Shown piece by piece: positions 1-64,000 of a stretch of DNA of 64,000 nt (its first letter is position 1; each line of letters starts with the position of its first letter). The notes beneath the pieces were generated by a model, which had not been told where the DNA came from, did no database searches, and saw only the letters and a list, made by a program, of their open reading frames with translations. The translations under genes were made by a program, and so were the position numbers. The stretch lies in assembly GCF_000758665.1 (NCBI RefSeq), contig NZ_CP009285.1, forward strand, positions 5,828,001-5,892,000, given 5' to 3'. Origin of the DNA: Paenibacillus borealis (GTDB taxonomy: Bacteria > Bacillota > Bacilli > Paenibacillales > Paenibacillaceae).

Positions 1-2262
1 CAGCCACTCCGGCGCCGGTTCATTCGGCCGCTCCGCCAGCTCGAACATCGAGTCTACGCGGTGGAATGCCGCTTCAAGATCTGTAGGGAACAGCATCCGC
101 AGACGGTGGTCCTTCGCGGTATTATGGATGTAACTCTTCACTTCCAGGCCCTTGCCGCTGCGTTCCAGCCTTAATACTGTCCGCAGCTTAAGCAGTACTG
201 TGTCCGCTGAGCGCTGTGCCTGCCGCTCCGGATAATAGACCAGCGCACGCTGCTCTTCTTCCAGCACGGCATCGGCGGAAGCAGGAATCTCCCATTCATG
301 GGTGATCTCTACGGACGCCCGGTACGGCGCATCTTCGATGATGCGGATATCAGCCGTCAGCCCCCGGGTAGTCAGCGGAACTTCACCCGCAGGCTGTCTG
401 TACATATATTCGTTGCCGATGTCCCCGGTATTCTCATAGACACCGAGATCACGGTATACTTTGCCGCTTGGCTTATGCTCCAGCGTGAAGGAACCGTCTG
501 TCATAATCTCCACCCGCAGCGATTCGTTCTCCAGTCTCCGTCCGCCGTGGACAAGCGATGCCGCGGCTCCGGAGACTGCCGGAAGTTCTGCCCCGTTCGT
601 TGTTGCGGTTGCGGCTCCGGCAACCGACAGCTCCGCCCCGTTCGTTGCCGCGCTACCCATTGCTGCAGCGGCCCCTGCCAATTCATGGCCGGATCGCCCG
701 GCAGCAGCTTCCGCCAGCGGGCGGACCCAGGCATAAGCGCGCAGCCCTAGCGCTGGCACATCCGCCGCTTCGAAGGTCAGCTGCACCTTGCGGCAGCTGT
801 ACGGCTGCCGGAACCGGTCATCCGGCAGGTCGTAGCCGAACGACAGACCCAGGTCCTGAATCGTACAAGGCACTTCGTTGCCTTGTTCATCCACCAGGAC
901 ACGCCCGCTCAGGTCAACCGCCTTCATCCGGCGGGCGGTCTCTTCCAGCGTGAAGCCTTCGCGCAGATACAGGCGGGCTGCGTCCAGCTCCACGCTGACT
1001 GTGCCCGTGCGGCTCCAGCCGCTTGTATTCGTCACAACGAGCGGAATGGCAGCTTCACCATACGCGGCGAAGCCTGATGTGTCCACTGCCGAAGTGATCG
1101 CCTGCATGCTGTCCGCCACGATGCCTTCGGCGGTGTGACGGCTCTTGTCGAACCGGGTTATCATCTCCCGGTGCACCTCGTCCACACTGCAGCCGCAGAT
1201 GGAATCATGCGGATGGTTCTGCAGTAGCGTCTTCCACGCATAGGTGAACAGGTGATGCGGATACTCCCCGCCGTGCAGCCTGGCGATAACGGCCAGCGGC
1301 TCGGCGACCTTCTCCAGCAGCGCCTGGCCCCGCTGATTCAGCTGCTTCAAGTACACCCGGGCGGAAGCCGTATTGACCAGCGTGCCCCAGCCGTCGGTGC
1401 GCTGGCTTCGCAGCTCGCCCTTCACGGTGGAGAGACTGCGGCCGGCGAGCGAATCCTGCACAGCCTGGATATAGCCGGCAAAGTTCGAATGAACGAACGA
1501 AATCTCCGGGTACAGCTGCTCCGCGGTACGGATCGCTTCCGGCAGATCGGTCTGCAGCGGCTGATGATCGCAGCCGTTCATGAACAGCAGCTGATCCGTA
1601 GCCGCATACTGCCTCGCATCTGCCAGCTTGCGCTCCCAGAAGCTCCCCGCCTCCTCCGCACCTGCCGGAATCTCATTACCGTTCGAATACCAGTTGGCGA
1701 ACAGGATGCCCAGCACCTTGGAGCCGTCCGGACCTTCCCAGACCAGCTCTGAGAACGAGGATTCATAGCCGTCGCTGGAGACCGTATTGTTGAAGCCCGT
1801 CGGCTTCACCCCGCGCCCGAAGAAGGCATTGGTGATTCCCGCCTGTGCCATGAGCTGCGGAATTTGTCCGGTCAGGCCGAAGGTGTCGGGGAAATAACCG
1901 ATCTTCGATACCTCACCGTATACCTCCGCGTCCTGATGCCCGATCTGCAGATTGCGCACGTTGGCTTCCGGACTGGTCAGGAACGCATCCTGCAGGATAT
2001 ACCACGGCCCGATATAGATCCGCCCTTCGCGGATATGGCGCTCCAGACGTTCCCGGTTCTCCGGGCGGACCTGAAGGTAATCTTCTATAATAATCGTCTG
2101 CCCGTCGAAGAAAAAGCTCCGAAATCCCGGATTCTGCTCCAGCGTGTCCAGCAGGCTGTCGACCAGCCGGATGAGCCGGAGATGATGGCGCTCATAAGGG
2201 AGATACCATTCCCGGTCCCAGTGCGTATGGGAGATGATATGCGCCGTTTGTGGTTTGTTCAT
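1..2262 (-). CDS. GH38 alpha-mannosidase, 3' end cut by the window
   Basis: This is a cytoplasmic-type alpha-mannosidase expected to remove alpha-linked mannose from imported glycans. The first 754 codons are visible; the C-terminal end lies outside the window. The protein opens MNKPQTAHIISHTHWDREWY, the HxHWDREW metal-binding start of GH38. It carries PDTFG near residue 128, where the family nucleophile Asp lies. No signal peptide is seen. An Ala/Gly-rich stretch of about 55 residues with the hexamer TNGAEL twice (bases about 541-720) sits just before the C-terminal beta-domain. The ATG lies 5 bp after the GH130 stop, so the two are co-transcribed. GH38 is nearly certain; linkage preference cannot be read from the sequence. 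Confidence 0.93.
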   Translation of the reverse strand, partial: MNKPQTAHIISHTHWDREWYLPYERHHLRLIRLVDSLLDTLEQNPGFRSFFFDGQTIIIEDYLQVRPENRERLERHIREGRIYIGPWYILQDAFLTSPEANVRNLQIGHQDAEVYGEVSKIGYFPDTFGLTGQIPQLMAQAGITNAFFGRGVKPTGFNNTVSSDGYESSFSELVWEGPDGSKVLGILFANWYSNGNEIPAGAEEAGSFWERKLADARQYAATDQLLFMNGCDHQPLQTDLPEAIRTAEQLYPEISFVHSNFAGYIQAVQDSLAGRSLSTVKGELRSQRTDGWGTLVNTASARVYLKQLNQRGQALLEKVAEPLAVIARLHGGEYPHHLFTYAWKTLLQNHPHDSICGCSVDEVHREMITRFDKSRHTAEGIVADSMQAITSAVDTSGFAAYGEAAIPLVVTNTSGWSRTGTVSVELDAARLYLREGFTLEETARRMKAVDLSGRVLVDEQGNEVPCTIQDLGLSFGYDLPDDRFRQPYSCRKVQLTFEAADVPALGLRAYAWVRPLAEAAAGRSGHELAGAAAAMGSAATNGAELSVAGAATATTNGAELPAVSGAAASLVHGGRRLENESLRVEIMTDGSFTLEHKPSGKVYRDLGVYENTGDIGNEYMYRQPAGEVPLTTRGLTADIRIIEDAPYRASVEITHEWEIPASADAVLEEEQRALVYYPERQAQRSADTVLLKLRTVLRLERSGKGLEVKSYIHNTAKDHRLRMLFPTDLEAAFHRVDSMFELAERPNEPAPEWL

Positions 2263-2267
2263 GGCTG

Positions 2268-3266
2268 TTACACCTCAGTCTCCAGAGGATACTCCTCCAT
2301 ATAGTTAAGCAATTCGTCGACGGTAGTGAAGGCCAGACCCGTAACTGTATCCGCACAACCGTAGTAGATGGCAATCCGTCCTGTAGCCGCATCTGTCAAT
2401 GCCGCGCAGGGGAAGGTCACGTTCGGCACATCGCCCACACATTCGTACAAGGTTTCCGGGCCGAGAATATAGTTGCGCGAGCGTGCTTTCACCTTCCAGG
2501 GCTGATCCAGATCCAGCAGCGCACAGCCCATGCGGTAGACAAACCCGTTGCAGGTGTTGATTACGCCATGGTAGATCAGCAGCCAGCCCTTATCGGTCTC
2601 AATTGGAATCGGACCCGGGCCTATTTTTTTGGACTGCCAGGCAGAAGCGTCACCGTTCACCGTACCCATCACATAGCGGTGTTTACCCCAGAAGGTAAGG
2701 TCAGGACTTTCGCTGTAAAAGATATCGCCAAACGGGGTATGTCCGGTATCGCTTGGACGGCTGAGCATGGCGTAATGGCCGCCGATCTTGCGCGGGAACA
2801 GCACACCGTTACGGTTATACGGCAGGAAGGCATTTTCTATCTGATGAAAGGTTTGAAAATCAAAGGTATACGCGAGCCCAATCGTCGGCCCGTGATAGCC
2901 GTTGCACCAGGAAATATAGTAACGGTCATCGATCTTGCATACCCGGGGATCGTAGCGGTATTCGCGCTTGATCACATCCTCATCGCCCTGGAAGACGATA
3001 GGTTCATGATTAATCTTCCAGTTCACTCCGTCCTCGCTGAACCCGGCAAAAATATCCATGCTGACCGATTTGGAATCGCAGCGGAACACACCGGCGAAGC
3101 CGTCCCCGAAGGGAATGACCGCCGAATTAAATACACTGTTCGAATTCGGAATGGCATCCCGGTGGATGATCGGATTGGCGGAGTATCTCCAGACAGGCGC
3201 ATTGCTGCTCACCGGCTTCTCTTGCCAAGGGATATTTGACAATGTTTCTCCAATAATTGTACTCAT
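2268..3266 (-). CDS. GH130 beta-1,4-mannoside phosphorylase
   Basis: This 332-residue protein matches GH130 inverting phosphorylases, which split beta-1,4-mannosides with phosphate to give mannose-1-phosphate. Family signs are [19 protein letters not shown] near residue 30, then FRCDSKS, and [17 protein letters not shown] near residue 110. There is no signal peptide, so it is intracellular. The start is the ATG at 3266 behind AAGGAGAGC; a longer reading would run into the upstream gene. Lying among GH38, GH125 and GH85 genes, its most likely substrate is Man-beta-1,4-GlcNAc, the N-glycan core disaccharide, but beta-mannan oligosaccharides are also split by this family. Family call is strong; the substrate is inferred. 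Confidence 0.92.
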
Positions 3267-3306
3267 GCTCAGCTCTCCTTTATCTATGAAAAAGTATGAT
3301 ATGAAT

Positions 3307-4626
3307 TTAGAGAATGCCTTCCTGCAGCGCCCGCCAGACCAGCTGGGAGAACAGGCTGTTCGACCAGGCGAACCACTTGCGGGTGAAAACCGACGGATCG
3401 TCAGCCAGGAAGCCTTCATGCATATAGCCGGTATCGGCATCCGTTGCTTCAAGCATGTCAATTACCGCCAGCTTCTCTTCCTTACTGTCCGCCGTAATCC
3501 CCTGCATAGACAGCGCCATATGCCAGATATAACCCGGAGGGGTATGCGGACTGCCGATACCTTTGGCGGATTGGCCTTCGTAATAGAACGGATTCTCGCT
3601 GCTCAGCGCAAAACGTCTTGTATTCTGATAAACCGGATCGTCATTCTTCAAATACCCAAGGTAAGGAATGGACATCAGGCCCGGTGTTCCCGCGTCATCC
3701 ATCAGGCAGTAATTACCGTAGCCGTCCGTCTCGTAGGCATAGATTGGCCCGAACTCAGGGTGGCGGTAGATGCCGTACAGCTTGATGCCGTGATCCACCT
3801 CCTGCTCCAGCGCCTTCAGCTCGGCCAGGAAATCCAGATCGCGGAACACCCACTCGGCGAAGTCCTGCATCTGGCGCAGAGCCACCACGGCGAACATATT
3901 CCCCGGAATGTTGTAGTGGAAATCGCAGGCATCGTCACTGGAGCGGAAGCCGGACCAGATCATCCCTGTATAGTTGACCGGCATACCGAGTCCGCCGTTA
4001 CGGATAGAGTCCTCCATAATCCCGTTGTTCCGGGTGAAGCGGTACGGGGATTGTTCCGCATGATGCTGCTCCCGCTTGAAGAGATCGGTAATGGTGCGCA
4101 GCATTTTTTTGAAATCAGCCGTGAAGAAGTCCGTCTGCTTCGTCTCCTCCCAATAGGCATGGGCCAGCCGGATCACGAAGCACAGCGAGTCAATCTCGAA
4201 CTTGCGCTCCCACACCCAGGGCGACATCTCCGTCACATCCCCGGCATTCCAGTGCCAGTCGTTAGCTGTTTCGTTGAACGCGTTGGCGTAAGGATCGGTC
4301 AGCACATACTCTGTATGACGCTTGATCAGCCCGCCGATAATACGCTGCAGGTCCAGGTCTTTGGCGGCAAAAGGCACATAATGAATCACCTGCTCGACTG
4401 AATCGCGCAGCCAGCAGGCCGGAATATCACCCGTAATGACAAACGTGGTTCCGTCGTCCAGCAGCTTGGTGGTGGTCTCCAGCGTGTTCGGGAAACAGTT
4501 CCGGAACAGGCGCTGCAGCTTGGGCCGGTGGGCCAGCTTCTCGTCGGCTTCGGCAAGCACAGCCTGAATGGAGGACGGCAGCGGCAGCTCCGGCATGTGA
4601 ATCTGGGGAAGTCTGAATTGTTCCAA
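3307..4626 (-). CDS. GH125 exo-alpha-1,6-mannosidase
   Basis: This 439-residue protein matches GH125, metal-independent inverting exo-alpha-1,6-mannosidases known from N-glycan breakdown in Streptococcus and Clostridium. Recognisable stretches are [19 protein letters not shown] (about 62-80), the central [21 protein letters not shown] and [15 protein letters not shown], and [12 protein letters not shown] near the C-terminus. Length is normal. No signal peptide, so it should work in the cytoplasm on imported mannosides. The start is TTG at 4626, placed behind AAGGAG. It is followed by GH130 after 40 bp and preceded by GH38 after 19 bp. GH125 beside GH38 and GH85 is a strong pointer to high-mannose N-glycans. 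Confidence 0.94.
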
Positions 4627-4645
4627 GGTGATAGTCTCCTTCGGC

Positions 4646-7600
4646 TTAATCTATAGAATGAATAATTTTAATAGTCTTGATCTCAAACGGGAGGAACGTA
4701 AGCGTCAGCTCCCCAGCCTCATCCGGCAGCAGCTCCGTCTCTTCTTCCAGTGCATTGGACAGGTATATCGCCGAATGCGGCAGCGGCCAGCCGAGCTTGA
4801 CGGTCTCGCGTCCGCCGGCGGATTCATACAGCCGCAGAATGCTGCCGGTTCCGTCTTCCGCCAATTTGACCGTATCCAGGATAACCTGCTTCCCGTCATA
4901 AGGGAGGAAGGAGCCGGAAGGCGGCAGCTGTCCTGCACTTGAAGCACAAGCGACCGCATAGGAAGTATGATTCAGCTCAGCGGCTTTGCGGAGGGTATGC
5001 GCCCCGCGCCAGTCTCCGGTATGCGGATACAGGGAATACGTGAATTCATGTGTGCCCAGATCCGCCGAATGATCCGGCCAGCGCGGCGCGCGCAGCAGCG
5101 ACAGCCGGATTGTGCTGCCCTGCGTGTCGTAGCCGTACTTGCAGTCATTCAGCAGGCTGACGCCATAGTCATGCTCTGACACATCCGCATAGCGGTGGCC
5201 GCAGACTTCATATTGCGCCTGCTCCCAGCTGGTATTGCGGTGGGTTGACCGCTCCAGCGCGCCGAACGGAATCTCATAGGTGGCCTTGCTGGTCACTACA
5301 TCTACCGGGAAGCCGACCTTCAGCAGCTTATGGGCTTCATTCCATTGCACCTTCGTCTTAAAGTCGATTCGCCGGTCACAGTGATACAGGATCAGCTCCT
5401 GCTCAATTTCGGTCTGGCCGATGCTCCAGCGGAAATACAGTACATCGCAGACAGGGCCTGAGGACAGCAGCTTCTTCTCCAGCAGAACGGCTTCTCCGGC
5501 GGGCTGCTCCTCATACCGGCTGTCCAGATCCCATGCGTCCCAGAGCACAGGACGGTCATGGAAGAAATGCAGGCGGTTCGCGCGCTCACCGGGCTTGACG
5601 ATCTCACGCCCGGCTTCCTTGTCATACAGGCTGATGATCTCACCCTGTTCATTGAACCGGAGCCGGTAATATCCGGTTTCCCATTCCTGGCCGAACGAAG
5701 CTGCAACCGAAGCTTCATTCGATGCTTCAACCGGTGCCGGCTCATCTCTGCTATCGCTGCCAACCTCGCCGTTACCGTCAACTCTGCCATCTCCGCGCAA
5801 CGCTGGATGTTCCTCATCTCTCAGCCACACGGTTGCATACCCGAACGCCGGAACCTCCGGAACCCGGATGCGGAGAACGGCTGACTCTCCATCTGCAACC
5901 GGCTCCGCGGCCAGCCGCATTCCGTTCCGGTCATATACGGCGGCAGCAGTGTTATCTGCTCCGTCTCCGGCCGCCTGGAGCTCAACCACCATATCCCGGG
6001 TCCAGCCCAGGCTGTTCAGAATGACAAAAGGCTTGCCCTCTCCCCGGGTGTCGATCCCGGATACAGCCGCTTTCATGACACTCTTCAGACTGTCCTCTCC
6101 CAGATTGAAGATATCCCGGTACTCTTTGTCCGAAGTCTGATAGACCTCGGGAATCGAGGAACCCGGAATAATGTCGTGGAACTGATTCAGCAGGATCAGC
6201 TTCCAGCCTTTATGCAGGGCATGGCCTGTCTTTTCGCGCAGGTCAGGCTGCATACGGTCTCCGGCCAGTGTCTGCCATACTTCTGCTTCCCGGTACAGAA
6301 TCTCCGCCTTGCGGTTATTGCGTTTATTCTTGGCATGAGTCGTATAGGTACCCCGGTGCAGCTCCAGATACAGATCGCCCTGCCAGACCGGCAGCTCCGG
6401 CTTAGCCTGCTCAATGCCGGCGAAGAAATCCGCCGCCGTACTATAGGTTGAAGCTGGCTGGCCTACCATCAGCTCCGAACGGTTGATATATTCGAGCATC
6501 TCCCGCGTAACTCCGCCGCCCCCGTCACCGTGTCCGTACAGCAGCATCTGCTCGCTGTGGACCGTTTTTTCCCGGTAGGACTGCCAGTGCTCATGGATAT
6601 CCTTCGGCAGCGTATTCTCATTTACGCCGTGGTTCATGTAGGACAAGAGTGCAGTTCCGTCTATGCCTACCCAGTAGAACAAATCGTAAGGGAACAGATT
6701 CGTATCATTCCAGCCGAGCTTGGTTGTCATGAAATAGCGGACCTTGCCGTGCTTCAGGATCTGCGGCAGGGAGGCGCAATAACCGAAGGTATCCGGCAGC
6801 CATTCAATCTCGGAACGCAGTCCGAATTCCTCCTGATAGAACCGCTGCCCGTACAGCATTTGCCGCATCAGGGACTCACCGCTGGGAATATTCAGGTCAG
6901 GCTCGACCCACATGCCGCCGACCAGCTCCCAGCGTCCTTCACGGATCCGCGCCTTCACCTTCTCATACAGCTCAGGGTCGTTATCCTTCAGATAAGCGAA
7001 CAGCTGCGGCTGGCTCTGGGCATAGCGGTACTCCGGATATTCCTCCATCAGCGCATGAACCGTCGAGAATGTACGGCTGGCCTTGCGCACAGTTTCCCGC
7101 GCCGGCCACAGCCAGGCGATATCGATATGCGACTGCCCGACCATATGAATGAAGCCTTCACTGTTGCCGCCGATTTCCCGGACCTTTCCGGTCAGCTCCT
7201 GCTCGATGCCTTCGATTCCGCCGCTGTCCCCTGCTGCTTCTGGCCCCATAAGGACAAAAGCATCCATCGCCTGATACAGCGCCTCCAGGATACGTGCCCG
7301 CCTGAAGTCCTGCTCCGGCAGCAGCAGCGCCGAATCACGGATCACGATCACGGTGTACATCAGCGACTGCACAGGCAGGTTAACCCTAACGAGTGCAGCG
7401 GTTATGGACCGGACCGGCGGCTGGATCACCGCCTGCTTATTCAGCGGGTCATCGGGCTCGGGAACCGGATCATACAGCTCAATCTCAATCTCCGGCTTTC
7501 GTCCGTCGGCCTCCGGATCAAGGGAAGCGAAGGTATGATTGCGGTCCAGTCCCTGGCGGGAAGCTCCGCCCACACGCAGCAGCCCTTCTCCGCCCGAACG

Positions 7601-7861
7601 GAAGATCAGTCCCGTGTCTGCTCTAGGCCATTCCTCCGGAATATCGAGCGTTGTACGGAACATATAAGTAGTTCCCTGCACACTCGGGAACAATCCGAAG
7701 GCTTCACTGCCCGGATACGGCTGCAGCTCATCATAATGGCCCGGCTGCCGGTAGGCTGTGGAGAACACCTGCCAGTCCTCAACCACGCGGTATTCCAGCC
7801 ATTGCTGCTGCGATAATTCACGGATAAACCTGTCTATTCGCTCCATGTCTATACGTTTCAT
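4646..7861 (-). CDS. GH38 alpha-mannosidase, long type
   Basis: A second, unrelated-length GH38 enzyme of 1071 residues, close to the usual size of bacterial/vacuolar class alpha-mannosidases. About 240 N-terminal residues form a beta-rich domain. The catalytic domain then starts at HMVGQSHIDIAWLWPARET (about 241-259), with the HxDxAWxW metal site, and WLPDTFG near residue 338 carries the nucleophile Asp. NQFHDIIPGSSI near 560 is the conserved helical-domain stretch. A low-complexity Gly/Asp/Ala/Ser insert (about 690-730) precedes the C-terminal sandwich. There is no signal peptide. Its ATG overlaps the GH3 stop by 4 bp (ATGA), with GGAGGAG upstream, so translation is coupled. Two GH38 genes in one operon suggests division of labour over different linkages. 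Confidence 0.94.
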   Translation of the reverse strand: MKRIDMERIDRFIRELSQQQWLEYRVVEDWQVFSTAYRQPGHYDELQPYPGSEAFGLFPSVQGTTYMFRTTLDIPEEWPRADTGLIFRSGGEGLLRVGGASRQGLDRNHTFASLDPEADGRKPEIEIELYDPVPEPDDPLNKQAVIQPPVRSITAALVRVNLPVQSLMYTVIVIRDSALLLPEQDFRRARILEALYQAMDAFVLMGPEAAGDSGGIEGIEQELTGKVREIGGNSEGFIHMVGQSHIDIAWLWPARETVRKASRTFSTVHALMEEYPEYRYAQSQPQLFAYLKDNDPELYEKVKARIREGRWELVGGMWVEPDLNIPSGESLMRQMLYGQRFYQEEFGLRSEIEWLPDTFGYCASLPQILKHGKVRYFMTTKLGWNDTNLFPYDLFYWVGIDGTALLSYMNHGVNENTLPKDIHEHWQSYREKTVHSEQMLLYGHGDGGGGVTREMLEYINRSELMVGQPASTYSTAADFFAGIEQAKPELPVWQGDLYLELHRGTYTTHAKNKRNNRKAEILYREAEVWQTLAGDRMQPDLREKTGHALHKGWKLILLNQFHDIIPGSSIPEVYQTSDKEYRDIFNLGEDSLKSVMKAAVSGIDTRGEGKPFVILNSLGWTRDMVVELQAAGDGADNTAAAVYDRNGMRLAAEPVADGESAVLRIRVPEVPAFGYATVWLRDEEHPALRGDGRVDGNGEVGSDSRDEPAPVEASNEASVAASFGQEWETGYYRLRFNEQGEIISLYDKEAGREIVKPGERANRLHFFHDRPVLWDAWDLDSRYEEQPAGEAVLLEKKLLSSGPVCDVLYFRWSIGQTEIEQELILYHCDRRIDFKTKVQWNEAHKLLKVGFPVDVVTSKATYEIPFGALERSTHRNTSWEQAQYEVCGHRYADVSEHDYGVSLLNDCKYGYDTQGSTIRLSLLRAPRWPDHSADLGTHEFTYSLYPHTGDWRGAHTLRKAAELNHTSYAVACASSAGQLPPSGSFLPYDGKQVILDTVKLAEDGTGSILRLYESAGGRETVKLGWPLPHSAIYLSNALEEETELLPDEAGELTLTFLPFEIKTIKIIHSID

Positions 7862-10170
7862 ATCTGCTCCTCCATAACTGCAAGCTCCATATCGAGCGTA
7901 TCGTTGACGTTCCTTCCTACTCCGATCCGGAAGATCCCCGGTTCAACCACCGGCTTGTACTCCGGCCCGATATAGCTCAGTTGATCTGCACTGAGCCTGA
8001 AAGTAACCGTCTGCTTCTCCCCCGGCTCCAGGTAAATCTTCCGGAACCCTTTCAATTCTTTGGCCGGTCTGGTCACCTTGCTGACCCGGTCGGAAATATA
8101 TAGCTGCACGACCTCCGCACCTCTGCGGGAGCCTGTATTCTCTACTTCCACAGTAACTTCAGCCGTTCCGTCGGCCCGGATTTCAGCAGGTTCTACCTGA
8201 AGCCCGGTGTAGCTGAATTCGGTATAGCTGAGTCCGAAGCCGAAGGGGTAGAGCGGCTGAGAATCCCCTTCAAGATACCGTGCACCACGGGACCGTTTGC
8301 CCAGATAATATACGGGCAGTTGTCCCGCGTCCGCAGGCAAGGAGAGGGTCAATCTGCCTGACGGATTCACATCGCCGAACAGAATGTCCGCAATGGCATG
8401 GCCGCCCTCCTGCCCGGGATACCAGGCTTCCAGAATGGCATCCGCCTGCTCATCGATCCACGGCTCGGCAACGGGACGGCCGTTGATATATACAACCACC
8501 ACCGGCTTGCCGAGCGCCTTCAGCTGCTTCATCAGCTCCAGCTGGACGCCGGACAGCTGAAGGGACATCCGGTCGATGCCTTCGCCGCAATCCATATCAC
8601 TAAGCTCGTTCTCCGTCACCTTCGAGGCTCCGGTCCGCAGATCAATGCTGCCCTCGCCAAAGTCTCTGGCGCTCGACCCGCCCAGTGCGAGAACGATCGT
8701 ATCCGCCCAAGCCGCAGCCTGGAGCGCGGACTCGAACCCTTCGGTGGAACTGTCTTTGATCCGGCAGCCCGGCGCATAGCGTACCAATTCCTTCTCCGCG
8801 GAGAGCTTAGCCCGTATTCCGGCCAGCACCGTCGCCACCCGGTCACGCGGCTGCGGGGAGGTGTAATCCCCGAGCTGATTGTAGCCGGTATCCGCGTTGG
8901 GTCCGATGACAGCCACTTTGCCTATGCCCGCAGACAAGGGGAGGATACCGTTATTCTTCAGCAGCACAATTCCTTCTGCTGCTATGTTCCGTGCCAGCTC
9001 CGCATGCTCCGGGCTTCCGGTCACACGCTCCGCCAGATCGGGATTCGCAAACGGCTGGTCGAACAGCCCCAGCCGGAACTTCAGCTCCAGCACACGCGCG
9101 GCTGCCTCATCCACCAGCTTCTCCTCCAAACGGCCGTTGCGCAGAGCGTCGAGCAGATACCGGCCGAACATGACGCCGGACATCTCCATATCTATCCCGG
9201 CGCGGAGCGCCTGCACAGCCGCATCTTCGCCGCCGTCAGCCGTATCATGGCCCGCCGCCAGCATATCAATCGCGCCGCAGTCGGTAATGATCAGGCCGCC
9301 GAAGCCCCATTCCCCGCGCAGCACATCCCGCAGCAGCTCCTCATTGGTTGTGCACGGTACGCCGTCAATCTCGTTATACGCCGGCATGATGGACACCGCA
9401 CCGGCTTCCACCGCCTTGCGGAACGGATACATATCGACCTCAAGCAGCTCCCGCTTGCCGATATGCGCCGGACCGGCATTTCTGCCGCCCTCGGAGCTGC
9501 CATAAGCCACAAAGTGCTTCAAAGTCGCCCCCACACTGGACCCGCTGGCCAGCTCCTCGCCCTGCAGCCCCTCCACGGAAGCCACGGCGAATTCGCCGAT
9601 GAGATACGGATCTTCTCCGAAACATTCCTCGGTACGGCCCCAGCGCGGATCACGCACCACATCTAACACGGGAGAATACGTAACCGCCCCGCCTTGCGCC
9701 CGGGTCTCCAGCGCCACGGCCCGGCACATCTCCCGGTACAGCTCCACATTCCAGGTGCTGCCGATCAGCAGCGGGACCGGAAATACGGTTGCCCCGATTG
9801 CCATATGACCATGCGAGCATTCCTCCCCGATCAGCAGGGGAATGCCCAGCCTGGAATGCTCCAGCACATAACGCTGGATCGCATTCACCGCTTCGGCTCC
9901 GGCACGCGGCCCAAGTCCTGTCTCCAGGGTGACTCCCGTCCAGGGGTCTGCCCGCAGGGTTCCATATAATGCGCCAACTCCGCCTTCACGGACCTGGCGT
10001 TTGAAATCTTCTGTCAGCTCTACGCTGCCTTCTGTATATTCATAGGTCTGCCACCCGAACAGCTGAATCAGCTGGCCAACCTTCTCTTCCGGTGTCATCA
10101 GCCCCAGCAGATGCTCTGTACGCTCTCCGGCAGGCTTCGTATGATCTCTATATAACATCCGGTTCCCCAC
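7858..10170 (-). CDS. GH3 beta-glycosidase
   Basis: This 770-residue protein is a complete GH3: an N-terminal barrel, the nucleophile region GGLIITDCGAID near residue 295, an alpha/beta second domain containing ILPLSAGIGKVAVIGPNAD, and a fibronectin-III-like end (about 670-750). The stretch KHFVAYGSSEGGRNAGPAH is typical of beta-glucosidase/beta-xylosidase members. No signal peptide is present. The start is GTG at 10170, seven bases after AGGAG; an ATG 12 bases later is possible. It sits between the permease genes and the mannosidases. Its role in an N-glycan pathway is not obvious: it could remove a beta-linked cap (glucose, xylose or GlcNAc). GH3 beta-N-acetylglucosaminidases exist, but the KH(F/S)xGxGxxxxDSH signature of that group is not seen. 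Confidence 0.9.
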   Translation of the reverse strand: MGNRMLYRDHTKPAGERTEHLLGLMTPEEKVGQLIQLFGWQTYEYTEGSVELTEDFKRQVREGGVGALYGTLRADPWTGVTLETGLGPRAGAEAVNAIQRYVLEHSRLGIPLLIGEECSHGHMAIGATVFPVPLLIGSTWNVELYREMCRAVALETRAQGGAVTYSPVLDVVRDPRWGRTEECFGEDPYLIGEFAVASVEGLQGEELASGSSVGATLKHFVAYGSSEGGRNAGPAHIGKRELLEVDMYPFRKAVEAGAVSIMPAYNEIDGVPCTTNEELLRDVLRGEWGFGGLIITDCGAIDMLAAGHDTADGGEDAAVQALRAGIDMEMSGVMFGRYLLDALRNGRLEEKLVDEAAARVLELKFRLGLFDQPFANPDLAERVTGSPEHAELARNIAAEGIVLLKNNGILPLSAGIGKVAVIGPNADTGYNQLGDYTSPQPRDRVATVLAGIRAKLSAEKELVRYAPGCRIKDSSTEGFESALQAAAWADTIVLALGGSSARDFGEGSIDLRTGASKVTENELSDMDCGEGIDRMSLQLSGVQLELMKQLKALGKPVVVVYINGRPVAEPWIDEQADAILEAWYPGQEGGHAIADILFGDVNPSGRLTLSLPADAGQLPVYYLGKRSRGARYLEGDSQPLYPFGFGLSYTEFSYTGLQVEPAEIRADGTAEVTVEVENTGSRRGAEVVQLYISDRVSKVTRPAKELKGFRKIYLEPGEKQTVTFRLSADQLSYIGPEYKPVVEPGIFRIGVGRNVNDTLDMELAVMEEQI

Positions 10171-10191
10171 ACCCTTTCTCCTGTTGAACTC

Positions 10192-11109
10192 CTATTCTTT
10201 AACTGCACCTATGGTAAGGCCCTGGATGAAGTAACGCTGAAAGAACGGATACGCGAATATAATGGGCCCGGTAGCCAGCACCACCATTGCCATACGTGAA
10301 GTATCCTGAGGCATGGAGCGCATCGCTTCCAGGCTGAGTGAGCTGTTCTGCGAATTCTGCATAATGAACTGCATACTGGTCTCAATCCGCATCAGCATCG
10401 ACTGCAGCGGCACCAGATTGGGATTATCAATATAGAGCAGAGCATTGAACCAGTCGTTCCAGTACCCGAGCGTGCTGAACAGGCCAATTGTAGCCAGGCC
10501 GGGCAGGGACAGCGGCAGAACAATTCTCAGGAAGGTGCGGAACTCTCCGGCACCGTCGATTTTGGCCGACTCGATCAGGGCATCCGGCACGCTGGTAATG
10601 TAGAAGGTCCGCAGAATCATAATGTAAAAAGCATTGACCGCCAGCGGCAGCACCAGCGCCCAGATACTGTCCTTCAGGCCCAGCAGCTGCGTCACGATAA
10701 TATAGGTAGGCACGAGCCCGCCGTTAAATAACATGGTGAAGAAAGCAAAAAACGCGAAGAAATTGCGGTATTTGAAGCTTTTACGGGAAATGGCATAGGC
10801 ATAGAGTGAAATAAGCAGCAGGCTGACCAGCGTGCCAATTACGGTAACAGCAATCGTCACCCCATAGGAACGGAGCAGCGTATCCCCCGAGCCAAATACA
10901 TATTTGTAGGCTTCGAGACTCCATTTGGCCGGAATTAATTGATAGCCGTCCCGCGCAAGCGAACCTTCGTCAGTGAAGGAGATGAGGACTACGAACAGAA
11001 ACGGGAAGATGCACAGTATGGCAAAGCCTCCGGCGATACAGTTGAAGATGATATTCCACACGGACGACAGCCGGTGAAAATCGCGCGATTTCACAGCATT
11101 AGCAGACAT
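10192..11109 (-). CDS. Sugar ABC transporter permease, LplC/YtcP type
   Basis: This 305-residue inner-membrane protein has about six predicted membrane segments and the permease EAA loop ESAKIDGAGEFRTFLRIVLP near residue 190, which docks the ATPase. It ends in FFQRYFIQGLTIGAVKE, typical of carbohydrate permeases of the LplC/YtcP group in Paenibacillus. The ATG at 11109 follows GAGG. It follows the partner permease after 28 bp and is followed by GH3 after 21 bp. Together with 11138-12064 it should form the channel for the glycan importer. No ATPase gene is nearby, as is usual for systems served by MsmX-like shared ATPases. Confidence 0.93.
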   Translation of the reverse strand: MSANAVKSRDFHRLSSVWNIIFNCIAGGFAILCIFPFLFVVLISFTDEGSLARDGYQLIPAKWSLEAYKYVFGSGDTLLRSYGVTIAVTVIGTLVSLLLISLYAYAISRKSFKYRNFFAFFAFFTMLFNGGLVPTYIIVTQLLGLKDSIWALVLPLAVNAFYIMILRTFYITSVPDALIESAKIDGAGEFRTFLRIVLPLSLPGLATIGLFSTLGYWNDWFNALLYIDNPNLVPLQSMLMRIETSMQFIMQNSQNSSLSLEAMRSMPQDTSRMAMVVLATGPIIFAYPFFQRYFIQGLTIGAVKE

Positions 11110-11137
11110 TGGATGACCTCACTTTCCTTCATTTTCC

Positions 11138-12064
11138 CTAGAATAATGCACTGTCCTTATCGAATCTGCGCACGATGTAATTCGAGGTGATGACCAGTAC
11201 AAAGCCAACCACGGATTGATATAAGCCCGCAGCCGTGCTCATCCCGATCTCGCCGGTAGTCTTGAGCCCGCGGTACACATACGTATCGATAACATTGGTC
11301 ACGCTGTAGAGTGTCCCCGAATCCCGTGGCACCTGATAGAACAGCCCGAAATCGGCATAAAAAATCTTCCCGATCGCAAGCAAAGTCATGATGATAATGA
11401 TCGGATTCAGCAGCGGCAGCGTAATATTGCGGATCTGCTGGAACTTGCTGGCCCCGTCGATCATCGATGCTTCGTACAGGGACTTGTCGATGCCCATGAT
11501 GGCGGCCAGATAGACCACACTGTTGTAGCCGACAGCCTTCCAAAGATAGACGAATATAATAATGAACGGCCAGTATTTCGATTCGGAGTACCATGAGATT
11601 TTGCTGCCGAATAAGGCGTTAAGCAGTCCCCGCTCCGAGCTCAGAAAGCTGAAGGCAAAGTAGCCTACAACGACCCAGGACAGAAAATACGGCAGGAACA
11701 TTCCAGTCTGATAGAGCTTGGCCAGCTTTTTATTGGTAATCTCAGACAGCACAACTGCCAGCAGCACCGACAGGATCAGGCCAATGATAATGAAAGCCGT
11801 ATTATATAGAAGCGTGTTGCGTGTGATCAGAAAAGCATCGTTGGTGCTGAACAGAAACTTGAAGTTATCCCAGCCGACCCACTTGCTGTTAATAATGCTG
11901 GCCCAGAACCCGTCCCTGCTGAACCGGTATTCCTTAAACGCAATGACCGTACCCACCATAGGCAGGTAGGAGAAGAACAAAAACCACAGTGCGCCCGGGA
12001 GAACCATAAACAGCAGCACTTTATTTCTGACAATATCTTTAGCGGACTTTCCTATTTTCCCCAT
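11138..12064 (-). CDS. Sugar ABC transporter permease, LplB type
   Basis: This 308-residue membrane protein has about six membrane segments and the EAA loop YEASMIDGASKFQQIRNITLP near residue 200. The opening FLFFSYLPMVGTVIAFKEYRF is characteristic of LplB-like permeases that work with complex-oligosaccharide binding lipoproteins. The ATG at 12064 has GAGGAAC upstream. It lies downstream of the binding-protein gene beyond an intergenic terminator (12105-12144), so its expression probably comes from read-through and should be lower than that of the lipoprotein. Confidence 0.93.
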   Translation of the reverse strand: MGKIGKSAKDIVRNKVLLFMVLPGALWFLFFSYLPMVGTVIAFKEYRFSRDGFWASIINSKWVGWDNFKFLFSTNDAFLITRNTLLYNTAFIIIGLILSVLLAVVLSEITNKKLAKLYQTGMFLPYFLSWVVVGYFAFSFLSSERGLLNALFGSKISWYSESKYWPFIIIFVYLWKAVGYNSVVYLAAIMGIDKSLYEASMIDGASKFQQIRNITLPLLNPIIIIMTLLAIGKIFYADFGLFYQVPRDSGTLYSVTNVIDTYVYRGLKTTGEIGMSTAAGLYQSVVGFVLVITSNYIVRRFDKDSALF

Positions 12065-12104
12065 GCTCCCAGTTCCTCCTTTGCCGGAAAATTCTTCCGT
12101 TAAT

Positions 12105-12144
12105 ACAAAAAGATCGGGCCAAGTCTAATCACCCGCCCGATCTT
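12105..12144 (-). terminator. Intergenic terminator/attenuator between binding protein and permeases
   Basis: A perfect 10-bp inverted repeat, aagatcgggc (12110-12119) and gcccgatctt (12135-12144), is followed on the minus strand by TTTTGTATT. It lies right after the binding-protein stop and before the permease genes of the same operon. Such partial terminators are a known way to make the lipoprotein in excess over its permeases. Confidence 0.8.
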
Positions 12145-12154
12145 GAATTACCTG

Positions 12155-13678
12155 CTACTTATTGTTCGCTGCTTTCCAGGCGTCGAGCTGTGTTTGTGCT
12201 TCGGCAATAATTTTATCCAGACCGGCGGCTTTGAATTTCTCATTGGCCTTGGCCAGATACTCTTCCGGATCTACCGAGCCTGTCATCAGCGGTGCCCAGA
12301 ATTCTTCCTTCACGTTCTGAACGGCAGCAATTTCATTCGTGATGTTGGACGTATCGAAGTTAAAGCCAAGCAGCGGCGCGTTGATGCCGGAATCATTGAA
12401 CTTCTTGAATTCTTCCCATTTGTTCTCAGGGTCGCCTTCATTCAGGTAGTTGATCATAATGTTGCCCAGTGAGAAGGTCGGCATATCGTAGTTCTTCGCA
12501 TCCGGGAGGTTCTTGATCATGTTGTCGCTGATTTTCTCGTAATGGACGCCTTCGATACCGGAATCAATCATGTTGCGCAATACAGGATCTGTATTCAGCA
12601 GGTTCAGGAATTCCATTGCTTTCTCAGGGTGCTCGGAGTTGGCGGAGATGGCCTGCATGGACCCCATAACGGACCAGTTGTAGATGTAAGGCTGGCTGGC
12701 CGGCGTGGACACAACCGGATAACCGTAGCTTGCACTCCACAGATTGTCAGCCATCGGCTGGGTGGCAGCCCGGTCGGTGAACCATTTACCCGCTTTGTAC
12801 AAGTCATCCACCGACGATGTTGTAGCTACTTCAGGAGAGATGTAGCCTGCCTGATAGAACTTGCGGACGGTTTTCAGCGCTTCCTTGATTTCCGGGGTTT
12901 CCAGGATGTTCACTACTTTATAGTCCTTGGTGTCCATGTATACCGCCATAGGCATCTTCTCGATGATATAGTCAAACGGCATAATCGGCATGAAGTCCTT
13001 GACCATGGCGTACGGGGTAATCTCCGGCTCGTTGTCTTTGATTGTTTTGAGCAGCGGCTCGAGATCTGCCATCGTTTTCACGCTGGTGAGATCAAGCTTG
13101 TATTTGTCCAGCAGCTCTTTGTTGAAGCGGAATACCTCTTGCGCAGGCAGCTCTTTATTGGCCGGAATCGCATAGTTATGGCCGTCCACCTTGGAGCCTT
13201 CCAGGAAGGCCGGATCAATGGCATCCACGATGCCTTTGCCCTGATTCTTCAGCAGATCATCCAGCTGCAGGAACGCCCCTTTGCGGGCATTCTGCACATA
13301 ATCAAACGCCCAGGAACAGGTGAACAGAATATCCATCGGTTCGCCCGAGGCAACCATGACCTGCATTTTCTGCGTGTAATCCCCGAAGTCAATCATCTTC
13401 ACATCGAGTGTGGCATTGATTTTGTCCAGCGTGTATTTATTAATTTCATCAACAACTTTGTTCAGGTCCTTCTGCGGTGCCCCGATGGTGTACCAGATCA
13501 GTTCTACGGGATCTTCCGAAGGCTTGGTTTCAGATGTGGCCGCTGTGTTCGTCCCCGATGCAGTTTCTCCGCCCGTATTCGTATTCTTGGCGTTGTTCCC
13601 CCCGCATGCGCTAAGCGCCAGTGATAATGTTAAAAGCGTTGTCAACAACAAGGAGAAGTGTTTCTTTTTCTTACTCAT
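12155..13678 (-). CDS. Sugar-binding lipoprotein of the glycan importer
   Basis: This 507-residue extracellular solute-binding protein is anchored as a lipoprotein. The leader MSKKKKHFSLLLTTLLTLSL ends in the lipobox LSAC (Cys near residue 25), followed by a Gly/Asn/Thr-rich tether. The body matches family-1 binding proteins with the DUF3502-type C-terminus common beside LplB/LplC permeases. ATG at 13678 follows AAGGGGGT. It is the first gene after the yesN terminator, so it needs its own promoter in 13679-13860. From its neighbours the ligand should be a high-mannose oligosaccharide ending in GlcNAc; that is inference. Confidence 0.92.
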   Translation of the reverse strand: MSKKKKHFSLLLTTLLTLSLALSACGGNNAKNTNTGGETASGTNTAATSETKPSEDPVELIWYTIGAPQKDLNKVVDEINKYTLDKINATLDVKMIDFGDYTQKMQVMVASGEPMDILFTCSWAFDYVQNARKGAFLQLDDLLKNQGKGIVDAIDPAFLEGSKVDGHNYAIPANKELPAQEVFRFNKELLDKYKLDLTSVKTMADLEPLLKTIKDNEPEITPYAMVKDFMPIMPFDYIIEKMPMAVYMDTKDYKVVNILETPEIKEALKTVRKFYQAGYISPEVATTSSVDDLYKAGKWFTDRAATQPMADNLWSASYGYPVVSTPASQPYIYNWSVMGSMQAISANSEHPEKAMEFLNLLNTDPVLRNMIDSGIEGVHYEKISDNMIKNLPDAKNYDMPTFSLGNIMINYLNEGDPENKWEEFKKFNDSGINAPLLGFNFDTSNITNEIAAVQNVKEEFWAPLMTGSVDPEEYLAKANEKFKAAGLDKIIAEAQTQLDAWKAANNK

Positions 13679-13860
13679 TTGCCGTACCCCCTTTTAATTA
13701 GCCGTCCGGAAATCCAGGCCCGCCGGGCATTCCCGGCTGCAGGTTTCCATGAGCTATACGTTTACTTTATAAGATGAAAGCATTTTCAAATAGAAGAGAA
13801 ACTATATAAATTCATGTATGAAGTAAAGAAAAATACCCTCAAACATAACATCTATCTTAC

Positions 13861-13887
13861 AAAAAGGAGCTGCCTTAGAGCAGCCCC
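13861..13887 (-). terminator. Terminator overlapping the end of yesN
   Basis: An 8-bp stem (gcagcccc at 13880-13887 with ggagctgc at 13866-13873, one G-T pair) is followed on the minus strand by TTTTT. The stem includes the last codons and the stop of the response regulator gene. It separates the regulator transcript from the transporter/enzyme transcript. Confidence 0.75.
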
Positions 13888-15392
13888 TTGAATTCTGTCG
13901 GAGAGATGCCAACGTATTTCTTAAATTGTTTGTAGAAATAGCCCATCTCCCAGTAGCCGACACTTCGCGCGATCTCATGTACCTTGTGGTTTGTCGAGCG
14001 GAGCTGCTCCTTCGCCTTCTCAATCCGGTAACGGTTCATATATTCCGCAAACGATTCACCGGTCATTTTGTGAAACAGCTGTCCGAGATACACCGGGTGA
14101 ATATTGAACATGAAGCCCAGCTTCTTCAGCGACAGATCCTCACTGTAGGATTTCTCAATATAATTCAGCACCTGGTTCACAACCGGGCTCTTCAGCTCAC
14201 GGTCCAGCAGTTCGATGATGCTTCCGGCTGTCTGCATGACAGCAGCGGACAGGCCCGGCAGTGAATTCGCCCTGTGTATCGCGGTCAGCCCCTGCGCAAT
14301 AAGCTCCCGCTCCATTTCACTGCGGATCTCTTTAATCAGCATGCGGAAATACAGAATCCATTCCAGGGAAATCTCCCGGAGCAGCTCGGGGGTCAGCCCC
14401 TCCATACATTTCGCAGAGAAATACAATTCGAGCCGCCCGGTCAGCGCCGGAAGATTCTTGGCCATAATTAATTTCGAATACTCGCTCCAGTCCTCCGGTA
14501 AGGCCGCTTCAATATCTTCCTTGCGCTCCTTCAGCTGTTCATAATAGATCAGGCTGCGCTCCGGGTAGATTTCCAGGAATTCCTGAGCCTGCTTCGCCTG
14601 CTCATAGCTGGCCGGAGCAGCCTGCACCCCGTCCATGACGGCTCCAACCGCAACGCGCAGCCGCTGGCCGGGAGCGCCTAAGCCGGTGATCTCCTGCAGA
14701 ATGGAGGCCATCTCTTCCGCCCCTCTGCTCTCGTCCGCATAATTATGTATGAGCACCAGATCACTATCCGAGTCCCAGAACATGAAGAACGAAGCATGGG
14801 CACCGACTAGAGCGGCGGCATTCTTCCGGAAGGCTTCCGTGGCCGGCTCCGCCTGGACCAGCGCAACTTGAATATAACGGCTGCTGATTGACAAGCCCAG
14901 CAGATTCAGCCGTTCGGACAGCTCTTCAGGATCAATCTGCCTCCGCATCCAGCGCAGCAGCACATTATCCTTCAGCACGGAGTTCGTATACTCATACCAC
15001 TCCGTATCGAGTCTGGAGACATTCAGCTTCTCGGCAATCGTCTCCAGCGTACTCTGGAATTCCTCCAGGTTGATCGGCTTGAGCAGATAATTCTCAATGC
15101 CGAGCGACAGGCCTTCTTTGACATAGATGAATTCATCATAGCCGCTCAGCACAACCACCTTCAGCTCCGGAAGGAATTCCTGGGCAGCACGGATCAGCTC
15201 AAGGCCGGTCATCACGGGCATGGATATATCGGTAATGAGAATATCGGCAGGCACCTCGCGCAGCTGCTCCAGCGCTTCCTGCCCGTTCTCGGCTTGTCCC
15301 ACAATCGTGAGGCCCAGCCGCTCCCAGTCCAATATATCCTGCAGGCCGCTAAGAATGAACGGCTCATCATCGACAATAAACACCTTATACAT
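13875..15392 (-). CDS. YesN-type response regulator (REC + AraC HTH)
   Basis: This 505-residue cytoplasmic regulator has an N-terminal receiver domain starting MYKVFIVDDEPFILSG, with the phospho-acceptor Asp in ADILITDISMPVMTG (about residue 55). A long middle region is followed by two AraC-type helix-turn-helix motifs at the end (EDLSLKKLGFMFNIHPVYLG and VHEIARSVGYWEMGYFYKQF). The start is the ATG at 15392 behind AAGGAGGA; upstream codons in the same frame belong to the sensor gene. It overlaps yesM by 8 bp. It probably activates the GH85 and importer promoters, since both genes flank it on the same strand. Confidence 0.93.
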   Translation of the reverse strand: MYKVFIVDDEPFILSGLQDILDWERLGLTIVGQAENGQEALEQLREVPADILITDISMPVMTGLELIRAAQEFLPELKVVVLSGYDEFIYVKEGLSLGIENYLLKPINLEEFQSTLETIAEKLNVSRLDTEWYEYTNSVLKDNVLLRWMRRQIDPEELSERLNLLGLSISSRYIQVALVQAEPATEAFRKNAAALVGAHASFFMFWDSDSDLVLIHNYADESRGAEEMASILQEITGLGAPGQRLRVAVGAVMDGVQAAPASYEQAKQAQEFLEIYPERSLIYYEQLKERKEDIEAALPEDWSEYSKLIMAKNLPALTGRLELYFSAKCMEGLTPELLREISLEWILYFRMLIKEIRSEMERELIAQGLTAIHRANSLPGLSAAVMQTAGSIIELLDRELKSPVVNQVLNYIEKSYSEDLSLKKLGFMFNIHPVYLGQLFHKMTGESFAEYMNRYRIEKAKEQLRSTNHKVHEIARSVGYWEMGYFYKQFKKYVGISPTEFKGLL

Positions 15393-17211
15393 GCTCTGTC
15401 TCCTCCTTAACGGGATATGGAAAAGTAATGGTGACCTCGGTGCCTGCTCCTTGTTCACTAGCCAGCTCAACCCCGTACGGCTTGCCGTACATCAGCCTTA
15501 GCCGTTCATGGATGCTCCGCAGCCCGAACGACTCTGATCCGGACAATTCCCGGTTATCCTCCAGCCCCAGCCGGAGCCGGTCCAGCTTCTCCCCGGCAAT
15601 GCCCAGGCCGTTGTCCGTGACTACAGCCCGTATATTGTTGTTATCATCGGGATGGATCCTGATGCTGATCACGTTACCGGTTTGTCCGGTGCGCATGCCA
15701 TGCAGAATGTAGTTCTCGATTACCGGCTGGAGGGACATTTTGAGTACAGGAAGACCTTCCAGCTCTTTACTGCAGTCGATGGTATAAGCGAACCGGTCCT
15801 TGTAACGGATCCGGAACAGCTCCAGGTACATACGGCAGGCTTCCAGCTCATCCTTGAACGTATATTTCGCCTTCGGGCGGACATACGATTTGAAGAGCAC
15901 AGACAGGCTGTAGATCATTTCGCCGACATCCTTCGCTCCGCTGGAAATCGCCCGCATCCGTATAACCTCCAGCGTATTATAGAGAAAATGCGGATTCACC
16001 CTAGCCTCCAGGGTAGCGATTTCCGTATGCTTCTGCTTGATTTCAGCTTTGTACACCTGATCAATATACTGGTTCAGTTCATCCAGCATGCTGTTGAAGC
16101 TCTTGGCAATCTGGCCTAATTCATCCTCACGGTTGTCTACGATCCGGGTGTTCAAATCCCCGTTTTTGACCTTGCGGGTGAAGCGGATGATGCGGTGTGT
16201 CCGTTTGGCAAAATTCGAAATAAACATCGCCGGCAGCAGCACTGCGAACAGGATGCATACGAGGGCAATCGTAACAATGGTATTGCGCGCACTGCTGTAG
16301 GTTTCGGCGAGCTCCTTCTTAGAGATCAGGCTGACCACCGTGTAACCCGCCTGGCTCTGGGTCAGGCGGGTCGCCACCATCCCGTCCATGGAGATTTCTT
16401 CCCCGGAGTTCGCCCCTTGCAGCTGCAGATATTTCCGGCCGTACCCTTGACCCGAAGTGTCAAAGATGACTTCATTCTGGGCAGAGAGCACAAGAATTTC
16501 GCCTTTGAAATCCTGCTTATAATTATTCATCGCCTGCCAGATGGATTCGGAATCAAAGTAGACCAGCATCTGGCCGATATTGAGCAGCGACGACTTGTTG
16601 GTAATGGGGATTTTCACCGAGAACATAGGGGTTCTCTGCATGCCGATGCTCTTCAGCACCCAAATATTCGGCACGGACACCAGGCTCTCCTCATCCAGAA
16701 CCATCGAATCAGGGACGAAGGAATGGGCCGCATTGGTCGATACCCGGTCAAACTGTCTGCGGTTGTCATAATAGTACATCACCTGCTGATTGGCGCTGTA
16801 CAGCATCAGGCTGCGGATATCCGGATCATCGTCGATCTTGTTCTGGAAATACTGCACAGCGTTAGACGTAGACTGATCCCCGAGCAGGTAGCGGTCCAGC
16901 CGGTGCTCGACATATTCGCCGAAGGGATGCTCCAGCAGAAATGTGGTGTTGCTCGCCAGACTCCCGTCCCGGTAGACATCACGCATCATATCCTGGACGG
17001 ACTGGTATTTGTTCTCCACATAGTTGCTGATGCTCTCCATCGTCTTGCGCTGGATATCCATCTGCCGCTGCACCGCAGAATCCGAGATCAGCATCAGCAC
17101 CAGATACGAGAAGGCAATGATCGTTGCAATGAAGATACAGGATACGATAAGGGTAAACCGCATAAACATATTATCTTTAAAATACTTGCGGTACAGGGAA
17201 TTACTCCGCAT
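15385..17211 (-). CDS. YesM-type sensor histidine kinase
   Basis: This 608-residue membrane kinase is the partner of the YesN regulator it overlaps. It has a membrane segment near residues 20-42, a large extracellular sensor region, a second membrane segment near 290-312, HAMP, then the His_kinase (YesM/LytS) box EARVNPHFLYNTLEVIRM with the phospho-His, and an ATPase domain with VIENYILHGM and DNGLGIAG. The start is the ATG at 17211 with AAGGAGGTGG upstream. It probably senses the sugar, possibly through the binding protein. It lies between the GH85 gene and the importer genes. Confidence 0.93.
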   Translation of the reverse strand: MRSNSLYRKYFKDNMFMRFTLIVSCIFIATIIAFSYLVLMLISDSAVQRQMDIQRKTMESISNYVENKYQSVQDMMRDVYRDGSLASNTTFLLEHPFGEYVEHRLDRYLLGDQSTSNAVQYFQNKIDDDPDIRSLMLYSANQQVMYYYDNRRQFDRVSTNAAHSFVPDSMVLDEESLVSVPNIWVLKSIGMQRTPMFSVKIPITNKSSLLNIGQMLVYFDSESIWQAMNNYKQDFKGEILVLSAQNEVIFDTSGQGYGRKYLQLQGANSGEEISMDGMVATRLTQSQAGYTVVSLISKKELAETYSSARNTIVTIALVCILFAVLLPAMFISNFAKRTHRIIRFTRKVKNGDLNTRIVDNREDELGQIAKSFNSMLDELNQYIDQVYKAEIKQKHTEIATLEARVNPHFLYNTLEVIRMRAISSGAKDVGEMIYSLSVLFKSYVRPKAKYTFKDELEACRMYLELFRIRYKDRFAYTIDCSKELEGLPVLKMSLQPVIENYILHGMRTGQTGNVISIRIHPDDNNNIRAVVTDNGLGIAGEKLDRLRLGLEDNRELSGSESFGLRSIHERLRLMYGKPYGVELASEQGAGTEVTITFPYPVKEETEHV

Positions 17212-17263
17212 AGTCCACCTCCTTAACATTTGCTGGCTTACGCCTGTCATTATGATACACAAG

Positions 17264-17343
17264 AAGCGCTCCCCCCTAATACTGTTCAGGAGTGAGCGCC
17301 TTGTTTATGGCTTGCAAGCGGGCGGTAATTCCTTACCGCCCGC
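17264..17343 (-). terminator. Double hairpin after the GH85 gene
   Basis: Five bases past the GH85 stop is a perfect 11-bp stem, gcgggcggtaa (17318-17328) with ttaccgcccgc (17333-17343), without a T-run. A second imperfect hairpin (17264-17302, aagcgctcc against gtgagcgcctt) follows and leads into TTCTTGTGT. The second hairpin resembles the terminator at 51756-51799 after the other SLH gene. Confidence 0.6.
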
Positions 17344-17348
17344 CAGGC

Positions 17349-20300
17349 TTAATTCAAATAATTCAGCAGCAGCTGCGCAGCTTCTGCACGGGTGGCAGGG
17401 GCTTTGGGCGCAAAGGTTCCGTCAGCCCGCCCTCTCACGAGGCCAAGCGCTGCCGCTTCAGCCACCTGATCCGCTGCCCAGTCCGAGATATCCGCAGCAT
17501 CCTTAATAGTCAGGCTGCCCGCTGCGGCCGGGATTGAACCCTGCTGCAGCCGGTAAGCCCGCATCAGAATGACGGTCATCTCTTCGCGGCTGATCTCCGC
17601 AGACGGCTGGAAGGATTCCGGCGTACGGCCGGTAATCAGCCCCGCCTGGACCATGCCGGAGAGCCCACTCTGATACCAGGCGCCTGCCGGAACATCGGCG
17701 AAGGAAGTAGTGCCGCTGCCGCTTAGCTGCAGCATGCCCGCCATCAGCTGCACGAATTCAGCCCGGGTAATATTGCGGCCCGGCTGATAAGCCTGCTCTG
17801 ATATCCCCTTGATCAGATGCTTCGCAGACAGCTCACGCAAGGCTTCAAAGGCCCAGTGCGTGACCGGAACATCGCTGAACTGCTTGGAATACTCCAGCAG
17901 CGCATACGTGCCGCCGCCGTCCAGAAGTCCCGTGAGCCCGCCGTCTTCTGCCGCCCCGCCCAGATAGGCGAGTGTGCCGTCACTTCCCGCACGGTACAGG
18001 CCAAGCAGCTTCGGCGTAAGTCCGTCAGCCTGCCATACCAGACTCACTGGAGTTGTATAAGCTTCAAGATGGTGCGCCGTTCCATCCGCCCCGGTCAGAT
18101 ACAGCTCATAATCGATCAGCTTGCCTCTCAGCGTTACGCCGGCCTCCGTCTTCAGCTTCACTTCATCCAGCGCCTTCAATTCCGCCTTCAGCAGGATCTT
18201 TGCGCCGCCGCTTTGATCAGCAGGCAGGACTTCCGCCAGCTGCTTCAGCAGCGCCGGCGCCAGCACCAGCCCGATTCCGTCTCCCTGCACACGCAGGGAA
18301 TGGGTTCCCAGCAGCGCCCCGGCATCCACCGGAAGCTCAATGACAGCCGCTTGCCCTATCTGCACTGTAACTACCCCGTTCACCGCAGAGCTGCTAAGCT
18401 GGGCGGCGGTAATGACTGCAGCCGAAGGACCCGGCGTTGCGGCTGGTTGTGGTGTTGCCGCAGGCTTCGCCGTTACTGACGGCGGACTTGTTGTTGTCAC
18501 CGGAGGATTCGTTGGCGTCACGGCTTGGCGGTTGACGCTCAGAGCAATCGGCTCCGTGCGGACCGCATCCGTATAAGTACGGTTACCAATGATGCGGGTA
18601 TTGGTCACCTCAACCTGGTACGCCCCCGCATCAGCAATTTGAGTCTGTCCGATGGTCAGGCTGCTTCCAAGCGCACCCTCCAGTACAAGGTCATTCTTCA
18701 GCCAGCGGTAGCTCAGCTCCCCGTAAGTTGAAGCGGCAACTACGCTGAAGGTTACCGGATCACCCTCTGGTACCGGATTAACCGTGGCCGTAAATGCTTG
18801 AACCGACGGGAGTTCATGCGCCGGATAGACCTTGAGCTTAAGCTCCGTTCCGGTGATACGTTCTGCATTCAGCTCCGCTTTGCCGGTCAGCACCACACGG
18901 TACTGCATCCCGTCATCTTCCACTCCCGGAGTGAAGCGGTACACCGCTCCGGTAACATCCGGAACCGGCAGCCAATCCCCGCCGTCCGCGCGCTTCATCT
19001 CCCAGGCGATGGACTCCACATCTCCTGTCAGATCCACCAGCAGCGTTACAGCTTCCCCTCCGGTTGTCTCCAGCAGAGGCGGCAGATCGGTCACGAATGC
19101 CGGAAGAGTCCATTCTGCTTCAGCCGGAAGCACCTGCAGGAGGTATTCCTGCTCACCGGTCAAGCCGCCTTCGCCTGTCACGACTACCTTGTACCGGTAG
19201 CCGCTCATCGACTCCGACAACTCCGGAAGCGTCAGCACCTCCCCCGTTCCGGCCGGTTCGCCATAGCCCTCTCCCCTGTCCACATACCAAGTGTAGGATA
19301 GACTGCCTGCCCCTTTGCCGGCGGCGCGCAGCACACCAGTCCCGCCCGCCCGCAGCGAGCCTTCACTGACAATCTGCACCTCCGGGGCCTTGAGGGCCCA
19401 TTTCGCCGTCAGCGTTAATTCACCAGGTACCGTCCGGGCAGCAAAATCCCATTTCTCGGCACCGTTGTACCAGCCCTCCAGCTCGTAACCTTCCTTCGTT
19501 ACAGCCGGAGCATTCAAGTACTCCCCGTACACAGCCTGAACTACTGTTCCGGCCGGACTTCCCCCGTTAGCATCAAAGGTGATATCATAGCGCCCTCTAA
19601 GGTATACAGGCCGGGACTTGTTCCCGCTGTAATCCTCCATCACCGCTGTTACCACTTTAGCTGTTGAGGTAAAGCTCAGACTGGCTTTTGTCGTGCGGCC
19701 GCGGATAATCATAGGCTTGTTCGCAGCAGCATCCGACAAATAGGTTACCGGAAAGGATCTGTCCTTGCCGTCTTCATTAATATACATATACCGCCAGTCC
19801 CTGGCGTTCGGCATCGGCAGGTTCAGCGTATTGCCGTTCCACGACCAATTCTCCGCATAGGGCTCGGACACCTTATCGGTGAAGGTCCCGTTATAGGTTA
19901 CCTTATCCGTATTGCCAGCCTGGACCGTAACGGTATACTCGTCTCCGTTCACCGGCATGTTCGGGAACAGGGCTGAAGTTGTACCCTCGGGCAAGGTCAG
20001 TTCCTGCAAGACCGGCTCAGGCGTGGTAATCCAGTTGGTCGACTTCACTGTAACCTTAACCGCACCCTGGGCGGAACCGGGATTCGACCATTTGACCAGT
20101 AAATCCCCATCCGCAGCAGACGCTGCTTCAATATTCGAGACCGCCGAATTCAGGTCGAAGGACAAGCTGGCTGCGTCCCCCTCCAGCCCGTCCGCCCCTA
20201 CCGGAACAACCTTGAGGACACCGGCTTTGGACGGCAGCTTTTTGATATAGAACATCTCGTCATATTTGCCGCCCATATAGATATCGTTCACATATATATT

Positions 20301-22385
20301 GTATTGCTTCACTTTGGAATAATCAGGGTCCATCTCCCAATTCACGATCATTTCATCTGTGCCTGACAAAGCCTGCGCAATCGCGAGACCCTCAGGAGCC
20401 GGAGGTTTGACAGCCGAGCCGTCATGGATCCGGAGCTGGCCGATATTCACCTGATAATCCGCAATCGTACTCTGTCCGGGTGTAAATACAAGGCCGAGAG
20501 CAGCGATTTCCCGTCCGGCGTAAGCCCCGAGGCTAACTTCACGGGCCACCCAGCCTGCGGTTTGTTTGCCGCTGTCCGCCAGAGGAACCTTAACCACCTC
20601 AGCCGGGTTGTCCCGGAAGATCAGACCCGCACTCATTACCGAAGCATCGTCAGCCGAAGGCTTGTTATAAACAATGGACAGCTTAGAGTCCGCCTTTACA
20701 GCCAGGTCACTCTTATACAGCCGGAGGAAGTTCTCCTGATCCAGTGCCCCGTTCACCACCAGGGAACTGCCGCCGTTGTAGCCGCCGATCTGCTCATAAT
20801 TCATCCGCGGATTGGCGGACAACTCATATTCCGGGCCATAATCGAAATCTACCTCCAAGCGGTTGCCCGATGTGTCCTGCCACCATTGCCAGGTTACCGG
20901 GACATCCTGGAGACTCATATTCGACCACTCGTCTCCGCTGGATTCCGCTCCGTTCACATAATAGGACAGTCCGTGGCCGGTATTGAAATTCGTGTAGAAG
21001 CTGAAATCCTTCACTACTGACCGTTCCGTGATTACGGAAGCGATCCCCGGCCAATAGCGGTTATCGGCATACACATCGGATACAGTGTTCGCAGCAGATA
21101 CCGCGGTATTATCAGGATTTACATTGGGTCCCGACCACCAGAGCTGCTCCCGCAGGTTCGTCATCCACTGGTACTTGTTATCCGTCCGGTTCGACACCGG
21201 CCAGGCTTTCCCCATATCCTCATCCAGGCCCGCATGGACAAAGTCGGCTCCCAGCGTCGCCATGCTTAGCCGCGGAACACCGCCGGACAGCTTGCTGCTT
21301 AGCGCCGTGCCCTGCACATTCTTGAAGCGGTCCCTCCCAGCTTCCAGTCCGGCGAAGCCGACATCATAGAGGCTGAAATCAGTCCCTTGTGTATTGTTCA
21401 GATTATTCAGATAATTCGTTGCTGCATTGATCTGCGAACTGCCCATCCCATAATCAAAGAAATAAGAATTCGAGACCTGTTCCTTGCTTGTCTTGTCGTA
21501 CAGCATAGAAATATTATTATCGTTAAACGTTCTGGCGAAGGTATTGGAGCCCGTTGCTGTATTCAAGGAATCATACCACTGGACATACAACCCGCCCTTT
21601 TGCAGCGCTTTCATAAATGCAATGTAATCCGGAATATCTGCGGTCACGACGTTCGGATTCTGCTCCTCCTGGTTAAGGAAATAACCATCATAGCCGAAGT
21701 AACGCGCCATTTCAATCATTTTCGCGGCTACGGGGAAGTTCCCGTTCTCATCCTTCACAAGCATTTGTTTATAGGTCTGCTGCCCCCGATCATTATTGGA
21801 GAAGAAAACACCAGCCAGAGACATCACGCCATTCTTGTGCGCGGCATCGGTGTAGGTTGGGTTCGGGATGTTCAGCATGCCGAATTCAAACCATTTCTGC
21901 TGCCAGTCGGACTGGGCCAGATCGTCATAATATTCCGGCGGTGTGTATGCTGTCGCCGTACCATGCCAATAGGAATAATAGTCGATATACTGCCAGAAAT
22001 TGAAGTGATATTGTGCGAACTTGTTGGTATAAGGAGCGTTCTCGATGAATGCATTCCCATAGTCTCCCGCTACGTTAATCATCTGTACATCCGGATTCAG
22101 GTCCGGATTCGCCTGCGTAGCCTTGAAGGGCGCAATCCGCTGCTGCAACGGGACCCGGGAACGCAGAAGCTCCGCATCCTGATCCGTCTCCGGACTCCAG
22201 TCCGCTATCTGATTACTGGTGTAACCATGTACGCTCGGCTGGTTCGCCCCATGCGCACTCTCCTCTTGGAACGGCCAGGTGTCTCCGGCCAGGGCTGTCT
22301 GCGGCAGCAGGGTAACCAGAAGCGCTGCGCTTAACACAGTTGAAGTTAGCTTGTGAAGTTTCGGTGTTCGGGTATGAGATACCAT
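17349..22385 (-). CDS. Surface-anchored GH85 endo-beta-N-acetylglucosaminidase with three SLH domains
   Basis: This 1678-residue secreted enzyme should cut the GlcNAc-GlcNAc core of N-glycans. A signal peptide ends at ALA (residue 33). The GH85 domain (about 60-650) has the catalytic pair in GYDGYFLNQEE, Asn238 and Glu240, the N-x-E pattern of GH85. Fibronectin/Ig-like parts follow. From residue ~931 comes a Listeria-Bacteroides repeat (YDITFDANGG), Ig-like domains, a Pro/Thr linker (~1285-1320), a domain starting VITAAQLSS, and three SLH domains (~1500-1678) with FSDVPVTHWAFEAL, FADVPAGAWY and IKDAADISDW. SLH domains bind cell-wall polymer, so it stays on the surface. The ATG at 22385 follows GGAGAG. 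It is upstream of yesMN and the importer. The last ~750 residues are near-copies of those of 46227-51710. Confidence 0.95.
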   Translation of the reverse strand: MVSHTRTPKLHKLTSTVLSAALLVTLLPQTALAGDTWPFQEESAHGANQPSVHGYTSNQIADWSPETDQDAELLRSRVPLQQRIAPFKATQANPDLNPDVQMINVAGDYGNAFIENAPYTNKFAQYHFNFWQYIDYYSYWHGTATAYTPPEYYDDLAQSDWQQKWFEFGMLNIPNPTYTDAAHKNGVMSLAGVFFSNNDRGQQTYKQMLVKDENGNFPVAAKMIEMARYFGYDGYFLNQEEQNPNVVTADIPDYIAFMKALQKGGLYVQWYDSLNTATGSNTFARTFNDNNISMLYDKTSKEQVSNSYFFDYGMGSSQINAATNYLNNLNNTQGTDFSLYDVGFAGLEAGRDRFKNVQGTALSSKLSGGVPRLSMATLGADFVHAGLDEDMGKAWPVSNRTDNKYQWMTNLREQLWWSGPNVNPDNTAVSAANTVSDVYADNRYWPGIASVITERSVVKDFSFYTNFNTGHGLSYYVNGAESSGDEWSNMSLQDVPVTWQWWQDTSGNRLEVDFDYGPEYELSANPRMNYEQIGGYNGGSSLVVNGALDQENFLRLYKSDLAVKADSKLSIVYNKPSADDASVMSAGLIFRDNPAEVVKVPLADSGKQTAGWVAREVSLGAYAGREIAALGLVFTPGQSTIADYQVNIGQLRIHDGSAVKPPAPEGLAIAQALSGTDEMIVNWEMDPDYSKVKQYNIYVNDIYMGGKYDEMFYIKKLPSKAGVLKVVPVGADGLEGDAASLSFDLNSAVSNIEAASAADGDLLVKWSNPGSAQGAVKVTVKSTNWITTPEPVLQELTLPEGTTSALFPNMPVNGDEYTVTVQAGNTDKVTYNGTFTDKVSEPYAENWSWNGNTLNLPMPNARDWRYMYINEDGKDRSFPVTYLSDAAANKPMIIRGRTTKASLSFTSTAKVVTAVMEDYSGNKSRPVYLRGRYDITFDANGGSPAGTVVQAVYGEYLNAPAVTKEGYELEGWYNGAEKWDFAARTVPGELTLTAKWALKAPEVQIVSEGSLRAGGTGVLRAAGKGAGSLSYTWYVDRGEGYGEPAGTGEVLTLPELSESMSGYRYKVVVTGEGGLTGEQEYLLQVLPAEAEWTLPAFVTDLPPLLETTGGEAVTLLVDLTGDVESIAWEMKRADGGDWLPVPDVTGAVYRFTPGVEDDGMQYRVVLTGKAELNAERITGTELKLKVYPAHELPSVQAFTATVNPVPEGDPVTFSVVAASTYGELSYRWLKNDLVLEGALGSSLTIGQTQIADAGAYQVEVTNTRIIGNRTYTDAVRTEPIALSVNRQAVTPTNPPVTTTSPPSVTAKPAATPQPAATPGPSAAVITAAQLSSSAVNGVVTVQIGQAAVIELPVDAGALLGTHSLRVQGDGIGLVLAPALLKQLAEVLPADQSGGAKILLKAELKALDEVKLKTEAGVTLRGKLIDYELYLTGADGTAHHLEAYTTPVSLVWQADGLTPKLLGLYRAGSDGTLAYLGGAAEDGGLTGLLDGGGTYALLEYSKQFSDVPVTHWAFEALRELSAKHLIKGISEQAYQPGRNITRAEFVQLMAGMLQLSGSGTTSFADVPAGAWYQSGLSGMVQAGLITGRTPESFQPSAEISREEMTVILMRAYRLQQGSIPAAAGSLTIKDAADISDWAADQVAEAAALGLVRGRADGTFAPKAPATRAEAAQLLLNYLN

Positions 22386-22445
22386 TGTCCACTCTCCTCA
22401 TTCTTGGGTTAATCTCCGGCTCTGTCAGGTAATCCAGCGGTTTAA

Positions 22446-22459
22446 TGAGAACGCATTCA
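22446..22459 (-). promoter_or_regulatory. cre-like site upstream of the GH85 gene
   Basis: TGAATGCGTTCTCA on the minus strand matches the CcpA consensus TGNAANCGNTNNCA at all fixed positions but one. It lies 61 bp upstream of the GH85 start, where CcpA binding would block transcription when preferred sugars are present. Confidence 0.45.
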
Positions 22460-22579
22460 TATAAGGATAAGTTATAACGTGAAGCATACAAATTCTTACA
22501 TTCTGATAAGTACTGCTCCTCCTCTTATTTTTTATCCAAGCTTAATATATAGCAGTTTCTGCCGGATCTAATAGAAGCG

Positions 22580-22608
22580 AAATTAAAGATACGCTGGCCA
22601 AATTAAAG
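22580..22608 (-). promoter_or_regulatory. Direct repeat, possible YesN/AraC operator for GH85
   Basis: The nonamer aaattaaag occurs at 22580-22588 and 22600-22608, 20 bp apart, about 195 bp upstream of the GH85 start. Direct repeats about two helical turns apart are typical of AraC-type operators. No copy was seen at the importer promoter, so the link to the local YesN is a guess. Confidence 0.35.
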
Positions 22609-22747
22609 GAAATGTTCAGTCCCTGGCCAAATGACTTGCTTACCAAAGCCAAGTTTACTGTCTTACAAGCCCGCTTAACCTGCCGAATATGCTGGAGCTC
22701 CCGGCTATGGATGCTGTACAGATTACTTTCAATAATCCTGCACCAAA

Positions 22748-22911
22748 TACAACATTCCCCTCACTATGCAGAACAAAATCCAAAATTGTTGTACAAAAGG
22801 CATCATTTCGCCGCCTCCAGACGGTTTAACGGGACAATTGCTGTATTTCGTACAACAATCCTGCCAAACACCCGGATATCCGGGTATCGAAGTTGCACTA
22901 CGTACAACATT
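22748..22911. repeat. Four copies of TACAACAWT in the GH85/GH43 intergenic gap
   Basis: The 762-bp gap 22386-23147 holds no gene. Within it tacaacawt occurs at 22748-22756, 22851-22859 and 22903-22911, and inverted at 22785-22793. A perfect 16-bp palindrome, acccggatatccgggt, lies at 22870-22885. Function unknown; the rest of the gap shows only the GH85 upstream sites and the GH43 terminator. Confidence 0.5.
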
Positions 22912-23079
22912 TATGCCGATACAATCTGAACTTAAGAATCTCAGCGCTGCCGGTACGAATCCGGTATGAGAAACCAAGAGATTCTCCCTGTCTCTACGCG
23001 TGAATCGGCAATTTGTCCGGGCTTACTCTAACGTGCTAACGTGCATTTTTATTGCCGGATTATTCATTCTGCATACAGC

Positions 23080-23107
23080 AAAAAAGCAGCCTCCGCGGGG
23101 AAGCTGC
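23080..23107 (-). terminator. Terminator of the GH43 operon
   Basis: The hairpin gcagcctcc/gggaagctgc (23086-23107), with one mismatch and a 3-base loop, is followed on the minus strand by a TTTTTT run. It lies about 40 bp past the stop of the second GH43 gene. Confidence 0.8.
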
Positions 23108-23147
23108 CCTTTGATTCTGCTGCCATGCAAGCTGCTGAGCCTGCGGA

Positions 23148-24149
23148 TTACTCCGCAGATTCAGCAGAGGCCGGATAAGGATTAATCTTCTTAATCGTTC
23201 CGTCTTCATTATATTTAAGCTCGGTATATTTCACGCTGCGCTTATGATTCACGCCGCCCGACAACGAGCTGTCGTGATAGAACAGGTACCACTTGTCTTC
23301 AAACTCAACAATCGAATGATGGGTAGTCCAGCCAACGACCGGAGACAGAATCTCGCCCTTGAAGGTAAACGGCCCCATAGGATTCTGGCTGACGGCATAT
23401 ACCAGCGTGTGTTGTGTTCCTGTCGAATAAGAGAGGTAGTAAGTACCGTTGTACTTGTGAACCCATGGCCCCTCGAAATATCTCCGCTGCTCATCACCGG
23501 CAAGAATCGGGTTACCGTCTTCATCCACAATCGAAATCTCTGCAGGCTGCTCCTGAAAAGACAGCATATCTTCGCTCAGCAGAGCCACACGCGGTCCAAT
23601 CGCCGGCGCATCCAGAGCAGGTCCCTCCGCATCCGGCACGAATGTGCCTGTCTGCCATTTCTCCAGCTGGCCTCCCCAAAGGCCGCCAAAGTAGATATAT
23701 GCCCTGTTATCGTCATCCACCAATACAGCCGGATCTATACTATAGCTGCCGGCGATGTAATCGGGCTGCGGGTCAAACGGGCCTGCCGGTGAAGCAGAGG
23801 TTGCCACCCCAATCCGGAATATTCCGTCGTGGTCACGGGCCGGGAAGAACAGATAATAGGTATTGTTCTTATAGGCTGCGTCCGGAGCCCAGAGCTGCTT
23901 GGAGGCCCAGGGGATCTGATCCAGATGAAGCGCCTGGCCGTGATCCACTACCGGCGACTCAAAGTTCTCCAGCGACAGAATATGATAATCTTCCATGGCA
24001 TACTGGTCCCCGTTATCATTATCCGGTCCGTCATGATCCAGATCATGCGAAGGATAAATGTAGATTTTCCCTTCATAGACATGGGCGGACGGGTCCGCAG
24101 TATAGATGTGGGTAACGAGCGGTTCATTTTGTTTTGGCAAACGTGTCAT
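23148..24149 (-). CDS. GH43 glycosidase, single-domain, intracellular
   Basis: This 333-residue five-bladed propeller enzyme lacks a signal peptide. GH43 signs are the base-Asp motif HIYTADPSAHVYEGKIYIYP near residue 15, the pKa-setting Asp in SYSIDPAVLVDDDNRAYIYF (~130) and the acid Glu in RRYFEGPWVHKYNGTYYLSY (~220). Size and motifs fit GH43 beta-xylosidase/alpha-L-arabinofuranosidase members that act on small imported xylo- or arabino-oligosaccharides. The ATG overlaps the upstream GH43 stop by 4 bp, and AAAGGAGATG precedes it. Substrate is uncertain. Confidence 0.9.
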   Translation of the reverse strand: MTRLPKQNEPLVTHIYTADPSAHVYEGKIYIYPSHDLDHDGPDNDNGDQYAMEDYHILSLENFESPVVDHGQALHLDQIPWASKQLWAPDAAYKNNTYYLFFPARDHDGIFRIGVATSASPAGPFDPQPDYIAGSYSIDPAVLVDDDNRAYIYFGGLWGGQLEKWQTGTFVPDAEGPALDAPAIGPRVALLSEDMLSFQEQPAEISIVDEDGNPILAGDEQRRYFEGPWVHKYNGTYYLSYSTGTQHTLVYAVSQNPMGPFTFKGEILSPVVGWTTHHSIVEFEDKWYLFYHDSSLSGGVNHKRSVKYTELKYNEDGTIKKINPYPASAESAE

Positions 24150-25666
24150 AGGACATCTCCTTTGGTATTTGTGTAATAGAATTCGGCAAAATAACCTGGA
24201 GCCGCAGCATCCATCCCCTCTCCCGAGGCGTGAAGTCCCAGGCAGACCCCGGTGAACCCGCCGTTCACCTCAGGTGACAGAACAGATACATGGACCTGCT
24301 GCTCTGCTTCCTGCCAGGATACCCCATCCTCCGAATACGAGCAGGTATAGACTTCACCGTCCGAACCAAGGCGGAGCCGGACCTCCCCGGAGCTACCTGC
24401 TGCGTAATGGTACACCTGCTTATGATCCCCGTCTTTGACGGTAAGCTCAATTACGCGTCTGCCTTCCCTGCCGGCAAGTCCCCAGAAGATGTATCCCCGG
24501 TTATTCAGGCGGGCGGCCAATCCGGCATACTCCCCATCCTTCGCGGGATCAAAATCAAGATTAACGCCCGTCTCCATCCGGTGATGCTTCTGGCGGATAC
24601 AGGCAAACACTGCCGGCGCCTCGTCATCCAGCGTATAGGCATTCCCCCGGATGGCAAGTTTACCCTCCTGCTCTGTCCAGGAATACCTTTCCTCCTCATA
24701 GCTGCGGAGAAAAGCCCATTCCGGCCCGAAGCTGCCGCCCAGCTCCAACCGCTGAACACGGTCGTCCGGGCCTGCATCCTCAGCGGAGACCACTGTTCCT
24801 TCATTGTTGTCAATCACCGGCCAGCCCTCTTCCGTCCAGGTCACCGGAGCCAGGAAGGTCTCTCTGCCCAGCGGAGAGTATTTACCGTCCACCGGACGCA
24901 TGCCCAGAAACACGGCCCACCAATTCCCCGACATATCCTCCACCAGATCCGCATGACCCAGGCATTGAACCGGATGCTCCTTCAGCCCGCGGTGGGTAAG
25001 TATAGGTTCAGGCTTATCCTCAAACGGCCCGTAAGGGTTGCTGCTGCGGGCAATGATCTCCCGGTGATCCCGGGCGGTGCCGCCTGATGCCGTCATCAGG
25101 TAGTAGACGCCCTTGATTTTGTACAGATGCGGCCCTTCTACCCATGGACCCTCATCCCCCCGCCAGATCTCCACAGGCTCCGACAGCACTTCACCGGACA
25201 CCGGATCAATCCCGTACTGGATAATATGGGATTCATAGCCGGCTCCATTCTGCACAGTCACGTAAGCGCGCCCAACCTCATCGAAGAACAGGGACGGATC
25301 GATTCCCCCGTAAGGCAGCAGAACCGGCTCCGACCAGGGACCTTCCGGCTTGTCCGCCGTCACGAAGAAATTACCGATCCCCCGCACATCCGTAGTGATC
25401 ATATAGAAGCGGCCCGCATGATGGCGTATCGTAGCGGCGTATATACCGTCAGAGCTGCCGCTTGTCCGCAGATCCACCTGGGATTGCCGGGTCAATACAT
25501 GCCCTATCTGCGTCCAGTGAATGAGATCCTTGCTATGGAAGATAGGGACGCCAGGGAAATACTCAAAAGAGCTGTTAATCAAATAATAATCATCATTTAC
25601 GCGGACTACACTGGGATCTGGATAGTAGCCCGGGATCACAGGATTCCTGACATTTGTTGAGTGCAT
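24146..25666 (-). CDS. GH43 beta-xylosidase with C-terminal beta-sandwich
   Basis: This 506-residue protein has the layout of bacterial XynB-like beta-xylosidases: a GH43 propeller (1-300) opening NPVIPGYYPDPSVVRVNDDYYLINSS, with PYGGIDPSLFFDE near 120 and GPWVEGPHLYKIKGVYYLM carrying the acid Glu near 175. A C-terminal beta-sandwich (GH43_C2-like, ~310-500) follows. There is no signal peptide, so it acts on imported xylo-oligosaccharides. ATG at 25666 with AGGGAGGG. It is the first gene of a two-gene operon with a cre-like site and a tandem AraC-type operator upstream. An xynB-type role is likely but arabinosidase activity is possible. Confidence 0.92.
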   Translation of the reverse strand: MHSTNVRNPVIPGYYPDPSVVRVNDDYYLINSSFEYFPGVPIFHSKDLIHWTQIGHVLTRQSQVDLRTSGSSDGIYAATIRHHAGRFYMITTDVRGIGNFFVTADKPEGPWSEPVLLPYGGIDPSLFFDEVGRAYVTVQNGAGYESHIIQYGIDPVSGEVLSEPVEIWRGDEGPWVEGPHLYKIKGVYYLMTASGGTARDHREIIARSSNPYGPFEDKPEPILTHRGLKEHPVQCLGHADLVEDMSGNWWAVFLGMRPVDGKYSPLGRETFLAPVTWTEEGWPVIDNNEGTVVSAEDAGPDDRVQRLELGGSFGPEWAFLRSYEEERYSWTEQEGKLAIRGNAYTLDDEAPAVFACIRQKHHRMETGVNLDFDPAKDGEYAGLAARLNNRGYIFWGLAGREGRRVIELTVKDGDHKQVYHYAAGSSGEVRLRLGSDGEVYTCSYSEDGVSWQEAEQQVHVSVLSPEVNGGFTGVCLGLHASGEGMDAAAPGYFAEFYYTNTKGDVL

Positions 25667-25687
25667 AATACCCTCCCTGAAATTGTG

Positions 25688-25701
25688 CGCAAGCGTTTAC
25701 A
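25688..25701 (-). promoter_or_regulatory. cre-like site in the GH43 operon leader
   Basis: TGTAAACGCTTGCG on the minus strand matches the CcpA consensus TGNAANCGNTNNCA except for the last base. It sits 22 bp before the GH43 start, inside the leader, where CcpA would act as a roadblock. Confidence 0.6.
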
Positions 25702-25796
25702 ATCCTCAGTACCATTTTACAAGCCGATATTATTATTTCCCATACGCAGAATAAAGGACTTACCCCGAAAATTATGAGAATCGCCATCCTATCGAA

Positions 25797-25854
25797 ATTG
25801 TAATTCAAACAACGGGCCTCTGCTCGCCATTTTGCTTGGAGGAATGGTCATTTT
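25797..25854 (-). promoter_or_regulatory. Activator-dependent promoter with tandem AraC-type half-sites (copy A)
   Basis: On the minus strand AAAATGACCA (25854-25845) and AAAATGGCGA (25833-25824) are direct repeats exactly 21 bp apart. A TACAAT -10 box follows at 25802-25797. No TTGACA-like -35 box is present; the proximal half-site covers that place, as in activator-dependent promoters. A near-identical block is at 37390-37447. It drives the GH43 operon, about 130 bp downstream. The 331-bp gap 25667-25997 holds otherwise only the cre-like site and the leader of the ABC gene. Confidence 0.65.
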
Positions 25855-25997
25855 TTGCTGAATGTTTATCAAATGTTAATGAAGCCTTAATGGCTTGTTC
25901 AGATTAGATGGGGTGAACGTTTATAACGGCCCGCTAGAATGAGAGAATGCCGGCAAACAAATTAAATACATAGAACTGTAGTGGGGTGGGACAACGC

Positions 25998-26936
25998 ATG
26001 AGCGAATATGTGCTTCAGGCACACCAATTATCGAAGCATTACAAGAATCATCCTGCTCTGGACCGTGTCGATATGTCGATACGCCGGGGCAGCATCTATG
26101 GGTTCATAGGCCAGAACGGCGCCGGAAAATCAACCCTTATGCGGATAGCGGCAGGACTTTCCAGGCCAACCTCAGGCCAAATCGAATTATTCGGATACCG
26201 TGAAGGTACCAAGCTTGTACAGGCGAGAAAAAGGATTGGCACGACTATAGAGACCCCCGCCCTTTTCCCTCATCTGACAGCAGCAGAGAACCTGGAGGTA
26301 TTCCGGCTGCAGAAGGGAATCCGCGACAAGTCTCAGATCCGCCAAACGTTATCATTAGTAGGACTTGAGCAGGCCGGCAGCAAAATCGCTGCCAACTTCT
26401 CTTTGGGTATGAAGCAGCGGCTGGGTCTGGCGGTCTCACTGCTCGGCAACCCGGAGCTGCTTATTCTTGACGAACCTACCAATGGGCTCGATCCTGTGGG
26501 GGTTGTTGAATTAAGAGAATTATTGCTTCATTTAAATAGAGACAAGCGCATCAGCATTCTTATATCCAGCCACATTCTGAGTGAGCTCCATTTGCTTGCA
26601 AGTGATTACGGCATTATTCATAACGGGCGGATGCTGGAGCAGTTATCTGTAAGCGAGCTGCAGGCCAAGTGCAGGCAATACCTGCACATCAAGGTGGACT
26701 CACCTGAGAGGGCCTTAGGAATTATACAAGAAGAATGGCAGACAACGGAATACGAGATAGATGCTGACGGTATCATCCGCTTGTATGAACCGTTCGGCCG
26801 TCCCGGCGAGCTCTCCGCGAAGCTGTTTGCAGCAGGTCTTGAAGTCCAGCAGTTCATGCCGATGGGCGAAAAGCTGGAGCGGTATTATACCAAGCTGATC
26901 GGAGGGGCGGCAAATGGCAAACCTGTTACGGTCTGA
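25998..26936 (+). CDS. ABC transporter ATPase, BcrA/LanF type
   Basis: This 312-residue ATPase has Walker A GFIGQNGAGKSTLM near residue 35, signature FSLGMKQRLGLA near 135, and Walker B LLILDEPTNGLDPVGV near 155, followed by a switch His in ISSHIL. The ~90-residue C-terminal extension is typical of ATPases that pair with ABC-2 permeases for bacitracin/lantibiotic self-protection. The chosen start is the ATG at 25998 behind GGGGTGGG; a GTG 12 bases earlier is possible. The permease gene overlaps its end by 23 bp. A two-component system follows. The likely role is removal of a membrane-active peptide; the actual substrate is unknown. Confidence 0.88.
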   Translation: MSEYVLQAHQLSKHYKNHPALDRVDMSIRRGSIYGFIGQNGAGKSTLMRIAAGLSRPTSGQIELFGYREGTKLVQARKRIGTTIETPALFPHLTAAENLEVFRLQKGIRDKSQIRQTLSLVGLEQAGSKIAANFSLGMKQRLGLAVSLLGNPELLILDEPTNGLDPVGVVELRELLLHLNRDKRISILISSHILSELHLLASDYGIIHNGRMLEQLSVSELQAKCRQYLHIKVDSPERALGIIQEEWQTTEYEIDADGIIRLYEPFGRPGELSAKLFAAGLEVQQFMPMGEKLERYYTKLIGGAANGKPVTV

Positions 26937-27669
26937 ACTGTACAAGTTGTACAAAGACCCCTCATTCCGGATTCTGTGTTTCACTTTTTTCTTCGTGGCG
27001 GTCATCTTGTCCGGAGTTATAAATTATATGGGCTCAGAGCAGAAGGTTTTCAGTGGTATTACAGGGCTCGGCTACGGTGTACAAGTTAATGTGCTTGTGC
27101 TTAAAGTCTCTTTAGCCGTAGTGGGGGGCTTCTTCCTCTCAAATGAGCATGGCCTTGGGATTATGAAAATATCGGCTGCTTCGGGGTACAGCCGCGGGCA
27201 GATTTATGCTGCCAAGCTGACGGCCTATTCTACCGGAATCATCATTTTGTCCCTCATCGTCCCTGTAATATGCGTGGCAGCCGGCAGTATGCTGAATGGC
27301 TTCGGCAGCCTCCCGGAAATTCATGCCCCCCTATATTTATTGCGCACACTTGCCTTCACGATCCTATATGCAGCGGCCTTTGCTTCCATCGTTGCCGTGT
27401 TCGCTGTCACAACGACAGTAAGCGGCATAACGATTGGTGCGGTGCTCCTGGTACTGCTTTTCTTCGATACAATCTCACAATGGCTGAGCGGGAAATGGGC
27501 TGTGTACAGAGAATTTTATGAGCATACCGTTTTTAAGCTATTTATGGATATCACCGCCTACCAGCCGACAACATATGAACTCGCTCTCTTTATTCTGATT
27601 CCAATTGCAACTATTCTCTTATTTGCCTGGGTGGGGATTATGAGCTTCAGAAACATGGAAATCAAATAA
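26914..27669 (+). CDS. ABC-2 type permease, BcrB/LanE-like
   Basis: This 251-residue protein has about six membrane segments (starting FRILCFTFFFVAVILSGVINY and ending LFILIPIATILLFAWVGIMSF). It has no recognisable sugar-permease EAA loop, which fits ABC-2 permeases. It begins inside the end of the ATPase gene with GGAGGGG upstream, so the two are translationally coupled. It most resembles permeases of lantibiotic immunity or bacitracin transport. A 27-codon gene follows after 27 bp. Confidence 0.85.
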   Translation: MANLLRSELYKLYKDPSFRILCFTFFFVAVILSGVINYMGSEQKVFSGITGLGYGVQVNVLVLKVSLAVVGGFFLSNEHGLGIMKISAASGYSRGQIYAAKLTAYSTGIIILSLIVPVICVAAGSMLNGFGSLPEIHAPLYLLRTLAFTILYAAAFASIVAVFAVTTTVSGITIGAVLLVLLFFDTISQWLSGKWAVYREFYEHTVFKLFMDITAYQPTTYELALFILIPIATILLFAWVGIMSFRNMEIK

Positions 27670-27696
27670 TAAACAGAATTCAAAGGAGACCTAATT

Positions 27697-27780
27697 ATGA
27701 AAAAACGCATCCTCTATCTGGTGATCATTGTTGCCGGCGCATTATTGATATTATCCATGATCGGTTTTGAACCGGCCTGA
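27697..27780 (+). CDS. 27-residue single-span membrane peptide
   Basis: A short reading frame starts MKKRILYLVIIVAGALLILS and ends GFEPA. It has a strong ribosome binding site, AAAGGAGAC, seven bases before its ATG. Positive residues at the start and one hydrophobic helix of about 18 residues make it a classic small membrane protein. It lies 27 bp after the ABC permease and is likely in the same transcript, so it could be a third subunit or regulator of that transporter. No family is recognised. Confidence 0.6.
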   Translation: MKKRILYLVIIVAGALLILSMIGFEPA

Positions 27781-27815
27781 TTTACGGAAATATCCAAATC
27801 ATATATGATGGTTTT

Positions 27816-28029
27816 TATATAAGACGCACTAATAAAATTAACAAAAAGCGAAAGAAGCGGAGGGGAAATTTGGAACTGTAGGAGCGGTAGCGACCGCCTT
27901 TGTCACCGGATTTCCACCGCGGACAGCGGTAATAATCAAGAAATCTGGGGACAACAGCGGCCGGAAGTCCAAATGTTCACCGCAGTGACGACTAAGCTTC
28001 AAGTTCAACTCTTGAGTGCGTCTTATATA
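27816..28029. mobile_element. Candidate MITE with 15-bp terminal inverted repeats
   Basis: A 214-bp block is bounded by perfect inverted repeats, tatataagacgcact (27816-27830) and agtgcgtcttatata (28015-28029). The outer TA pairs could be the TA target duplication of an IS630/mariner-type element. Internal arms (gcggt/accgc near 27884-27897, accgc/gcggt near 27915-27930, ggaaat/atttcc) give nested hairpins. There is no transposase or convincing gene inside. It lies between the ABC transporter unit and the two-component system. A structured RNA leader is the alternative. Confidence 0.45.
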
Positions 28030-28065
28030 GAACAACAATCCTATGAAAACGGGTGTGTCCTTACT

Positions 28066-28767
28066 ATGGCAAGTGAACGGATTATGATTGTCGAAGATGA
28101 GCTGGAGATTGCCGAGCTGATCAGGGATTATTTGGAGATAGAGCGATATGAGGTGATTCTCTGTCAAGACGGTGAAGAAGCGCTCCGGGCTTTCAGAAGG
28201 TTTCAGCCGCAGCTGGTTATCCTTGATATTATGCTGCCGCTGCTTGATGGCATGGAGGTATGCCGCAGTATACGTACAGAGTCTGATATTCCCATCATTA
28301 TGCTCAGCGCAAAAAAACGGGATTCCGATAAAATTCTGGGGCTCGGTCTTGGAGCGGATGATTATGTGGTGAAGCCTTTCAGTCCTGGTGAGATTGTGGC
28401 CAGGGTAAAGGCTCAGCTGAGGCGTTTCCATGGATTAGCCATACCTTCCAAGCAACAGAATTCAGTCGTATATCCCGGCTTGGAGCTTGATCTTAAAGCA
28501 TATGAGGTCCGGGTACGCAATGAGATCGTTCATTTCTCCGCGAGGGAATTCGAGGTGCTGCGCTTCCTTGCCATCCATCCCAATCAGGTGTTTACCCGTG
28601 AGCAGATTTTTGAGAGTGCCTGGGGAATACACGAATACGGGGATCTCAATACGGTAACCGTGCATGTCAAAAAAATACGGGAAAAGGTCGAACTTGATCC
28701 TGCAAATCCCCGGTACATTCTTACCGTTCGAGGCATAGGCTATAAATTTCACGGGGGGACTAAATGA
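28066..28767 (+). CDS. OmpR-family response regulator
   Basis: This 233-residue regulator has a receiver domain (MIVEDELEIAELIRDYLEIE; phospho-Asp in QLVILDIMLPLLDG near residue 52; Lys in VVKPFSPGE near 103) and a C-terminal winged helix (SAREFEVLRFLAIHPNQVFT to YILTVRGIGYKF). The start is the ATG at 28066, 37 bp after the candidate MITE; its ribosome binding site is poor. It overlaps the kinase gene by 4 bp. It probably controls the ABC transporter just upstream, as in many antibiotic-peptide response modules, but no operator was identified. Confidence 0.92.
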   Translation: MASERIMIVEDELEIAELIRDYLEIERYEVILCQDGEEALRAFRRFQPQLVILDIMLPLLDGMEVCRSIRTESDIPIIMLSAKKRDSDKILGLGLGADDYVVKPFSPGEIVARVKAQLRRFHGLAIPSKQQNSVVYPGLELDLKAYEVRVRNEIVHFSAREFEVLRFLAIHPNQVFTREQIFESAWGIHEYGDLNTVTVHVKKIREKVELDPANPRYILTVRGIGYKFHGGTK

Positions 28768-29828
28768 TGAAACCGGGCCTCCGCTTCACCATGGTTGCTT
28801 CGATGTTTATCATTATCCTGCTTCCGTTGCTGCTCATATCTGTAGCTCTTGGTACCGGCAATAACAACGCACGGGCAGATGAAGCTTATAATGGAATGAT
28901 TCCTGTGATCATTATGGTGTCACTCCCGCTTATCTGCTGTACGATTTGGATGACCCGAATCATTACCCGCAAAATTCTGCTGCCTCTCCGGGAGCTTACG
29001 CTTGTGGCAGAACAGATTGTGCAGGGCAACATGGATTGCCCGATCACTTACCGGGCCAATGATGAAATGGGCAGGTTCAGCGCTGTGTTCGAACTGATGA
29101 GAACCCGTCTGTTAGAATCCAAGGTGAACCAGGACGCTTATGAACAAGCACGCAATGAGCTTATAGCGAGCATCTCTCATGATCTCAGAACCCCTCTTTC
29201 ATCTATCAGGGGATATGTGGAGGGTCTGCAGGACGGCGTCGCCCGGGATACGATCAAATTCGAGCGTTATTTATCGATCATCCGGGACAAGACAGACAAG
29301 CTAAACGATCTGATTGAGGATCTGTTCCGTTTCTCCGAGCTGGAGTCGGGGCAGCTGCAAATGAACTACGGGGAGATGGAATGCGCCCTTCTGCTGGAAT
29401 CCATCGTGCGGCCGCTGGAATATGAATTTGCCGGGGGCAAAGCCAGATTAACAGTGGTCCGTCCCTTTCCGGCTGGAATGGTGCGGGCAGACGAGGTCCG
29501 CCTCACGCAGGTATTTAACAACCTGGTCGGCAATGCCACCAAATACGCAGGTGAAGAGGCACATATAACCATAGCCGCTTCCCATACCGGGAAGCGGCTT
29601 GAAGTCAGCGTGAGCGATAATGGCACAGAAATCGCACCTGAACATTTGCCCCGCCTCTTCGAGCGTTTCTACCGCGGGGATAAATCACGTTCCAGCCAAT
29701 TGGGGGGAGCTGGCCTTGGGCTGGCCATCTGTAAATACATTATTGAAGAACATGGCGGGGACATCGGGGTTCACACCTTGCCCGGTACCGGAAATGTGTT
29801 TTACTTTTCGTTACCGCTGATTTCCTAG
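28764..29828 (+). CDS. Two-component sensor histidine kinase
   Basis: This 354-residue kinase has two membrane segments (about 8-32 and 45-65) with only a short loop between them. HAMP, the H-box ELIASISHDLRTPLSSIRG (~138), the N-box VFNNLVGNATKY, DNGTEIAPEHL, FERFYRGDKSR and the G2 box GGAGLGLAICKYI follow. The G1 box reads DNGTEI where DxGxGI is usual, so one Gly is replaced. The tiny sensor loop resembles intramembrane-sensing kinases that work with BceAB/BcrAB-type transporters. It ends 18 bp from the convergent treR gene, with no clear terminator between. Confidence 0.9.
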   Translation: MMKPGLRFTMVASMFIIILLPLLLISVALGTGNNNARADEAYNGMIPVIIMVSLPLICCTIWMTRIITRKILLPLRELTLVAEQIVQGNMDCPITYRANDEMGRFSAVFELMRTRLLESKVNQDAYEQARNELIASISHDLRTPLSSIRGYVEGLQDGVARDTIKFERYLSIIRDKTDKLNDLIEDLFRFSELESGQLQMNYGEMECALLLESIVRPLEYEFAGGKARLTVVRPFPAGMVRADEVRLTQVFNNLVGNATKYAGEEAHITIAASHTGKRLEVSVSDNGTEIAPEHLPRLFERFYRGDKSRSSQLGGAGLGLAICKYIIEEHGGDIGVHTLPGTGNVFYFSLPLIS

Positions 29829-29846
29829 GCGCCGCTTTCAGGCCTA

Positions 29847-30566
29847 TTACCGTCTTACCCGTCTGGCAAAATCCACAAACTGAAACTTATCCAGCCGGTG
29901 CCTGGATTCGGTATATTGGAACAGCACCGTATTCTCCAGATACACATAGTTTCGCACAACAACAATATGAGTGTATTTCTTCAGATCAAGCAGGCGATGA
30001 TCCTCCTCCGTCGAAGGCTCCACGGATATCAGCTTCTTCGCATAACTGATCTTCAGCCCCAGCTTCACTTCCAGATATTCATAGATAGAGCCTTCCGCGA
30101 TCTCTGCGCTTAAGAACGGCACAATATCCGACCGGAAAAAGTCCTTATCCAGAATGATCCGTTCTTCTTCAATCTCTCTGGCGCGGATTACCTTCCATAC
30201 CGGAGTATCCAGCGGAATCTGGAGTTGTCTGGCTAACGCCGCGCCTGCCGGCTCCAGAACAGTCTCCTCCACCAGTGTCCGCGAGGGAGCGCCCAGCGTA
30301 TCCGCCATTTCCTTGAATGAAATCAGTCCGGTTACGGGAAAATCCATCCGGGTCATATCCAGCACGAAGGAGCCCCGGCCTTTAATTTTATTAATATAGC
30401 CCTCGCGGAACAGCAGATTCAGCGCTTTGCGCACCGTTTCCCGCGAAGTGTTGTAAGCTTCAGCCAGCTCACTTTCGGAGGGCAGCTTGGTCCCGGGCAG
30501 CAGCTGGCCGGAATGGATCTGGTTACTGTATTCATTATAAATTTGCAAATATATATTTTCTCTCAT
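29847..30566 (-). CDS. treR: Trehalose operon repressor, GntR family
   Basis: This 239-residue GntR/HutC regulator has an N-terminal winged helix (TKLPSESELAEAYNTSRETV, ~25-75) and a UTRA ligand domain (~90-235) that in TreR binds trehalose-6-phosphate. It lies downstream of treP behind a terminator, so it is probably read mainly from its own promoter. Two palindromes of the TreR type lie upstream of treA, which fits its role as repressor of the operon. The identity rests on gene context plus these operators. Confidence 0.88.
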   Translation of the reverse strand: MRENIYLQIYNEYSNQIHSGQLLPGTKLPSESELAEAYNTSRETVRKALNLLFREGYINKIKGRGSFVLDMTRMDFPVTGLISFKEMADTLGAPSRTLVEETVLEPAGAALARQLQIPLDTPVWKVIRAREIEEERIILDKDFFRSDIVPFLSAEIAEGSIYEYLEVKLGLKISYAKKLISVEPSTEEDHRLLDLKKYTHIVVVRNYVYLENTVLFQYTESRHRLDKFQFVDFARRVRR

Positions 30567-30647
30567 TATAGATCACCGCCCTATATTGTATCACGCCATG
30601 CCTTTGGACGCATTGATTCAATTCTTAAGTACGGCTTCTCAGCTTTA

Positions 30648-30673
30648 AAGAAAAACAGCCCCGGAGGGCTGTT
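30648..30673 (-). terminator. Terminator between treP and treR
   Basis: The perfect 8-bp stem aacagccc (30654-30661) and gggctgtt (30666-30673) has a 4-base loop and is followed on the minus strand by TTTTCTTT. It lies about 40 bp past the treP stop. Confidence 0.85.
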
Positions 30674-30711
30674 CTGCCTGTAATTATAAGTCTTAACCTA
30701 TACTGAATGGG

Positions 30712-32706
30712 TTAACCCTTGAGATGGATGGTCAGAATACTGGTCTGCTTCGCCGTCGCCGGTCCCGTCTTCTCCTCAATCTTCTCCACCATCTCCTGCC
30801 CTACAGGGATGATGATTGGAGTGATCACCGGGTAGCCAGCTGCGCGGATGGCATCCATATCGAATTCCAGCAGAAGCTCGCCGGCCTTCACCTTATCCCC
30901 AATATTCTTAAGCTGGGTGAATCCGCTGCCTTTGAGCGACACGGTATTAATCCCTACGTGGATAAGCACCTGCACGCCGCTGGCATGCTCCAGAATAAGC
31001 GCATGTTTGCTCTTGATTACATGGGCGACTGTGGCATCAAACGGTGCATATACTTTCCCTTCGGAAGGTTCGATGGCAATCCCTTGACCCATCTGCCCCT
31101 CGGCAAAAGCAGGATCGGGTACCTGCGCAAGCGGTACTGCCGTGCCGCTGAGCGGTGCAGCCAGCTCCAGTATGTTCACCGGCTCCTGTGAGCCTTGAAC
31201 GGACCGGCGGCTGCTGAGTTCATCTTGTCCGGCCGGGGGGCTGACCGTTGTTGTTCCCGCTGCTGTTGCGCCTGCGGCTGCAACTGAACTCTTCTCGGCA
31301 CGGCTGACGACGGCACGGCCATACAGCACAGTAGCCACAAACGGCACGATCAGCACAATCGCCATACCTACGAAGAATACGCCCCACTGGTTCGGGAAGA
31401 TGGACAAGAAGCCGGGAACCCCGCCTACTCCAATGGAAGAAGCGCGGACCTGGTTAATTGTGAGCAGAACCCCGCCCAGTGCAGAGCCGATCATCCCGAA
31501 GATGAACGGATAACGGTAGCGGATATTGACCCCGAAGATTGCCGGCTCGGTGACTCCGAGGAAGGCAGAAATTGAAGACGTCACTGCAAGGCCTTTGGTC
31601 TTCTGTTCCTTAATGACGAACATCATCGCCAGTGCCGCAGCCCCCTGTGCAATGTTGGAGAGAGCGAGCATCGGCCAGAGGAAGGTGCCTCCTTCACTGC
31701 CGATAAGCTGAACGTCAACCGCCAGGAAGGTATGGTGCATCCCCGTGATGACTAACAGCGCGTAGAATCCGCCATAGATTAAGCCGCCTAGAATCGCGAA
31801 ATGATCGAACACATAGACCAGTCCGGAAGTGATCGCATTGGCAATGCCGAATGTAACCGGTCCGATGATTGTGAACGCCAGGAAACCTGTAATCAGCAGA
31901 GTCACTGGCGCAACCACCAGCAGTTTAATCGAGTCATGGACTCTCTTGTTCAGGAACTTCTCAATGTTGGCCAGAATATAGGCCGAGACCAGCACCGGCA
32001 ATACCTGTCCCTGATAACCGATCTTCTCCAGATGCCAGCCGAACAAATTCCAGGTCGGAACCGTTCCTTCCGTAGAAGCACTGGCATAGCCGTAGGCACT
32101 TAATAAATCAGGATGGACAAGAATGAGTCCGAGCACAATCCCTAGCAGCGGACTGCCGCCGAACCGGGTCACTGCCGCCCAGCCAATCAGGGCCGGTAAG
32201 AAGGTAAAGGCCGTGCTGGCAATCGTATTGATAATCGCCGCAATGTCTTTCCACTGCGGATAGACGTCAACCAGCGACTGGCTGAAGAAGATACCCGGTC
32301 CAGTCAGAATATTATTGATCCCGAGCAGCAAACCTGCGGTTACGATGGCCGGAAGGATCGGAATAAAAATATCGGCGAGCGTCTTAATCGCCCGCTGCAG
32401 AGGATTCTGCTTACGGGCCGCTGCCGATTTCACCTCATCCTTGGAAGAACGGGCTCCGCCGGTCAGCTGAATCATCTCGTCATACACTTTATCAACGGTT
32501 CCCGGACCGATTACGATCTGGAACTGGCCCTGGCTGGAAAATTGTCCTTTGACAAGGTCGTTGGCGTCCAGCGCTGCCGAATCCACCTTGCTCTCGTCAT
32601 AGAGCGAGAATCTCAGCCGGGTTACGCAATGCGTCGCGACCTCAATATTCTCCTTGCCCCCAACCGCCCGTACAATATCCTCTACATTCTTGCGGTCAAT
32701 AGCCAT
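30712..32706 (-). CDS. treP: Trehalose PTS transporter, EIIBCA
   Basis: This 664-residue membrane protein takes up trehalose and phosphorylates it. It has an N-terminal EIIB domain with the phospho-Cys in ATHCVTRLRF (residue 27), a membrane EIIC domain (~100-460) with about ten segments, and a C-terminal EIIA domain (~520-664) with the phospho-His in LIHVGINTV. In Bacillus subtilis TreP lacks its own EIIA, so the fused EIIA is a real difference. The start is ATG at 32706, with GGAG nine bases upstream; a GTG 15 bases earlier is less likely. It follows treA after 11 bp. Confidence 0.93.
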   Translation of the reverse strand: MAIDRKNVEDIVRAVGGKENIEVATHCVTRLRFSLYDESKVDSAALDANDLVKGQFSSQGQFQIVIGPGTVDKVYDEMIQLTGGARSSKDEVKSAAARKQNPLQRAIKTLADIFIPILPAIVTAGLLLGINNILTGPGIFFSQSLVDVYPQWKDIAAIINTIASTAFTFLPALIGWAAVTRFGGSPLLGIVLGLILVHPDLLSAYGYASASTEGTVPTWNLFGWHLEKIGYQGQVLPVLVSAYILANIEKFLNKRVHDSIKLLVVAPVTLLITGFLAFTIIGPVTFGIANAITSGLVYVFDHFAILGGLIYGGFYALLVITGMHHTFLAVDVQLIGSEGGTFLWPMLALSNIAQGAAALAMMFVIKEQKTKGLAVTSSISAFLGVTEPAIFGVNIRYRYPFIFGMIGSALGGVLLTINQVRASSIGVGGVPGFLSIFPNQWGVFFVGMAIVLIVPFVATVLYGRAVVSRAEKSSVAAAGATAAGTTTVSPPAGQDELSSRRSVQGSQEPVNILELAAPLSGTAVPLAQVPDPAFAEGQMGQGIAIEPSEGKVYAPFDATVAHVIKSKHALILEHASGVQVLIHVGINTVSLKGSGFTQLKNIGDKVKAGELLLEFDMDAIRAAGYPVITPIIIPVGQEMVEKIEEKTGPATAKQTSILTIHLKG

Positions 32707-32717
32707 ATCATCACTCC

Positions 32718-34430
32718 TCACGTATTAGATGTTGTTAACCACATATAGGAGGCATAGGGACTCAGCTTAAGCTCTTGCGTTAATGCAGGAGCATCGGCTG
32801 TATTACCGATTATAGGCTTGTCCGTGCCAGCATGGCTTAAGTCTGTCCAATATTTGTCCTCGAACCGGAAGCTAATCTCCTTGCTGCTGAAGTTCGAGAC
32901 CACAACAAGCGCCTCCCCTTCTCCTGTCCGCGTATAAGCGAACACTTCGGGATGTCCTTCATCCATTCTGCGGAATACGCCTCGGGTGAATACAGCATGC
33001 TCTTTGCGCAGCGCAATCAGCTTGCGGTAATGATGGAGAATGGAATCCGGCCGCTCCAGCTCTTTCTTCACATTGATGTCCGGGTACCGCTCATCGACCT
33101 TCAGCCATGGCGTACCGCTGGTAAATCCGGCATTCGGACTGTCATCCCACTGCATCGGCGTACGTGAATTGTCGCGCGAACGTTCCTGCAGAATGCTGAG
33201 GGCTGCTTCCGGGCTTTTTCCCTGTTCCTGGAGAATACGGTACATGTTCAGGGACTCAATATCGCGGAATTCTTCGATGCCCTTCCACTTCGGATTCGGC
33301 ATGCCGATTTCTTCACCCTGATAGACATAAGGGGTTCCTTGAAGACCATGCAGCGTTGTAGCCAGAAGTTTGGCGCTTTCTTCACGGTAAACATCATCGT
33401 CGGTGAATCTGGAGAGGGCCCGCGGCTGATCATGATTGTTGAAGAATAAAGCGTTCCAGCCTCCGCCCTGCTGCATCCCGGTCTGCCACTCACTGAACAG
33501 CCGTTTCAATGCCTCGAAATCATAGGGCATCAGCTCCCACTTCCGGCCGCCCGGATAATCCACCTTCAGATGGTGGAAATTGAAGGTCATGGAGAACTCC
33601 CGCTCTTCAGGGTTCGAGTAGCGGATACAATGCGCAAGGGTAGTGGATGACATCTCCCCGACCGTTACCATCTCAAACGGGCCGAACACCTCTTTATACA
33701 TGTCTTTGATGTATTCATGAACGCGCGGTCCGTCCGTATAGAACTTCCGTCCATCTCCCGGCGGCACACTTCCGTCATCATTAGGAAACTGCTGGTCCTT
33801 GGAGATTAGATTAATAACGTCCATCCGGAAGCCGTCCACACCCTTGCGGGCCCAGAACAGCATCATATCGTTAACCGCTCTGCGGACCTCTGCGTTCTCC
33901 CAATTCAGATCGGCCTGAGTCTTGTCGAACAACGTAAGATAATATTGTCCCGAAGCCTCATCGAACTGCCAGGCAGGCCCCCCGAACTTCGACTGCCAGT
34001 TGCTCGGCAAGCCGCCGCCCGGCGCCGGATCCTTCCAGATATAATAATCACGGTAAGGGTTGTCCTTGCTTGAAACCGACTGCTTGAACCACTCATGTTC
34101 CGTCGAGGTATGATTAACCACGATATCGGTCATCAGCTTCATGCCGCGCCGGTGCAATTCCTGTATAAGCTCGTCGAAGTCCTCCATTGTCCCGAAATCG
34201 GGGTTAATCTCCTTATAATCTGCAACATCGTAACCGTTATCATATTGGGGCGAGACATAGACCGGCTGCAGCCAGACGATATCAATCCCAAGCTCCTGCA
34301 AATAATCCAATTTCTCAGTAAGGCCTCTTATATCGCCTGTTCCATTGCCTGTCGTGTCCTTGAAGCTCTTCGGATACACCTGATACACTGTGGACCGGCG
34401 CCACCATTCTGAATACCGGGACTGGGTCAA
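32718..34430 (-). CDS. treA: Trehalose-6-phosphate hydrolase (phospho-alpha-1,1-glucosidase)
   Basis: This 570-residue GH13 enzyme splits trehalose-6-phosphate into glucose and glucose-6-phosphate. GH13 signs are VYQVYPKSFKDTTGNGTGDI at the start, DIVVNHTSTEHEWF, the nucleophile Asp in DGFRMDVINLIS (~200), the acid Glu in VTVGEMSS (~255) and FFNNHDQPRA (~320). The start chosen is TTG at 34430, six bases after GGAGGTG; the longer frame would begin inside that site. It heads the operon treA-treP, downstream of a promoter with two TreR operators. Confidence 0.95.
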   Translation of the reverse strand: MTQSRYSEWWRRSTVYQVYPKSFKDTTGNGTGDIRGLTEKLDYLQELGIDIVWLQPVYVSPQYDNGYDVADYKEINPDFGTMEDFDELIQELHRRGMKLMTDIVVNHTSTEHEWFKQSVSSKDNPYRDYYIWKDPAPGGGLPSNWQSKFGGPAWQFDEASGQYYLTLFDKTQADLNWENAEVRRAVNDMMLFWARKGVDGFRMDVINLISKDQQFPNDDGSVPPGDGRKFYTDGPRVHEYIKDMYKEVFGPFEMVTVGEMSSTTLAHCIRYSNPEEREFSMTFNFHHLKVDYPGGRKWELMPYDFEALKRLFSEWQTGMQQGGGWNALFFNNHDQPRALSRFTDDDVYREESAKLLATTLHGLQGTPYVYQGEEIGMPNPKWKGIEEFRDIESLNMYRILQEQGKSPEAALSILQERSRDNSRTPMQWDDSPNAGFTSGTPWLKVDERYPDINVKKELERPDSILHHYRKLIALRKEHAVFTRGVFRRMDEGHPEVFAYTRTGEGEALVVVSNFSSKEISFRFEDKYWTDLSHAGTDKPIIGNTADAPALTQELKLSPYASYMWLTTSNT

Positions 34431-34472
34431 ATTAAGCACCTCCAAAAGAATTGCTGTATTTCAATCATTAAA

Positions 34473-34486
34473 CTTGTATATACAAG
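34473..34486 (-). promoter_or_regulatory. TreR operator 2 (downstream site)
   Basis: The perfect 14-bp palindrome cttgtatatacaag matches the known TreR operator pattern of Bacillus subtilis. It lies in the leader, 17-30 bp past the -10 box of the tre promoter. Confidence 0.88.
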
Positions 34487-34502
34487 ATCAAACACCTCAC
34501 AC

Positions 34503-34531
34503 AGTTTAAACCTGTATATACAGGTTGTCAA
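34503..34531 (-). promoter_or_regulatory. tre promoter with TreR operator 1 in the spacer
   Basis: On the minus strand a perfect TTGACA -35 box (34531-34526) and a TAAACT -10 box (34508-34503) are 17 bp apart. The spacer is filled by the palindrome aacctgtatatacaggtt (34509-34526), a TreR-type operator. A bound repressor would exclude RNA polymerase directly. Confidence 0.88.
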
Positions 34532-34698
34532 TAGAGTTAATCCGCCAATAGCTTGTGTAGGACAAATGTTTGCGTAGCACGGATGTAAGCGAAGTACAGC
34601 TGTTTGCGTAGTATTGGTGTTTGCGCAGTACAGATAAATGGCATTAAGACAGGCGATAATGTGTATCGGGGGGAGTGCAGCGGCAACGCCATGATTGC

Positions 34699-34760
34699 GG
34701 TAACTGCGATAACTGAAGCGTAGCGGTAACTGCGATAACTGAAGCGTAGCGGTAACTGCA
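34699..34760. repeat. 26-bp tandem repeat, 2.4 copies
   Basis: Two perfect 26-bp units (34699-34724, 34725-34750) starting ggtaactgcgataactg are followed by a partial third. They lie in the non-coding kilobase upstream of treA (34532-35531), which has no credible gene. Confidence 0.85.
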
Positions 34761-34957
34761 TTAATAGCGGTGTTAGTTACTGTAATAGTAGCTTTAGCCG
34801 CTAATTGACCGCATCGCGCTGGAAAGTCCCCCGTTAAGCATAAATAACAGTAATATTTGGTTAAATCAAGGGTGCGTGAGCAATCTGCAGCGGGGAATTG
34901 GACATTTATCGCAGTAATGGCCCGTTTTGATAAGTTTGTCTCTAGCCCAGTATTAAT

Positions 34958-35143
34958 TAAGTGGAAAATGTACATTTAAATTTCAATAACCAAACTGATT
35001 ATTAACAATAAGTGGATAAAGGGCATCTAATTCACTCCATTTCTCTGCGGAAGGCATATTCGGCAGAATTAGTTGTTCTTTTTCCACTTATTATCCTCTT
35101 TTTAGTATTTGATGAGATATTAAATGTTCTTTTTCCACTTATT
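34958..35143. repeat. Dispersed TTTTCCACTTA elements in both orientations
   Basis: tgttctttttccacttatt occurs at 35074-35092 and 35125-35143, 51 bp apart. Inverted forms, taagtggaaaa near 34958-34968 and aataagtgg at 35007-35015, lie upstream. Function unknown; the opposed copies could pair into a long hairpin. Confidence 0.6.
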
Positions 35144-35196
35144 TCGATTGACCAGCATCGGGGCGGTGCGCGGGATCGCTCGGGATGAGCTGCGGG

Positions 35197-35447
35197 GCGG
35201 ATTAGTCGGATTGCTGGCGCGAAGAGGTACGGGGCGGATTAGTCGGATTGTTGGCGCAACGGGCTGCGGGGCGGATTGGCCGGAGCGACGAGGTACGGAG
35301 CAGATTAATCGGATTGCTGGCGCGACGAGGTACGAAGCGGATTAGTCGGATTGCTGGCGCAAGGGGGTACGAAGCATGTAAGCCGGATTGCTGGCACGAC
35401 GGGCTGCGGAGCGGATTGGCCGGACTGCTGCCACAGCGGTTGCGAAC
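35197..35447. repeat. 37-bp minisatellite, about 7 degenerate copies
   Basis: Units beginning gcggattagtcggattg start at 35197, 35234, 35271, 35300 (an 8-bp deletion precedes it), 35337, 35374 and 35411. The 37-bp period is not a multiple of three and reading frames across it lack ribosome binding sites, so it is non-coding. Confidence 0.85.
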
Positions 35448-35466
35448 GGGGTAGCGGAGCCACGCA

Positions 35467-35511
35467 CAAAAACAGCGACCCGCCCCCGGACATAACGGGA
35501 ACAGATCGCTG
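35467..35511 (-). terminator. Terminator of the ThuA/oxidoreductase operon
   Basis: A long stem with cagcga (35473-35478) pairing to tcgctg (35506-35511) and inner cccg/cggg pairs is followed on the minus strand by TTTTTG. It lies 21 bp past the oxidoreductase stop. Confidence 0.75.
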
Positions 35512-35531
35512 CTTTTAAACCTGTATATTCA

Positions 35532-36635
35532 CTACTCCAAATATCCTTTCACCAATCCCAGCGGCAGCAGCTTCGGCTGCTCGCAGCTGGTCACCAGCTC
35601 CGCATAGCGCTTAGTGTCTGAGCTGGTGTGGAACGCATGCATGATCTCGAGCACATGATTTGCCAGCTCGCCATTGGCCCGCGGGGTGTCGCCTGTCCCG
35701 ATGCAGCGGGCCATATCCGCTACGCCGATGCCGCGGCTGTTCCCGGCATAATTGTAGATCAGAGGCACCTCTTGGAATTCCGTGCTGTGCGCCGGACGCA
35801 GCAGGACCGGCCCGCCGAAGGTGTTCGGGTCGGGTACGATCAGCGTGCCGAGCGAGCCGTAGATTTCGATCCGCGGCAAAGTGCTGTGCCAGACATCGAA
35901 GCTCGTAATCATCGTGGCTACCGCACCGCTGGCGAACTCGATGATTCCGGCCACATGTGTAGGCACTTCGACATCAACCACCTTGCCGAACTTCTTCTCA
36001 CTGGTGATTGTCCGTGTCGGAAATGAGGTTTTGGTGATCCCGCATACCGTCTTCGCCGGGCCGAGCAAGGACACCAGCGCCGTCAGATAATATGGCCCCA
36101 TATCAAACATCGGGCCGCCGCCGGCCTGATAGTAGAACTCAGGGTCCGGATGCCAGCTCTCATGGCCATGGCAGAGCATGAAGGCCGTTGCGGCTATCGG
36201 CTCTCCGATATAGCCGTCCGCAATCAGCTTGGCGCAGGTTTGCAGGCCGCCTCCAAGGAAAGTATCCGGTGCGCAGCCGATGAACAGATTTTTATCTTTT
36301 GCCAGCTTAACAAGCTCGGTTCCATTCTCCAGTGTCAGCGACAGCGGCTTCTCCACATACACATGCTTGCCGGCCAGCAGAGCCTGCTTACACACATCGA
36401 AGTGGAAATTAGGCGTCGTCAGATTAACGACAATCTCAATCTCTTCTGAAGCCAGCAATTCCTCTGTTGTCCATACATGAGGAACTCCATATTTCTCCGC
36501 GGCCTTCCCTGCCCGCTCAAGGTCAAGATCGGCACAGGCATAGACCTCCGTATTCACAAAGGTTCCGGTCAAATTCTCGAAATAAATGCCGCTGATATTC
36601 CCGCAGCCGACAATACCTACTTTCACTTTTCGCAC
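35532..36635 (-). CDS. Gfo/Idh/MocA family sugar oxidoreductase
   Basis: This 367-residue NAD(P)-dependent oxidoreductase starts VKVGIVGCGNISGIYFENL, a Rossmann GxGxxG motif. It carries the family motif EKPLSLTL (~96) and a C-terminal alpha/beta domain with GPYYLTALVSLLGPA (~180). Members oxidise or reduce sugars and inositols; the substrate cannot be read here. The GTG start at 36635 follows AAGGAGGG. It is the second gene of an operon with the ThuA protein, 23 bp apart, a pairing common in Paenibacillus sugar loci. Confidence 0.92.
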   Translation of the reverse strand: MRKVKVGIVGCGNISGIYFENLTGTFVNTEVYACADLDLERAGKAAEKYGVPHVWTTEELLASEEIEIVVNLTTPNFHFDVCKQALLAGKHVYVEKPLSLTLENGTELVKLAKDKNLFIGCAPDTFLGGGLQTCAKLIADGYIGEPIAATAFMLCHGHESWHPDPEFYYQAGGGPMFDMGPYYLTALVSLLGPAKTVCGITKTSFPTRTITSEKKFGKVVDVEVPTHVAGIIEFASGAVATMITSFDVWHSTLPRIEIYGSLGTLIVPDPNTFGGPVLLRPAHSTEFQEVPLIYNYAGNSRGIGVADMARCIGTGDTPRANGELANHVLEIMHAFHTSSDTKRYAELVTSCEQPKLLPLGLVKGYLE

Positions 36636-36658
36636 AATGAGTCCCTCCTTGTCCCGTT

Positions 36659-37318
36659 TTATTTAGCTGCCCAGATGAAGCCTTTACGCATCAGTTCCTT
36701 GGCTTCCGGAATATCGAAGATATCCGCATGATGGCCAAGTGAGTTATAGAATACCTTGCCCTGACCCCAACGTTTCGTGTAAACAACAGGCATGGTGATT
36801 ACACCGTTCGCCGAATGGTCGCCTTCACTCAGCACAAAAGTAGTTGTCGCCAGTACGTCCACCGCCGGATCCACATGCAGGTAATACTGCTCGGACTTCA
36901 CCTTGAAATCCGGGATGCCTTCCACAATCGGGCTGGAGCCGGATCTTACGATGTTCACTTCATAATCCACCCCGTCGTTGAAGGGATGCGCCACCCACTG
37001 TGATCCGGTCAAAAATTGCCATTCTGTATTGTTACGGAAGGAGTCGCACATCCCGCCGTGACAACCGGCAATGCCTACCCCGGAAGCCACAGCCGCAAGC
37101 ACCGACGCCACCTGTTCACCTGCGATTTCACCCATTGTCCAGACGGGCACAATCAGGCTCAATTCTTTAAGCGCATCAGCGCTGTTGAAGCTGTCCAGCG
37201 TATCCGACACCTCTACCTCGAACCCTTCAGCCTCCAGGATGCCGGCAAAAATCGCTGCAACCTCATTCGGTTCATGACCATCCCATCCGCCTTTTACAAT
37301 CAATGCCTTCTTCGCCAT
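36659..37318 (-). CDS. ThuA-like domain protein
   Basis: This 219-residue cytoplasmic protein has the ThuA fold (class I glutamine-amidotransferase-like): KALIVKGGWDGHEPNEVA at the start, VPVWTMGEI (~60), GIAGCHGGMCDSFR (~90) and GQGKVFYNSLGHHADIF (~190). ThuA proteins take part in trehalose/disaccharide metabolism in rhizobia but the chemistry is poorly known. The start is ATG at 37318 behind AAAAGGAG. It leads the operon with the Gfo/Idh/MocA enzyme, downstream of an AraC-type tandem operator and divergent from an AraC gene. Confidence 0.9.
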   Translation of the reverse strand: MAKKALIVKGGWDGHEPNEVAAIFAGILEAEGFEVEVSDTLDSFNSADALKELSLIVPVWTMGEIAGEQVASVLAAVASGVGIAGCHGGMCDSFRNNTEWQFLTGSQWVAHPFNDGVDYEVNIVRSGSSPIVEGIPDFKVKSEQYYLHVDPAVDVLATTTFVLSEGDHSANGVITMPVVYTKRWGQGKVFYNSLGHHADIFDIPEAKELMRKGFIWAAK

Positions 37319-37389
37319 CTCAAGTTCTCCTTTTGTCCTGCAATCAATTTTGGTTATGGAATCAATAAGCACCTCTATACCCTGAGGAA

Positions 37390-37447
37390 ATTGTAATCCA
37401 TACAGGTGGCGGATGCTCGCCATTTTGCTTGTATGAATGGTCATTTT
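37390..37447 (-). promoter_or_regulatory. Activator-dependent promoter with tandem AraC-type half-sites (copy B)
   Basis: On the minus strand AAAATGACCA (37447-37438) and AAAATGGCGA (37426-37417) are 21 bp apart, followed by a TACAAT -10 box (37395-37390). Layout and sequence match 25797-25854. It lies between the ThuA operon and the divergent AraC gene. Confidence 0.68.
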
Positions 37448-37540
37448 TTGCTAAGTTTATATACACATAGAGCGATAATCATCAAATCTCTGAAACCGCT
37501 TCCTGACAAGCGGACCAGCAGACTCAGAACAGGAGAGATC

Positions 37541-38374
37541 ATGAGAGCTTTTCACGAGAACCGAACGTATGGAACAGCTTTTCCCTTCACTGCATTTATA
37601 AGCCACAATATTGAATATCTCGCCCACTGGCATAATGATCTGGAGATTGTCTATGTACTGGAGGGATCGATCCGGATGGGGATCAACTCGGAGACACGGG
37701 TGCTTAAGGCAGGTGATCTGGCCGTATGCAGCAGCGGAGATATCCACTACTATGACAGCAGGGACAACACGTCCGAGCTTATTTTGATTATTTTTAATCC
37801 GTCGCTGATCGGGTTTCCGGCAGGCTGGCCCCTGAATCTGCGGCTCACCTCCCCTTTCCGGGAGAACCGGCCGTCCACACCGGAAGAGGAGGCCATTAAC
37901 CGCCGTCTGTCCGCAATCATGCAGGAGCTGCTGCAGGAACATGTTCAGAAGCTTCCGCATCACGAGCAGCTGATGACCGGCCTTTTGCACGAGCTGTGCG
38001 CATTGATTCTGCGGCATATGCCGCTTGACACCGTCAATCCCCATAAGGATAAACGGCGCATTACGAATATGAAGATCATGCAGGAGGTCCTTGAATATCT
38101 CGACGTCAATTACATGTATCCCATCACCCTTGCCGACGCCGCCCGTCACGCCAACATGAGCCTGTTCTATTTCTCCCGCTTCTTCAAAAGCATCTCGGGC
38201 ATGAGCTACATTTCGTACCTCAACAGTATCCGGGTCAATCAGGCTGAGCGGCTGCTGCTGAACACAGACAAAAGCATACTCGATATCGCGCTCGAATGCG
38301 GTTTCTCCAATATCCGCACCTTCAACCGTGTATTTAAACAGGTCAAGCAGCGGACACCAAGCGAACTTCGTTGA
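37541..38374 (+). CDS. AraC-family transcriptional regulator with cupin sensor
   Basis: This 277-residue regulator has an N-terminal cupin (HWHNDLEIVYVLEGSIRMGI, ~31-50; GDLAVCSSGDIHYYD) that would bind a sugar. A C-terminal pair of HTH motifs follows (ITLADAARHANMSLFYFSRF and ILDIALECGFSNIRTFNRVF). The ATG at 37541 is chosen because AGGAGAG lies just upstream; the in-frame upstream extension has no such site. It is divergent from the ThuA operon with a tandem operator between, so it probably activates that operon and, by the matching site at 25797-25854, the GH43 operon. Confidence 0.92.
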   Translation: MRAFHENRTYGTAFPFTAFISHNIEYLAHWHNDLEIVYVLEGSIRMGINSETRVLKAGDLAVCSSGDIHYYDSRDNTSELILIIFNPSLIGFPAGWPLNLRLTSPFRENRPSTPEEEAINRRLSAIMQELLQEHVQKLPHHEQLMTGLLHELCALILRHMPLDTVNPHKDKRRITNMKIMQEVLEYLDVNYMYPITLADAARHANMSLFYFSRFFKSISGMSYISYLNSIRVNQAERLLLNTDKSILDIALECGFSNIRTFNRVFKQVKQRTPSELR

Positions 38375-38497
38375 TCCTGTGTTAATGCTCTGTTTGCGCT
38401 AATCATCTCTTGCTTATTTGCCGGGAAGTCACTACAATACACTTATTATAACTCTTTTAATAATAGTATTATAATCATCCGGGAGGAAGGTTCCGAT

Positions 38498-39529
38498 ATG
38501 GCCACACCGTCTCATAACACACAGCTGGTGAAGAAAATAAATGTCGAACTGGTTAAAAATATACTCCGCACATCCGGCATAGGCACCAAAGCATCCATTG
38601 CCGGGCTGACCCGGCTAAGTGTAGCCACCTGCGGCACCATTCTCAATGAACTGGTTCAGACCGGGGAGATTCTGGAGCTTGGCTGGGAGGAATCCAGCGG
38701 TGGCAGGCCTGCGCGCAAATATCAGTTCAACGCTAATTATTCCCTCATGATCTGTATGATCGTGCGTTCAGAGGGCGGAATTCAATCCATTAGCTATGCG
38801 CTGGCGAACCTGAATGGTGAAATCCTGGAGCAAACGGATAAAGTGCATGACCAGATTACCCTAGACACCCTTACAGACTGGCTGGATCAGATTATTGAGG
38901 TTCACCCGAATGTTCAGGCGGTTGGCATCGGCATACCGGGTGTAGTTCAGCAAGACCGGATCGGGATCTGTGATGTTCCGGCGCTCGCAGATCAGCCCCT
39001 TGGTATTCTGCTGAAGGAACGCTATGAAGAGGTTGAGATTATTATTGAGAACGATATGAATCTGACGGTTTACGGCTTGTATCAGCGGCTGTTTCCGGAT
39101 GAAGAGAGCCAGTTTGCCGTGCTGACCTTCCCCAAGGACCATTTCCCGGGGGCCGGCTTTATGGTGAATGGGCGTTTGCTTAACGGGAACAGCTTTTTCA
39201 GCGGAGAAGTGTCTTACCTGCCTTATGGCATTCCGAGGGAGAAGCAGCTGCAGCTGCTTCAGAACGATGGAGATCCCGGCAAGCTGGCGGTACATGCACT
39301 GGTGTCCATTATCAGCATCATTAACCCTGCTACGATCGTTATCACCGGTGATAATATATCGCCCGGGATGCTGGAGGAGCTGCGCAGCGGCTGCCGGGAG
39401 ATTATTCCGCCCGAGCATATGCCTGAGCTGATCATCCAGAATGACACCCGCCAGGAATACATGGCAGGACTGATTACAACAACCATGGAGAGCCTGACCT
39501 ACCGGTTCCAGCTGGTTGAACGGAAGTAA
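38498..39529 (+). CDS. ROK-family protein with N-terminal winged helix (NagC/XylR-like), degenerate kinase part
   Basis: This 343-residue protein has a DNA-binding N-terminus (KIAGLTRLSVATCGTILNEL-like region, ~30-60) and a ROK/actin-fold body (AVGIGIPGVVQQDRIGICDV, ~140; IIENDMNLTVYGLYQR, ~185). The usual ROK zinc motif (a His followed by CxCGxxGCxE) is absent, so sugar-kinase activity is unlikely. It should act as a sugar-responsive repressor. ATG at 38498 follows GGGAGGAAGG. It is 36 bp upstream of an MFS transporter gene and probably controls it. Confidence 0.88.
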   Translation: MATPSHNTQLVKKINVELVKNILRTSGIGTKASIAGLTRLSVATCGTILNELVQTGEILELGWEESSGGRPARKYQFNANYSLMICMIVRSEGGIQSISYALANLNGEILEQTDKVHDQITLDTLTDWLDQIIEVHPNVQAVGIGIPGVVQQDRIGICDVPALADQPLGILLKERYEEVEIIIENDMNLTVYGLYQRLFPDEESQFAVLTFPKDHFPGAGFMVNGRLLNGNSFFSGEVSYLPYGIPREKQLQLLQNDGDPGKLAVHALVSIISIINPATIVITGDNISPGMLEELRSGCREIIPPEHMPELIIQNDTRQEYMAGLITTTMESLTYRFQLVERK

Positions 39530-39565
39530 GCCACACATCATTTTTATCATCCGGGAGGCATCATT

Positions 39566-40816
39566 TTGAAGGCTCAAGCACGCAATTCTGCAGGCAAACG
39601 CAACACGATTTATATCATGCAGCTCGTAACCATCTTTCTGGGGTTTATTGTCTTCGGGATCTCGGAAAATATTAAAGGCCCCGCCATTCCGCGGATTCAG
39701 TTCGCTTTCAACCTGGATGAAGGGCAGCTGGGTACGCTGCTCTCGCTGAATGCGCTGGGCTATCTCATCGCCTGTTCGTTCACGGCAATTCTCGTCCGCA
39801 AATGGGGCATCAAGGCGGTCACTATCGTTTCGTTCGCCTCGATGGTCCTCTCGGGTGTGCTGATCTTCCTCTCGCATACCTATCCTTTATTCGCTTCCTC
39901 CTACTTCCTCATGTACATCGGCAACGGGATGCTGGAGATTGGCCTGGCGATTCTGGGGGCGCGGATTTTTGTGAAAAACACGGGGATGATGATGAATTTA
40001 TCCCACTTCTTCTATGGACTTAGTTCAACCGTAGCGCCGCTGCTCGCCACCGGGGTAATGTCGCTGAGTGTGTTTGGACATCTGCTGGACTGGCGCGGAA
40101 TGTATCTGGTGATGCTGTCGCTCTGTCTGCTGCCGATTGTGTCGGCGCTGCGCAGTACCTTTCCCGGTGATGATCTGCCGCATGAGGACCGCACTTCCTT
40201 CAAGACCCTGATGCGCGATCCTGCGCTCTGGATGATGGTGATGATCCTGTCCTTCGGCGTGGTCTCCGAGCTCGCTGTGGGCGGCTGGCTGGTTAACTTT
40301 CTGGAGAAAGCGTACGCCTGGGACACCGTCAAGGCTTCCGGCATGCTGTCGGCCTTCTTCCTGCTCTTCTCGCTGGGAAGACTATTAATCGGTCCGCTGA
40401 CAGACAAGATCGGCTTCGTGCTCTCGCTGATTATTTTCTCATTGTTCTCGGCGCTCTGTACCTTTGCAGCCCTCGCTGGTGGGGAAAGCCTCGCTTTTCT
40501 GTTCGCCTTGTCCGGAGCAGGAATCGCGATCATCTACCCCACCGTTATGGCGTTTATTGCCCGCCGCTATCCTAACGGGAGTGATACGGCTATTACTTTT
40601 GTGGTGACGCTGATGGGTCTCGGCAGTGTTATCGGGAACTATATCATTGGCTGGGTAATTGAACTCGTCAAGACGGTGTATGGCCGTTCAAGCGAGCTTG
40701 GCCTGCTGCGCGGTCTGCAGGCGGGGTATGGCTTCATCGGCTTATGCGCAGCGGTCTGCTCCGTGTCGGGAATTGTGCTGTATGTGTACTTGAAGCGGCG
40801 GGAGGAACTGATCTGA
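39566..40816 (+). CDS. MFS sugar transporter
   Basis: This 416-residue membrane protein has about 12 membrane segments. It most resembles the FucP/GlcP side of the major facilitator superfamily. The motif between segments 2 and 3 (ILVRKWGIKAV) and FSLGRLLIGPLTDKIGF in the second half are typical. The start is TTG at 39566, with GGGAGG eight bases upstream. Paired with the ROK regulator it should import a monosaccharide or small sugar; which one is unknown. Confidence 0.88.
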   Translation: MKAQARNSAGKRNTIYIMQLVTIFLGFIVFGISENIKGPAIPRIQFAFNLDEGQLGTLLSLNALGYLIACSFTAILVRKWGIKAVTIVSFASMVLSGVLIFLSHTYPLFASSYFLMYIGNGMLEIGLAILGARIFVKNTGMMMNLSHFFYGLSSTVAPLLATGVMSLSVFGHLLDWRGMYLVMLSLCLLPIVSALRSTFPGDDLPHEDRTSFKTLMRDPALWMMVMILSFGVVSELAVGGWLVNFLEKAYAWDTVKASGMLSAFFLLFSLGRLLIGPLTDKIGFVLSLIIFSLFSALCTFAALAGGESLAFLFALSGAGIAIIYPTVMAFIARRYPNGSDTAITFVVTLMGLGSVIGNYIIGWVIELVKTVYGRSSELGLLRGLQAGYGFIGLCAAVCSVSGIVLYVYLKRREELI

Positions 40817-40830
40817 GGACAGTGGGATAA

Positions 40831-40869
40831 CACAGCAGCGGTTCTCCCCTCCGGAGAACTGCTGCTGTG
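40831..40869. terminator. Hairpin between convergent MFS and SGNH genes
   Basis: A 17-bp stem with one mismatch, cacagcagcggttctcc (40831-40847) and ggagaactgctgctgtg (40853-40869), has a 5-base loop. There is no T-run on either side, so it may end transcription poorly or act as an mRNA 3' shield for both genes. Confidence 0.5.
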
Positions 40870-40884
40870 CATTGTGTCAGGTGC

Positions 40885-41568
40885 TTATAGATATTCTTGT
40901 AGATTATTAAGGACCACCGCGTACCCATTCGCATACATATGAACGCCATCCATTGTGTATTCTTCCTTCAAATTCCCTTCCGGGTCCATCAAGCCTTCAT
41001 TCACATTAATGAACGCATATCCATGCTGCGCCGCTAATTTCTCCACTTCGGCATTGGCTTCGAGTAACGCGGCATTCGTTCTTGTTCGGAAGTAGCTTTC
41101 TTTCGCAGCCTGATCCATGCCGGCAAAATCAGCTTGTGCGTTCACCGGATAATACGCCATTACATATACCTTGCATTCCGGCAGCCTTACTCCAATCTGC
41201 GTCAGAATCTCATTATAGTTCGCAAGCAATCTCGCGGGGTCATATTCGCCGTCTGCCGAGCTGATGTCATTGGTACCGATATTAATGAACAGCTTAGCAG
41301 GCTCTAACTCAAAAATACATTCTTCGAGCGAACTTAACAGCTCACTCGTTACATAGCCCGCAATTCCGCGGTTGTAAATAACCGTCTGCTTCGCCAGCGT
41401 CTGCTGTAATTCATTCACCGGAAAGTATTCCATCAGGGACGAGCCGGATAGTACGGTCTGTCCTTTTTTGGCGTATTTATTTAGAATCTTATACTTTTTT
41501 ACTTTGTCTTCTTTCTCTCTTTTCATGTTATCATCCAAAATTTCGTTAATAAGGTCTTCCTGAGTCAA
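40885..41568 (-). CDS. SGNH/GDSL-type hydrolase
   Basis: This 227-residue protein shows the SGNH blocks: SGSSLMEYF (block I Ser, ~50), RGIAGYVTSEL (block II Gly), FINIGTNDISS (block III Asn) and MDGVHMYANGY (block V Asp-x-x-His, near the end). Such enzymes are esterases or acylhydrolases, often removing acetyl groups from sugars. It lacks a signal peptide. The start is TTG at 41568 behind AAGGAGGAG. It stands alone, convergent to the MFS gene. Confidence 0.88.
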   Translation of the reverse strand: MTQEDLINEILDDNMKREKEDKVKKYKILNKYAKKGQTVLSGSSLMEYFPVNELQQTLAKQTVIYNRGIAGYVTSELLSSLEECIFELEPAKLFINIGTNDISSADGEYDPARLLANYNEILTQIGVRLPECKVYVMAYYPVNAQADFAGMDQAAKESYFRTRTNAALLEANAEVEKLAAQHGYAFINVNEGLMDPEGNLKEEYTMDGVHMYANGYAVVLNNLQEYL

Positions 41569-41810
41569 GGTAATCTCCTCCTTTTGGCTGTAGCAGAGCA
41601 TCTGCCAGATCCGTTACTTATTATCCCCGGATTATATAGCAGACTCTATAACTATTTTTACAGAATGTATGACAAGCAGAAATGGCTGCGCGGTGCGGAC
41701 AGAGCACGTTGAGGGCTTGTATCTTTCGTATACTCAGAATTAATCACACACTAGGCTCATGTGCATATAATTGAGGGTGGAATTACTTACATTATCGGAG
41801 GGTTACGCTC

Positions 41811-42290
41811 ATGAATATGGTTTATCCGTATTGGTTCAGACCACAATTCGCTCCCATTTGGGCAACTTCAAGCCAAGACGCACTTGAATTAATAAGAACT
41901 TCAGTGCAGGGGGAGCGAAATGATGAACTTTTTTATGACCAGCTCATTCAACTTGCTCCTGGCCAGGAGCAGGCTGAAGTTATTACCTCTATTCGTAATG
42001 ATGAACGGGGGCATAATCATATGTTCCGACAAATGTACAGGGAATTAACTGGACATGAAGTGACAGGCGTTAGCAACGAAGTTCCTGAACATGTTAATTC
42101 GTATATTGCCGGGTTGCAAAAAGCCTTCCAAGGTGAATTGTCCGCAGTTGAAAAGTATCGAAAGATTTGGTTCGGTCTTCCTTACGGCATTTATAAGGAT
42201 ACTTTGTATGGCATTATTCTCGATGAGCAAAAACATGCGGCGAAGTATAATAATCTGTTGCTACAACACTTAGCTGCAAATCAGAAGTAA
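41811..42290 (+). CDS. Ferritin-like four-helix protein
   Basis: This 159-residue protein is all-helical with two carboxylate/His metal motifs of the ferritin/rubrerythrin type: IRTSVQGERNDELFY then NDERGHNHMF (~70), and FQGELSAVEKY then LDEQKHAAKYN (~145). It fits small ferritin-like proteins of Bacillus/Paenibacillus spores and cells with an unassigned role. ATG at 41811 with GGAGGG. It stands alone. Confidence 0.8.
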   Translation: MNMVYPYWFRPQFAPIWATSSQDALELIRTSVQGERNDELFYDQLIQLAPGQEQAEVITSIRNDERGHNHMFRQMYRELTGHEVTGVSNEVPEHVNSYIAGLQKAFQGELSAVEKYRKIWFGLPYGIYKDTLYGIILDEQKHAAKYNNLLLQHLAANQK

Positions 42291-42357
42291 GTGGGCTACA
42301 CGAACAGATTCCTTTTTTGGTTTGTATTTACGAACATACACTAATGTGTGAAAATAG

Positions 42358-42563
42358 AGGTACAGCAATTGGAATTTTATTGGGATCTCTATAGCTGCAT
42401 TAGGTGATGGAATCGCTGCGCTAGCGGCCGGATTAGCGTTAGAAGCTTTAAAACAGGATTATAAAACCAAAAAAACAGTCGTACTGCTTCTATTAAATCA
42501 ACTGAGAATCAACTTGATTATTTTATTAACGAGTTAGTCAAGATCAGGAATAATGTTGGATGA
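42358..42563 (+). pseudogene. Decayed small gene: lost start codon and poly-A frameshift
   Basis: A frame from 42358 reads RYSNWNFIGISIAALGDGIA and on to KQDYKTKK, then shifts at a run of seven A (42469-42475). Switching frame there gives a sensible polar end with QLDYFINELVKIRNN and a stop at 42561-42563. The first codon is AGG where a start would be expected. The product would be about 68 residues: a hydrophobic Gly/Ala-rich half and a coiled-coil-like half. It resembles small uncharacterised Firmicute proteins. The rest of the 512-bp gap 42291-42802 holds only a terminator. Confidence 0.5.
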
Positions 42564-42604
42564 TAAGATTCATTAGATTAGGCTTAATCAACAATGAAGA
42601 AATG

Positions 42605-42628
42605 ACCGGCACTTTTGCTGGTTTTTTT
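42605..42628 (+). terminator. Terminator after the decayed small gene
   Basis: accggc (42605-42610) pairs with gctggt (42617-42622), and a T-run of seven follows. Confidence 0.7.
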
Positions 42629-42802
42629 AATTGCGCTATATGAGTCTACCAATCACTGTCTTCGTACTGTGCAGCGGGCAGGATTGTTTAATAATGGTCC
42701 GAGGCAGCGGATATCCGAATCGAAAATCACCTCAGAGCTGTCCCCCGAATTATAGTTTTTGCGTCTTCATAAAGGTTGAGCACATGAAAGGGTGATATCG
42801 CA

Positions 42803-43669
42803 ATGCAATTCAAGTTGTATACGGATGTGCATGAGTTTTACAAGGATACCTATGCTGTACTGATGCGTCATGAAGCACAAAATTTGATTCCTCTTGGCAA
42901 TATCATCATTGGGCATGAAGGAAAAGACAAAACAGACTGGCGTGACCCTGTTAATTGGCTTATGGTAACGATTTCGGATGCTAAGGGCATACAACTTACC
43001 GCCATAATGACACCGCCACACAATATTACGCTTTATGCAACAGACAACATAATTAACCCCGAAGCTATCAACTGTCTGATCGATGGGCTGAAAGACCATG
43101 AAATTCCAGGGGTGATAACCGAAAAAACCTTGGCAGAGTATTTTGCCAAAGCATATACCTTACGCAAGGGGATTACCTTTGAAACAACCATGAGCCAGCG
43201 TATATATGAACTTACGGCAGTAAACCCAGACATTCAAAAGGCTGGTATCGTTCGATTGCTGGATGACAAGGATATTCACTTTTTCCCCTACTGGGCTGAA
43301 GCATTTTATGCAGCGGCGAGTTATGGCAAAACAGAAATGTCCATCCCGCAAGATGCAGACCCTTACCTCTACCGGATAGCATCGAAAAAACTCTATATTT
43401 TAGAGGACAACGGGGTACCTGTTGCTATGGCAGGATATACAAGGGAAATGCAGACGGCTATTGGCGTGGCATTTGTATATACCCCTCCATATATGCGCGG
43501 AAAGGGTTACGCTACTTCAATCGTGGCGCAAATTAGCCAGCTTGCATTGGATAAGGGCTTTACTAAATGCGTCTTATATACGGACTTAGCAAATCCGACA
43601 TCTAATAGCATCTATCAAAAGATAGGCTATGTGCCCGTTTGTGATTCGCTCCAGTTAAAATTTGAATAA
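42803..43669 (+). CDS. GNAT-family N-acetyltransferase
   Basis: This 288-residue protein has its acetyltransferase domain in the C-terminal half: VPVAMAGYTREMQTAIGVAF, the acetyl-CoA loop TPPYMRGKGYATSIVAQIS (~235, Q/RxxGxG/A type) and LYTDLANPTSNSIYQKIGY near the end. The N-terminal half (about 130 residues) is a companion domain seen in FR47-like GNAT proteins. The ATG follows AGGGTGAT. Lower GC and codon use than the sugar loci are apparent in 41800-46000. Substrate unknown. Confidence 0.87.
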   Translation: MQFKLYTDVHEFYKDTYAVLMRHEAQNLIPLGNIIIGHEGKDKTDWRDPVNWLMVTISDAKGIQLTAIMTPPHNITLYATDNIINPEAINCLIDGLKDHEIPGVITEKTLAEYFAKAYTLRKGITFETTMSQRIYELTAVNPDIQKAGIVRLLDDKDIHFFPYWAEAFYAAASYGKTEMSIPQDADPYLYRIASKKLYILEDNGVPVAMAGYTREMQTAIGVAFVYTPPYMRGKGYATSIVAQISQLALDKGFTKCVLYTDLANPTSNSIYQKIGYVPVCDSLQLKFE

Positions 43670-43765
43670 TAGAATGATGGGGCGTACTGTGCATCACCTG
43701 TTTCCCCCTCCTATGGTGCAATATCCCAATAAATATGAGTGGTTGTCGCAGAAAGGTGAAAGATA

Positions 43766-44293
43766 ATGCAAACAGTATATATATTGTCAGGGCCGGCAGG
43801 AGTCGGGAAGTCCACTACCTCGAGTTCATTGGTGAGCGCCTTAAGTAACAGTGCGTATATTTCAGGCGATGATGTAAGCCATATGCATGTTAGCGGGCGA
43901 CAAAAGCCTTGGGAAAGCAATTCAGAATCGTCGCTCATTTGGAATAATATTTTGAGCCTTACCCAAAATTTCATTCAGAGTGGAATTGATGTTGTAATTG
44001 ATTATGTTACTTTTCCAGCTGAGGCATTTTGGCTAAAAGATAAACTAAAGGGGTTAACCGAAAATGTCATCTATGTAGTTTTATGGACCGACCCTGAGAC
44101 TTTGTTAAAAAGAGACCAGCTTAGATTGCCGGAACACCAGATGGGTGAACGCTGCCTTTCTTTGATCAAAGAATTTAAAGAATCCGTAATAAACCATAAA
44201 TATTTACTAGATACAAGCCTGAAAGATGTAGATGCTATCCATTTAGTTATCGAAGAGATTATGAACAATACACAATACAGCATTGAGGATTAA
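43766..44293 (+). CDS. P-loop NTPase, small kinase/phosphotransferase-like
   Basis: This 175-residue protein opens with Walker A ILSGPAGVGKSTTSSSL. ISGDDVSHMH (~35) and VVIDYVTFPAEAFW (~80) are the strand-end acidic motifs of AAA_33-type kinases. LLKRDQLRLPEHQMGER (~115) resembles a lid with Arg residues. This layout is shared by chloramphenicol phosphotransferase-like and zeta-toxin-like kinases. No antitoxin partner is next to it. It is preceded by the GNAT gene after 96 bp. The substrate is not assigned. Confidence 0.75.
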   Translation: MQTVYILSGPAGVGKSTTSSSLVSALSNSAYISGDDVSHMHVSGRQKPWESNSESSLIWNNILSLTQNFIQSGIDVVIDYVTFPAEAFWLKDKLKGLTENVIYVVLWTDPETLLKRDQLRLPEHQMGERCLSLIKEFKESVINHKYLLDTSLKDVDAIHLVIEEIMNNTQYSIED

Positions 44294-44373
44294 GCTTACA
44301 GAACACTTTAGCTCAACAGCGCTAATTAGAGTAAGTGGCTATGACCCTACATAAGTAATTCCATTTAAAAAGA

Positions 44374-44425
44374 CCAACAGTAGTCTAGGACTTTATTGTT
44401 CCGTCTTAGACAGCTGTTGGTTTTT
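44374..44425. terminator. Bidirectional terminator between kinase-like and SDR genes
   Basis: ccaacag (44374-44380) with gtcta pairs to tagac with ctgttgg (44414-44420). TTTTT follows on the plus strand, and TCTTTTT on the minus strand. Confidence 0.85.
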
Positions 44426-44467
44426 ATTGGCGGTGACCGCTACAGAATCCGCAGTTTACGCCTCTTC

Positions 44468-45244
44468 CTACTCCTGCTGCCCGCCCTGATATTCGGTTTC
44501 ATCCTTGCGTATTTCCCGGCCCTCCGCCTTCGCCTGTTCGAGCAGCTCCGCCGCATCATCCTGAGGCTTGTATCCGATCAGCTCCTCCAGATAACCGATG
44601 GTATAATAGTTGTCACTATTCGCCGAGGTCCCGTACAGATTCAAATATTGCAGTCCCTCATCCGCTTGGATACAGCAGTTGACCAGCTGCAGCAAATCAC
44701 GCTCCGAGATCCAGATATGCCCTGCCCGCTCCGAATGGGGACGGTCATCCCCGGGGAAGTTGCCGATCCGGATATTCAGTGAAGAAATCTTGCCCTGGTC
44801 CGAATAGAGGCGGCCGAGCAGCTCGATATAACATTTGCTTAATCCATAGAAGCTGTCCGGCCGGTAAGGGTCAGACGGTCCCGTTGTCTCATCCGACTTA
44901 TAATAGCCGGTCGCATGATTGGAGCTGGCGAATATAATGCGCCGCACCCCATTCTGCACCGCCGCCTCAAACAATTTATACGCACCCGCTACATTCCCCT
45001 GAAGCACTTTACCGAGGAAATCGTCTTCATCCTTAATCCAGGCAAAGTGAAGCACCGTATCGATCCCCTTAGTAAGCTCCGCCAGCCGTGCTTCATCATT
45101 AATATCCAGTTGGGCGATCCCCTGCTCTTCGTCTGCCTGTATATCTGCGCCGATTACTTCATATCTGCTGTCTTCTTTCAGCCCTTTGAAGAGTGCGTTG
45201 CCGATCCTTCCAGCCGCTCCGGTCAGTAAAAGTTTGCGTTTCAT
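44468..45244 (-). CDS. NAD-dependent SDR, uronate dehydrogenase-like
   Basis: This 258-residue extended-type SDR starts KRKLLLTGAAGRIGNALFKG (GxxGxxG NAD site). IIFASSNHATGYY (~108) and the active-site YGLSKCYIELL (Tyr-x-x-x-Lys, ~135) follow. The SSNHA stretch is shared with bacterial uronate dehydrogenases, which oxidise D-galacturonate/glucuronate to aldarolactones. No other uronate pathway gene is next to it, so the assignment rests on motifs alone; a sugar epimerase is possible. Confidence 0.8.
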   Translation of the reverse strand: MKRKLLLTGAAGRIGNALFKGLKEDSRYEVIGADIQADEEQGIAQLDINDEARLAELTKGIDTVLHFAWIKDEDDFLGKVLQGNVAGAYKLFEAAVQNGVRRIIFASSNHATGYYKSDETTGPSDPYRPDSFYGLSKCYIELLGRLYSDQGKISSLNIRIGNFPGDDRPHSERAGHIWISERDLLQLVNCCIQADEGLQYLNLYGTSANSDNYYTIGYLEELIGYKPQDDAAELLEQAKAEGREIRKDETEYQGGQQE

Positions 45245-45325
45245 TCATCCCATACCCCTTTCCAGCCTGCTAGTCCTAAGCATTATTAACCGCTGGAGGG
45301 GAAAAGATTACAAACGGCTTGAATT

Positions 45326-45538
45326 TTACAGATCAAAATAAAACAATTCTTCGAATTTCATATCCAAAGCAATACATAAAACAAGCGCCAGCTTGGCAGT
45401 AGGATTGAACTGTCCGGTTTCAATCGAACTTATCGTATTCCTTGAAACACCCACCATTTCTGCCAGCTCAGCTTGGGATATTTTTTGCTCTGCCCTTGCC
45501 TCCCGCAGCCTGTTTTTCAAAACCAGCTTATCATTCAT
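45326..45538 (-). CDS. XRE-family (Cro/CI-like) regulator
   Basis: This 70-residue protein is a single helix-turn-helix domain: LKNRLREARAEQKISQAELA, then VGVSRNTISSIETGQFNPTA, then LCIALDMKFEELFYFDL. It belongs to the short YozG-like group usually paired with a membrane protein of unknown role. It lies 8 bp after 45547-45861 in the same operon, with GGAGTCAAC before its ATG. It probably binds the perfect inverted repeat in the operon promoter. Confidence 0.9.
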   Translation of the reverse strand: MNDKLVLKNRLREARAEQKISQAELAEMVGVSRNTISSIETGQFNPTAKLALVLCIALDMKFEELFYFDL

Positions 45539-45546
45539 GTTGACTC

Positions 45547-45861
45547 CTATCCTGCAATTAAAAAGTACTTTACGAAAAAATAGATGCTTAATACAGGTCC
45601 TGCGATAGCTTTAATTAAATCTAATTTCTTTTTAGTTATACTATAGATCCCGATACTTTCACAGCCTAAATACCCCATAAATACCGCTACTAATGCAGTA
45701 TTCGTCTCTTGATGGTTATCGTATAAATTATAAACAGCCAGGATGCTAAAAATAATCAGCATACCCAGGACTCCAAATTTCCTGCCTCTATTATGAACAA
45801 ATTCTCTTCCTTCGTCGTTCTTCTCTTGTCTGCTTTTTTCTAATATCAGTTCCTTTTCCAT
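45547..45861 (-). CDS. Small membrane protein of DUF6442-like type
   Basis: This 104-residue protein has a charged N-terminus (KELILEKSRQEKNDEGREFV) and three likely membrane helices (FGVLGMLIIFSILAVYNLY, TALVAVFMGYLGCESIGIYS, IKAIAGPVLSIYFFVKYFL). The family commonly sits beside short XRE regulators. The start is ATG at 45861 behind AAGGAGGA. Its role is unknown. Confidence 0.75.
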   Translation of the reverse strand: MEKELILEKSRQEKNDEGREFVHNRGRKFGVLGMLIIFSILAVYNLYDNHQETNTALVAVFMGYLGCESIGIYSITKKKLDLIKAIAGPVLSIYFFVKYFLIAG

Positions 45862-45882
45862 TAGAAATCCTCCTTTGATTAT

Positions 45883-45932
45883 GACAAGTAAACTTGGCAT
45901 CTTCATTATAATACGCCAAGTTTACTTGTCAA
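45883..45932 (-). promoter_or_regulatory. Promoter and operator of the XRE/membrane-protein operon
   Basis: A perfect 16-bp inverted repeat, gacaagtaaacttggc (45883-45898) and gccaagtttacttgtc (45915-45930), has a 16-bp spacer. On the minus strand TTGACA (45932-45927) overlaps one arm and TATAAT lies in the spacer, so bound regulator would cover the promoter. Confidence 0.85.
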
Positions 45933-46043
45933 TAATCAATCCGGAATTTTACAATAAAGACCAGTCAAAATAACATAAGAAAGCTAAAAATATAGCAAGA
46001 ACACCGGGCTGCTCTCCCCGCCCCCTCTCCGGCTCAGCCAATC

Positions 46044-46099
46044 GCTCAAAATATCGCAAAACATGATGCGGAAAAACAGTTCCGCTCTTATTTTATAAT
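46044..46099 (+). promoter_or_regulatory. Promoter of the SLH-GH43 gene with shared 34-bp element
   Basis: A 34-bp block (46044-46077, starting gctcaa and ending gcggaaaaac) matches 28 of 34 positions of a block at 59639-59672 upstream of the other importer. TATAAT follows at 46094-46099, 16 bp on, and the place for a -35 box reads gaaaaa, so an activator is probably needed. Confidence 0.55.
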
Positions 46100-46226
46100 G
46101 GAAGCGTAGCGCTGCAATTAATGGTAAGCGGTTTCAAGAAAAGCAGGGTCATATCTTTGCGGAGGAGGGCAAGTGAACATAACTTTTGTCAAATTGATCA
46201 GAAATTGCTTAGAAAAGGAGATTCAT

Positions 46227-49200
46227 ATGAGGAAAAAAAGCTTAAAGCTGCTCCCCCTGGTGTTGATACTTTCATTGCTGCTGTCAGGCATATCTTACGC
46301 GGATGTAACCTCTAATTACGTTAACCCGCTTATGGGCGGTGCTGATCCTACAGTGGCCAGGGCTGCTGACGGTTATTACTATTCTGCATCTTCAGGCGAT
46401 AATAACATCACCTTGAAAAGGCATGAAACCATTCTCGGCGTATCTACGGCCAAAAGCAAAGTGGTCTGGAAGAAGCCCGATAACTTCGGCTATGTGTGGG
46501 GTCCATATGTCTACCGGCTGGATGGCAAGTGGTATCTGTATTTCTCTTCCGGCCCGGAGGACAGCTTCGGATATGGGCATCCAAGCTCCTACGTTCTGGA
46601 GAACGCATCACCCGACCCTTTTGAAGGAACCTGGGAGCTCAAGGGCGAATCTGCCAATGAAGACAGCAACGGCCAGGTTACGGTCAAGCAGGGACTGCTG
46701 AACACGGAAGGCTACGGTTTGGCCTGCGGTGTGGTTATGATTAAAGGGGAACCCTACTTCACCTATACCAAATACTATTATTTCACGGACCCGCAGAATC
46801 CGGAGAATACGAAATTCGATGAGAGTCCGACGATTGTCAAAATGAAGAACCCGTGGACCCTGGAGGGGCCGGAAGGCACGGTGGCCAAACCGCAATATGA
46901 TTGGGAAAAGAAAAACGATAATATCAACGAAGGCGCTGCGGTAGTCGAGAGAAACGGTAAAATCTATTTTGCCTACTCGGCCAGCAGCTTCATGAATGAT
47001 AACTATGCGGTTGGCGTATCCGTTGCGGATGCATCCTCGGATGTGATGAATGCGGATTCATGGGTCAAATATCCTGAGCCTGTGATGAAAAGATCGGATG
47101 AGAACAGCTCGTACGGCCCCGGCTCTCCCCTGTTCCTGAAGTCCGAAGACGACAGCGAGGATTGGATTCTGTATCACGGCATACCGACCCATGGGCAAGG
47201 CGGCGGGAACAGAGGCATAAGAGCGCAGCGGATTCACTGGGATGATAATGATTTCATCAATCTGGGCATTCCTTCCAACCCCGGCACCGTCCTGAACAGA
47301 CCTTCCGGAGAAGAGAGAAGTGAAATCTATGAAGCCGAGGAGGCAAAGCTGTCGGGAGTAGCGAGAATCCCCGGAGGAACGGCTTATGCTTCGGGCGGCG
47401 TATACGAGAAGTACAATAACAGCAGCACTAATGACTATATAGAGTTTACAGTAAATACTGCTGCTGGCGGGACCTACTCGCTGGATTTCAGATACAACAA
47501 TAACACGGCGGATCCGGTTACTATGAAATTAGGCGTTAATGGGGGAGCAACCCGCGATCTTTCCTTCCCTTCGAATGCCGGATTTGCGGCGAATTTCGAT
47601 CTGAAATCCGTTTATAACCTTCCGCTGAACGCCGGAAGCAACACAATCCGCCTGTCCGGCAAGAGTGCTTTGGCTCTGGATGCCATGATTATCAAGCGCA
47701 GCACCTTGTATGAAGCAGAAAATGCCGTGCTGTCCGGAAATGCAAAGGTTGATGCAGATCATCCGGGTTACAGCGGAACGGGATTTGCCGGAGGGCTCTG
47801 GACTTCTAGCTCTGCCGTTTCTTTCAAGGTAAATGCCGCTGCTGCCGGCAGCTATTCGGTTAAGCTGGGCTACAGCCTGGGGTTCAATGATGACCGGACG
47901 CTGACTATGTATGTGAACGGTCAAAAGATTAAGCAGGTCGATTTCTTCAGTCTAAAAAGCTGGGACCGCTGGGCTGACCGCTATGACAATGTTTTCCTTC
48001 AAGAAGGGGAAAATACAATCACATATAAATATGACGAAGGCAACACCGGCAACGTCAATCTGGACTTTATAACCGTAACAGAAGCAACAACCTGGCATTA
48101 TGGAGCTGAAGATGCCAAGCTGGCTGGCGGGAGCGATGCTGCAGTTGTTTACGCCAAAGACGGCAATCTGGGAACCGGTTATGTTTCCGGGCTGTCCAAA
48201 GCGGGTTCGTCCGTGGAGTTTGCGGTAAATGTTGAGAATGCGGCCTCTTATGATGTGAAGCTGAGATATGCCAAAGAAGCTGCAGGTTCAACCTATAGCC
48301 TGTATTTGAACGGCACGAAGATTAAGAATATTACTCTCCCTTCTACCGGCGGACTTACGGCCTGGAAGGAGCAGCTTGAGACGTTAAGCCTGAAGGCGGG
48401 TAAAAACACGATTACTTATAAGAATGAAACAGGAAACTCCGGCATTCTAAATATGGACAGTATTCATCTTAACAAGCGTACGCCGTGGAGATATCAGGCC
48501 GAAGATGCCACCCGGCAAGGAAGCCTCAAGGTTGTCAGGGATCATTTATGGTATGAAGGCAACGGGTTCGTAGGCGGATTTGAGCAGACCGGCGACGCGC
48601 TGAAGTTTGAAGTAAACGTCCCAAATACGGCTGACTATACGTCGACTTTGCGGTATTCCGGTGTACAAAGCTCGAATATTACCATGTCGATGACGGTTAA
48701 CGGACAGAGAATCAAGCAAGTATCCTTAACTCCGACGGCGAATTGGGATATCTGGGCTAACAGTACGGAGTCCGTGAACCTCAAAGCCGGCAAGAATACG
48801 ATTGAATTCATCCGCGAACAAGGAGATACCGGCAGATTCAATGTCGACAGTCTCACGATTGATAAGACGAGCGGCGGATTTATGAGCTCGATTGCGGGCA
48901 AGATCATTCCGGAGAAAATGGTTAAAATCCAGCCCAAGCACAGCGGAAAAGCATTGGATGTGGACAGAGTGTCCAGCGATCCATTAGCAGTGATTAACCA
49001 GTGGTCTAACGGTGACGGTAATAATCAGCTGTGGAGATTCCTGGATCTCGGTACAGGCTATTATCAGATCCAATCGGTCCAAAGCGGCCATGTGCTCGAC
49101 ATTCTTCCCGGTTCAGCAATCCAGCAGCTGTGTCAGAATACGAAAGCTTCCGGGACGATACCGGATACGCAGCAGTGGAAGCTGGAGAAAGACGGAGATT

Positions 49201-51710
49201 ACTACAAGATCCTTAACAAAAGCAATAATAAAGTAATCACTGTAGAAGGAGCGTCCAAGAGTGACGGTGCAGCAGTGAGAGTAGCGGATGATCAGGCGAA
49301 GGATAACCAGCGGATGAAAATTGAAGTCCGTAACCTCAGCAATAGTGAAATCAGCGCTCTGACCGAGCTGAACGGACGTTATGATATTACCTTTGATGCG
49401 AATGGCGGAAGTCCGGGACAGACAGTCGTTCAGGCTGCATACGGCGAACAGTTAACGGCTCCGGCCGTAATGAATAAAGGTTATGTACTGGAGGGCTGGT
49501 ATAACGAGACAGAGCTATGGGATTTCGCAAATCAGACCGTGCCGGGTGTAATGACGCTGACGGCGAAATGGAACCAAAAGGCGCCGGAGGTGCAGATTGT
49601 CAGTGAGGGCTTGATGCGGGCGGGTTCAACTGGAGTACTCCGCGCCGCCGGTAAAGGAGAAGGAAAACTGTCCTTCACCTGGTACCTCGACCAAGGCGAA
49701 GGCTATAGCGAACCGGTCGGTTCAGGCGATAGCTTGACGCTTACGGGGTTGACGGAAGCGATGAGCGGCTACCGGTATAAGGCCGTCGTGACAGACGAAA
49801 GCGGCTTAACCGGTGAGCAGGAATATATTCTGCAGGTGCTCCCGGCTGCGGTAGAGTGGATTACCCCTGCCTTCGCGGTAGATTTGCCTTCTGCGATGGA
49901 CGCCGTTGAAGGCGAACCCTTGACGCTGCTCGTTGATGCAACAGGTGACGTGGAGTCTATCGGCTGGGAAGTGAAACGTCCGGACAGCGGGGATTGGCTG
50001 CCGCTGACGAGTGTTACTGGCGCAGTATACCGCTTCACACCGGGAATGGAAGATGACGGAACGCAGTACCGTGTAGTACTGACCGGCAAAGCCGAGGTGA
50101 ATCCGGAACGTATCACCGGAACGGAGCTGGCACTCAAGGTATATCCGGCACATGAAGTACCGGTGATCCAGTCGTTCACGGCAAGTGTAAATCCGGTAAA
50201 GGAAGGGGATTCAGTTACCTTTAACGTTGTAGCCAATTCTGTGTATGGAGAGCTGAGCTACCGCTGGCTGAAGGACGGCCTTGTCCTGGACGGTGCCGCC
50301 GGCAGCAGTCTGACACTGGATAAGGCCGCTATATCTGATGCAGGGGCATACAAAGTTGAGGTGATGAACACCCGTATGATCGGGGAGTATGCTTATATGG
50401 ATGCGGTCGATACAGCGACGATTGAGTTGACTGTCAACCGTCAGCAGGTAACACCAACGGACCCTCCGGCCACACCAACGGATCCGCCAGTGACACCGAC
50501 AAGTCCGCCGTCATCTACAGCGAAACCTGCGGCAACACCACAGCCCACAGCAACGCCGGGTCCTTCGGCTGCAGTCATCACAACCGCTCAGCTGAGCAGC
50601 CCTGCGGTGAATGGTGTGGTTACGGTGCAGGTGGGGCAAGCGGCTGCGGTTGAGCTTCCGGTGAATGCCGGGACGCTGCTGGGAACCCATTCCCTGCGTG
50701 TACAGGGAGACGGAATAGAGCTGGTGCTGGCACCGGAGCTGCTGAAGCAGCTGGCGGAAGCCGTGCCTGCTGTCGGGAGCAGCGGCGCTAAGATTGTGCT
50801 GAAGGTGCAGCCCAAGACACTGGAAGCCTTGAAGCTGAAGACAGAAGCTGGCGTAGCGCTGAAAGGCAAGCTGATGGATTATGACCTGAGTCTGGCCGGG
50901 GCGGATGGAAGGGTTCACCGTCTTGCGGATTATCCGGTTCCGGTAAGCGTCAGCTGGCTAGCTGCCGGTCTCGATTCGAGGCTGCTTGGCCTGTATCGCG
51001 TAGACAGTGACGGCACACTCACCTATCTGGGCGGAGCAGCTGAAGCCGGCGGATTAAAGGGGCATTTTGACGGCAGCGGCACGTACGCGCTGCTGGAGTA
51101 CTCCAAGCAATTCAGCGATGTTCCGGTCACGCACTGGGCCTTTGAAGCCTTGCGTGAGCTGTCTGCGAAACATCTGATCCGGGGGATCTCGGAGCAGGCT
51201 TATCAGCCGGGCCGCAATATTACCCGGGCTGAATTCGTGCAGCTGATGGCCGGTGCGCTGCAGCTGGGCGGCAATGGCGGTAGCAACAGTGGCAACGGCA
51301 TCGGTAACGACGGCAGTGGCGCCAGTGGGAACGGCGCCAGCAGTGGCAACACCGCATTCACCGATGTTCCGCAAGATGCCTGGTACAGGGAAGCTCTCTC
51401 CGGCATGGTGCAGGCCGGCCTGATTACCGGACGGAGTCCGGAGTCCTTCCAGCCGAATGCAGAGATCAGCCGTGAGGAGATGACCGTCATTCTGATGCGG
51501 GCTTACAAGCTCCAGAATGGTGCAATCCCGGCTGCTAAGGGCATCACTTCTCTGAAGGATGCTGCGGACATCTCCGGCTGGGCAGCGGAGCAGGTAGCCG
51601 CTGCGGCCTCACTCGGCTTCGTGAAAGGACGGGCTGACGGCACCTTCGCTCCGAAGGCTCCTGCCACCCGTGCAGAAGCTGCGCAGATCCTGCTGAATTA
51701 TTTGAAGTAG
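46227..51710 (+). CDS. Surface-anchored multi-modular GH43 enzyme with CBM-like and lectin modules and three SLH domains
   Basis: This 1827-residue secreted protein starts at ATG 46227 behind AAAAGGAG. A signal peptide ends at SYA (25). A GH43 propeller (~30-350) has GGADPTVARAADGYYYSAS with the base Asp, and NINEGAAVVERNGKIYFAYS with a likely acid Glu. Four CBM6/35-like modules start near 367, 494, 624 and 755 (each Y-x-A-E-x-A). A ricin-type beta-trefoil is at ~897-1040 (QWSNGDGNNQLWRF). From ~1050 come YDITFDANGG repeat, Ig-like domains, a Pro/Thr linker (~1404), and three SLH domains (~1629-1827), nearly identical to the GH85 protein. A Gly/Asn/Ser insert splits SLH1 and SLH2. Polymer target is unknown; arabinan/xylan-like side chains are plausible. 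Confidence 0.9.
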   Translation: MRKKSLKLLPLVLILSLLLSGISYADVTSNYVNPLMGGADPTVARAADGYYYSASSGDNNITLKRHETILGVSTAKSKVVWKKPDNFGYVWGPYVYRLDGKWYLYFSSGPEDSFGYGHPSSYVLENASPDPFEGTWELKGESANEDSNGQVTVKQGLLNTEGYGLACGVVMIKGEPYFTYTKYYYFTDPQNPENTKFDESPTIVKMKNPWTLEGPEGTVAKPQYDWEKKNDNINEGAAVVERNGKIYFAYSASSFMNDNYAVGVSVADASSDVMNADSWVKYPEPVMKRSDENSSYGPGSPLFLKSEDDSEDWILYHGIPTHGQGGGNRGIRAQRIHWDDNDFINLGIPSNPGTVLNRPSGEERSEIYEAEEAKLSGVARIPGGTAYASGGVYEKYNNSSTNDYIEFTVNTAAGGTYSLDFRYNNNTADPVTMKLGVNGGATRDLSFPSNAGFAANFDLKSVYNLPLNAGSNTIRLSGKSALALDAMIIKRSTLYEAENAVLSGNAKVDADHPGYSGTGFAGGLWTSSSAVSFKVNAAAAGSYSVKLGYSLGFNDDRTLTMYVNGQKIKQVDFFSLKSWDRWADRYDNVFLQEGENTITYKYDEGNTGNVNLDFITVTEATTWHYGAEDAKLAGGSDAAVVYAKDGNLGTGYVSGLSKAGSSVEFAVNVENAASYDVKLRYAKEAAGSTYSLYLNGTKIKNITLPSTGGLTAWKEQLETLSLKAGKNTITYKNETGNSGILNMDSIHLNKRTPWRYQAEDATRQGSLKVVRDHLWYEGNGFVGGFEQTGDALKFEVNVPNTADYTSTLRYSGVQSSNITMSMTVNGQRIKQVSLTPTANWDIWANSTESVNLKAGKNTIEFIREQGDTGRFNVDSLTIDKTSGGFMSSIAGKIIPEKMVKIQPKHSGKALDVDRVSSDPLAVINQWSNGDGNNQLWRFLDLGTGYYQIQSVQSGHVLDILPGSAIQQLCQNTKASGTIPDTQQWKLEKDGDYYKILNKSNNKVITVEGASKSDGAAVRVADDQAKDNQRMKIEVRNLSNSEISALTELNGRYDITFDANGGSPGQTVVQAAYGEQLTAPAVMNKGYVLEGWYNETELWDFANQTVPGVMTLTAKWNQKAPEVQIVSEGLMRAGSTGVLRAAGKGEGKLSFTWYLDQGEGYSEPVGSGDSLTLTGLTEAMSGYRYKAVVTDESGLTGEQEYILQVLPAAVEWITPAFAVDLPSAMDAVEGEPLTLLVDATGDVESIGWEVKRPDSGDWLPLTSVTGAVYRFTPGMEDDGTQYRVVLTGKAEVNPERITGTELALKVYPAHEVPVIQSFTASVNPVKEGDSVTFNVVANSVYGELSYRWLKDGLVLDGAAGSSLTLDKAAISDAGAYKVEVMNTRMIGEYAYMDAVDTATIELTVNRQQVTPTDPPATPTDPPVTPTSPPSSTAKPAATPQPTATPGPSAAVITTAQLSSPAVNGVVTVQVGQAAAVELPVNAGTLLGTHSLRVQGDGIELVLAPELLKQLAEAVPAVGSSGAKIVLKVQPKTLEALKLKTEAGVALKGKLMDYDLSLAGADGRVHRLADYPVPVSVSWLAAGLDSRLLGLYRVDSDGTLTYLGGAAEAGGLKGHFDGSGTYALLEYSKQFSDVPVTHWAFEALRELSAKHLIRGISEQAYQPGRNITRAEFVQLMAGALQLGGNGGSNSGNGIGNDGSGASGNGASSGNTAFTDVPQDAWYREALSGMVQAGLITGRSPESFQPNAEISREEMTVILMRAYKLQNGAIPAAKGITSLKDAADISGWAAEQVAAAASLGFVKGRADGTFAPKAPATRAEAAQILLNYLK

Positions 51711-51755
51711 AGAAATGAGAGGCGGATATTACCGGTTCTGCTGCAAGGCATAAAC

Positions 51756-51799
51756 AAGGCGCTCCCCAGGAACATTGTCCGGGGGAGCGCCTTTTGTTT
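51756..51799 (+). terminator. Terminator of the SLH-GH43 gene
   Basis: A perfect 12-bp stem, aaggcgctcccc (51756-51767) and ggggagcgcctt (51782-51793), is followed by TTTTGTTT. Its sequence is closely related to the hairpin after the GH85 gene. Confidence 0.9.
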
Positions 51800-51848
51800 A
51801 CCCTGTAATTATTCACCTGTAGCTTATTCGGGCTGTACAGCGACCTTC

Positions 51849-52015
51849 CATTTGGCCCGTTTACCCTCGTTGAAGCACATTGTATTCGGTTTTTCGCATA
51901 CATTTGGCCCGGTTACCTTCGCGGAGGCAGATAGTGTTCGGTTTTCCGCATACATTGGTCCGTTTACCTTCGCGGAAGCAAATTGTATTCGGTTTTTCAC
52001 ATACATTTGGCCTGA
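51849..52015. repeat. 52-bp minisatellite, about 3.2 copies
   Basis: Units beginning catttggcccgtttacc start at 51849, 51901, 51953 and 52004. The period is not a multiple of three and no gene is credible in the gap 51711-52174. Confidence 0.85.
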
Positions 52016-52083
52016 CATACCTCGCAGCAGCTGGCAAAGCAAGCAACCTTTGAGCAGAAGCCGAACCCGGCAGAAACCCAAAG

Positions 52084-52125
52084 AAAATAACCAGATGCCG
52101 GAAATCTACCGGCAGCTGGTTATTT
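52084..52125 (-). terminator. Terminator of the phosphorylase operon
   Basis: aaataaccag (52085-52094) pairs with ctggttattt (52116-52125), with inner gccgg/ccggc pairs. The minus strand continues into TTTTCTTT. It lies about 50 bp past the DUF4432 stop. Confidence 0.75.
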
Positions 52126-52174
52126 GTAGTTTCATTTGAATGTGGATGGTGTCCGCGCTACTGGCATACATCAG

Positions 52175-53434
52175 TTACTTTGCTGCGCTTCGGATCATGT
52201 GCGCAAGGGTTGTGATTTCCTGGGGATCACGCGAAGCCCCGATGATGATCCAGCCGGTGCTCTGGCCGCGGGGGCCGATAGAGACTACTTCACCGTCTAT
52301 CGTTTTTTGCTCCAGCGAATTGGGTCTGGTCTTGCAAGGCTCCAGCGCATACATGAAGTCACTGATCGCCCGTTTGGCGATCAGTGAACGGGGATAACAT
52401 TGCAGGGAACGAATGACATAGGCTGCCGTATCCTGCCCGGCATTCACCAGCATCTCAGCCGTCAACTCTTGATCATCGGCCGCGGCTGCTTGGTAGCCGC
52501 GGACCTGCGGCAGATCCGCAAGCCCTTCCACCGGCCCAGGAATGTACTGATAGCAGCGGATCGGGTCCAACCTGGTCCCGGAATCGTAGACAGTTAACGG
52601 GTCCCCCTCGGGCGGAGCAGCGTCGCGAAGCAGCATTTTACCCGGGGAAACAGGCAGAATATAACTTCCGCCTCCTGACATATAAGCCCCTGCCAGCTGA
52701 ATATGATACCCGTCATCCACTGGCTGGGCAGCATCAGTTAAATTCCGCACCGTATCCTCCCGGAACAGCGTGGCTGCCCCGTAACGGGTTACGATCCGGA
52801 TTGTTTTGTCATACACCGGCAATGTACTGTACCCTCTCACCGGAACGTTGCCCTCCAGGCAGATCTGCTGCTCATCCCAGGTCAGCCGCACCGATTCCGG
52901 CAGCGCCGGGGAGTAAGAACCCGTCCCGTGGACGGTTCTTACCTCGTCCGGGGTGCCGAAGATTTCCGGCCCAATCGCTGCCACCGCCGCATAGAAGCCG
53001 GAATCCCAACCCGAATGCTCATTGTCTGTCAGATCCACATGATCCGGATGCAGCAGATACTGCCCGTCACGCTCCCAGCTGATCTTCTCCGCATCCAGCC
53101 AAATTTCCCCAATGTCCATCCCCCGCTCCAGAATTACAGTAAAGACAAGCCGTCCATTGGATATCGTCAACAGGTGCATTTGCGAGCCGAAGCGGTCCGT
53201 AACAACCGTTAGGGTGACGAAGCCGCCTTCCGGCAGCTTCTGCGGAATGTCCGGTTGCAGCTGCGCCAGCGTCAATTCGCTTATTCGCTGATTGCTATTT
53301 TGCTCATCGCTGTTCAGCTCATTGCTTATTCGCTGATAGTTTTTTTGCCCGTTGCTGTTCGGCCCTTTGCTTATTCGTTCATTACTTATTCGTTCATCAC
53401 TTTCCCGCTCATCACTTTCCCGCTCCTTGCTCAT
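52175..53434 (-). CDS. DUF4432 family protein (aldose-1-epimerase-like) with pentapeptide-repeat N-terminus
   Basis: This 419-residue protein has a mutarotase-like beta-sandwich body (~65-419) with LERGMDIGEIWLDAEKISW (~105), the His/Tyr-rich middle HTGSYSPAL-like region and a GWIIIGASRDPQ end. It fits DUF4432, often found with sugar phosphorylases; the role may be anomer conversion. The first ~53 residues are ten 5-residue repeats of ERISN/ERESD type, probably disordered. ATG at 53434 follows AGGGGGGA, so the repeat is likely translated. It overlaps the beta-phosphoglucomutase end by 23 bp and is last in the operon. Confidence 0.8.
   Translation of the reverse strand: MSKERESDERESDERISNERISKGPNSNGQKNYQRISNELNSDEQNSNQRISELTLAQLQPDIPQKLPEGGFVTLTVVTDRFGSQMHLLTISNGRLVFTVILERGMDIGEIWLDAEKISWERDGQYLLHPDHVDLTDNEHSGWDSGFYAAVAAIGPEIFGTPDEVRTVHGTGSYSPALPESVRLTWDEQQICLEGNVPVRGYSTLPVYDKTIRIVTRYGAATLFREDTVRNLTDAAQPVDDGYHIQLAGAYMSGGGSYILPVSPGKMLLRDAAPPEGDPLTVYDSGTRLDPIRCYQYIPGPVEGLADLPQVRGYQAAAADDQELTAEMLVNAGQDTAAYVIRSLQCYPRSLIAKRAISDFMYALEPCKTRPNSLEQKTIDGEVVSIGPRGQSTGWIIIGASRDPQEITTLAHMIRSAAK
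53276..53425 (-). repeat. Coding 15-bp tandem repeat, 10 copies
   Basis: Ten units of 15 bp with consensus GAGCGAATAAGCAAT encode pentapeptides such as ERISN, ERESD and QRISN. They start three codons after the ATG of the DUF4432 gene. The first two units are identical, which suggests recent slippage. Confidence 0.85.
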
Positions 53435-54134
53435 TCGAACAGTCCCCCCTTCCGGAGGGACTGTTCAAGCCGATGTGGCTCAGCAGAAAAACAGGCTCCA
53501 GCTGTTCAAAGCTGGCGATGGTAAGGTCGGCGCGGGCAAGCAGCCTCCCGTCACCAATACCGACCACGCGCATGCCCGCCCGGATCGCCCCTTCAACACC
53601 GGCAGCCGCATCTTCAAAGACAAAGCAAGCCGCCGGGACCGCATCAAGCAGCCTGGCTGCCTGCAGGAACACCTCCGGGTCCGGCTTCGCCCTGACAATG
53701 CTGTTCCCGTCCACCACCACATCAAACAGCGGTGCGATGTTCACCTTCTCCAGAATCAGCGGAGCATTTTTGCTGGCCGAGGCAATCGCTGTTCTGACTC
53801 CGTGTGAGTGCAACAGCCCAAGAAAGCTGCTTACTCCGGGTAATACATCGCCCGGAGTGAGCGTCTCAAGCAGCTCCTTGTACCACTCATTTTTGCGGGA
53901 AGCCAGCTCCTCCTTACGTTCCGCCGTCAGATCTGTTATTCCGCCAGAGCGCAGCAGAAGTTCAAGCGACTCCATACGGCTGACACCCTTCAGCTGCTCA
54001 TTGGTGCGCTCGCTGAACTCGAAGCCGAGCTCACCGGCCAGACGCCTCCAGGCCTGATAGTGAAATTTCGCGGTATCGACAATGACGCCGTCCAGATCAA
54101 AGATAGCCGCCTTAAAGGGTTGTGCCCGCAACAT
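53412..54134 (-). CDS. pgmB: Beta-phosphoglucomutase-like HAD enzyme
   Basis: This 240-residue HAD phosphatase-fold enzyme should turn beta-glucose-1-phosphate into glucose-6-phosphate. It has the nucleophile motif KAAIFDLDGVIVDTAKFHYQ (Asp-x-Asp near residue 12), the cap with QLKGVSRMESLELLL typical of beta-PGM, IASASKN (Ser/Thr motif II), the Lys in RAKPDPEVFLQAA and VFEDAAAGVEGA. The start is ATG at 54134 behind GGGAGGGG. It overlaps the GH65 gene end by 23 bp. Beta-PGM beside a GH65 phosphorylase is a standard pair, since inverting GH65 enzymes release beta-glucose-1-phosphate. Confidence 0.93.
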   Translation of the reverse strand: MLRAQPFKAAIFDLDGVIVDTAKFHYQAWRRLAGELGFEFSERTNEQLKGVSRMESLELLLRSGGITDLTAERKEELASRKNEWYKELLETLTPGDVLPGVSSFLGLLHSHGVRTAIASASKNAPLILEKVNIAPLFDVVVDGNSIVRAKPDPEVFLQAARLLDAVPAACFVFEDAAAGVEGAIRAGMRVVGIGDGRLLARADLTIASFEQLEPVFLLSHIGLNSPSGRGDCSNEQGAGK

Positions 54135-56370
54135 AGCCCCTCCCTTCCAGCTTGTGCACTTCATAAGCATCCGGATGAACAGTGATCCGGTAGCGTTCCC
54201 CCTGCCAGGCAAGCTGGAAGCTTAGCTCCGTCCAGCCTTCCGGCAAGCGGGGCTCCAGCTCAATGCTCCCGCTCCACATCGCACTCTTCAGACCGGCTAA
54301 CCCGTATACGATCAGCTGCCACAAGCCGCCGCAATTGGCGATATGAATTCCCTCGGCGGCACCTTTTTTCTCCGTTGAAAGATCGATAGCCATCACCCGC
54401 TGCAGGAAATTCGCCGCCGCTTCCGGCTGATTCAGCCAGGTGGCCACAATGCCGTGAACCGCCACAGACAAGGAAGAGTCATGGGTTGTGATCGGCTCAT
54501 AATAATCATAGGCCGCCTTCAGCTGCTCCCGGGGGAATTCCTGCGGGAACAGCAGCATCAGTTCCAGAACATCCGCCTGCTTAAGCGCCTTGGAGCGGTA
54601 ATTGCGCTCCTGGGAGATGAAATGGCCGAAGGGTCTGGACCTGTCAGTCCAGATCCCGGCAAAATCCACATCCGCATAGGAGGCGAAATCATCAGACTGC
54701 GGAACAACGTCCGTCCCGCTGTCATACGGCAGCCTCAGCTTCTCCGCCGTGTGCCGGAACAGCTCCCGTTCCTCCGGACGAATATTCAGTCGCTCGACAG
54801 CAGCCGCATAGCTGTCTTGCTTGCTGCTCATCAGGCTGTCCAGACAGGTTACGGTCTGCTCCAGACTGAACTTGACCATACGGTTGGTGAAGGCATTATT
54901 CCGGGTTAAGGGCAAATATTCATCCGGCCCCATTACGCCGAGCAGCTCGCACTCTCCCTCCCGGTTCCAGTCTACCCGGCCACACCAGTAACGGGCCGTC
55001 TCCACCAGAATATCAATGCCATAGCGTTCCAGGAATTCCTCGTCTCCGGTAGCCCGCACATAATGATACAGAGCATACACTATATCCGCTGTTATATGAA
55101 TTTCATGATCCGCATACTGCCAGTTGGCGCATTGCTCCTCCCCGCTTAACGAGGACTCCCAGGCATACCTTGCTCCGCGGTACCCATAATTCTGCGCGTT
55201 GCGTCTGGCTCCGTCCAGCGTATTGTAGCGGAACAGCAGCAGATTGCGGGCGGCCTGCGGGTTGGTGTGCAGGTAGAAAGGCAGCAGATTGATCTCTGTG
55301 TCCCAGAAATATCTGCCGAAATAGGCTTCACCGGCATACCCCTTGGCACAAATCGCTACCCGGTCATCCTCCTCCCTATTAGCACGAAGCAGATGATAGA
55401 TGGAAGCACGGACGTTTAATTGCGCCAGATCATCTCCTTGGATGATGATATCGGCATGCTGCCACTTGCTCTTCCAGCTGGCAGTATGCCGTTCATACAG
55501 CCCATCCCAGCCTATATCACGTGCACGGCTAAGCTGCGCAAGCGCTCTGCTGCCGGTCCCGCCTTGCTCCATATCCCGGTCCGTGGTCACCGCAGTCAGC
55601 TTGCTGACCGTCAGGCGGTCCCCCGCCTGCAAAGCAAACTCTCCGCGGAGCGCAGCCGTCACCCCGGTGTTCTCCTCATGCCATATCACCGCTTCCGAGG
55701 CTTCCAGCGCAGAGTGCATGAAGATCTGGTTGCCCCCCTCCGTCAGCGTTTCCAGTGACAGGCTGCACCCAACTTCCGCCGAGGGAACTACACTATCAAA
55801 ATGATTCATCCCATTGGTCCGCACATCACCGCGGAGGGTGGCTCTCACCTCCAGCCTGCCTTCCCCTGCCAGCACCTCTACCTGTACACGCTGGATGCAG
55901 AGATGCTTATCCGCCATACTGATGTAGCGCTCGAAATTACACTTAAGCAGCATGCCTCCCGGAGTCTCCCATATTAATGAACGGTGAAGACATCCATCCC
56001 GCAGATCCAGCCAGCGGCTGTAGCCGCTGATCCGGGACAGGTCCATATCCAGTCTCCCGCCGGCAGACCACAACTCCAGCCCCAGCATATAAGGAAGATT
56101 AACAATCTCCTCCTTCAGCAGCGGATGCTGTGCGACAATACCCGGGATGAACGTTCCCTGCTTGGACTTCGGATGCCGCGGCTTCTCCAGCGTGACGTTA
56201 TCCGGAAAACGCAGATATTCCTCGTCCTGAGGCGCATCACTGCAACCCTCCTCAAAGCTTCCACGGACATGCATATAGCCGTTCCCCTGGGTAAAGAGTC
56301 CTTCATAATGCTTGTGCAGCCCGGCCTCATACCCGCTTTCTTTCAGGCACCACAGGTGTTCCTCATTCAT
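54112..56370 (-). CDS. GH65 alpha-glucoside phosphorylase (kojibiose/maltose phosphorylase family)
   Basis: This protein of 752 residues (763 if the ATG at 56403 is used) is a complete GH65 phosphorylase splitting an alpha-glucobiose with phosphate into beta-glucose-1-phosphate and a sugar. Signs are LFTQGNGYMHVRGSFEEG (~35), RYFWDTEINLLPFYLH (~350), the catalytic acid Glu in GVMGPDEYLPL (~475), SKALKQADVLELMLL (~605) and THDSSLSVAVHGI with AAEGIHIANCGG for phosphate binding (~640-690). It is cytoplasmic. The start at 56370 has GAGGGG and typical N-terminal spacing. It follows the importer genes. The linkage (maltose, kojibiose, nigerose, trehalose) cannot be told from sequence alone. Confidence 0.93.
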   Translation of the reverse strand: MNEEHLWCLKESGYEAGLHKHYEGLFTQGNGYMHVRGSFEEGCSDAPQDEEYLRFPDNVTLEKPRHPKSKQGTFIPGIVAQHPLLKEEIVNLPYMLGLELWSAGGRLDMDLSRISGYSRWLDLRDGCLHRSLIWETPGGMLLKCNFERYISMADKHLCIQRVQVEVLAGEGRLEVRATLRGDVRTNGMNHFDSVVPSAEVGCSLSLETLTEGGNQIFMHSALEASEAVIWHEENTGVTAALRGEFALQAGDRLTVSKLTAVTTDRDMEQGGTGSRALAQLSRARDIGWDGLYERHTASWKSKWQHADIIIQGDDLAQLNVRASIYHLLRANREEDDRVAICAKGYAGEAYFGRYFWDTEINLLPFYLHTNPQAARNLLLFRYNTLDGARRNAQNYGYRGARYAWESSLSGEEQCANWQYADHEIHITADIVYALYHYVRATGDEEFLERYGIDILVETARYWCGRVDWNREGECELLGVMGPDEYLPLTRNNAFTNRMVKFSLEQTVTCLDSLMSSKQDSYAAAVERLNIRPEERELFRHTAEKLRLPYDSGTDVVPQSDDFASYADVDFAGIWTDRSRPFGHFISQERNYRSKALKQADVLELMLLFPQEFPREQLKAAYDYYEPITTHDSSLSVAVHGIVATWLNQPEAAANFLQRVMAIDLSTEKKGAAEGIHIANCGGLWQLIVYGLAGLKSAMWSGSIELEPRLPEGWTELSFQLAWQGERYRITVHPDAYEVHKLEGRGYVAGTTL

Positions 56371-56422
56371 CTGCAACCCCTCAATTCTCCGGTATCTTTC
56401 CATGACATTCCCGTCCGCTCCG

Positions 56423-57253
56423 TCATCCCTTCACCGCTCCCGCAGCAAGTCCGGATACCACCTGCTCCTGCAGCAGGATATAGACCACAATACTCGGGAT
56501 GATTACAACCATCGTAGCGGCGAACATGACGCCGTAATCACTGGCAAACTGGCTTTTGAAATAATAGAGCGCAAGCGGCAGTGTCCGGCTCTGATTGCCT
56601 GTCGTCAGAATGATCGCGAATTGGAATTCATTCCAGCAGAGCAGGAACTGCATTACCCCTGCCGTGCCGAAGCCCGGCTTCGAGATCGGCAGTATAATCC
56701 GGAAGAAGGTCTGGATGAAGCTGGCACCATCCAGATAAGCGGATTCCTCCATTTCCTTCGGAATTGTCAGGAAATAGCTGGATAGAATGTAGAGCGAGAC
56801 CGGTAATCCAAAGCCGGTATACACAATAATAAGTCCGATCAGCTTGTCATACAGCCCGAGCGCGTTAACTGTCAAGTACAGCGGCTGCAGCATCGCAGCG
56901 CCCGGAATCAGCAACGAGAGGGAGAAGGCTCCCATCAGCAGCTTTTTGCCGCGGAACTGAAAGCGTGCCAGAACATAGCCGGCCATCCCAAGCAACAACA
57001 GATTGAGTAGTGTTCCAAAAATCCCCACAATTACACTGTTGATGTAGAACCGGGAAATCGGCGCGATCTGGAAGGCCTTCGTGTAATTGGAGAATTGGAA
57101 GCTGCTTGGCCAGCCGAGCGAATTGCTCAGAATCTCGGCATTCGTCTTAAACGAAGCCAGCAGCACCCACAGGAACGGACCCAGGGACAGCAGAACAATC
57201 AAGATTACAAATCCATACTTAAGTACACCCAAACTTTTTGTCAACATTCTCAC
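56423..57253 (-). CDS. Sugar ABC transporter permease, MalG type
   Basis: This 276-residue membrane protein has six membrane segments and the EAA loop EESAYLDGASFIQTFFRIILP (~175). It ends QEQVVSGLAAGAVKG, typical of MalG-like permeases. Start is GTG at 57253; an ATG two codons on is possible. It is 14 bp after its partner permease and precedes GH65. It should import the disaccharide used by the phosphorylase. Confidence 0.93.
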   Translation of the reverse strand: MRMLTKSLGVLKYGFVILIVLLSLGPFLWVLLASFKTNAEILSNSLGWPSSFQFSNYTKAFQIAPISRFYINSVIVGIFGTLLNLLLLGMAGYVLARFQFRGKKLLMGAFSLSLLIPGAAMLQPLYLTVNALGLYDKLIGLIIVYTGFGLPVSLYILSSYFLTIPKEMEESAYLDGASFIQTFFRIILPISKPGFGTAGVMQFLLCWNEFQFAIILTTGNQSRTLPLALYYFKSQFASDYGVMFAATMVVIIPSIVVYILLQEQVVSGLAAGAVKG

Positions 57254-57267
57254 CCCATCCGCTCCAT

Positions 57268-58143
57268 TCAGTGCTCAGAGCTGCCTATTCTGAATAGATT
57301 TCGGCACAGCAGGACAAAGATCAAGCCAAAGCCGATTAGGAAGACGCCCACGGAGTTGGAATAACCGAAGTTATTGTCCATGAGAGCGGTCTTGTAAATG
57401 TAAATGGGCAAATTCATGGTTGCATTGCCGGGTCCGCCGCCTGTTGTCATCAGAATAATATCCATCTTCTGCAGCATGCTTGTTCCGGACAGAATGACGC
57501 AGGTCCCGATAATGTTGCGCAGCATAGGAATGATGATGTACAGGTTGATTTTGAAATTGCTGGCTCCGTCAATCCGCGCCGATTCGAACAGGCTTTCCGG
57601 AATGGCGGCAATCTCAGCCAGAATCAGAATTGTAACCACCGCCGCATAAGGCAGCCAGGTCATCGTAACCGATAGAAAAGCCGTGGCATAATCCATGAAC
57701 CAGTTCTGGGAGTAATCCGCATTGCCGAATAAACGGACGATACTGTTCACCGCACCGAATTCAGGATTGAGCATGCACAGGAACAGCATACCTACGGCTG
57801 CACCTGAGATAATATTCGGAAACATGTACACCGTGCGGGCAAACTTCCAGTAGAATTCCTTCATACTGAGAATAACCGCGAACAGGGTACCGATGGCAAC
57901 GTGGACCGTAGATTGCAGCACGACCCAGATCCCCGTATTCAGTGCGCTTTGGCGAAAATCGGCATCGTCCGTAAACAGCTTGATATAGTTAGCGAGACCG
58001 GTAAACACCGGGCTGCGTCCGGCTGACCATTCCGTAAAGGATGTGCCGAACAGAATGACAAGTGAGACGGCATAGACAATAATAAACAATGCTACAGTCG
58101 GTAGCAGGAAAAGCGTGATATACCCTCTATTTTTCCTAACCAT
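57268..58143 (-). CDS. Sugar ABC transporter permease, MalF/UgpA type
   Basis: This 291-residue membrane protein opens MVRKNRGYITLFLLPTVALF and has six membrane segments. The EAA loop is LFESARIDGASNFKINLYIIIP (~195). The ATG at 58143 is chosen because GGGGAGG lies nine bases upstream; an upstream TTG would overlap that site. It sits 38 bp after the binding-protein gene. As in the first island, no ATPase gene is present. Confidence 0.93.
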   Translation of the reverse strand: MVRKNRGYITLFLLPTVALFIIVYAVSLVILFGTSFTEWSAGRSPVFTGLANYIKLFTDDADFRQSALNTGIWVVLQSTVHVAIGTLFAVILSMKEFYWKFARTVYMFPNIISGAAVGMLFLCMLNPEFGAVNSIVRLFGNADYSQNWFMDYATAFLSVTMTWLPYAAVVTILILAEIAAIPESLFESARIDGASNFKINLYIIIPMLRNIIGTCVILSGTSMLQKMDIILMTTGGGPGNATMNLPIYIYKTALMDNNFGYSNSVGVFLIGFGLIFVLLCRNLFRIGSSEH

Positions 58144-58181
58144 CCATATGGTCCTCCCCAATCCTCAGCTTACATTGCTCT

Positions 58182-59531
58182 TTATTTATTCTTAGCGGCA
58201 ATATCCGTCAGTTCCTGGGCGATCTCTTCGGCCGTTGCCCGGCCCGCTACCAGCTTCGGATACAGGTTCTTCCAGGCATCTGTTACGTTCGGATAGACGA
58301 TGGAGTCCAGTGTCCGGTAATGCAGCTGTGTCTTTTGCGCGACTGTGATCGATTCGACCATAATCGGATATTTCTCTTTCAGTGCGTCTGAAGGCTGAAC
58401 TTCACTGGATACCGGCATTACATTGCCGTATTCAAGCGCGATGGTTTGCCCTTCAAGGCCTGTTTTGAACTTGATGAATTTCTCCGCAGCGTCGCGGGTT
58501 TCCGGCGTTTTGGCGCCGATCATATAGCCGACCTCATAGGTAGAAATCAGGCTGTTGTCCGGATACGCGGCAACGCCCACTTTTGCATCGAACCCTTCAC
58601 TGCTCTTGGCCGGATCGCTGAAGTCCCCAATCATCCAAGGACCGTTGGCAATCATCGCTGCCTTGCCCTGGCTGAATGCGTTCGCTGCATTGGCATATCC
58701 CGCTCCAAGCGCATCCTTCGTCGTATACTTCTCCAGCAGCTCCTTCATCATGTTAAGCGCCTTAATCATTTCCGGCGTGTTGAAGTCGGTAGGGTGCAGG
58801 GTGTTCATGAACGCTTTGCCGTTATCGCCGTTCGTACCGATCATTGCGGCAAGAATCAGGTTGGAGGTCCAGGCATTCTCCCCGGTCATCAGGGCGAGCG
58901 GAACGAAGCCTGCGGCCTTCAGCTTCTCATTGTTGCTCATGAATTCATCCCAAGTCTCGGCGGGCTTGATGCCTGCCTTCTCAAACATTTCTTTATTGTA
59001 GAAGTAGCCGATATTCTGCTTCTGATCGCTGATCGACCAGATCTTCCCGTCCCGGGTATTGGAAGCGAGTGCATCTTCTCCGATGGCTGCCTTCCATTCC
59101 GCGTCCTTGTCTAAATAATCATTGAAAGGGGTTGCAAGATTCCCTTTGATTAAGACGTCATTAATTCCGTCCTTGCCCATAACGACATCCGGCACATCCC
59201 CGGAGGCTGCCAGAATCTTTATTTTATCCACATATGCGGCATCACTTGGAATCTCTTCAACCACAACTTCCACTTCATTGCCGTACTTGGCATTGAACTG
59301 CTTGATCTGCTCTTCCTCCATCTTGGCTGACGCATGCGTGCCGACCCGGAAGGTAAGATAAGAAATTTTGACCGGCGCTTTAGCCGCAGGCGCTGCTGCA
59401 TTTCCTGAGCCTGCCGTTGCGGCCGCTCCATTATTCTCTGCTGAATTCCCTGATCCGCATGCCGTAATGGACATGGTCAGCATCAGCATGCCTGCTAAGG
59501 TACAGCCCGTTTTGTACAAAGACTTTCGCAC
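58182..59531 (-). CDS. Sugar-binding lipoprotein, family 1
   Basis: This 449-residue binding protein starts at GTG 59531 behind AAGGGGGAT. The lipoprotein leader ends in the lipobox ITAC (Cys near residue 25), followed by a Gly/Ala/Asn tether. The body has family-1 features: YVDKIKILAASGDVPDVVM (~100), AFSQGKAAMIANGPWMIGDF (~290) and a C-terminal EEIAQELTDIA. It heads the operon and lies downstream of the 34-bp element. It should deliver a small glucoside to the permeases. Confidence 0.93.
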   Translation of the reverse strand: MRKSLYKTGCTLAGMLMLTMSITACGSGNSAENNGAAATAGSGNAAAPAAKAPVKISYLTFRVGTHASAKMEEEQIKQFNAKYGNEVEVVVEEIPSDAAYVDKIKILAASGDVPDVVMGKDGINDVLIKGNLATPFNDYLDKDAEWKAAIGEDALASNTRDGKIWSISDQKQNIGYFYNKEMFEKAGIKPAETWDEFMSNNEKLKAAGFVPLALMTGENAWTSNLILAAMIGTNGDNGKAFMNTLHPTDFNTPEMIKALNMMKELLEKYTTKDALGAGYANAANAFSQGKAAMIANGPWMIGDFSDPAKSSEGFDAKVGVAAYPDNSLISTYEVGYMIGAKTPETRDAAEKFIKFKTGLEGQTIALEYGNVMPVSSEVQPSDALKEKYPIMVESITVAQKTQLHYRTLDSIVYPNVTDAWKNLYPKLVAGRATAEEIAQELTDIAAKNK

Positions 59532-59638
59532 AATAAATCCCCCTTTAGAATGATGGCTTAAGCCAGGGCATCTCCCAGCAGCCAATTACAGTTGTTTACA
59601 GGTCTCATTGTAGAGCAAAGAAAAAAAGTTATGAATTC

Positions 59639-59672
59639 GTTTTTCCGCATGATCTTTTATAATATCTTGAGC
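59639..59672 (-). promoter_or_regulatory. 34-bp element upstream of the binding-protein gene
   Basis: On the minus strand the block starts gctcaa and ends atgcggaaaaac, about 108 bp before the binding-protein start. 28 of 34 positions match the block at 46044-46077. A TACAAT sequence lies 26 bp further on. It lies in the 315-bp divergent gap with yesM, so the local YesN regulator is the natural candidate binder. Confidence 0.55.
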
Positions 59673-59846
59673 AAATGAAGCACGGCAGCGGGATAAGTGT
59701 AAGGGTTTTCAGATTTCTTTAACTCTTTATCATTTTCTTTACCATCTGGCCGGAAAAGGCCAGTTTTCGCCCGGCTCCGCTATTCGCCGCCAGGAAATGA
59801 ATATATAATGGCTGTACTACAGACTCATCAGCAAGGAGCAACCAAC

Positions 59847-61679
59847 ATGTCCAATCAGCATATCCTGAAGCGGATCAGCCTTACTCCAATACTCGGACGT
59901 TTCTCCCGTATTCCGGTACGAAATAAAATGGTCATTATTATCTTCCTGCTCATTCTCCTGCCGATGACGTTCGCCGGCTGCTACTTCTATTGGAGCATCT
60001 CCCAGATTCTAACGAGAAATGCCAATGATAATCTGTCCCTGCTGATCCGCCAGACCAACGACAATATCGAGAAGTCTTTTCAGATTATCGATAATACCTC
60101 CCTGCATTTCCTCTCTACTAAAATGTTAAGAAACTGGCTAATCGACGATATGTCGCTGAGCGATGACTTCTATAAGAAATTCGTCAATAAAAGCGAAATG
60201 GAAGAGGATTTGAAGTACAGCCTTATGTTCAACAATGCTTGGAATATCAGCCTGCTGTCAACGGCCTATGTGTTTTTTGACACCGACAATTATGTATCCG
60301 TTCTGAAATCCCCGCCGAATATTGAACAGATTAACCGGAACAATCTCGCAGTCTATCAAAAGGTTAACGGTAAAATGGTCCGCGGCAAAGAAATTCTCAC
60401 GCCCAGTCCCGGTGACCCCACTCTCTATTTCACACGGGTGATGTCCAATATCAATCTTCCCGAGCAGCGCCTGGTGCTGATCTTCGGTACGAATGAAGCG
60501 GATTTAGCAGAGGAGTATTCCGGGCTGCTCGAATACCCGGGCGCCATGGCCTACATCATTGATAATCAGGGAGTCATCTATTCTAGTGCGGGTAAGCAGG
60601 AATTAGGTTCAACTGTTCCTCCCGATGTGCTCGCGCTGAGAGATCATACGGAAGTAAGTGAGGTCAAGCTTAATCAGGAGACTTATCTGGCCGCTTCCCG
60701 CAGCATCGGTACTACCGGACTTACCTTCATTGCCGGCATTCCGAGGAAGCAGGTACTCGCCAAATTATCGGGAAGCATGCACAATTATATCTGGTTTATC
60801 GCGCTGATTGCGTTCGTCTCGCTTGCAGCAGGTGTCCTGCTATCGCTTCGCTTCACCCGGATTATCCGCGATCTGCTGCGGAGTATCCGTAAGGTCAAGA
60901 AAGGGGATTACAATACCCGGATGCCGGCCTTCAAGGATGCAGAGCTCAACCAGCTCAGCTCTACCTTCAATAACATGACAGACGAAATCAATTACCTGAT
61001 CAAGGAAGTCTATGAGAAACATCTGCTGGTCAAAGAGTCGGAGTTCAAATTTCTGCAGGCGCAGATGAATCCGCATTTTCTGTTTAATACGCTGATTACC
61101 ATCGGCTACAAGGCAAAGCTGTCCAAAGATGAGACCGTTTACAAAATGGTAACGTCCCTCACAGAGCTGCTGCAGGCAAGCATCTATTCCAACAGCCTGG
61201 CCAAAATCCCGATCCGGCAGGAGCTGGATTTCATCAGATTCTATCTGTATCTGCAGAAGGAAAGGTTCGAGGACAAAATGGAGTATACGATCCAGATCGA
61301 GGATGAGGCCATACTGGATCTGCTGCTGCCCAAGCTCAGTGTTGAACCGCTGGTCGAGAATGCTGTGGTGCACGGGGTGGAGCGGAAGCTCGGCAAAGGA
61401 AACATCTGCATCCGCATTTACCGCGAGAACGATTCGGTCTATTTCGAGATCACCGATAACGGCAGCGGGTTTGAGCATGTCCCCAAGAATTGGAGTCATT
61501 TCGAGAGCGATACCATGCGCAAACAGGGCCACAACAATATTGGCCTGATCAACACACATAAACGGGTTAAGCTGCTCTACGGCGAGCCTTATGGCATTGA
61601 GGTCGAGAGCGAGCCTGGGTCAGGTGCGAGAGTCACTCTACACATACCGGCAGATCAGGGGGAACTAACACATGTATAA
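59847..61679 (+). CDS. YesM-type sensor histidine kinase
   Basis: This 610-residue membrane kinase has membrane segments near 27-47 and 315-338, an extracellular sensor region between them, HAMP, and the His_kinase box QAQMNPHFLFNTLITIGYKA with the phospho-His (~410). An ATPase end follows with VENAVVHGVERKLGKG and DNGSGFEHV. The start is ATG at 59847 with AAGGAG; the upstream in-frame ATG lacks a site. It is divergent from the importer operon and overlaps yesN by 8 bp. Confidence 0.93.
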   Translation: MSNQHILKRISLTPILGRFSRIPVRNKMVIIIFLLILLPMTFAGCYFYWSISQILTRNANDNLSLLIRQTNDNIEKSFQIIDNTSLHFLSTKMLRNWLIDDMSLSDDFYKKFVNKSEMEEDLKYSLMFNNAWNISLLSTAYVFFDTDNYVSVLKSPPNIEQINRNNLAVYQKVNGKMVRGKEILTPSPGDPTLYFTRVMSNINLPEQRLVLIFGTNEADLAEEYSGLLEYPGAMAYIIDNQGVIYSSAGKQELGSTVPPDVLALRDHTEVSEVKLNQETYLAASRSIGTTGLTFIAGIPRKQVLAKLSGSMHNYIWFIALIAFVSLAAGVLLSLRFTRIIRDLLRSIRKVKKGDYNTRMPAFKDAELNQLSSTFNNMTDEINYLIKEVYEKHLLVKESEFKFLQAQMNPHFLFNTLITIGYKAKLSKDETVYKMVTSLTELLQASIYSNSLAKIPIRQELDFIRFYLYLQKERFEDKMEYTIQIEDEAILDLLLPKLSVEPLVENAVVHGVERKLGKGNICIRIYRENDSVYFEITDNGSGFEHVPKNWSHFESDTMRKQGHNNIGLINTHKRVKLLYGEPYGIEVESEPGSGARVTLHIPADQGELTHV

Positions 61680-63294
61680 GGTCATGATTGTAGACGATGA
61701 GCCTGTGATCAAAAAAGGGCTGCAGTGCTTCATCGATTGGAGTATTCTTGAGTGCGAGGTTGTTTGTGAGGCAGCGAACGGATTGGAAGCGGTCGAGCTG
61801 CTGGGCTATTACGATGTCGATATCGTTGTCACGGATATCCGCATGCCGGGAATGGACGGCCTTGCTTTATCGGATTATGTGCACCGGCACTTTCCGCAAA
61901 CGAAGGTCATTATTCTTACGGCCTTCGCGGACTTCGCCTATGCCCAAACGGCCATACAATATGAAGTTGTCGATTTTGTAGTCAAGACCAATCCCACAGA
62001 GCAGATTCCCCGGGCGATTGAAAAAGCCACACAGCTGCTGGAAAAAGAACGGGAGCAGACGCAGAAGGTCCGGCAATTGGAGAGCAAAATCAACGATAAT
62101 CTGTCCGAAATCAGCGAAAAATTCCTTAGAGAGGCCGTCTATGGCCTGATTAGCGATGAAGCTGGTCTGTTCAGCCGCTCTAGAGAGCTGGGGCTGCAGC
62201 TGGAGAACTATTTCGCCGTCTATATGGAGGTAAAAGATATGCCCGGCTCCCAAGGTTATACCGGGAACCCGGCGAATGACCATTACCGCTTCCTGGCCTC
62301 CATCCGCCAATTCCTTGGCCTGGCCTTCGGGGAGCGCCCCTCTTCTATTATGGCCATGGAGAAAAACACCCTGCTGGCGCTTGTCTCCATGGGCAGCGGC
62401 AATACCGCAGTCTCCACCCAGACCCTGCTTACGATCAGCAATGAAATTCTCGCCATGGCGGAGAACTTCAGACAATGCCATGTCAATATCGGCATCAGCT
62501 TGCTGCACAGGGATATATCTACGCTGACAACGGCTTACCTGGAGGCCAGAGAGGCGCTGCAGGGCAGCTTCTATAACGATAATTATGTGGCTGTATATAT
62601 GCCTCATTCGAACCAGACAATCACTCCCGGAGCGCCTCCCCATCACGCCGCAGAGCAAATTGCCGAACATCTGCAGCAGGGACAAAGCGAGCTGGCAGTC
62701 CAGCAGCTGGACCAGCTGCTGGAGAGTTACAAGAGTACTAAAGAGCCGATCGAGAATGTCAAGGTAGCCTGTCTGCTTATCGCTTCCTACTGTTTCCGTC
62801 TGCTGAGCGCAAGCACACCCTTCGCACCGGAGATGGAGGAGAGCCAATCTGCCGTGTATAAGCAAATTCAGGAGAGCAAAAGCATCCAGCTGCTGGCAGA
62901 TATCCTGGGGCGCCTGATTCTGAACTGCTCCAGGGCAGTGGCACTGAGTGACAGACAGCCCAATTACATCGTGATTGAATGCCAGAAATATATCAGAGAG
63001 CACTACAATCAGAACCTGAGCCTGCAGATTATTGCCGACCACATCCATATCAACAGCAGCTACCTCAGCCGCCTGTACAAGAAGGTCACCGGTGAGTCTA
63101 TCATCGATGTGATCAACCGGTACCGGATTGATATGGCCAAGAAGCTGCTCCGGAATCCGGCGAGTAAGGTATTCGAGGTTGCGGAAGCCGTCGGTATTGA
63201 GACTCCTGCCTATTTCACCCATGTATTCTCCAAATATACGGGAATGAGTCCCAAGGAATATAAACTGAATTATTCACAGAGCGAATTGGGATAA
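61672..63294 (+). CDS. YesN-type response regulator (REC + AraC HTH)
   Basis: This 540-residue regulator opens MYKVMIVDDEPVIKKGLQCF. The phospho-Asp is in VDIVVTDIRMPGMDGL (~55) and the conserved Lys in DFVVKTNPTEQ (~105). A coiled stretch LLEKEREQTQKVRQLESKIN (~125) follows, then a long middle domain and a C-terminal AraC HTH pair (LSLQIIADHIHINSSYLSRL and VFEVAEAVGIETPAYFTHVF). It is likely to activate the divergent importer/GH65 operon, and perhaps the SLH-GH43 gene through the shared 34-bp element. Confidence 0.93.
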   Translation: MYKVMIVDDEPVIKKGLQCFIDWSILECEVVCEAANGLEAVELLGYYDVDIVVTDIRMPGMDGLALSDYVHRHFPQTKVIILTAFADFAYAQTAIQYEVVDFVVKTNPTEQIPRAIEKATQLLEKEREQTQKVRQLESKINDNLSEISEKFLREAVYGLISDEAGLFSRSRELGLQLENYFAVYMEVKDMPGSQGYTGNPANDHYRFLASIRQFLGLAFGERPSSIMAMEKNTLLALVSMGSGNTAVSTQTLLTISNEILAMAENFRQCHVNIGISLLHRDISTLTTAYLEAREALQGSFYNDNYVAVYMPHSNQTITPGAPPHHAAEQIAEHLQQGQSELAVQQLDQLLESYKSTKEPIENVKVACLLIASYCFRLLSASTPFAPEMEESQSAVYKQIQESKSIQLLADILGRLILNCSRAVALSDRQPNYIVIECQKYIREHYNQNLSLQIIADHIHINSSYLSRLYKKVTGESIIDVINRYRIDMAKKLLRNPASKVFEVAEAVGIETPAYFTHVFSKYTGMSPKEYKLNYSQSELG

Positions 63295-63315
63295 ACGGAA
63301 GATTTCCTGGGAGGG

Positions 63316-64000
63316 TTATCCCTGAGGAGGAATCTGGACCTGGACCCGGCTAAACTCCGCCACCCCCTGGCTGATGAATAGGGCAAGCTTTCCATGCTGA
63401 ATGTCGTACATTCTGGCACTCATTGCCACCTCTCCGCCGATATAAATTTCACAAATCGTCCCATCAATAAACACCTTCAGCTCATATTTCTGTTCCGGCA
63501 CCAGCTTGAGCGGACGTTCCAGCTCGACCTCGTAAGGGAAGGTTTTGCCTCCCTCCTCCGATTGCATAACCGGCCCGCGGAAGGTAATCCGGTTACGCTG
63601 TGGCTCCAGTGTGATGTAGTAGGCGAAATCCAGGCTATCGCCTGCCCGCAGCATGAACCCCAGACCTTGGCTCTCCCCGGTAAATCTGACGAAAGCAGAA
63701 ATCTTGCATAGATCAGGCAGTTCCTCCTGAGTAATACAGCTGGCAAAAGCATAAGGGGAATCGCAGTGGAGCACATCGCCCGTCATCGTCCACTCCCCTG
63801 TAACTCCATGAAAATTAGCGGGGACCTGCTTGTCAAAAACCGAATCTACGGTTTCCGGGACCTTCACACCCAGTGTTCCGTCCAGCCGCTGAATGATTTC
63901 ATGCACAACCATGTTGCCGCCCCAATCCCAGGTATCATAATCTTTGCCTGCTGCCTTAGGCGGGTTCCAGCCGAACAAATCGTCATTTTTTGTCGGATTC
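63316..64000 (-). CDS. C-terminal part of a GH32-like glycosidase (5' end outside the window)
   Basis: The frame is open to the window edge, so about 228 C-terminal residues are seen. FGWNPPKAAGKDYDTWDWGG, then NMVVHEIIQRLDG, is the end of a beta-propeller as in GH32/GH43-like proteins. The rest is a beta-sandwich with LKVFIDGTICEIYIGGEVAM, which resembles the GH32 C-terminal module (the IEIFLNDG-like strand). The likely activity is on sucrose, inulin or levan, but the catalytic part is not visible. It converges with yesN with a 21-bp gap and no clear terminator. Confidence 0.6.
   Translation of the reverse strand, partial: NPTKNDDLFGWNPPKAAGKDYDTWDWGGNMVVHEIIQRLDGTLGVKVPETVDSVFDKQVPANFHGVTGEWTMTGDVLHCDSPYAFASCITQEELPDLCKISAFVRFTGESQGLGFMLRAGDSLDFAYYITLEPQRNRITFRGPVMQSEEGGKTFPYEVELERPLKLVPEQKYELKVFIDGTICEIYIGGEVAMSARMYDIQHGKLALFISQGVAEFSRVQVQIPPQG

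Follow-up and report, generated by a model that had tools for sequence, protein, structure and literature searches.

A predicted N-glycan utilization operon in Paenibacillus borealis whose reach may include plant-type glycans

The window analysed here, a stretch of 64,000 nucleotides (bases 5,828,001-5,892,000 of the 8.16 Mb single-contig genome of Paenibacillus borealis), contains an operon on the minus strand that runs from position 22,385 down to the window start and encodes, in this order, a GH85, a histidine kinase, a response regulator, a binding protein, two permeases, a GH3, a long GH38, a GH125, a GH130 and the 5' part of a short GH38. Pfam agrees with the original prediction that all the families named for 1..22385 lie on one strand, every one of them being encoded on the minus strand; the further claim that the locus is complete within these coordinates holds for the families present and fails for the extent, since the operon continues past the window start. 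The spacing of adjacent genes from GH85 to GH125 ranges from an 86-base overlap to 196 bases. Promoter scans (12 against a shuffle mean of 11.0, and 16 against 12.7 in a second scan) and terminator scans (11 against 14.3, and 13 against 11.5 in a second scan) stayed within the range of the shuffles, so that it is the gene spacing that argues for a single transcript; an Rfam scan of the window gave zero matches at the gathering threshold, and accordingly no RNA element is claimed. The operon proteins scanned include no transporter ATPase, no member of the GH29, PNGase or ROK families, and no GH76, GH99 or GH92. Two GH43 genes adjoin the operon in the window, one of them with a β-xylosidase-type C-domain. 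The operon is not described in the literature covered on Paenibacillus N-glycan loci and bacterial plant N-glycan xylosidases, a coverage outside which most subscription journals fall.

The first gene (17349..22385, minus strand; PF03644, PF00395) encodes a putatively secreted GH85 endo-β-N-acetylglucosaminidase of 1678 amino acids, with a signal peptide recognized by eye, Ig-like and List_Bact repeats, and three SLH stretches. Its GH85 domain scores 162.8 bits with PF03644; the whole protein finds its nearest solved structure in EndoD (2w91), and the catalytic part in 3fha, with 3fhq and 2vtf also matching. The catalytic N-x-E is kept as an NQE that aligns with the NQE of 3fha (EndoA) and with the NQQ of 2vtf (the Glu mutant of EndoA); the protein is predicted to cleave the chitobiose core. 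The GH85 is a loose part of the locus: of the 26 copies that the genus has with at least 71% identity (its own included), 20 are found within 20 kb of the locus GH3 and the remaining 6 are not, and 9 have frames of at least 1,600 codons while 17 have fewer than 1,000, so that the SLH anchor is not general. Some GH85 match occurs in 197 of the 394 genomes of the family. Two genomes that possess the operon (G244, locus L073, and G195, locus L078) have no GH85 match, and the glycan imported there would thus come from another releasing enzyme or be taken up free.

The GH85 gene is followed by those of a YesM-like sensor histidine kinase (15385..17262, minus strand; PF06580, HAMP, HATPase_c) and a YesN-like response regulator with an AraC DNA-binding domain (13875..15470, minus strand; PF00072, PF12833), the two open reading frames overlapping by 86 bases. 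Next come a solute-binding lipoprotein of the DUF3502 type (12155..13678, minus strand; PF12010, PF01547), its lipobox identified by eye, and two ABC permeases, P2 (11138..12064, minus strand; PF00528) and P1 (10192..11109, minus strand; PF00528). The lipoprotein matches the NgtS structures 5swa, 5swb, 5suo and 5mlt with at most 269 bits over about 450 residues, and is by its sequence homologous to NgtS of pneumococcus, an N-glycan binder of solved structure. In NgtS, as described in the relevant passages of PMC5215778, Trp386 stacks on Man-GlcNAc and Trp81 bonds the terminal α-1,6-mannose; when both positions are placed on the alignment by the one offset that fits them, the window lipoprotein has Phe at each. 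In relatives, the first contact position is occupied by Trp, Phe or Tyr and the second by Phe or Tyr, with an aromatic residue at both in all 86 lipoproteins that were read from 91 loci tried.

Beyond the GH3 gene, with which it overlaps by 4 bases, lies that of the long, Ams1-like GH38 (4646..7861, minus strand; PF01074), the best solved matches of which are Ams1 and related α-mannosidases. It is followed by a GH125 of the α-1,6-mannosidase family (3307..4626, minus strand; PF06824, 512 bits) and by a putative GH130 mannoside phosphorylase resembling UhgbMP (2268..3266, minus strand; PF04041); the listed GH130 open reading frame begins 65 codons too early, and the likely start is at 3266, after AAGGAGAG. 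Among solved GH130 enzymes it scores 522 bits with UHGB_MP (4udg), 475 with 5ayd, 416 with 1vkd and at most 124 with the other 13 matched. UhgbMP acts on Man-β-1,4-GlcNAc. Those parts of PMC10619541 that bear on this substrate point the same way. Since 5ayd, a β-1,4-mannooligosaccharide phosphorylase, scores nearly as well as UHGB_MP, the GH130 alone is no proof of Man-GlcNAc as the substrate. The short GH38 is of the streptococcal/enterococcal type (5' part at 1..2262, minus strand; 852 bits with 3lvt, 819 bits with 2wyh) and is cut by the window start, its full length being 962 amino acids (L064:3374-6262); 71 bases past it, on the same strand and beyond the window, is a GH20 gene with no visible signal peptide. 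A GH20 match occurs in 8 of 79 neighbourhoods centred on the GH3 in relatives, some of these stretches being too short to reach its place.

The gene between permease P1 and the long GH38 (7858..10170, minus strand; PF00933/PF01915/PF14310) encodes a GH3 with no evident signal peptide, which is predicted to be a β-1,2-xylosidase for the N-glycan core. According to the portions of Crouch et al. 2022 (PMC9522356) that concern it, B035DRAFT_00995 of Bacteroides massiliensis removes the core β-1,2-xylose of plant N-glycans, acts only once the α-1,3-mannose is gone, and is inactive on xylobiose. Over 760 residues, the window GH3 shares 49.1% identity with the GH3 taken as this enzyme, that of P. massiliensis B84634 (L144), an assignment made by neighbours and identities and not by locus tag: an AraC regulator, a sulfatase and a GH2 adjoin it, in agreement with the corresponding section of PMC9522356, and it is 76.4% identical to the homologue of P. 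vulgatus and 65.4% to that of P. coprophilus, for which the same source, in the passage on these homologues, gives 75 and 66.

RADPWT is common to the window GH3 and B035DRAFT_00995, as is an insertion, SSARDF...TGA...GEGxDR, that immediately precedes the glutamate presumed to be the acid/base. With the SSARDF insertion and GEGxDR as features chosen in this analysis, not as a published family definition, RADPW and SSARDF occur together in all 56 locus, paralogue and Bacteroidota rows of the 72 GH3 rows compared, as against none (SSARDF) and one (RADPW) of the remaining 16, and the motif DMxCGEGxDR (first letter D or E) occurs in all 32 locus and paralogue rows and in 10 of the 24 Bacteroidota rows, B035DRAFT_00995 among them. 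In another group of Paenibacillus GH3 proteins the insertion takes a variant form (SSARQF...NGA...GEGVDL); these proteins share 48-50% identity with the window GH3, though only 43-45% with B035DRAFT_00995. Grouping of the window GH3 clade with the Bacteroidota clade was not rejected in a tree test (p-AU 0.691), and neither were the two alternative groupings of these clades and the other Paenibacillus group. The best solved match of the GH3 is 7zb3, a β-xylosidase, and its scores with NCBIfam xylosidase models are far below the model cut-offs. Its assignment to the β-N-acetylhexosaminidase model PRK05337 was dropped, at 52.7 bits against a cut-off of 207.

The arrangement of these genes is conserved far beyond chance. 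Seventy-nine neighbourhoods in 77 genomes were picked from the GH3 matches in 394 genomes of the family; the long GH38 is present in 78 and GH125 in 73. Permease, GH3 and GH38 are consecutive, with GH125 within the stretch, in 73 of the 79 (77 other genomes; the GH3 is present by construction), a set not quite identical to the 73 loci with GH125. Because these loci were chosen by their GH3, a second count was made from GH125, and beside it the GH3 and the long GH38 are almost completely either present together or absent together: 100 genomes of the genus contain 81 copies with at least 76% identity, of which 51 have both within 9 kb, 27 neither, one the GH38 only and two the GH3 only, as raw counts uncorrected for genome relatedness. 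Two partial copies, of 281 residues (G218) and of 351 residues (G182:C31, at a contig edge with GH3 and GH38 beside it), were left out of this count. Borderline cases stayed in the class in which they were first placed: one of the copies with GH3 alone (G224) has its GH38 just past 9 kb, the copy with GH38 alone is at a contig edge, and of the 27 with neither gene at least one (G158:C77) is a contig break. Such joint presence and absence fits a role in which the long GH38 would clear the α-1,3-mannose that blocks the xylosidase.

The pairing is not absolute. Across the genus, a long GH38 lies within 5 kb of 72 of the 96 GH3 copies listed, and 72 of the 83 GH38 copies are accompanied by a GH3; the 24 unpaired GH3 copies comprise 21 paralogues of 61-66% identity and three that are locus-type (G189) or partial (G182:C34, G229:C21). 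Twenty GH125-centred loci that do not possess the GH3-GH38 pair were fetched (a locus whose GH3 match is a weak fragment, L236, being counted as lacking GH3); the binding protein and permeases are retained in 13 of them, and the short GH38 with either GH130 or a protein X described below in 16, which indicates that the core pathway can do without the pair. The gene order is otherwise the same in, for example, L224, L225, L229, L232 and L233. Two other Paenibacillus GH3 groups served as a control: in 15 of their neighbourhoods, a search at 40% identity and 150 bits gave no match to the GH125, GH38s, GH130 or protein X of the locus.

Paralogues of the GH3 have similar neighbours in other combinations: GH125, X and GH29 (L245); X and GH29 (L265); X and GH125 (L246, L266, L268); GH130, GH125, a GH38-type protein and GH2 (L247, L269); and GH38 and GH125 (L244, L248), with neither GH125, X nor GH38 adjoining the paralogue of L267. 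The paralogous GH3-GH38-GH125 locus L248 borders a GH67 α-glucuronidase, a xylan-type gene, which points to xylan and counts against a plant N-glycan reading. In Bacteroidota, the best 80 of 519 GH3 loci, found by the motifs ADPWT[GQ][VK]T or [GA]EEC[SP]HGH, include a GH29 match in 44, GH92 in 22 and GH125 in 2, some contigs being short, some GH29 matches weak, and GH29 and GH92 common throughout the phylum. Five of these best 80 loci possess a GH130 that is 60-62% identical to that of the window, and in 24 a search for eight N-glycan-type families gave no match.

In relatives, the place of GH130 is often taken by protein X, a previously undescribed protein of about 1,050 residues, which has a GH164/GH42-like predicted fold and is currently labelled a β-galactosidase in most sources. 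Comparison with GH164 did not show X to be a plain member of that family. Among the 79 GH3-centred loci, 47 have X only, 25 have GH130 only, one has both and six have neither (a fragment match being excluded). Protein X is on balance a likely candidate for a β-mannosidase of Man-β-1,4-GlcNAc.

We consider it quite probable that these genes constitute a self-contained N-glycan utilization operon whose reach includes xylosylated (plant-type) glycans besides high-mannose glycans; core N-glycan use is very probable, and the plant-type extension, taken separately, is still rather probable. In the route that we infer, in its activities, order of steps, substrates, cell locations and regulation alike, the SLH-anchored GH85 would cut the chitobiose core of protein N-glycans outside the cell; the YesM/YesN pair would presumably sense the released glycan; the NgtS-like lipoprotein and the two permeases would import Man(n)(Xyl)GlcNAc; antennae bearing GlcNAc, where present, would be trimmed by an intracellular GH20; the short GH38 and GH125 would take off α-1,3- and α-1,6-mannose; the long GH38 would take off the α-1,3-mannose beside the core xylose, after which the GH3 would remove the β-1,2-xylose; and GH130 would phosphorolyse Man-β-1,4-GlcNAc to Man-1-P and GlcNAc. 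Most parts of the operon are homologous to a characterized enzyme or binder, and the route originally proposed, of release, import, α-mannose trimming and phosphorolysis, is well supported by solved relatives and gene order. That proposal assigned no role to the GH3, which is the informative gene of the operon and, as its sequence predicts, points to β-1,2-xylose, i.e. to plant-type glycans besides Man9.

Alternatively, the operon might serve high-mannose (and hybrid) N-glycans only, the GH3 being an accessory β-glycosidase with another substrate and the long GH38 a broader α-mannosidase. High-mannose glycans would explain all the remaining parts, the core pathway persists in loci that have no GH3-GH38 pair, and the relatives of the GH3 at about 49% identity include a Paenibacillus group with no assigned function; however, the constant place of the GH3 between permease and GH38 and its joint presence or absence with the long GH38 beside GH125 would be left unexplained, and the Bacteroidota relative of the GH3 is a plant N-glycan enzyme, for which reasons we regard a restriction to high-mannose glycans as unlikely.

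Two further readings would retain a link to xylose and move it away from plant N-glycans. The target might be a fungal mannan that bears xylose, such as glucuronoxylomannan or xylomannan, and the GH85 would then act on the fungal N-glycan stem: GH38 enzymes also serve in α-mannan breakdown, according to the part of the review PMC10154615 that deals with it, and GH67 stands beside one paralogous locus, but the operon proteins scanned include no GH76, GH99 or GH92, the binding protein is NgtS-like and the GH130 is nearest to UhgbMP, and this target is highly improbable. The same GH67, the adjoining GH43 genes and the best solved match 7zb3 could instead indicate that the GH3 is a xylan-type β-xylosidase carried along with an N-glycan operon. 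Its place within the operon, however, is kept across genera of the family, and the 15 other GH3 genes of the genus have no operon enzymes beside them, so that we give this origin very little credence, slightly less even than the fungal mannan.

If the preferred reading, an N-glycan operon that extends to plant-type glycans, is true, it describes a Gram-positive route for the sugars of plant glycoproteins that recurs in the family, and offers candidate enzymes for trimming plant N-glycans, including a GH38 expected to tolerate core xylose; it also indicates what a Gram-positive bacterium may do with Man-β-1,4-GlcNAc. A broader picture, which we put forward tentatively and as possible rather than probable, is that paenibacilli share a widespread modular N-glycan operon in which a cassette of GH3 and xylose-tolerant GH38 would switch between plant-type and plain glycans, and in which the last step would be performed interchangeably by GH130 or by hydrolysis by the X family, a fourth kind of enzyme beside GH2, GH5_18 and GH130. 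The exchange of GH130 and X names a candidate new β-mannosidase family.

As originally predicted, the operon resembles the pneumococcal system in its logic, a core of GH85, transporter, GH38 and GH125 being common to both. The Streptococcus pneumoniae system (EndoD, NgtS-P1-P2, GH38, GH125, GH20, GH92, TCS07) shares with it a wall-anchored GH85, the combination of GH38 and GH125, two-component control, and a homologous binding protein that is encoded with two permeases but without an ATPase gene. Wall anchoring had been proposed as a difference and is not one, because EndoD carries an LPXTG wall anchor, as the relevant passages of PMC5215778 describe. Control by YesMN is weakened as a difference, since the pneumococcal N-glycan genes are likewise driven by a two-component system, TCS07, according to parts of PMC7075642, from the main text of which the words YesMN, YesN and AraC are absent. 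Phosphorolysis by GH130 is a true difference, because for pneumococcus the pertinent sections of PMC5215778 name no enzyme for Man1GlcNAc, giving no β-1,4-mannosidase candidate and stating that the fate of this product is not known. In P. borealis the genes form one contiguous operon, the anchor is SLH instead of LPXTG, and GH92, GH29 and ROK are absent from the operon proteins scanned; additional genes encode a GH3, a second GH38 and a GH130, the last of which would give Man-GlcNAc a fate. What is new in comparison with the pneumococcal system is the GH3-GH38 pair linked to plant-type xylose, and the exchange of GH130 and X.

Among other known systems, the UhgbMP-type GH130 mannoside phosphorylases include the closest solved relative of the window GH130, the activity of which is predicted. 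The high-mannose operon of Bifidobacterium longum encodes a GH5_18 hydrolase where the window operon encodes a GH130 phosphorylase, and we know of no GH3 there. Whole-glycan import, intracellular GH38s and a GH125 are common to both operons, as the corresponding part of PMC10154615 describes that of B. longum. The breakdown of plant N-glycans by gut Bacteroides shares a related GH3 and the removal of core β-1,2-xylose after that of α-1,3-mannose; in those systems, as set out in portions of PMC9522356, the GH3 resides in the periplasm, a PNGase releases the glycan and a GH92 serves as the α-1,3-mannosidase, whereas in P. borealis the GH3 has no evident signal peptide, the releasing enzyme would be the GH85, and the xylosidase would be partnered by a GH38.

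The secreted endo-beta-N-acetylglucosaminidase GH85 (17349-22385, minus strand) that opens the predicted N-glycan utilisation operon carries a C-terminal block of about 750 residues that is 72% identical to that of a GH43 protein of 1,845 residues encoded on the plus strand (46173-51710), which combines CBM35, CBM6 and ricin-type domains with SLH repeats; to judge from this likeness, different enzymes of the window, the GH85 and the 1,845-residue GH43 protein, seem to reuse one surface anchor. Two further GH43 genes (23148-25666, minus strand), one of them with a beta-xylosidase-type C-terminal domain, lie directly upstream of the GH85 gene on the same strand. The stretch 52175-63999 contains a second YesMN and ABC-transporter cluster, to which an enzyme of family GH65 and a protein with DUF4432 belong, followed at the end of the window by the C-terminal part of a GH32 protein.

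In four relatives (gene neighbourhoods L226, L227, L228 and L234), GH125 is placed in a locus of another kind. In L228 this locus comprises two fucosidases of family GH29, one protein with CBM9, one with a transglutaminase core, and a GH18; GH38, GH130 and protein X, whose predicted fold is GH164/GH42-like, had no match above the thresholds used in any of the four. The genus has a further group of GH3 genes that, in all seven stretches (L250-L256), stand in one locus with a different GH130 (31-41% identity to that of the window) and with YesMN-like genes. The pairing of GH125 with GH3 is present in another phylum: two Pedobacter genomes (L204 and L207) contain a row of GH92, GH125 and a GH3 related to that of the window, then a weak GH20 match.

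The GH20 of the operon itself, located outside the window (L002:15773-17302), has lacto-N-biosidases as its best solved matches (166 bits). Its product is of interest because of these matches and because plant N-glycan antennae, according to a review (PMC10154615), are of the lacto-N-biose type.
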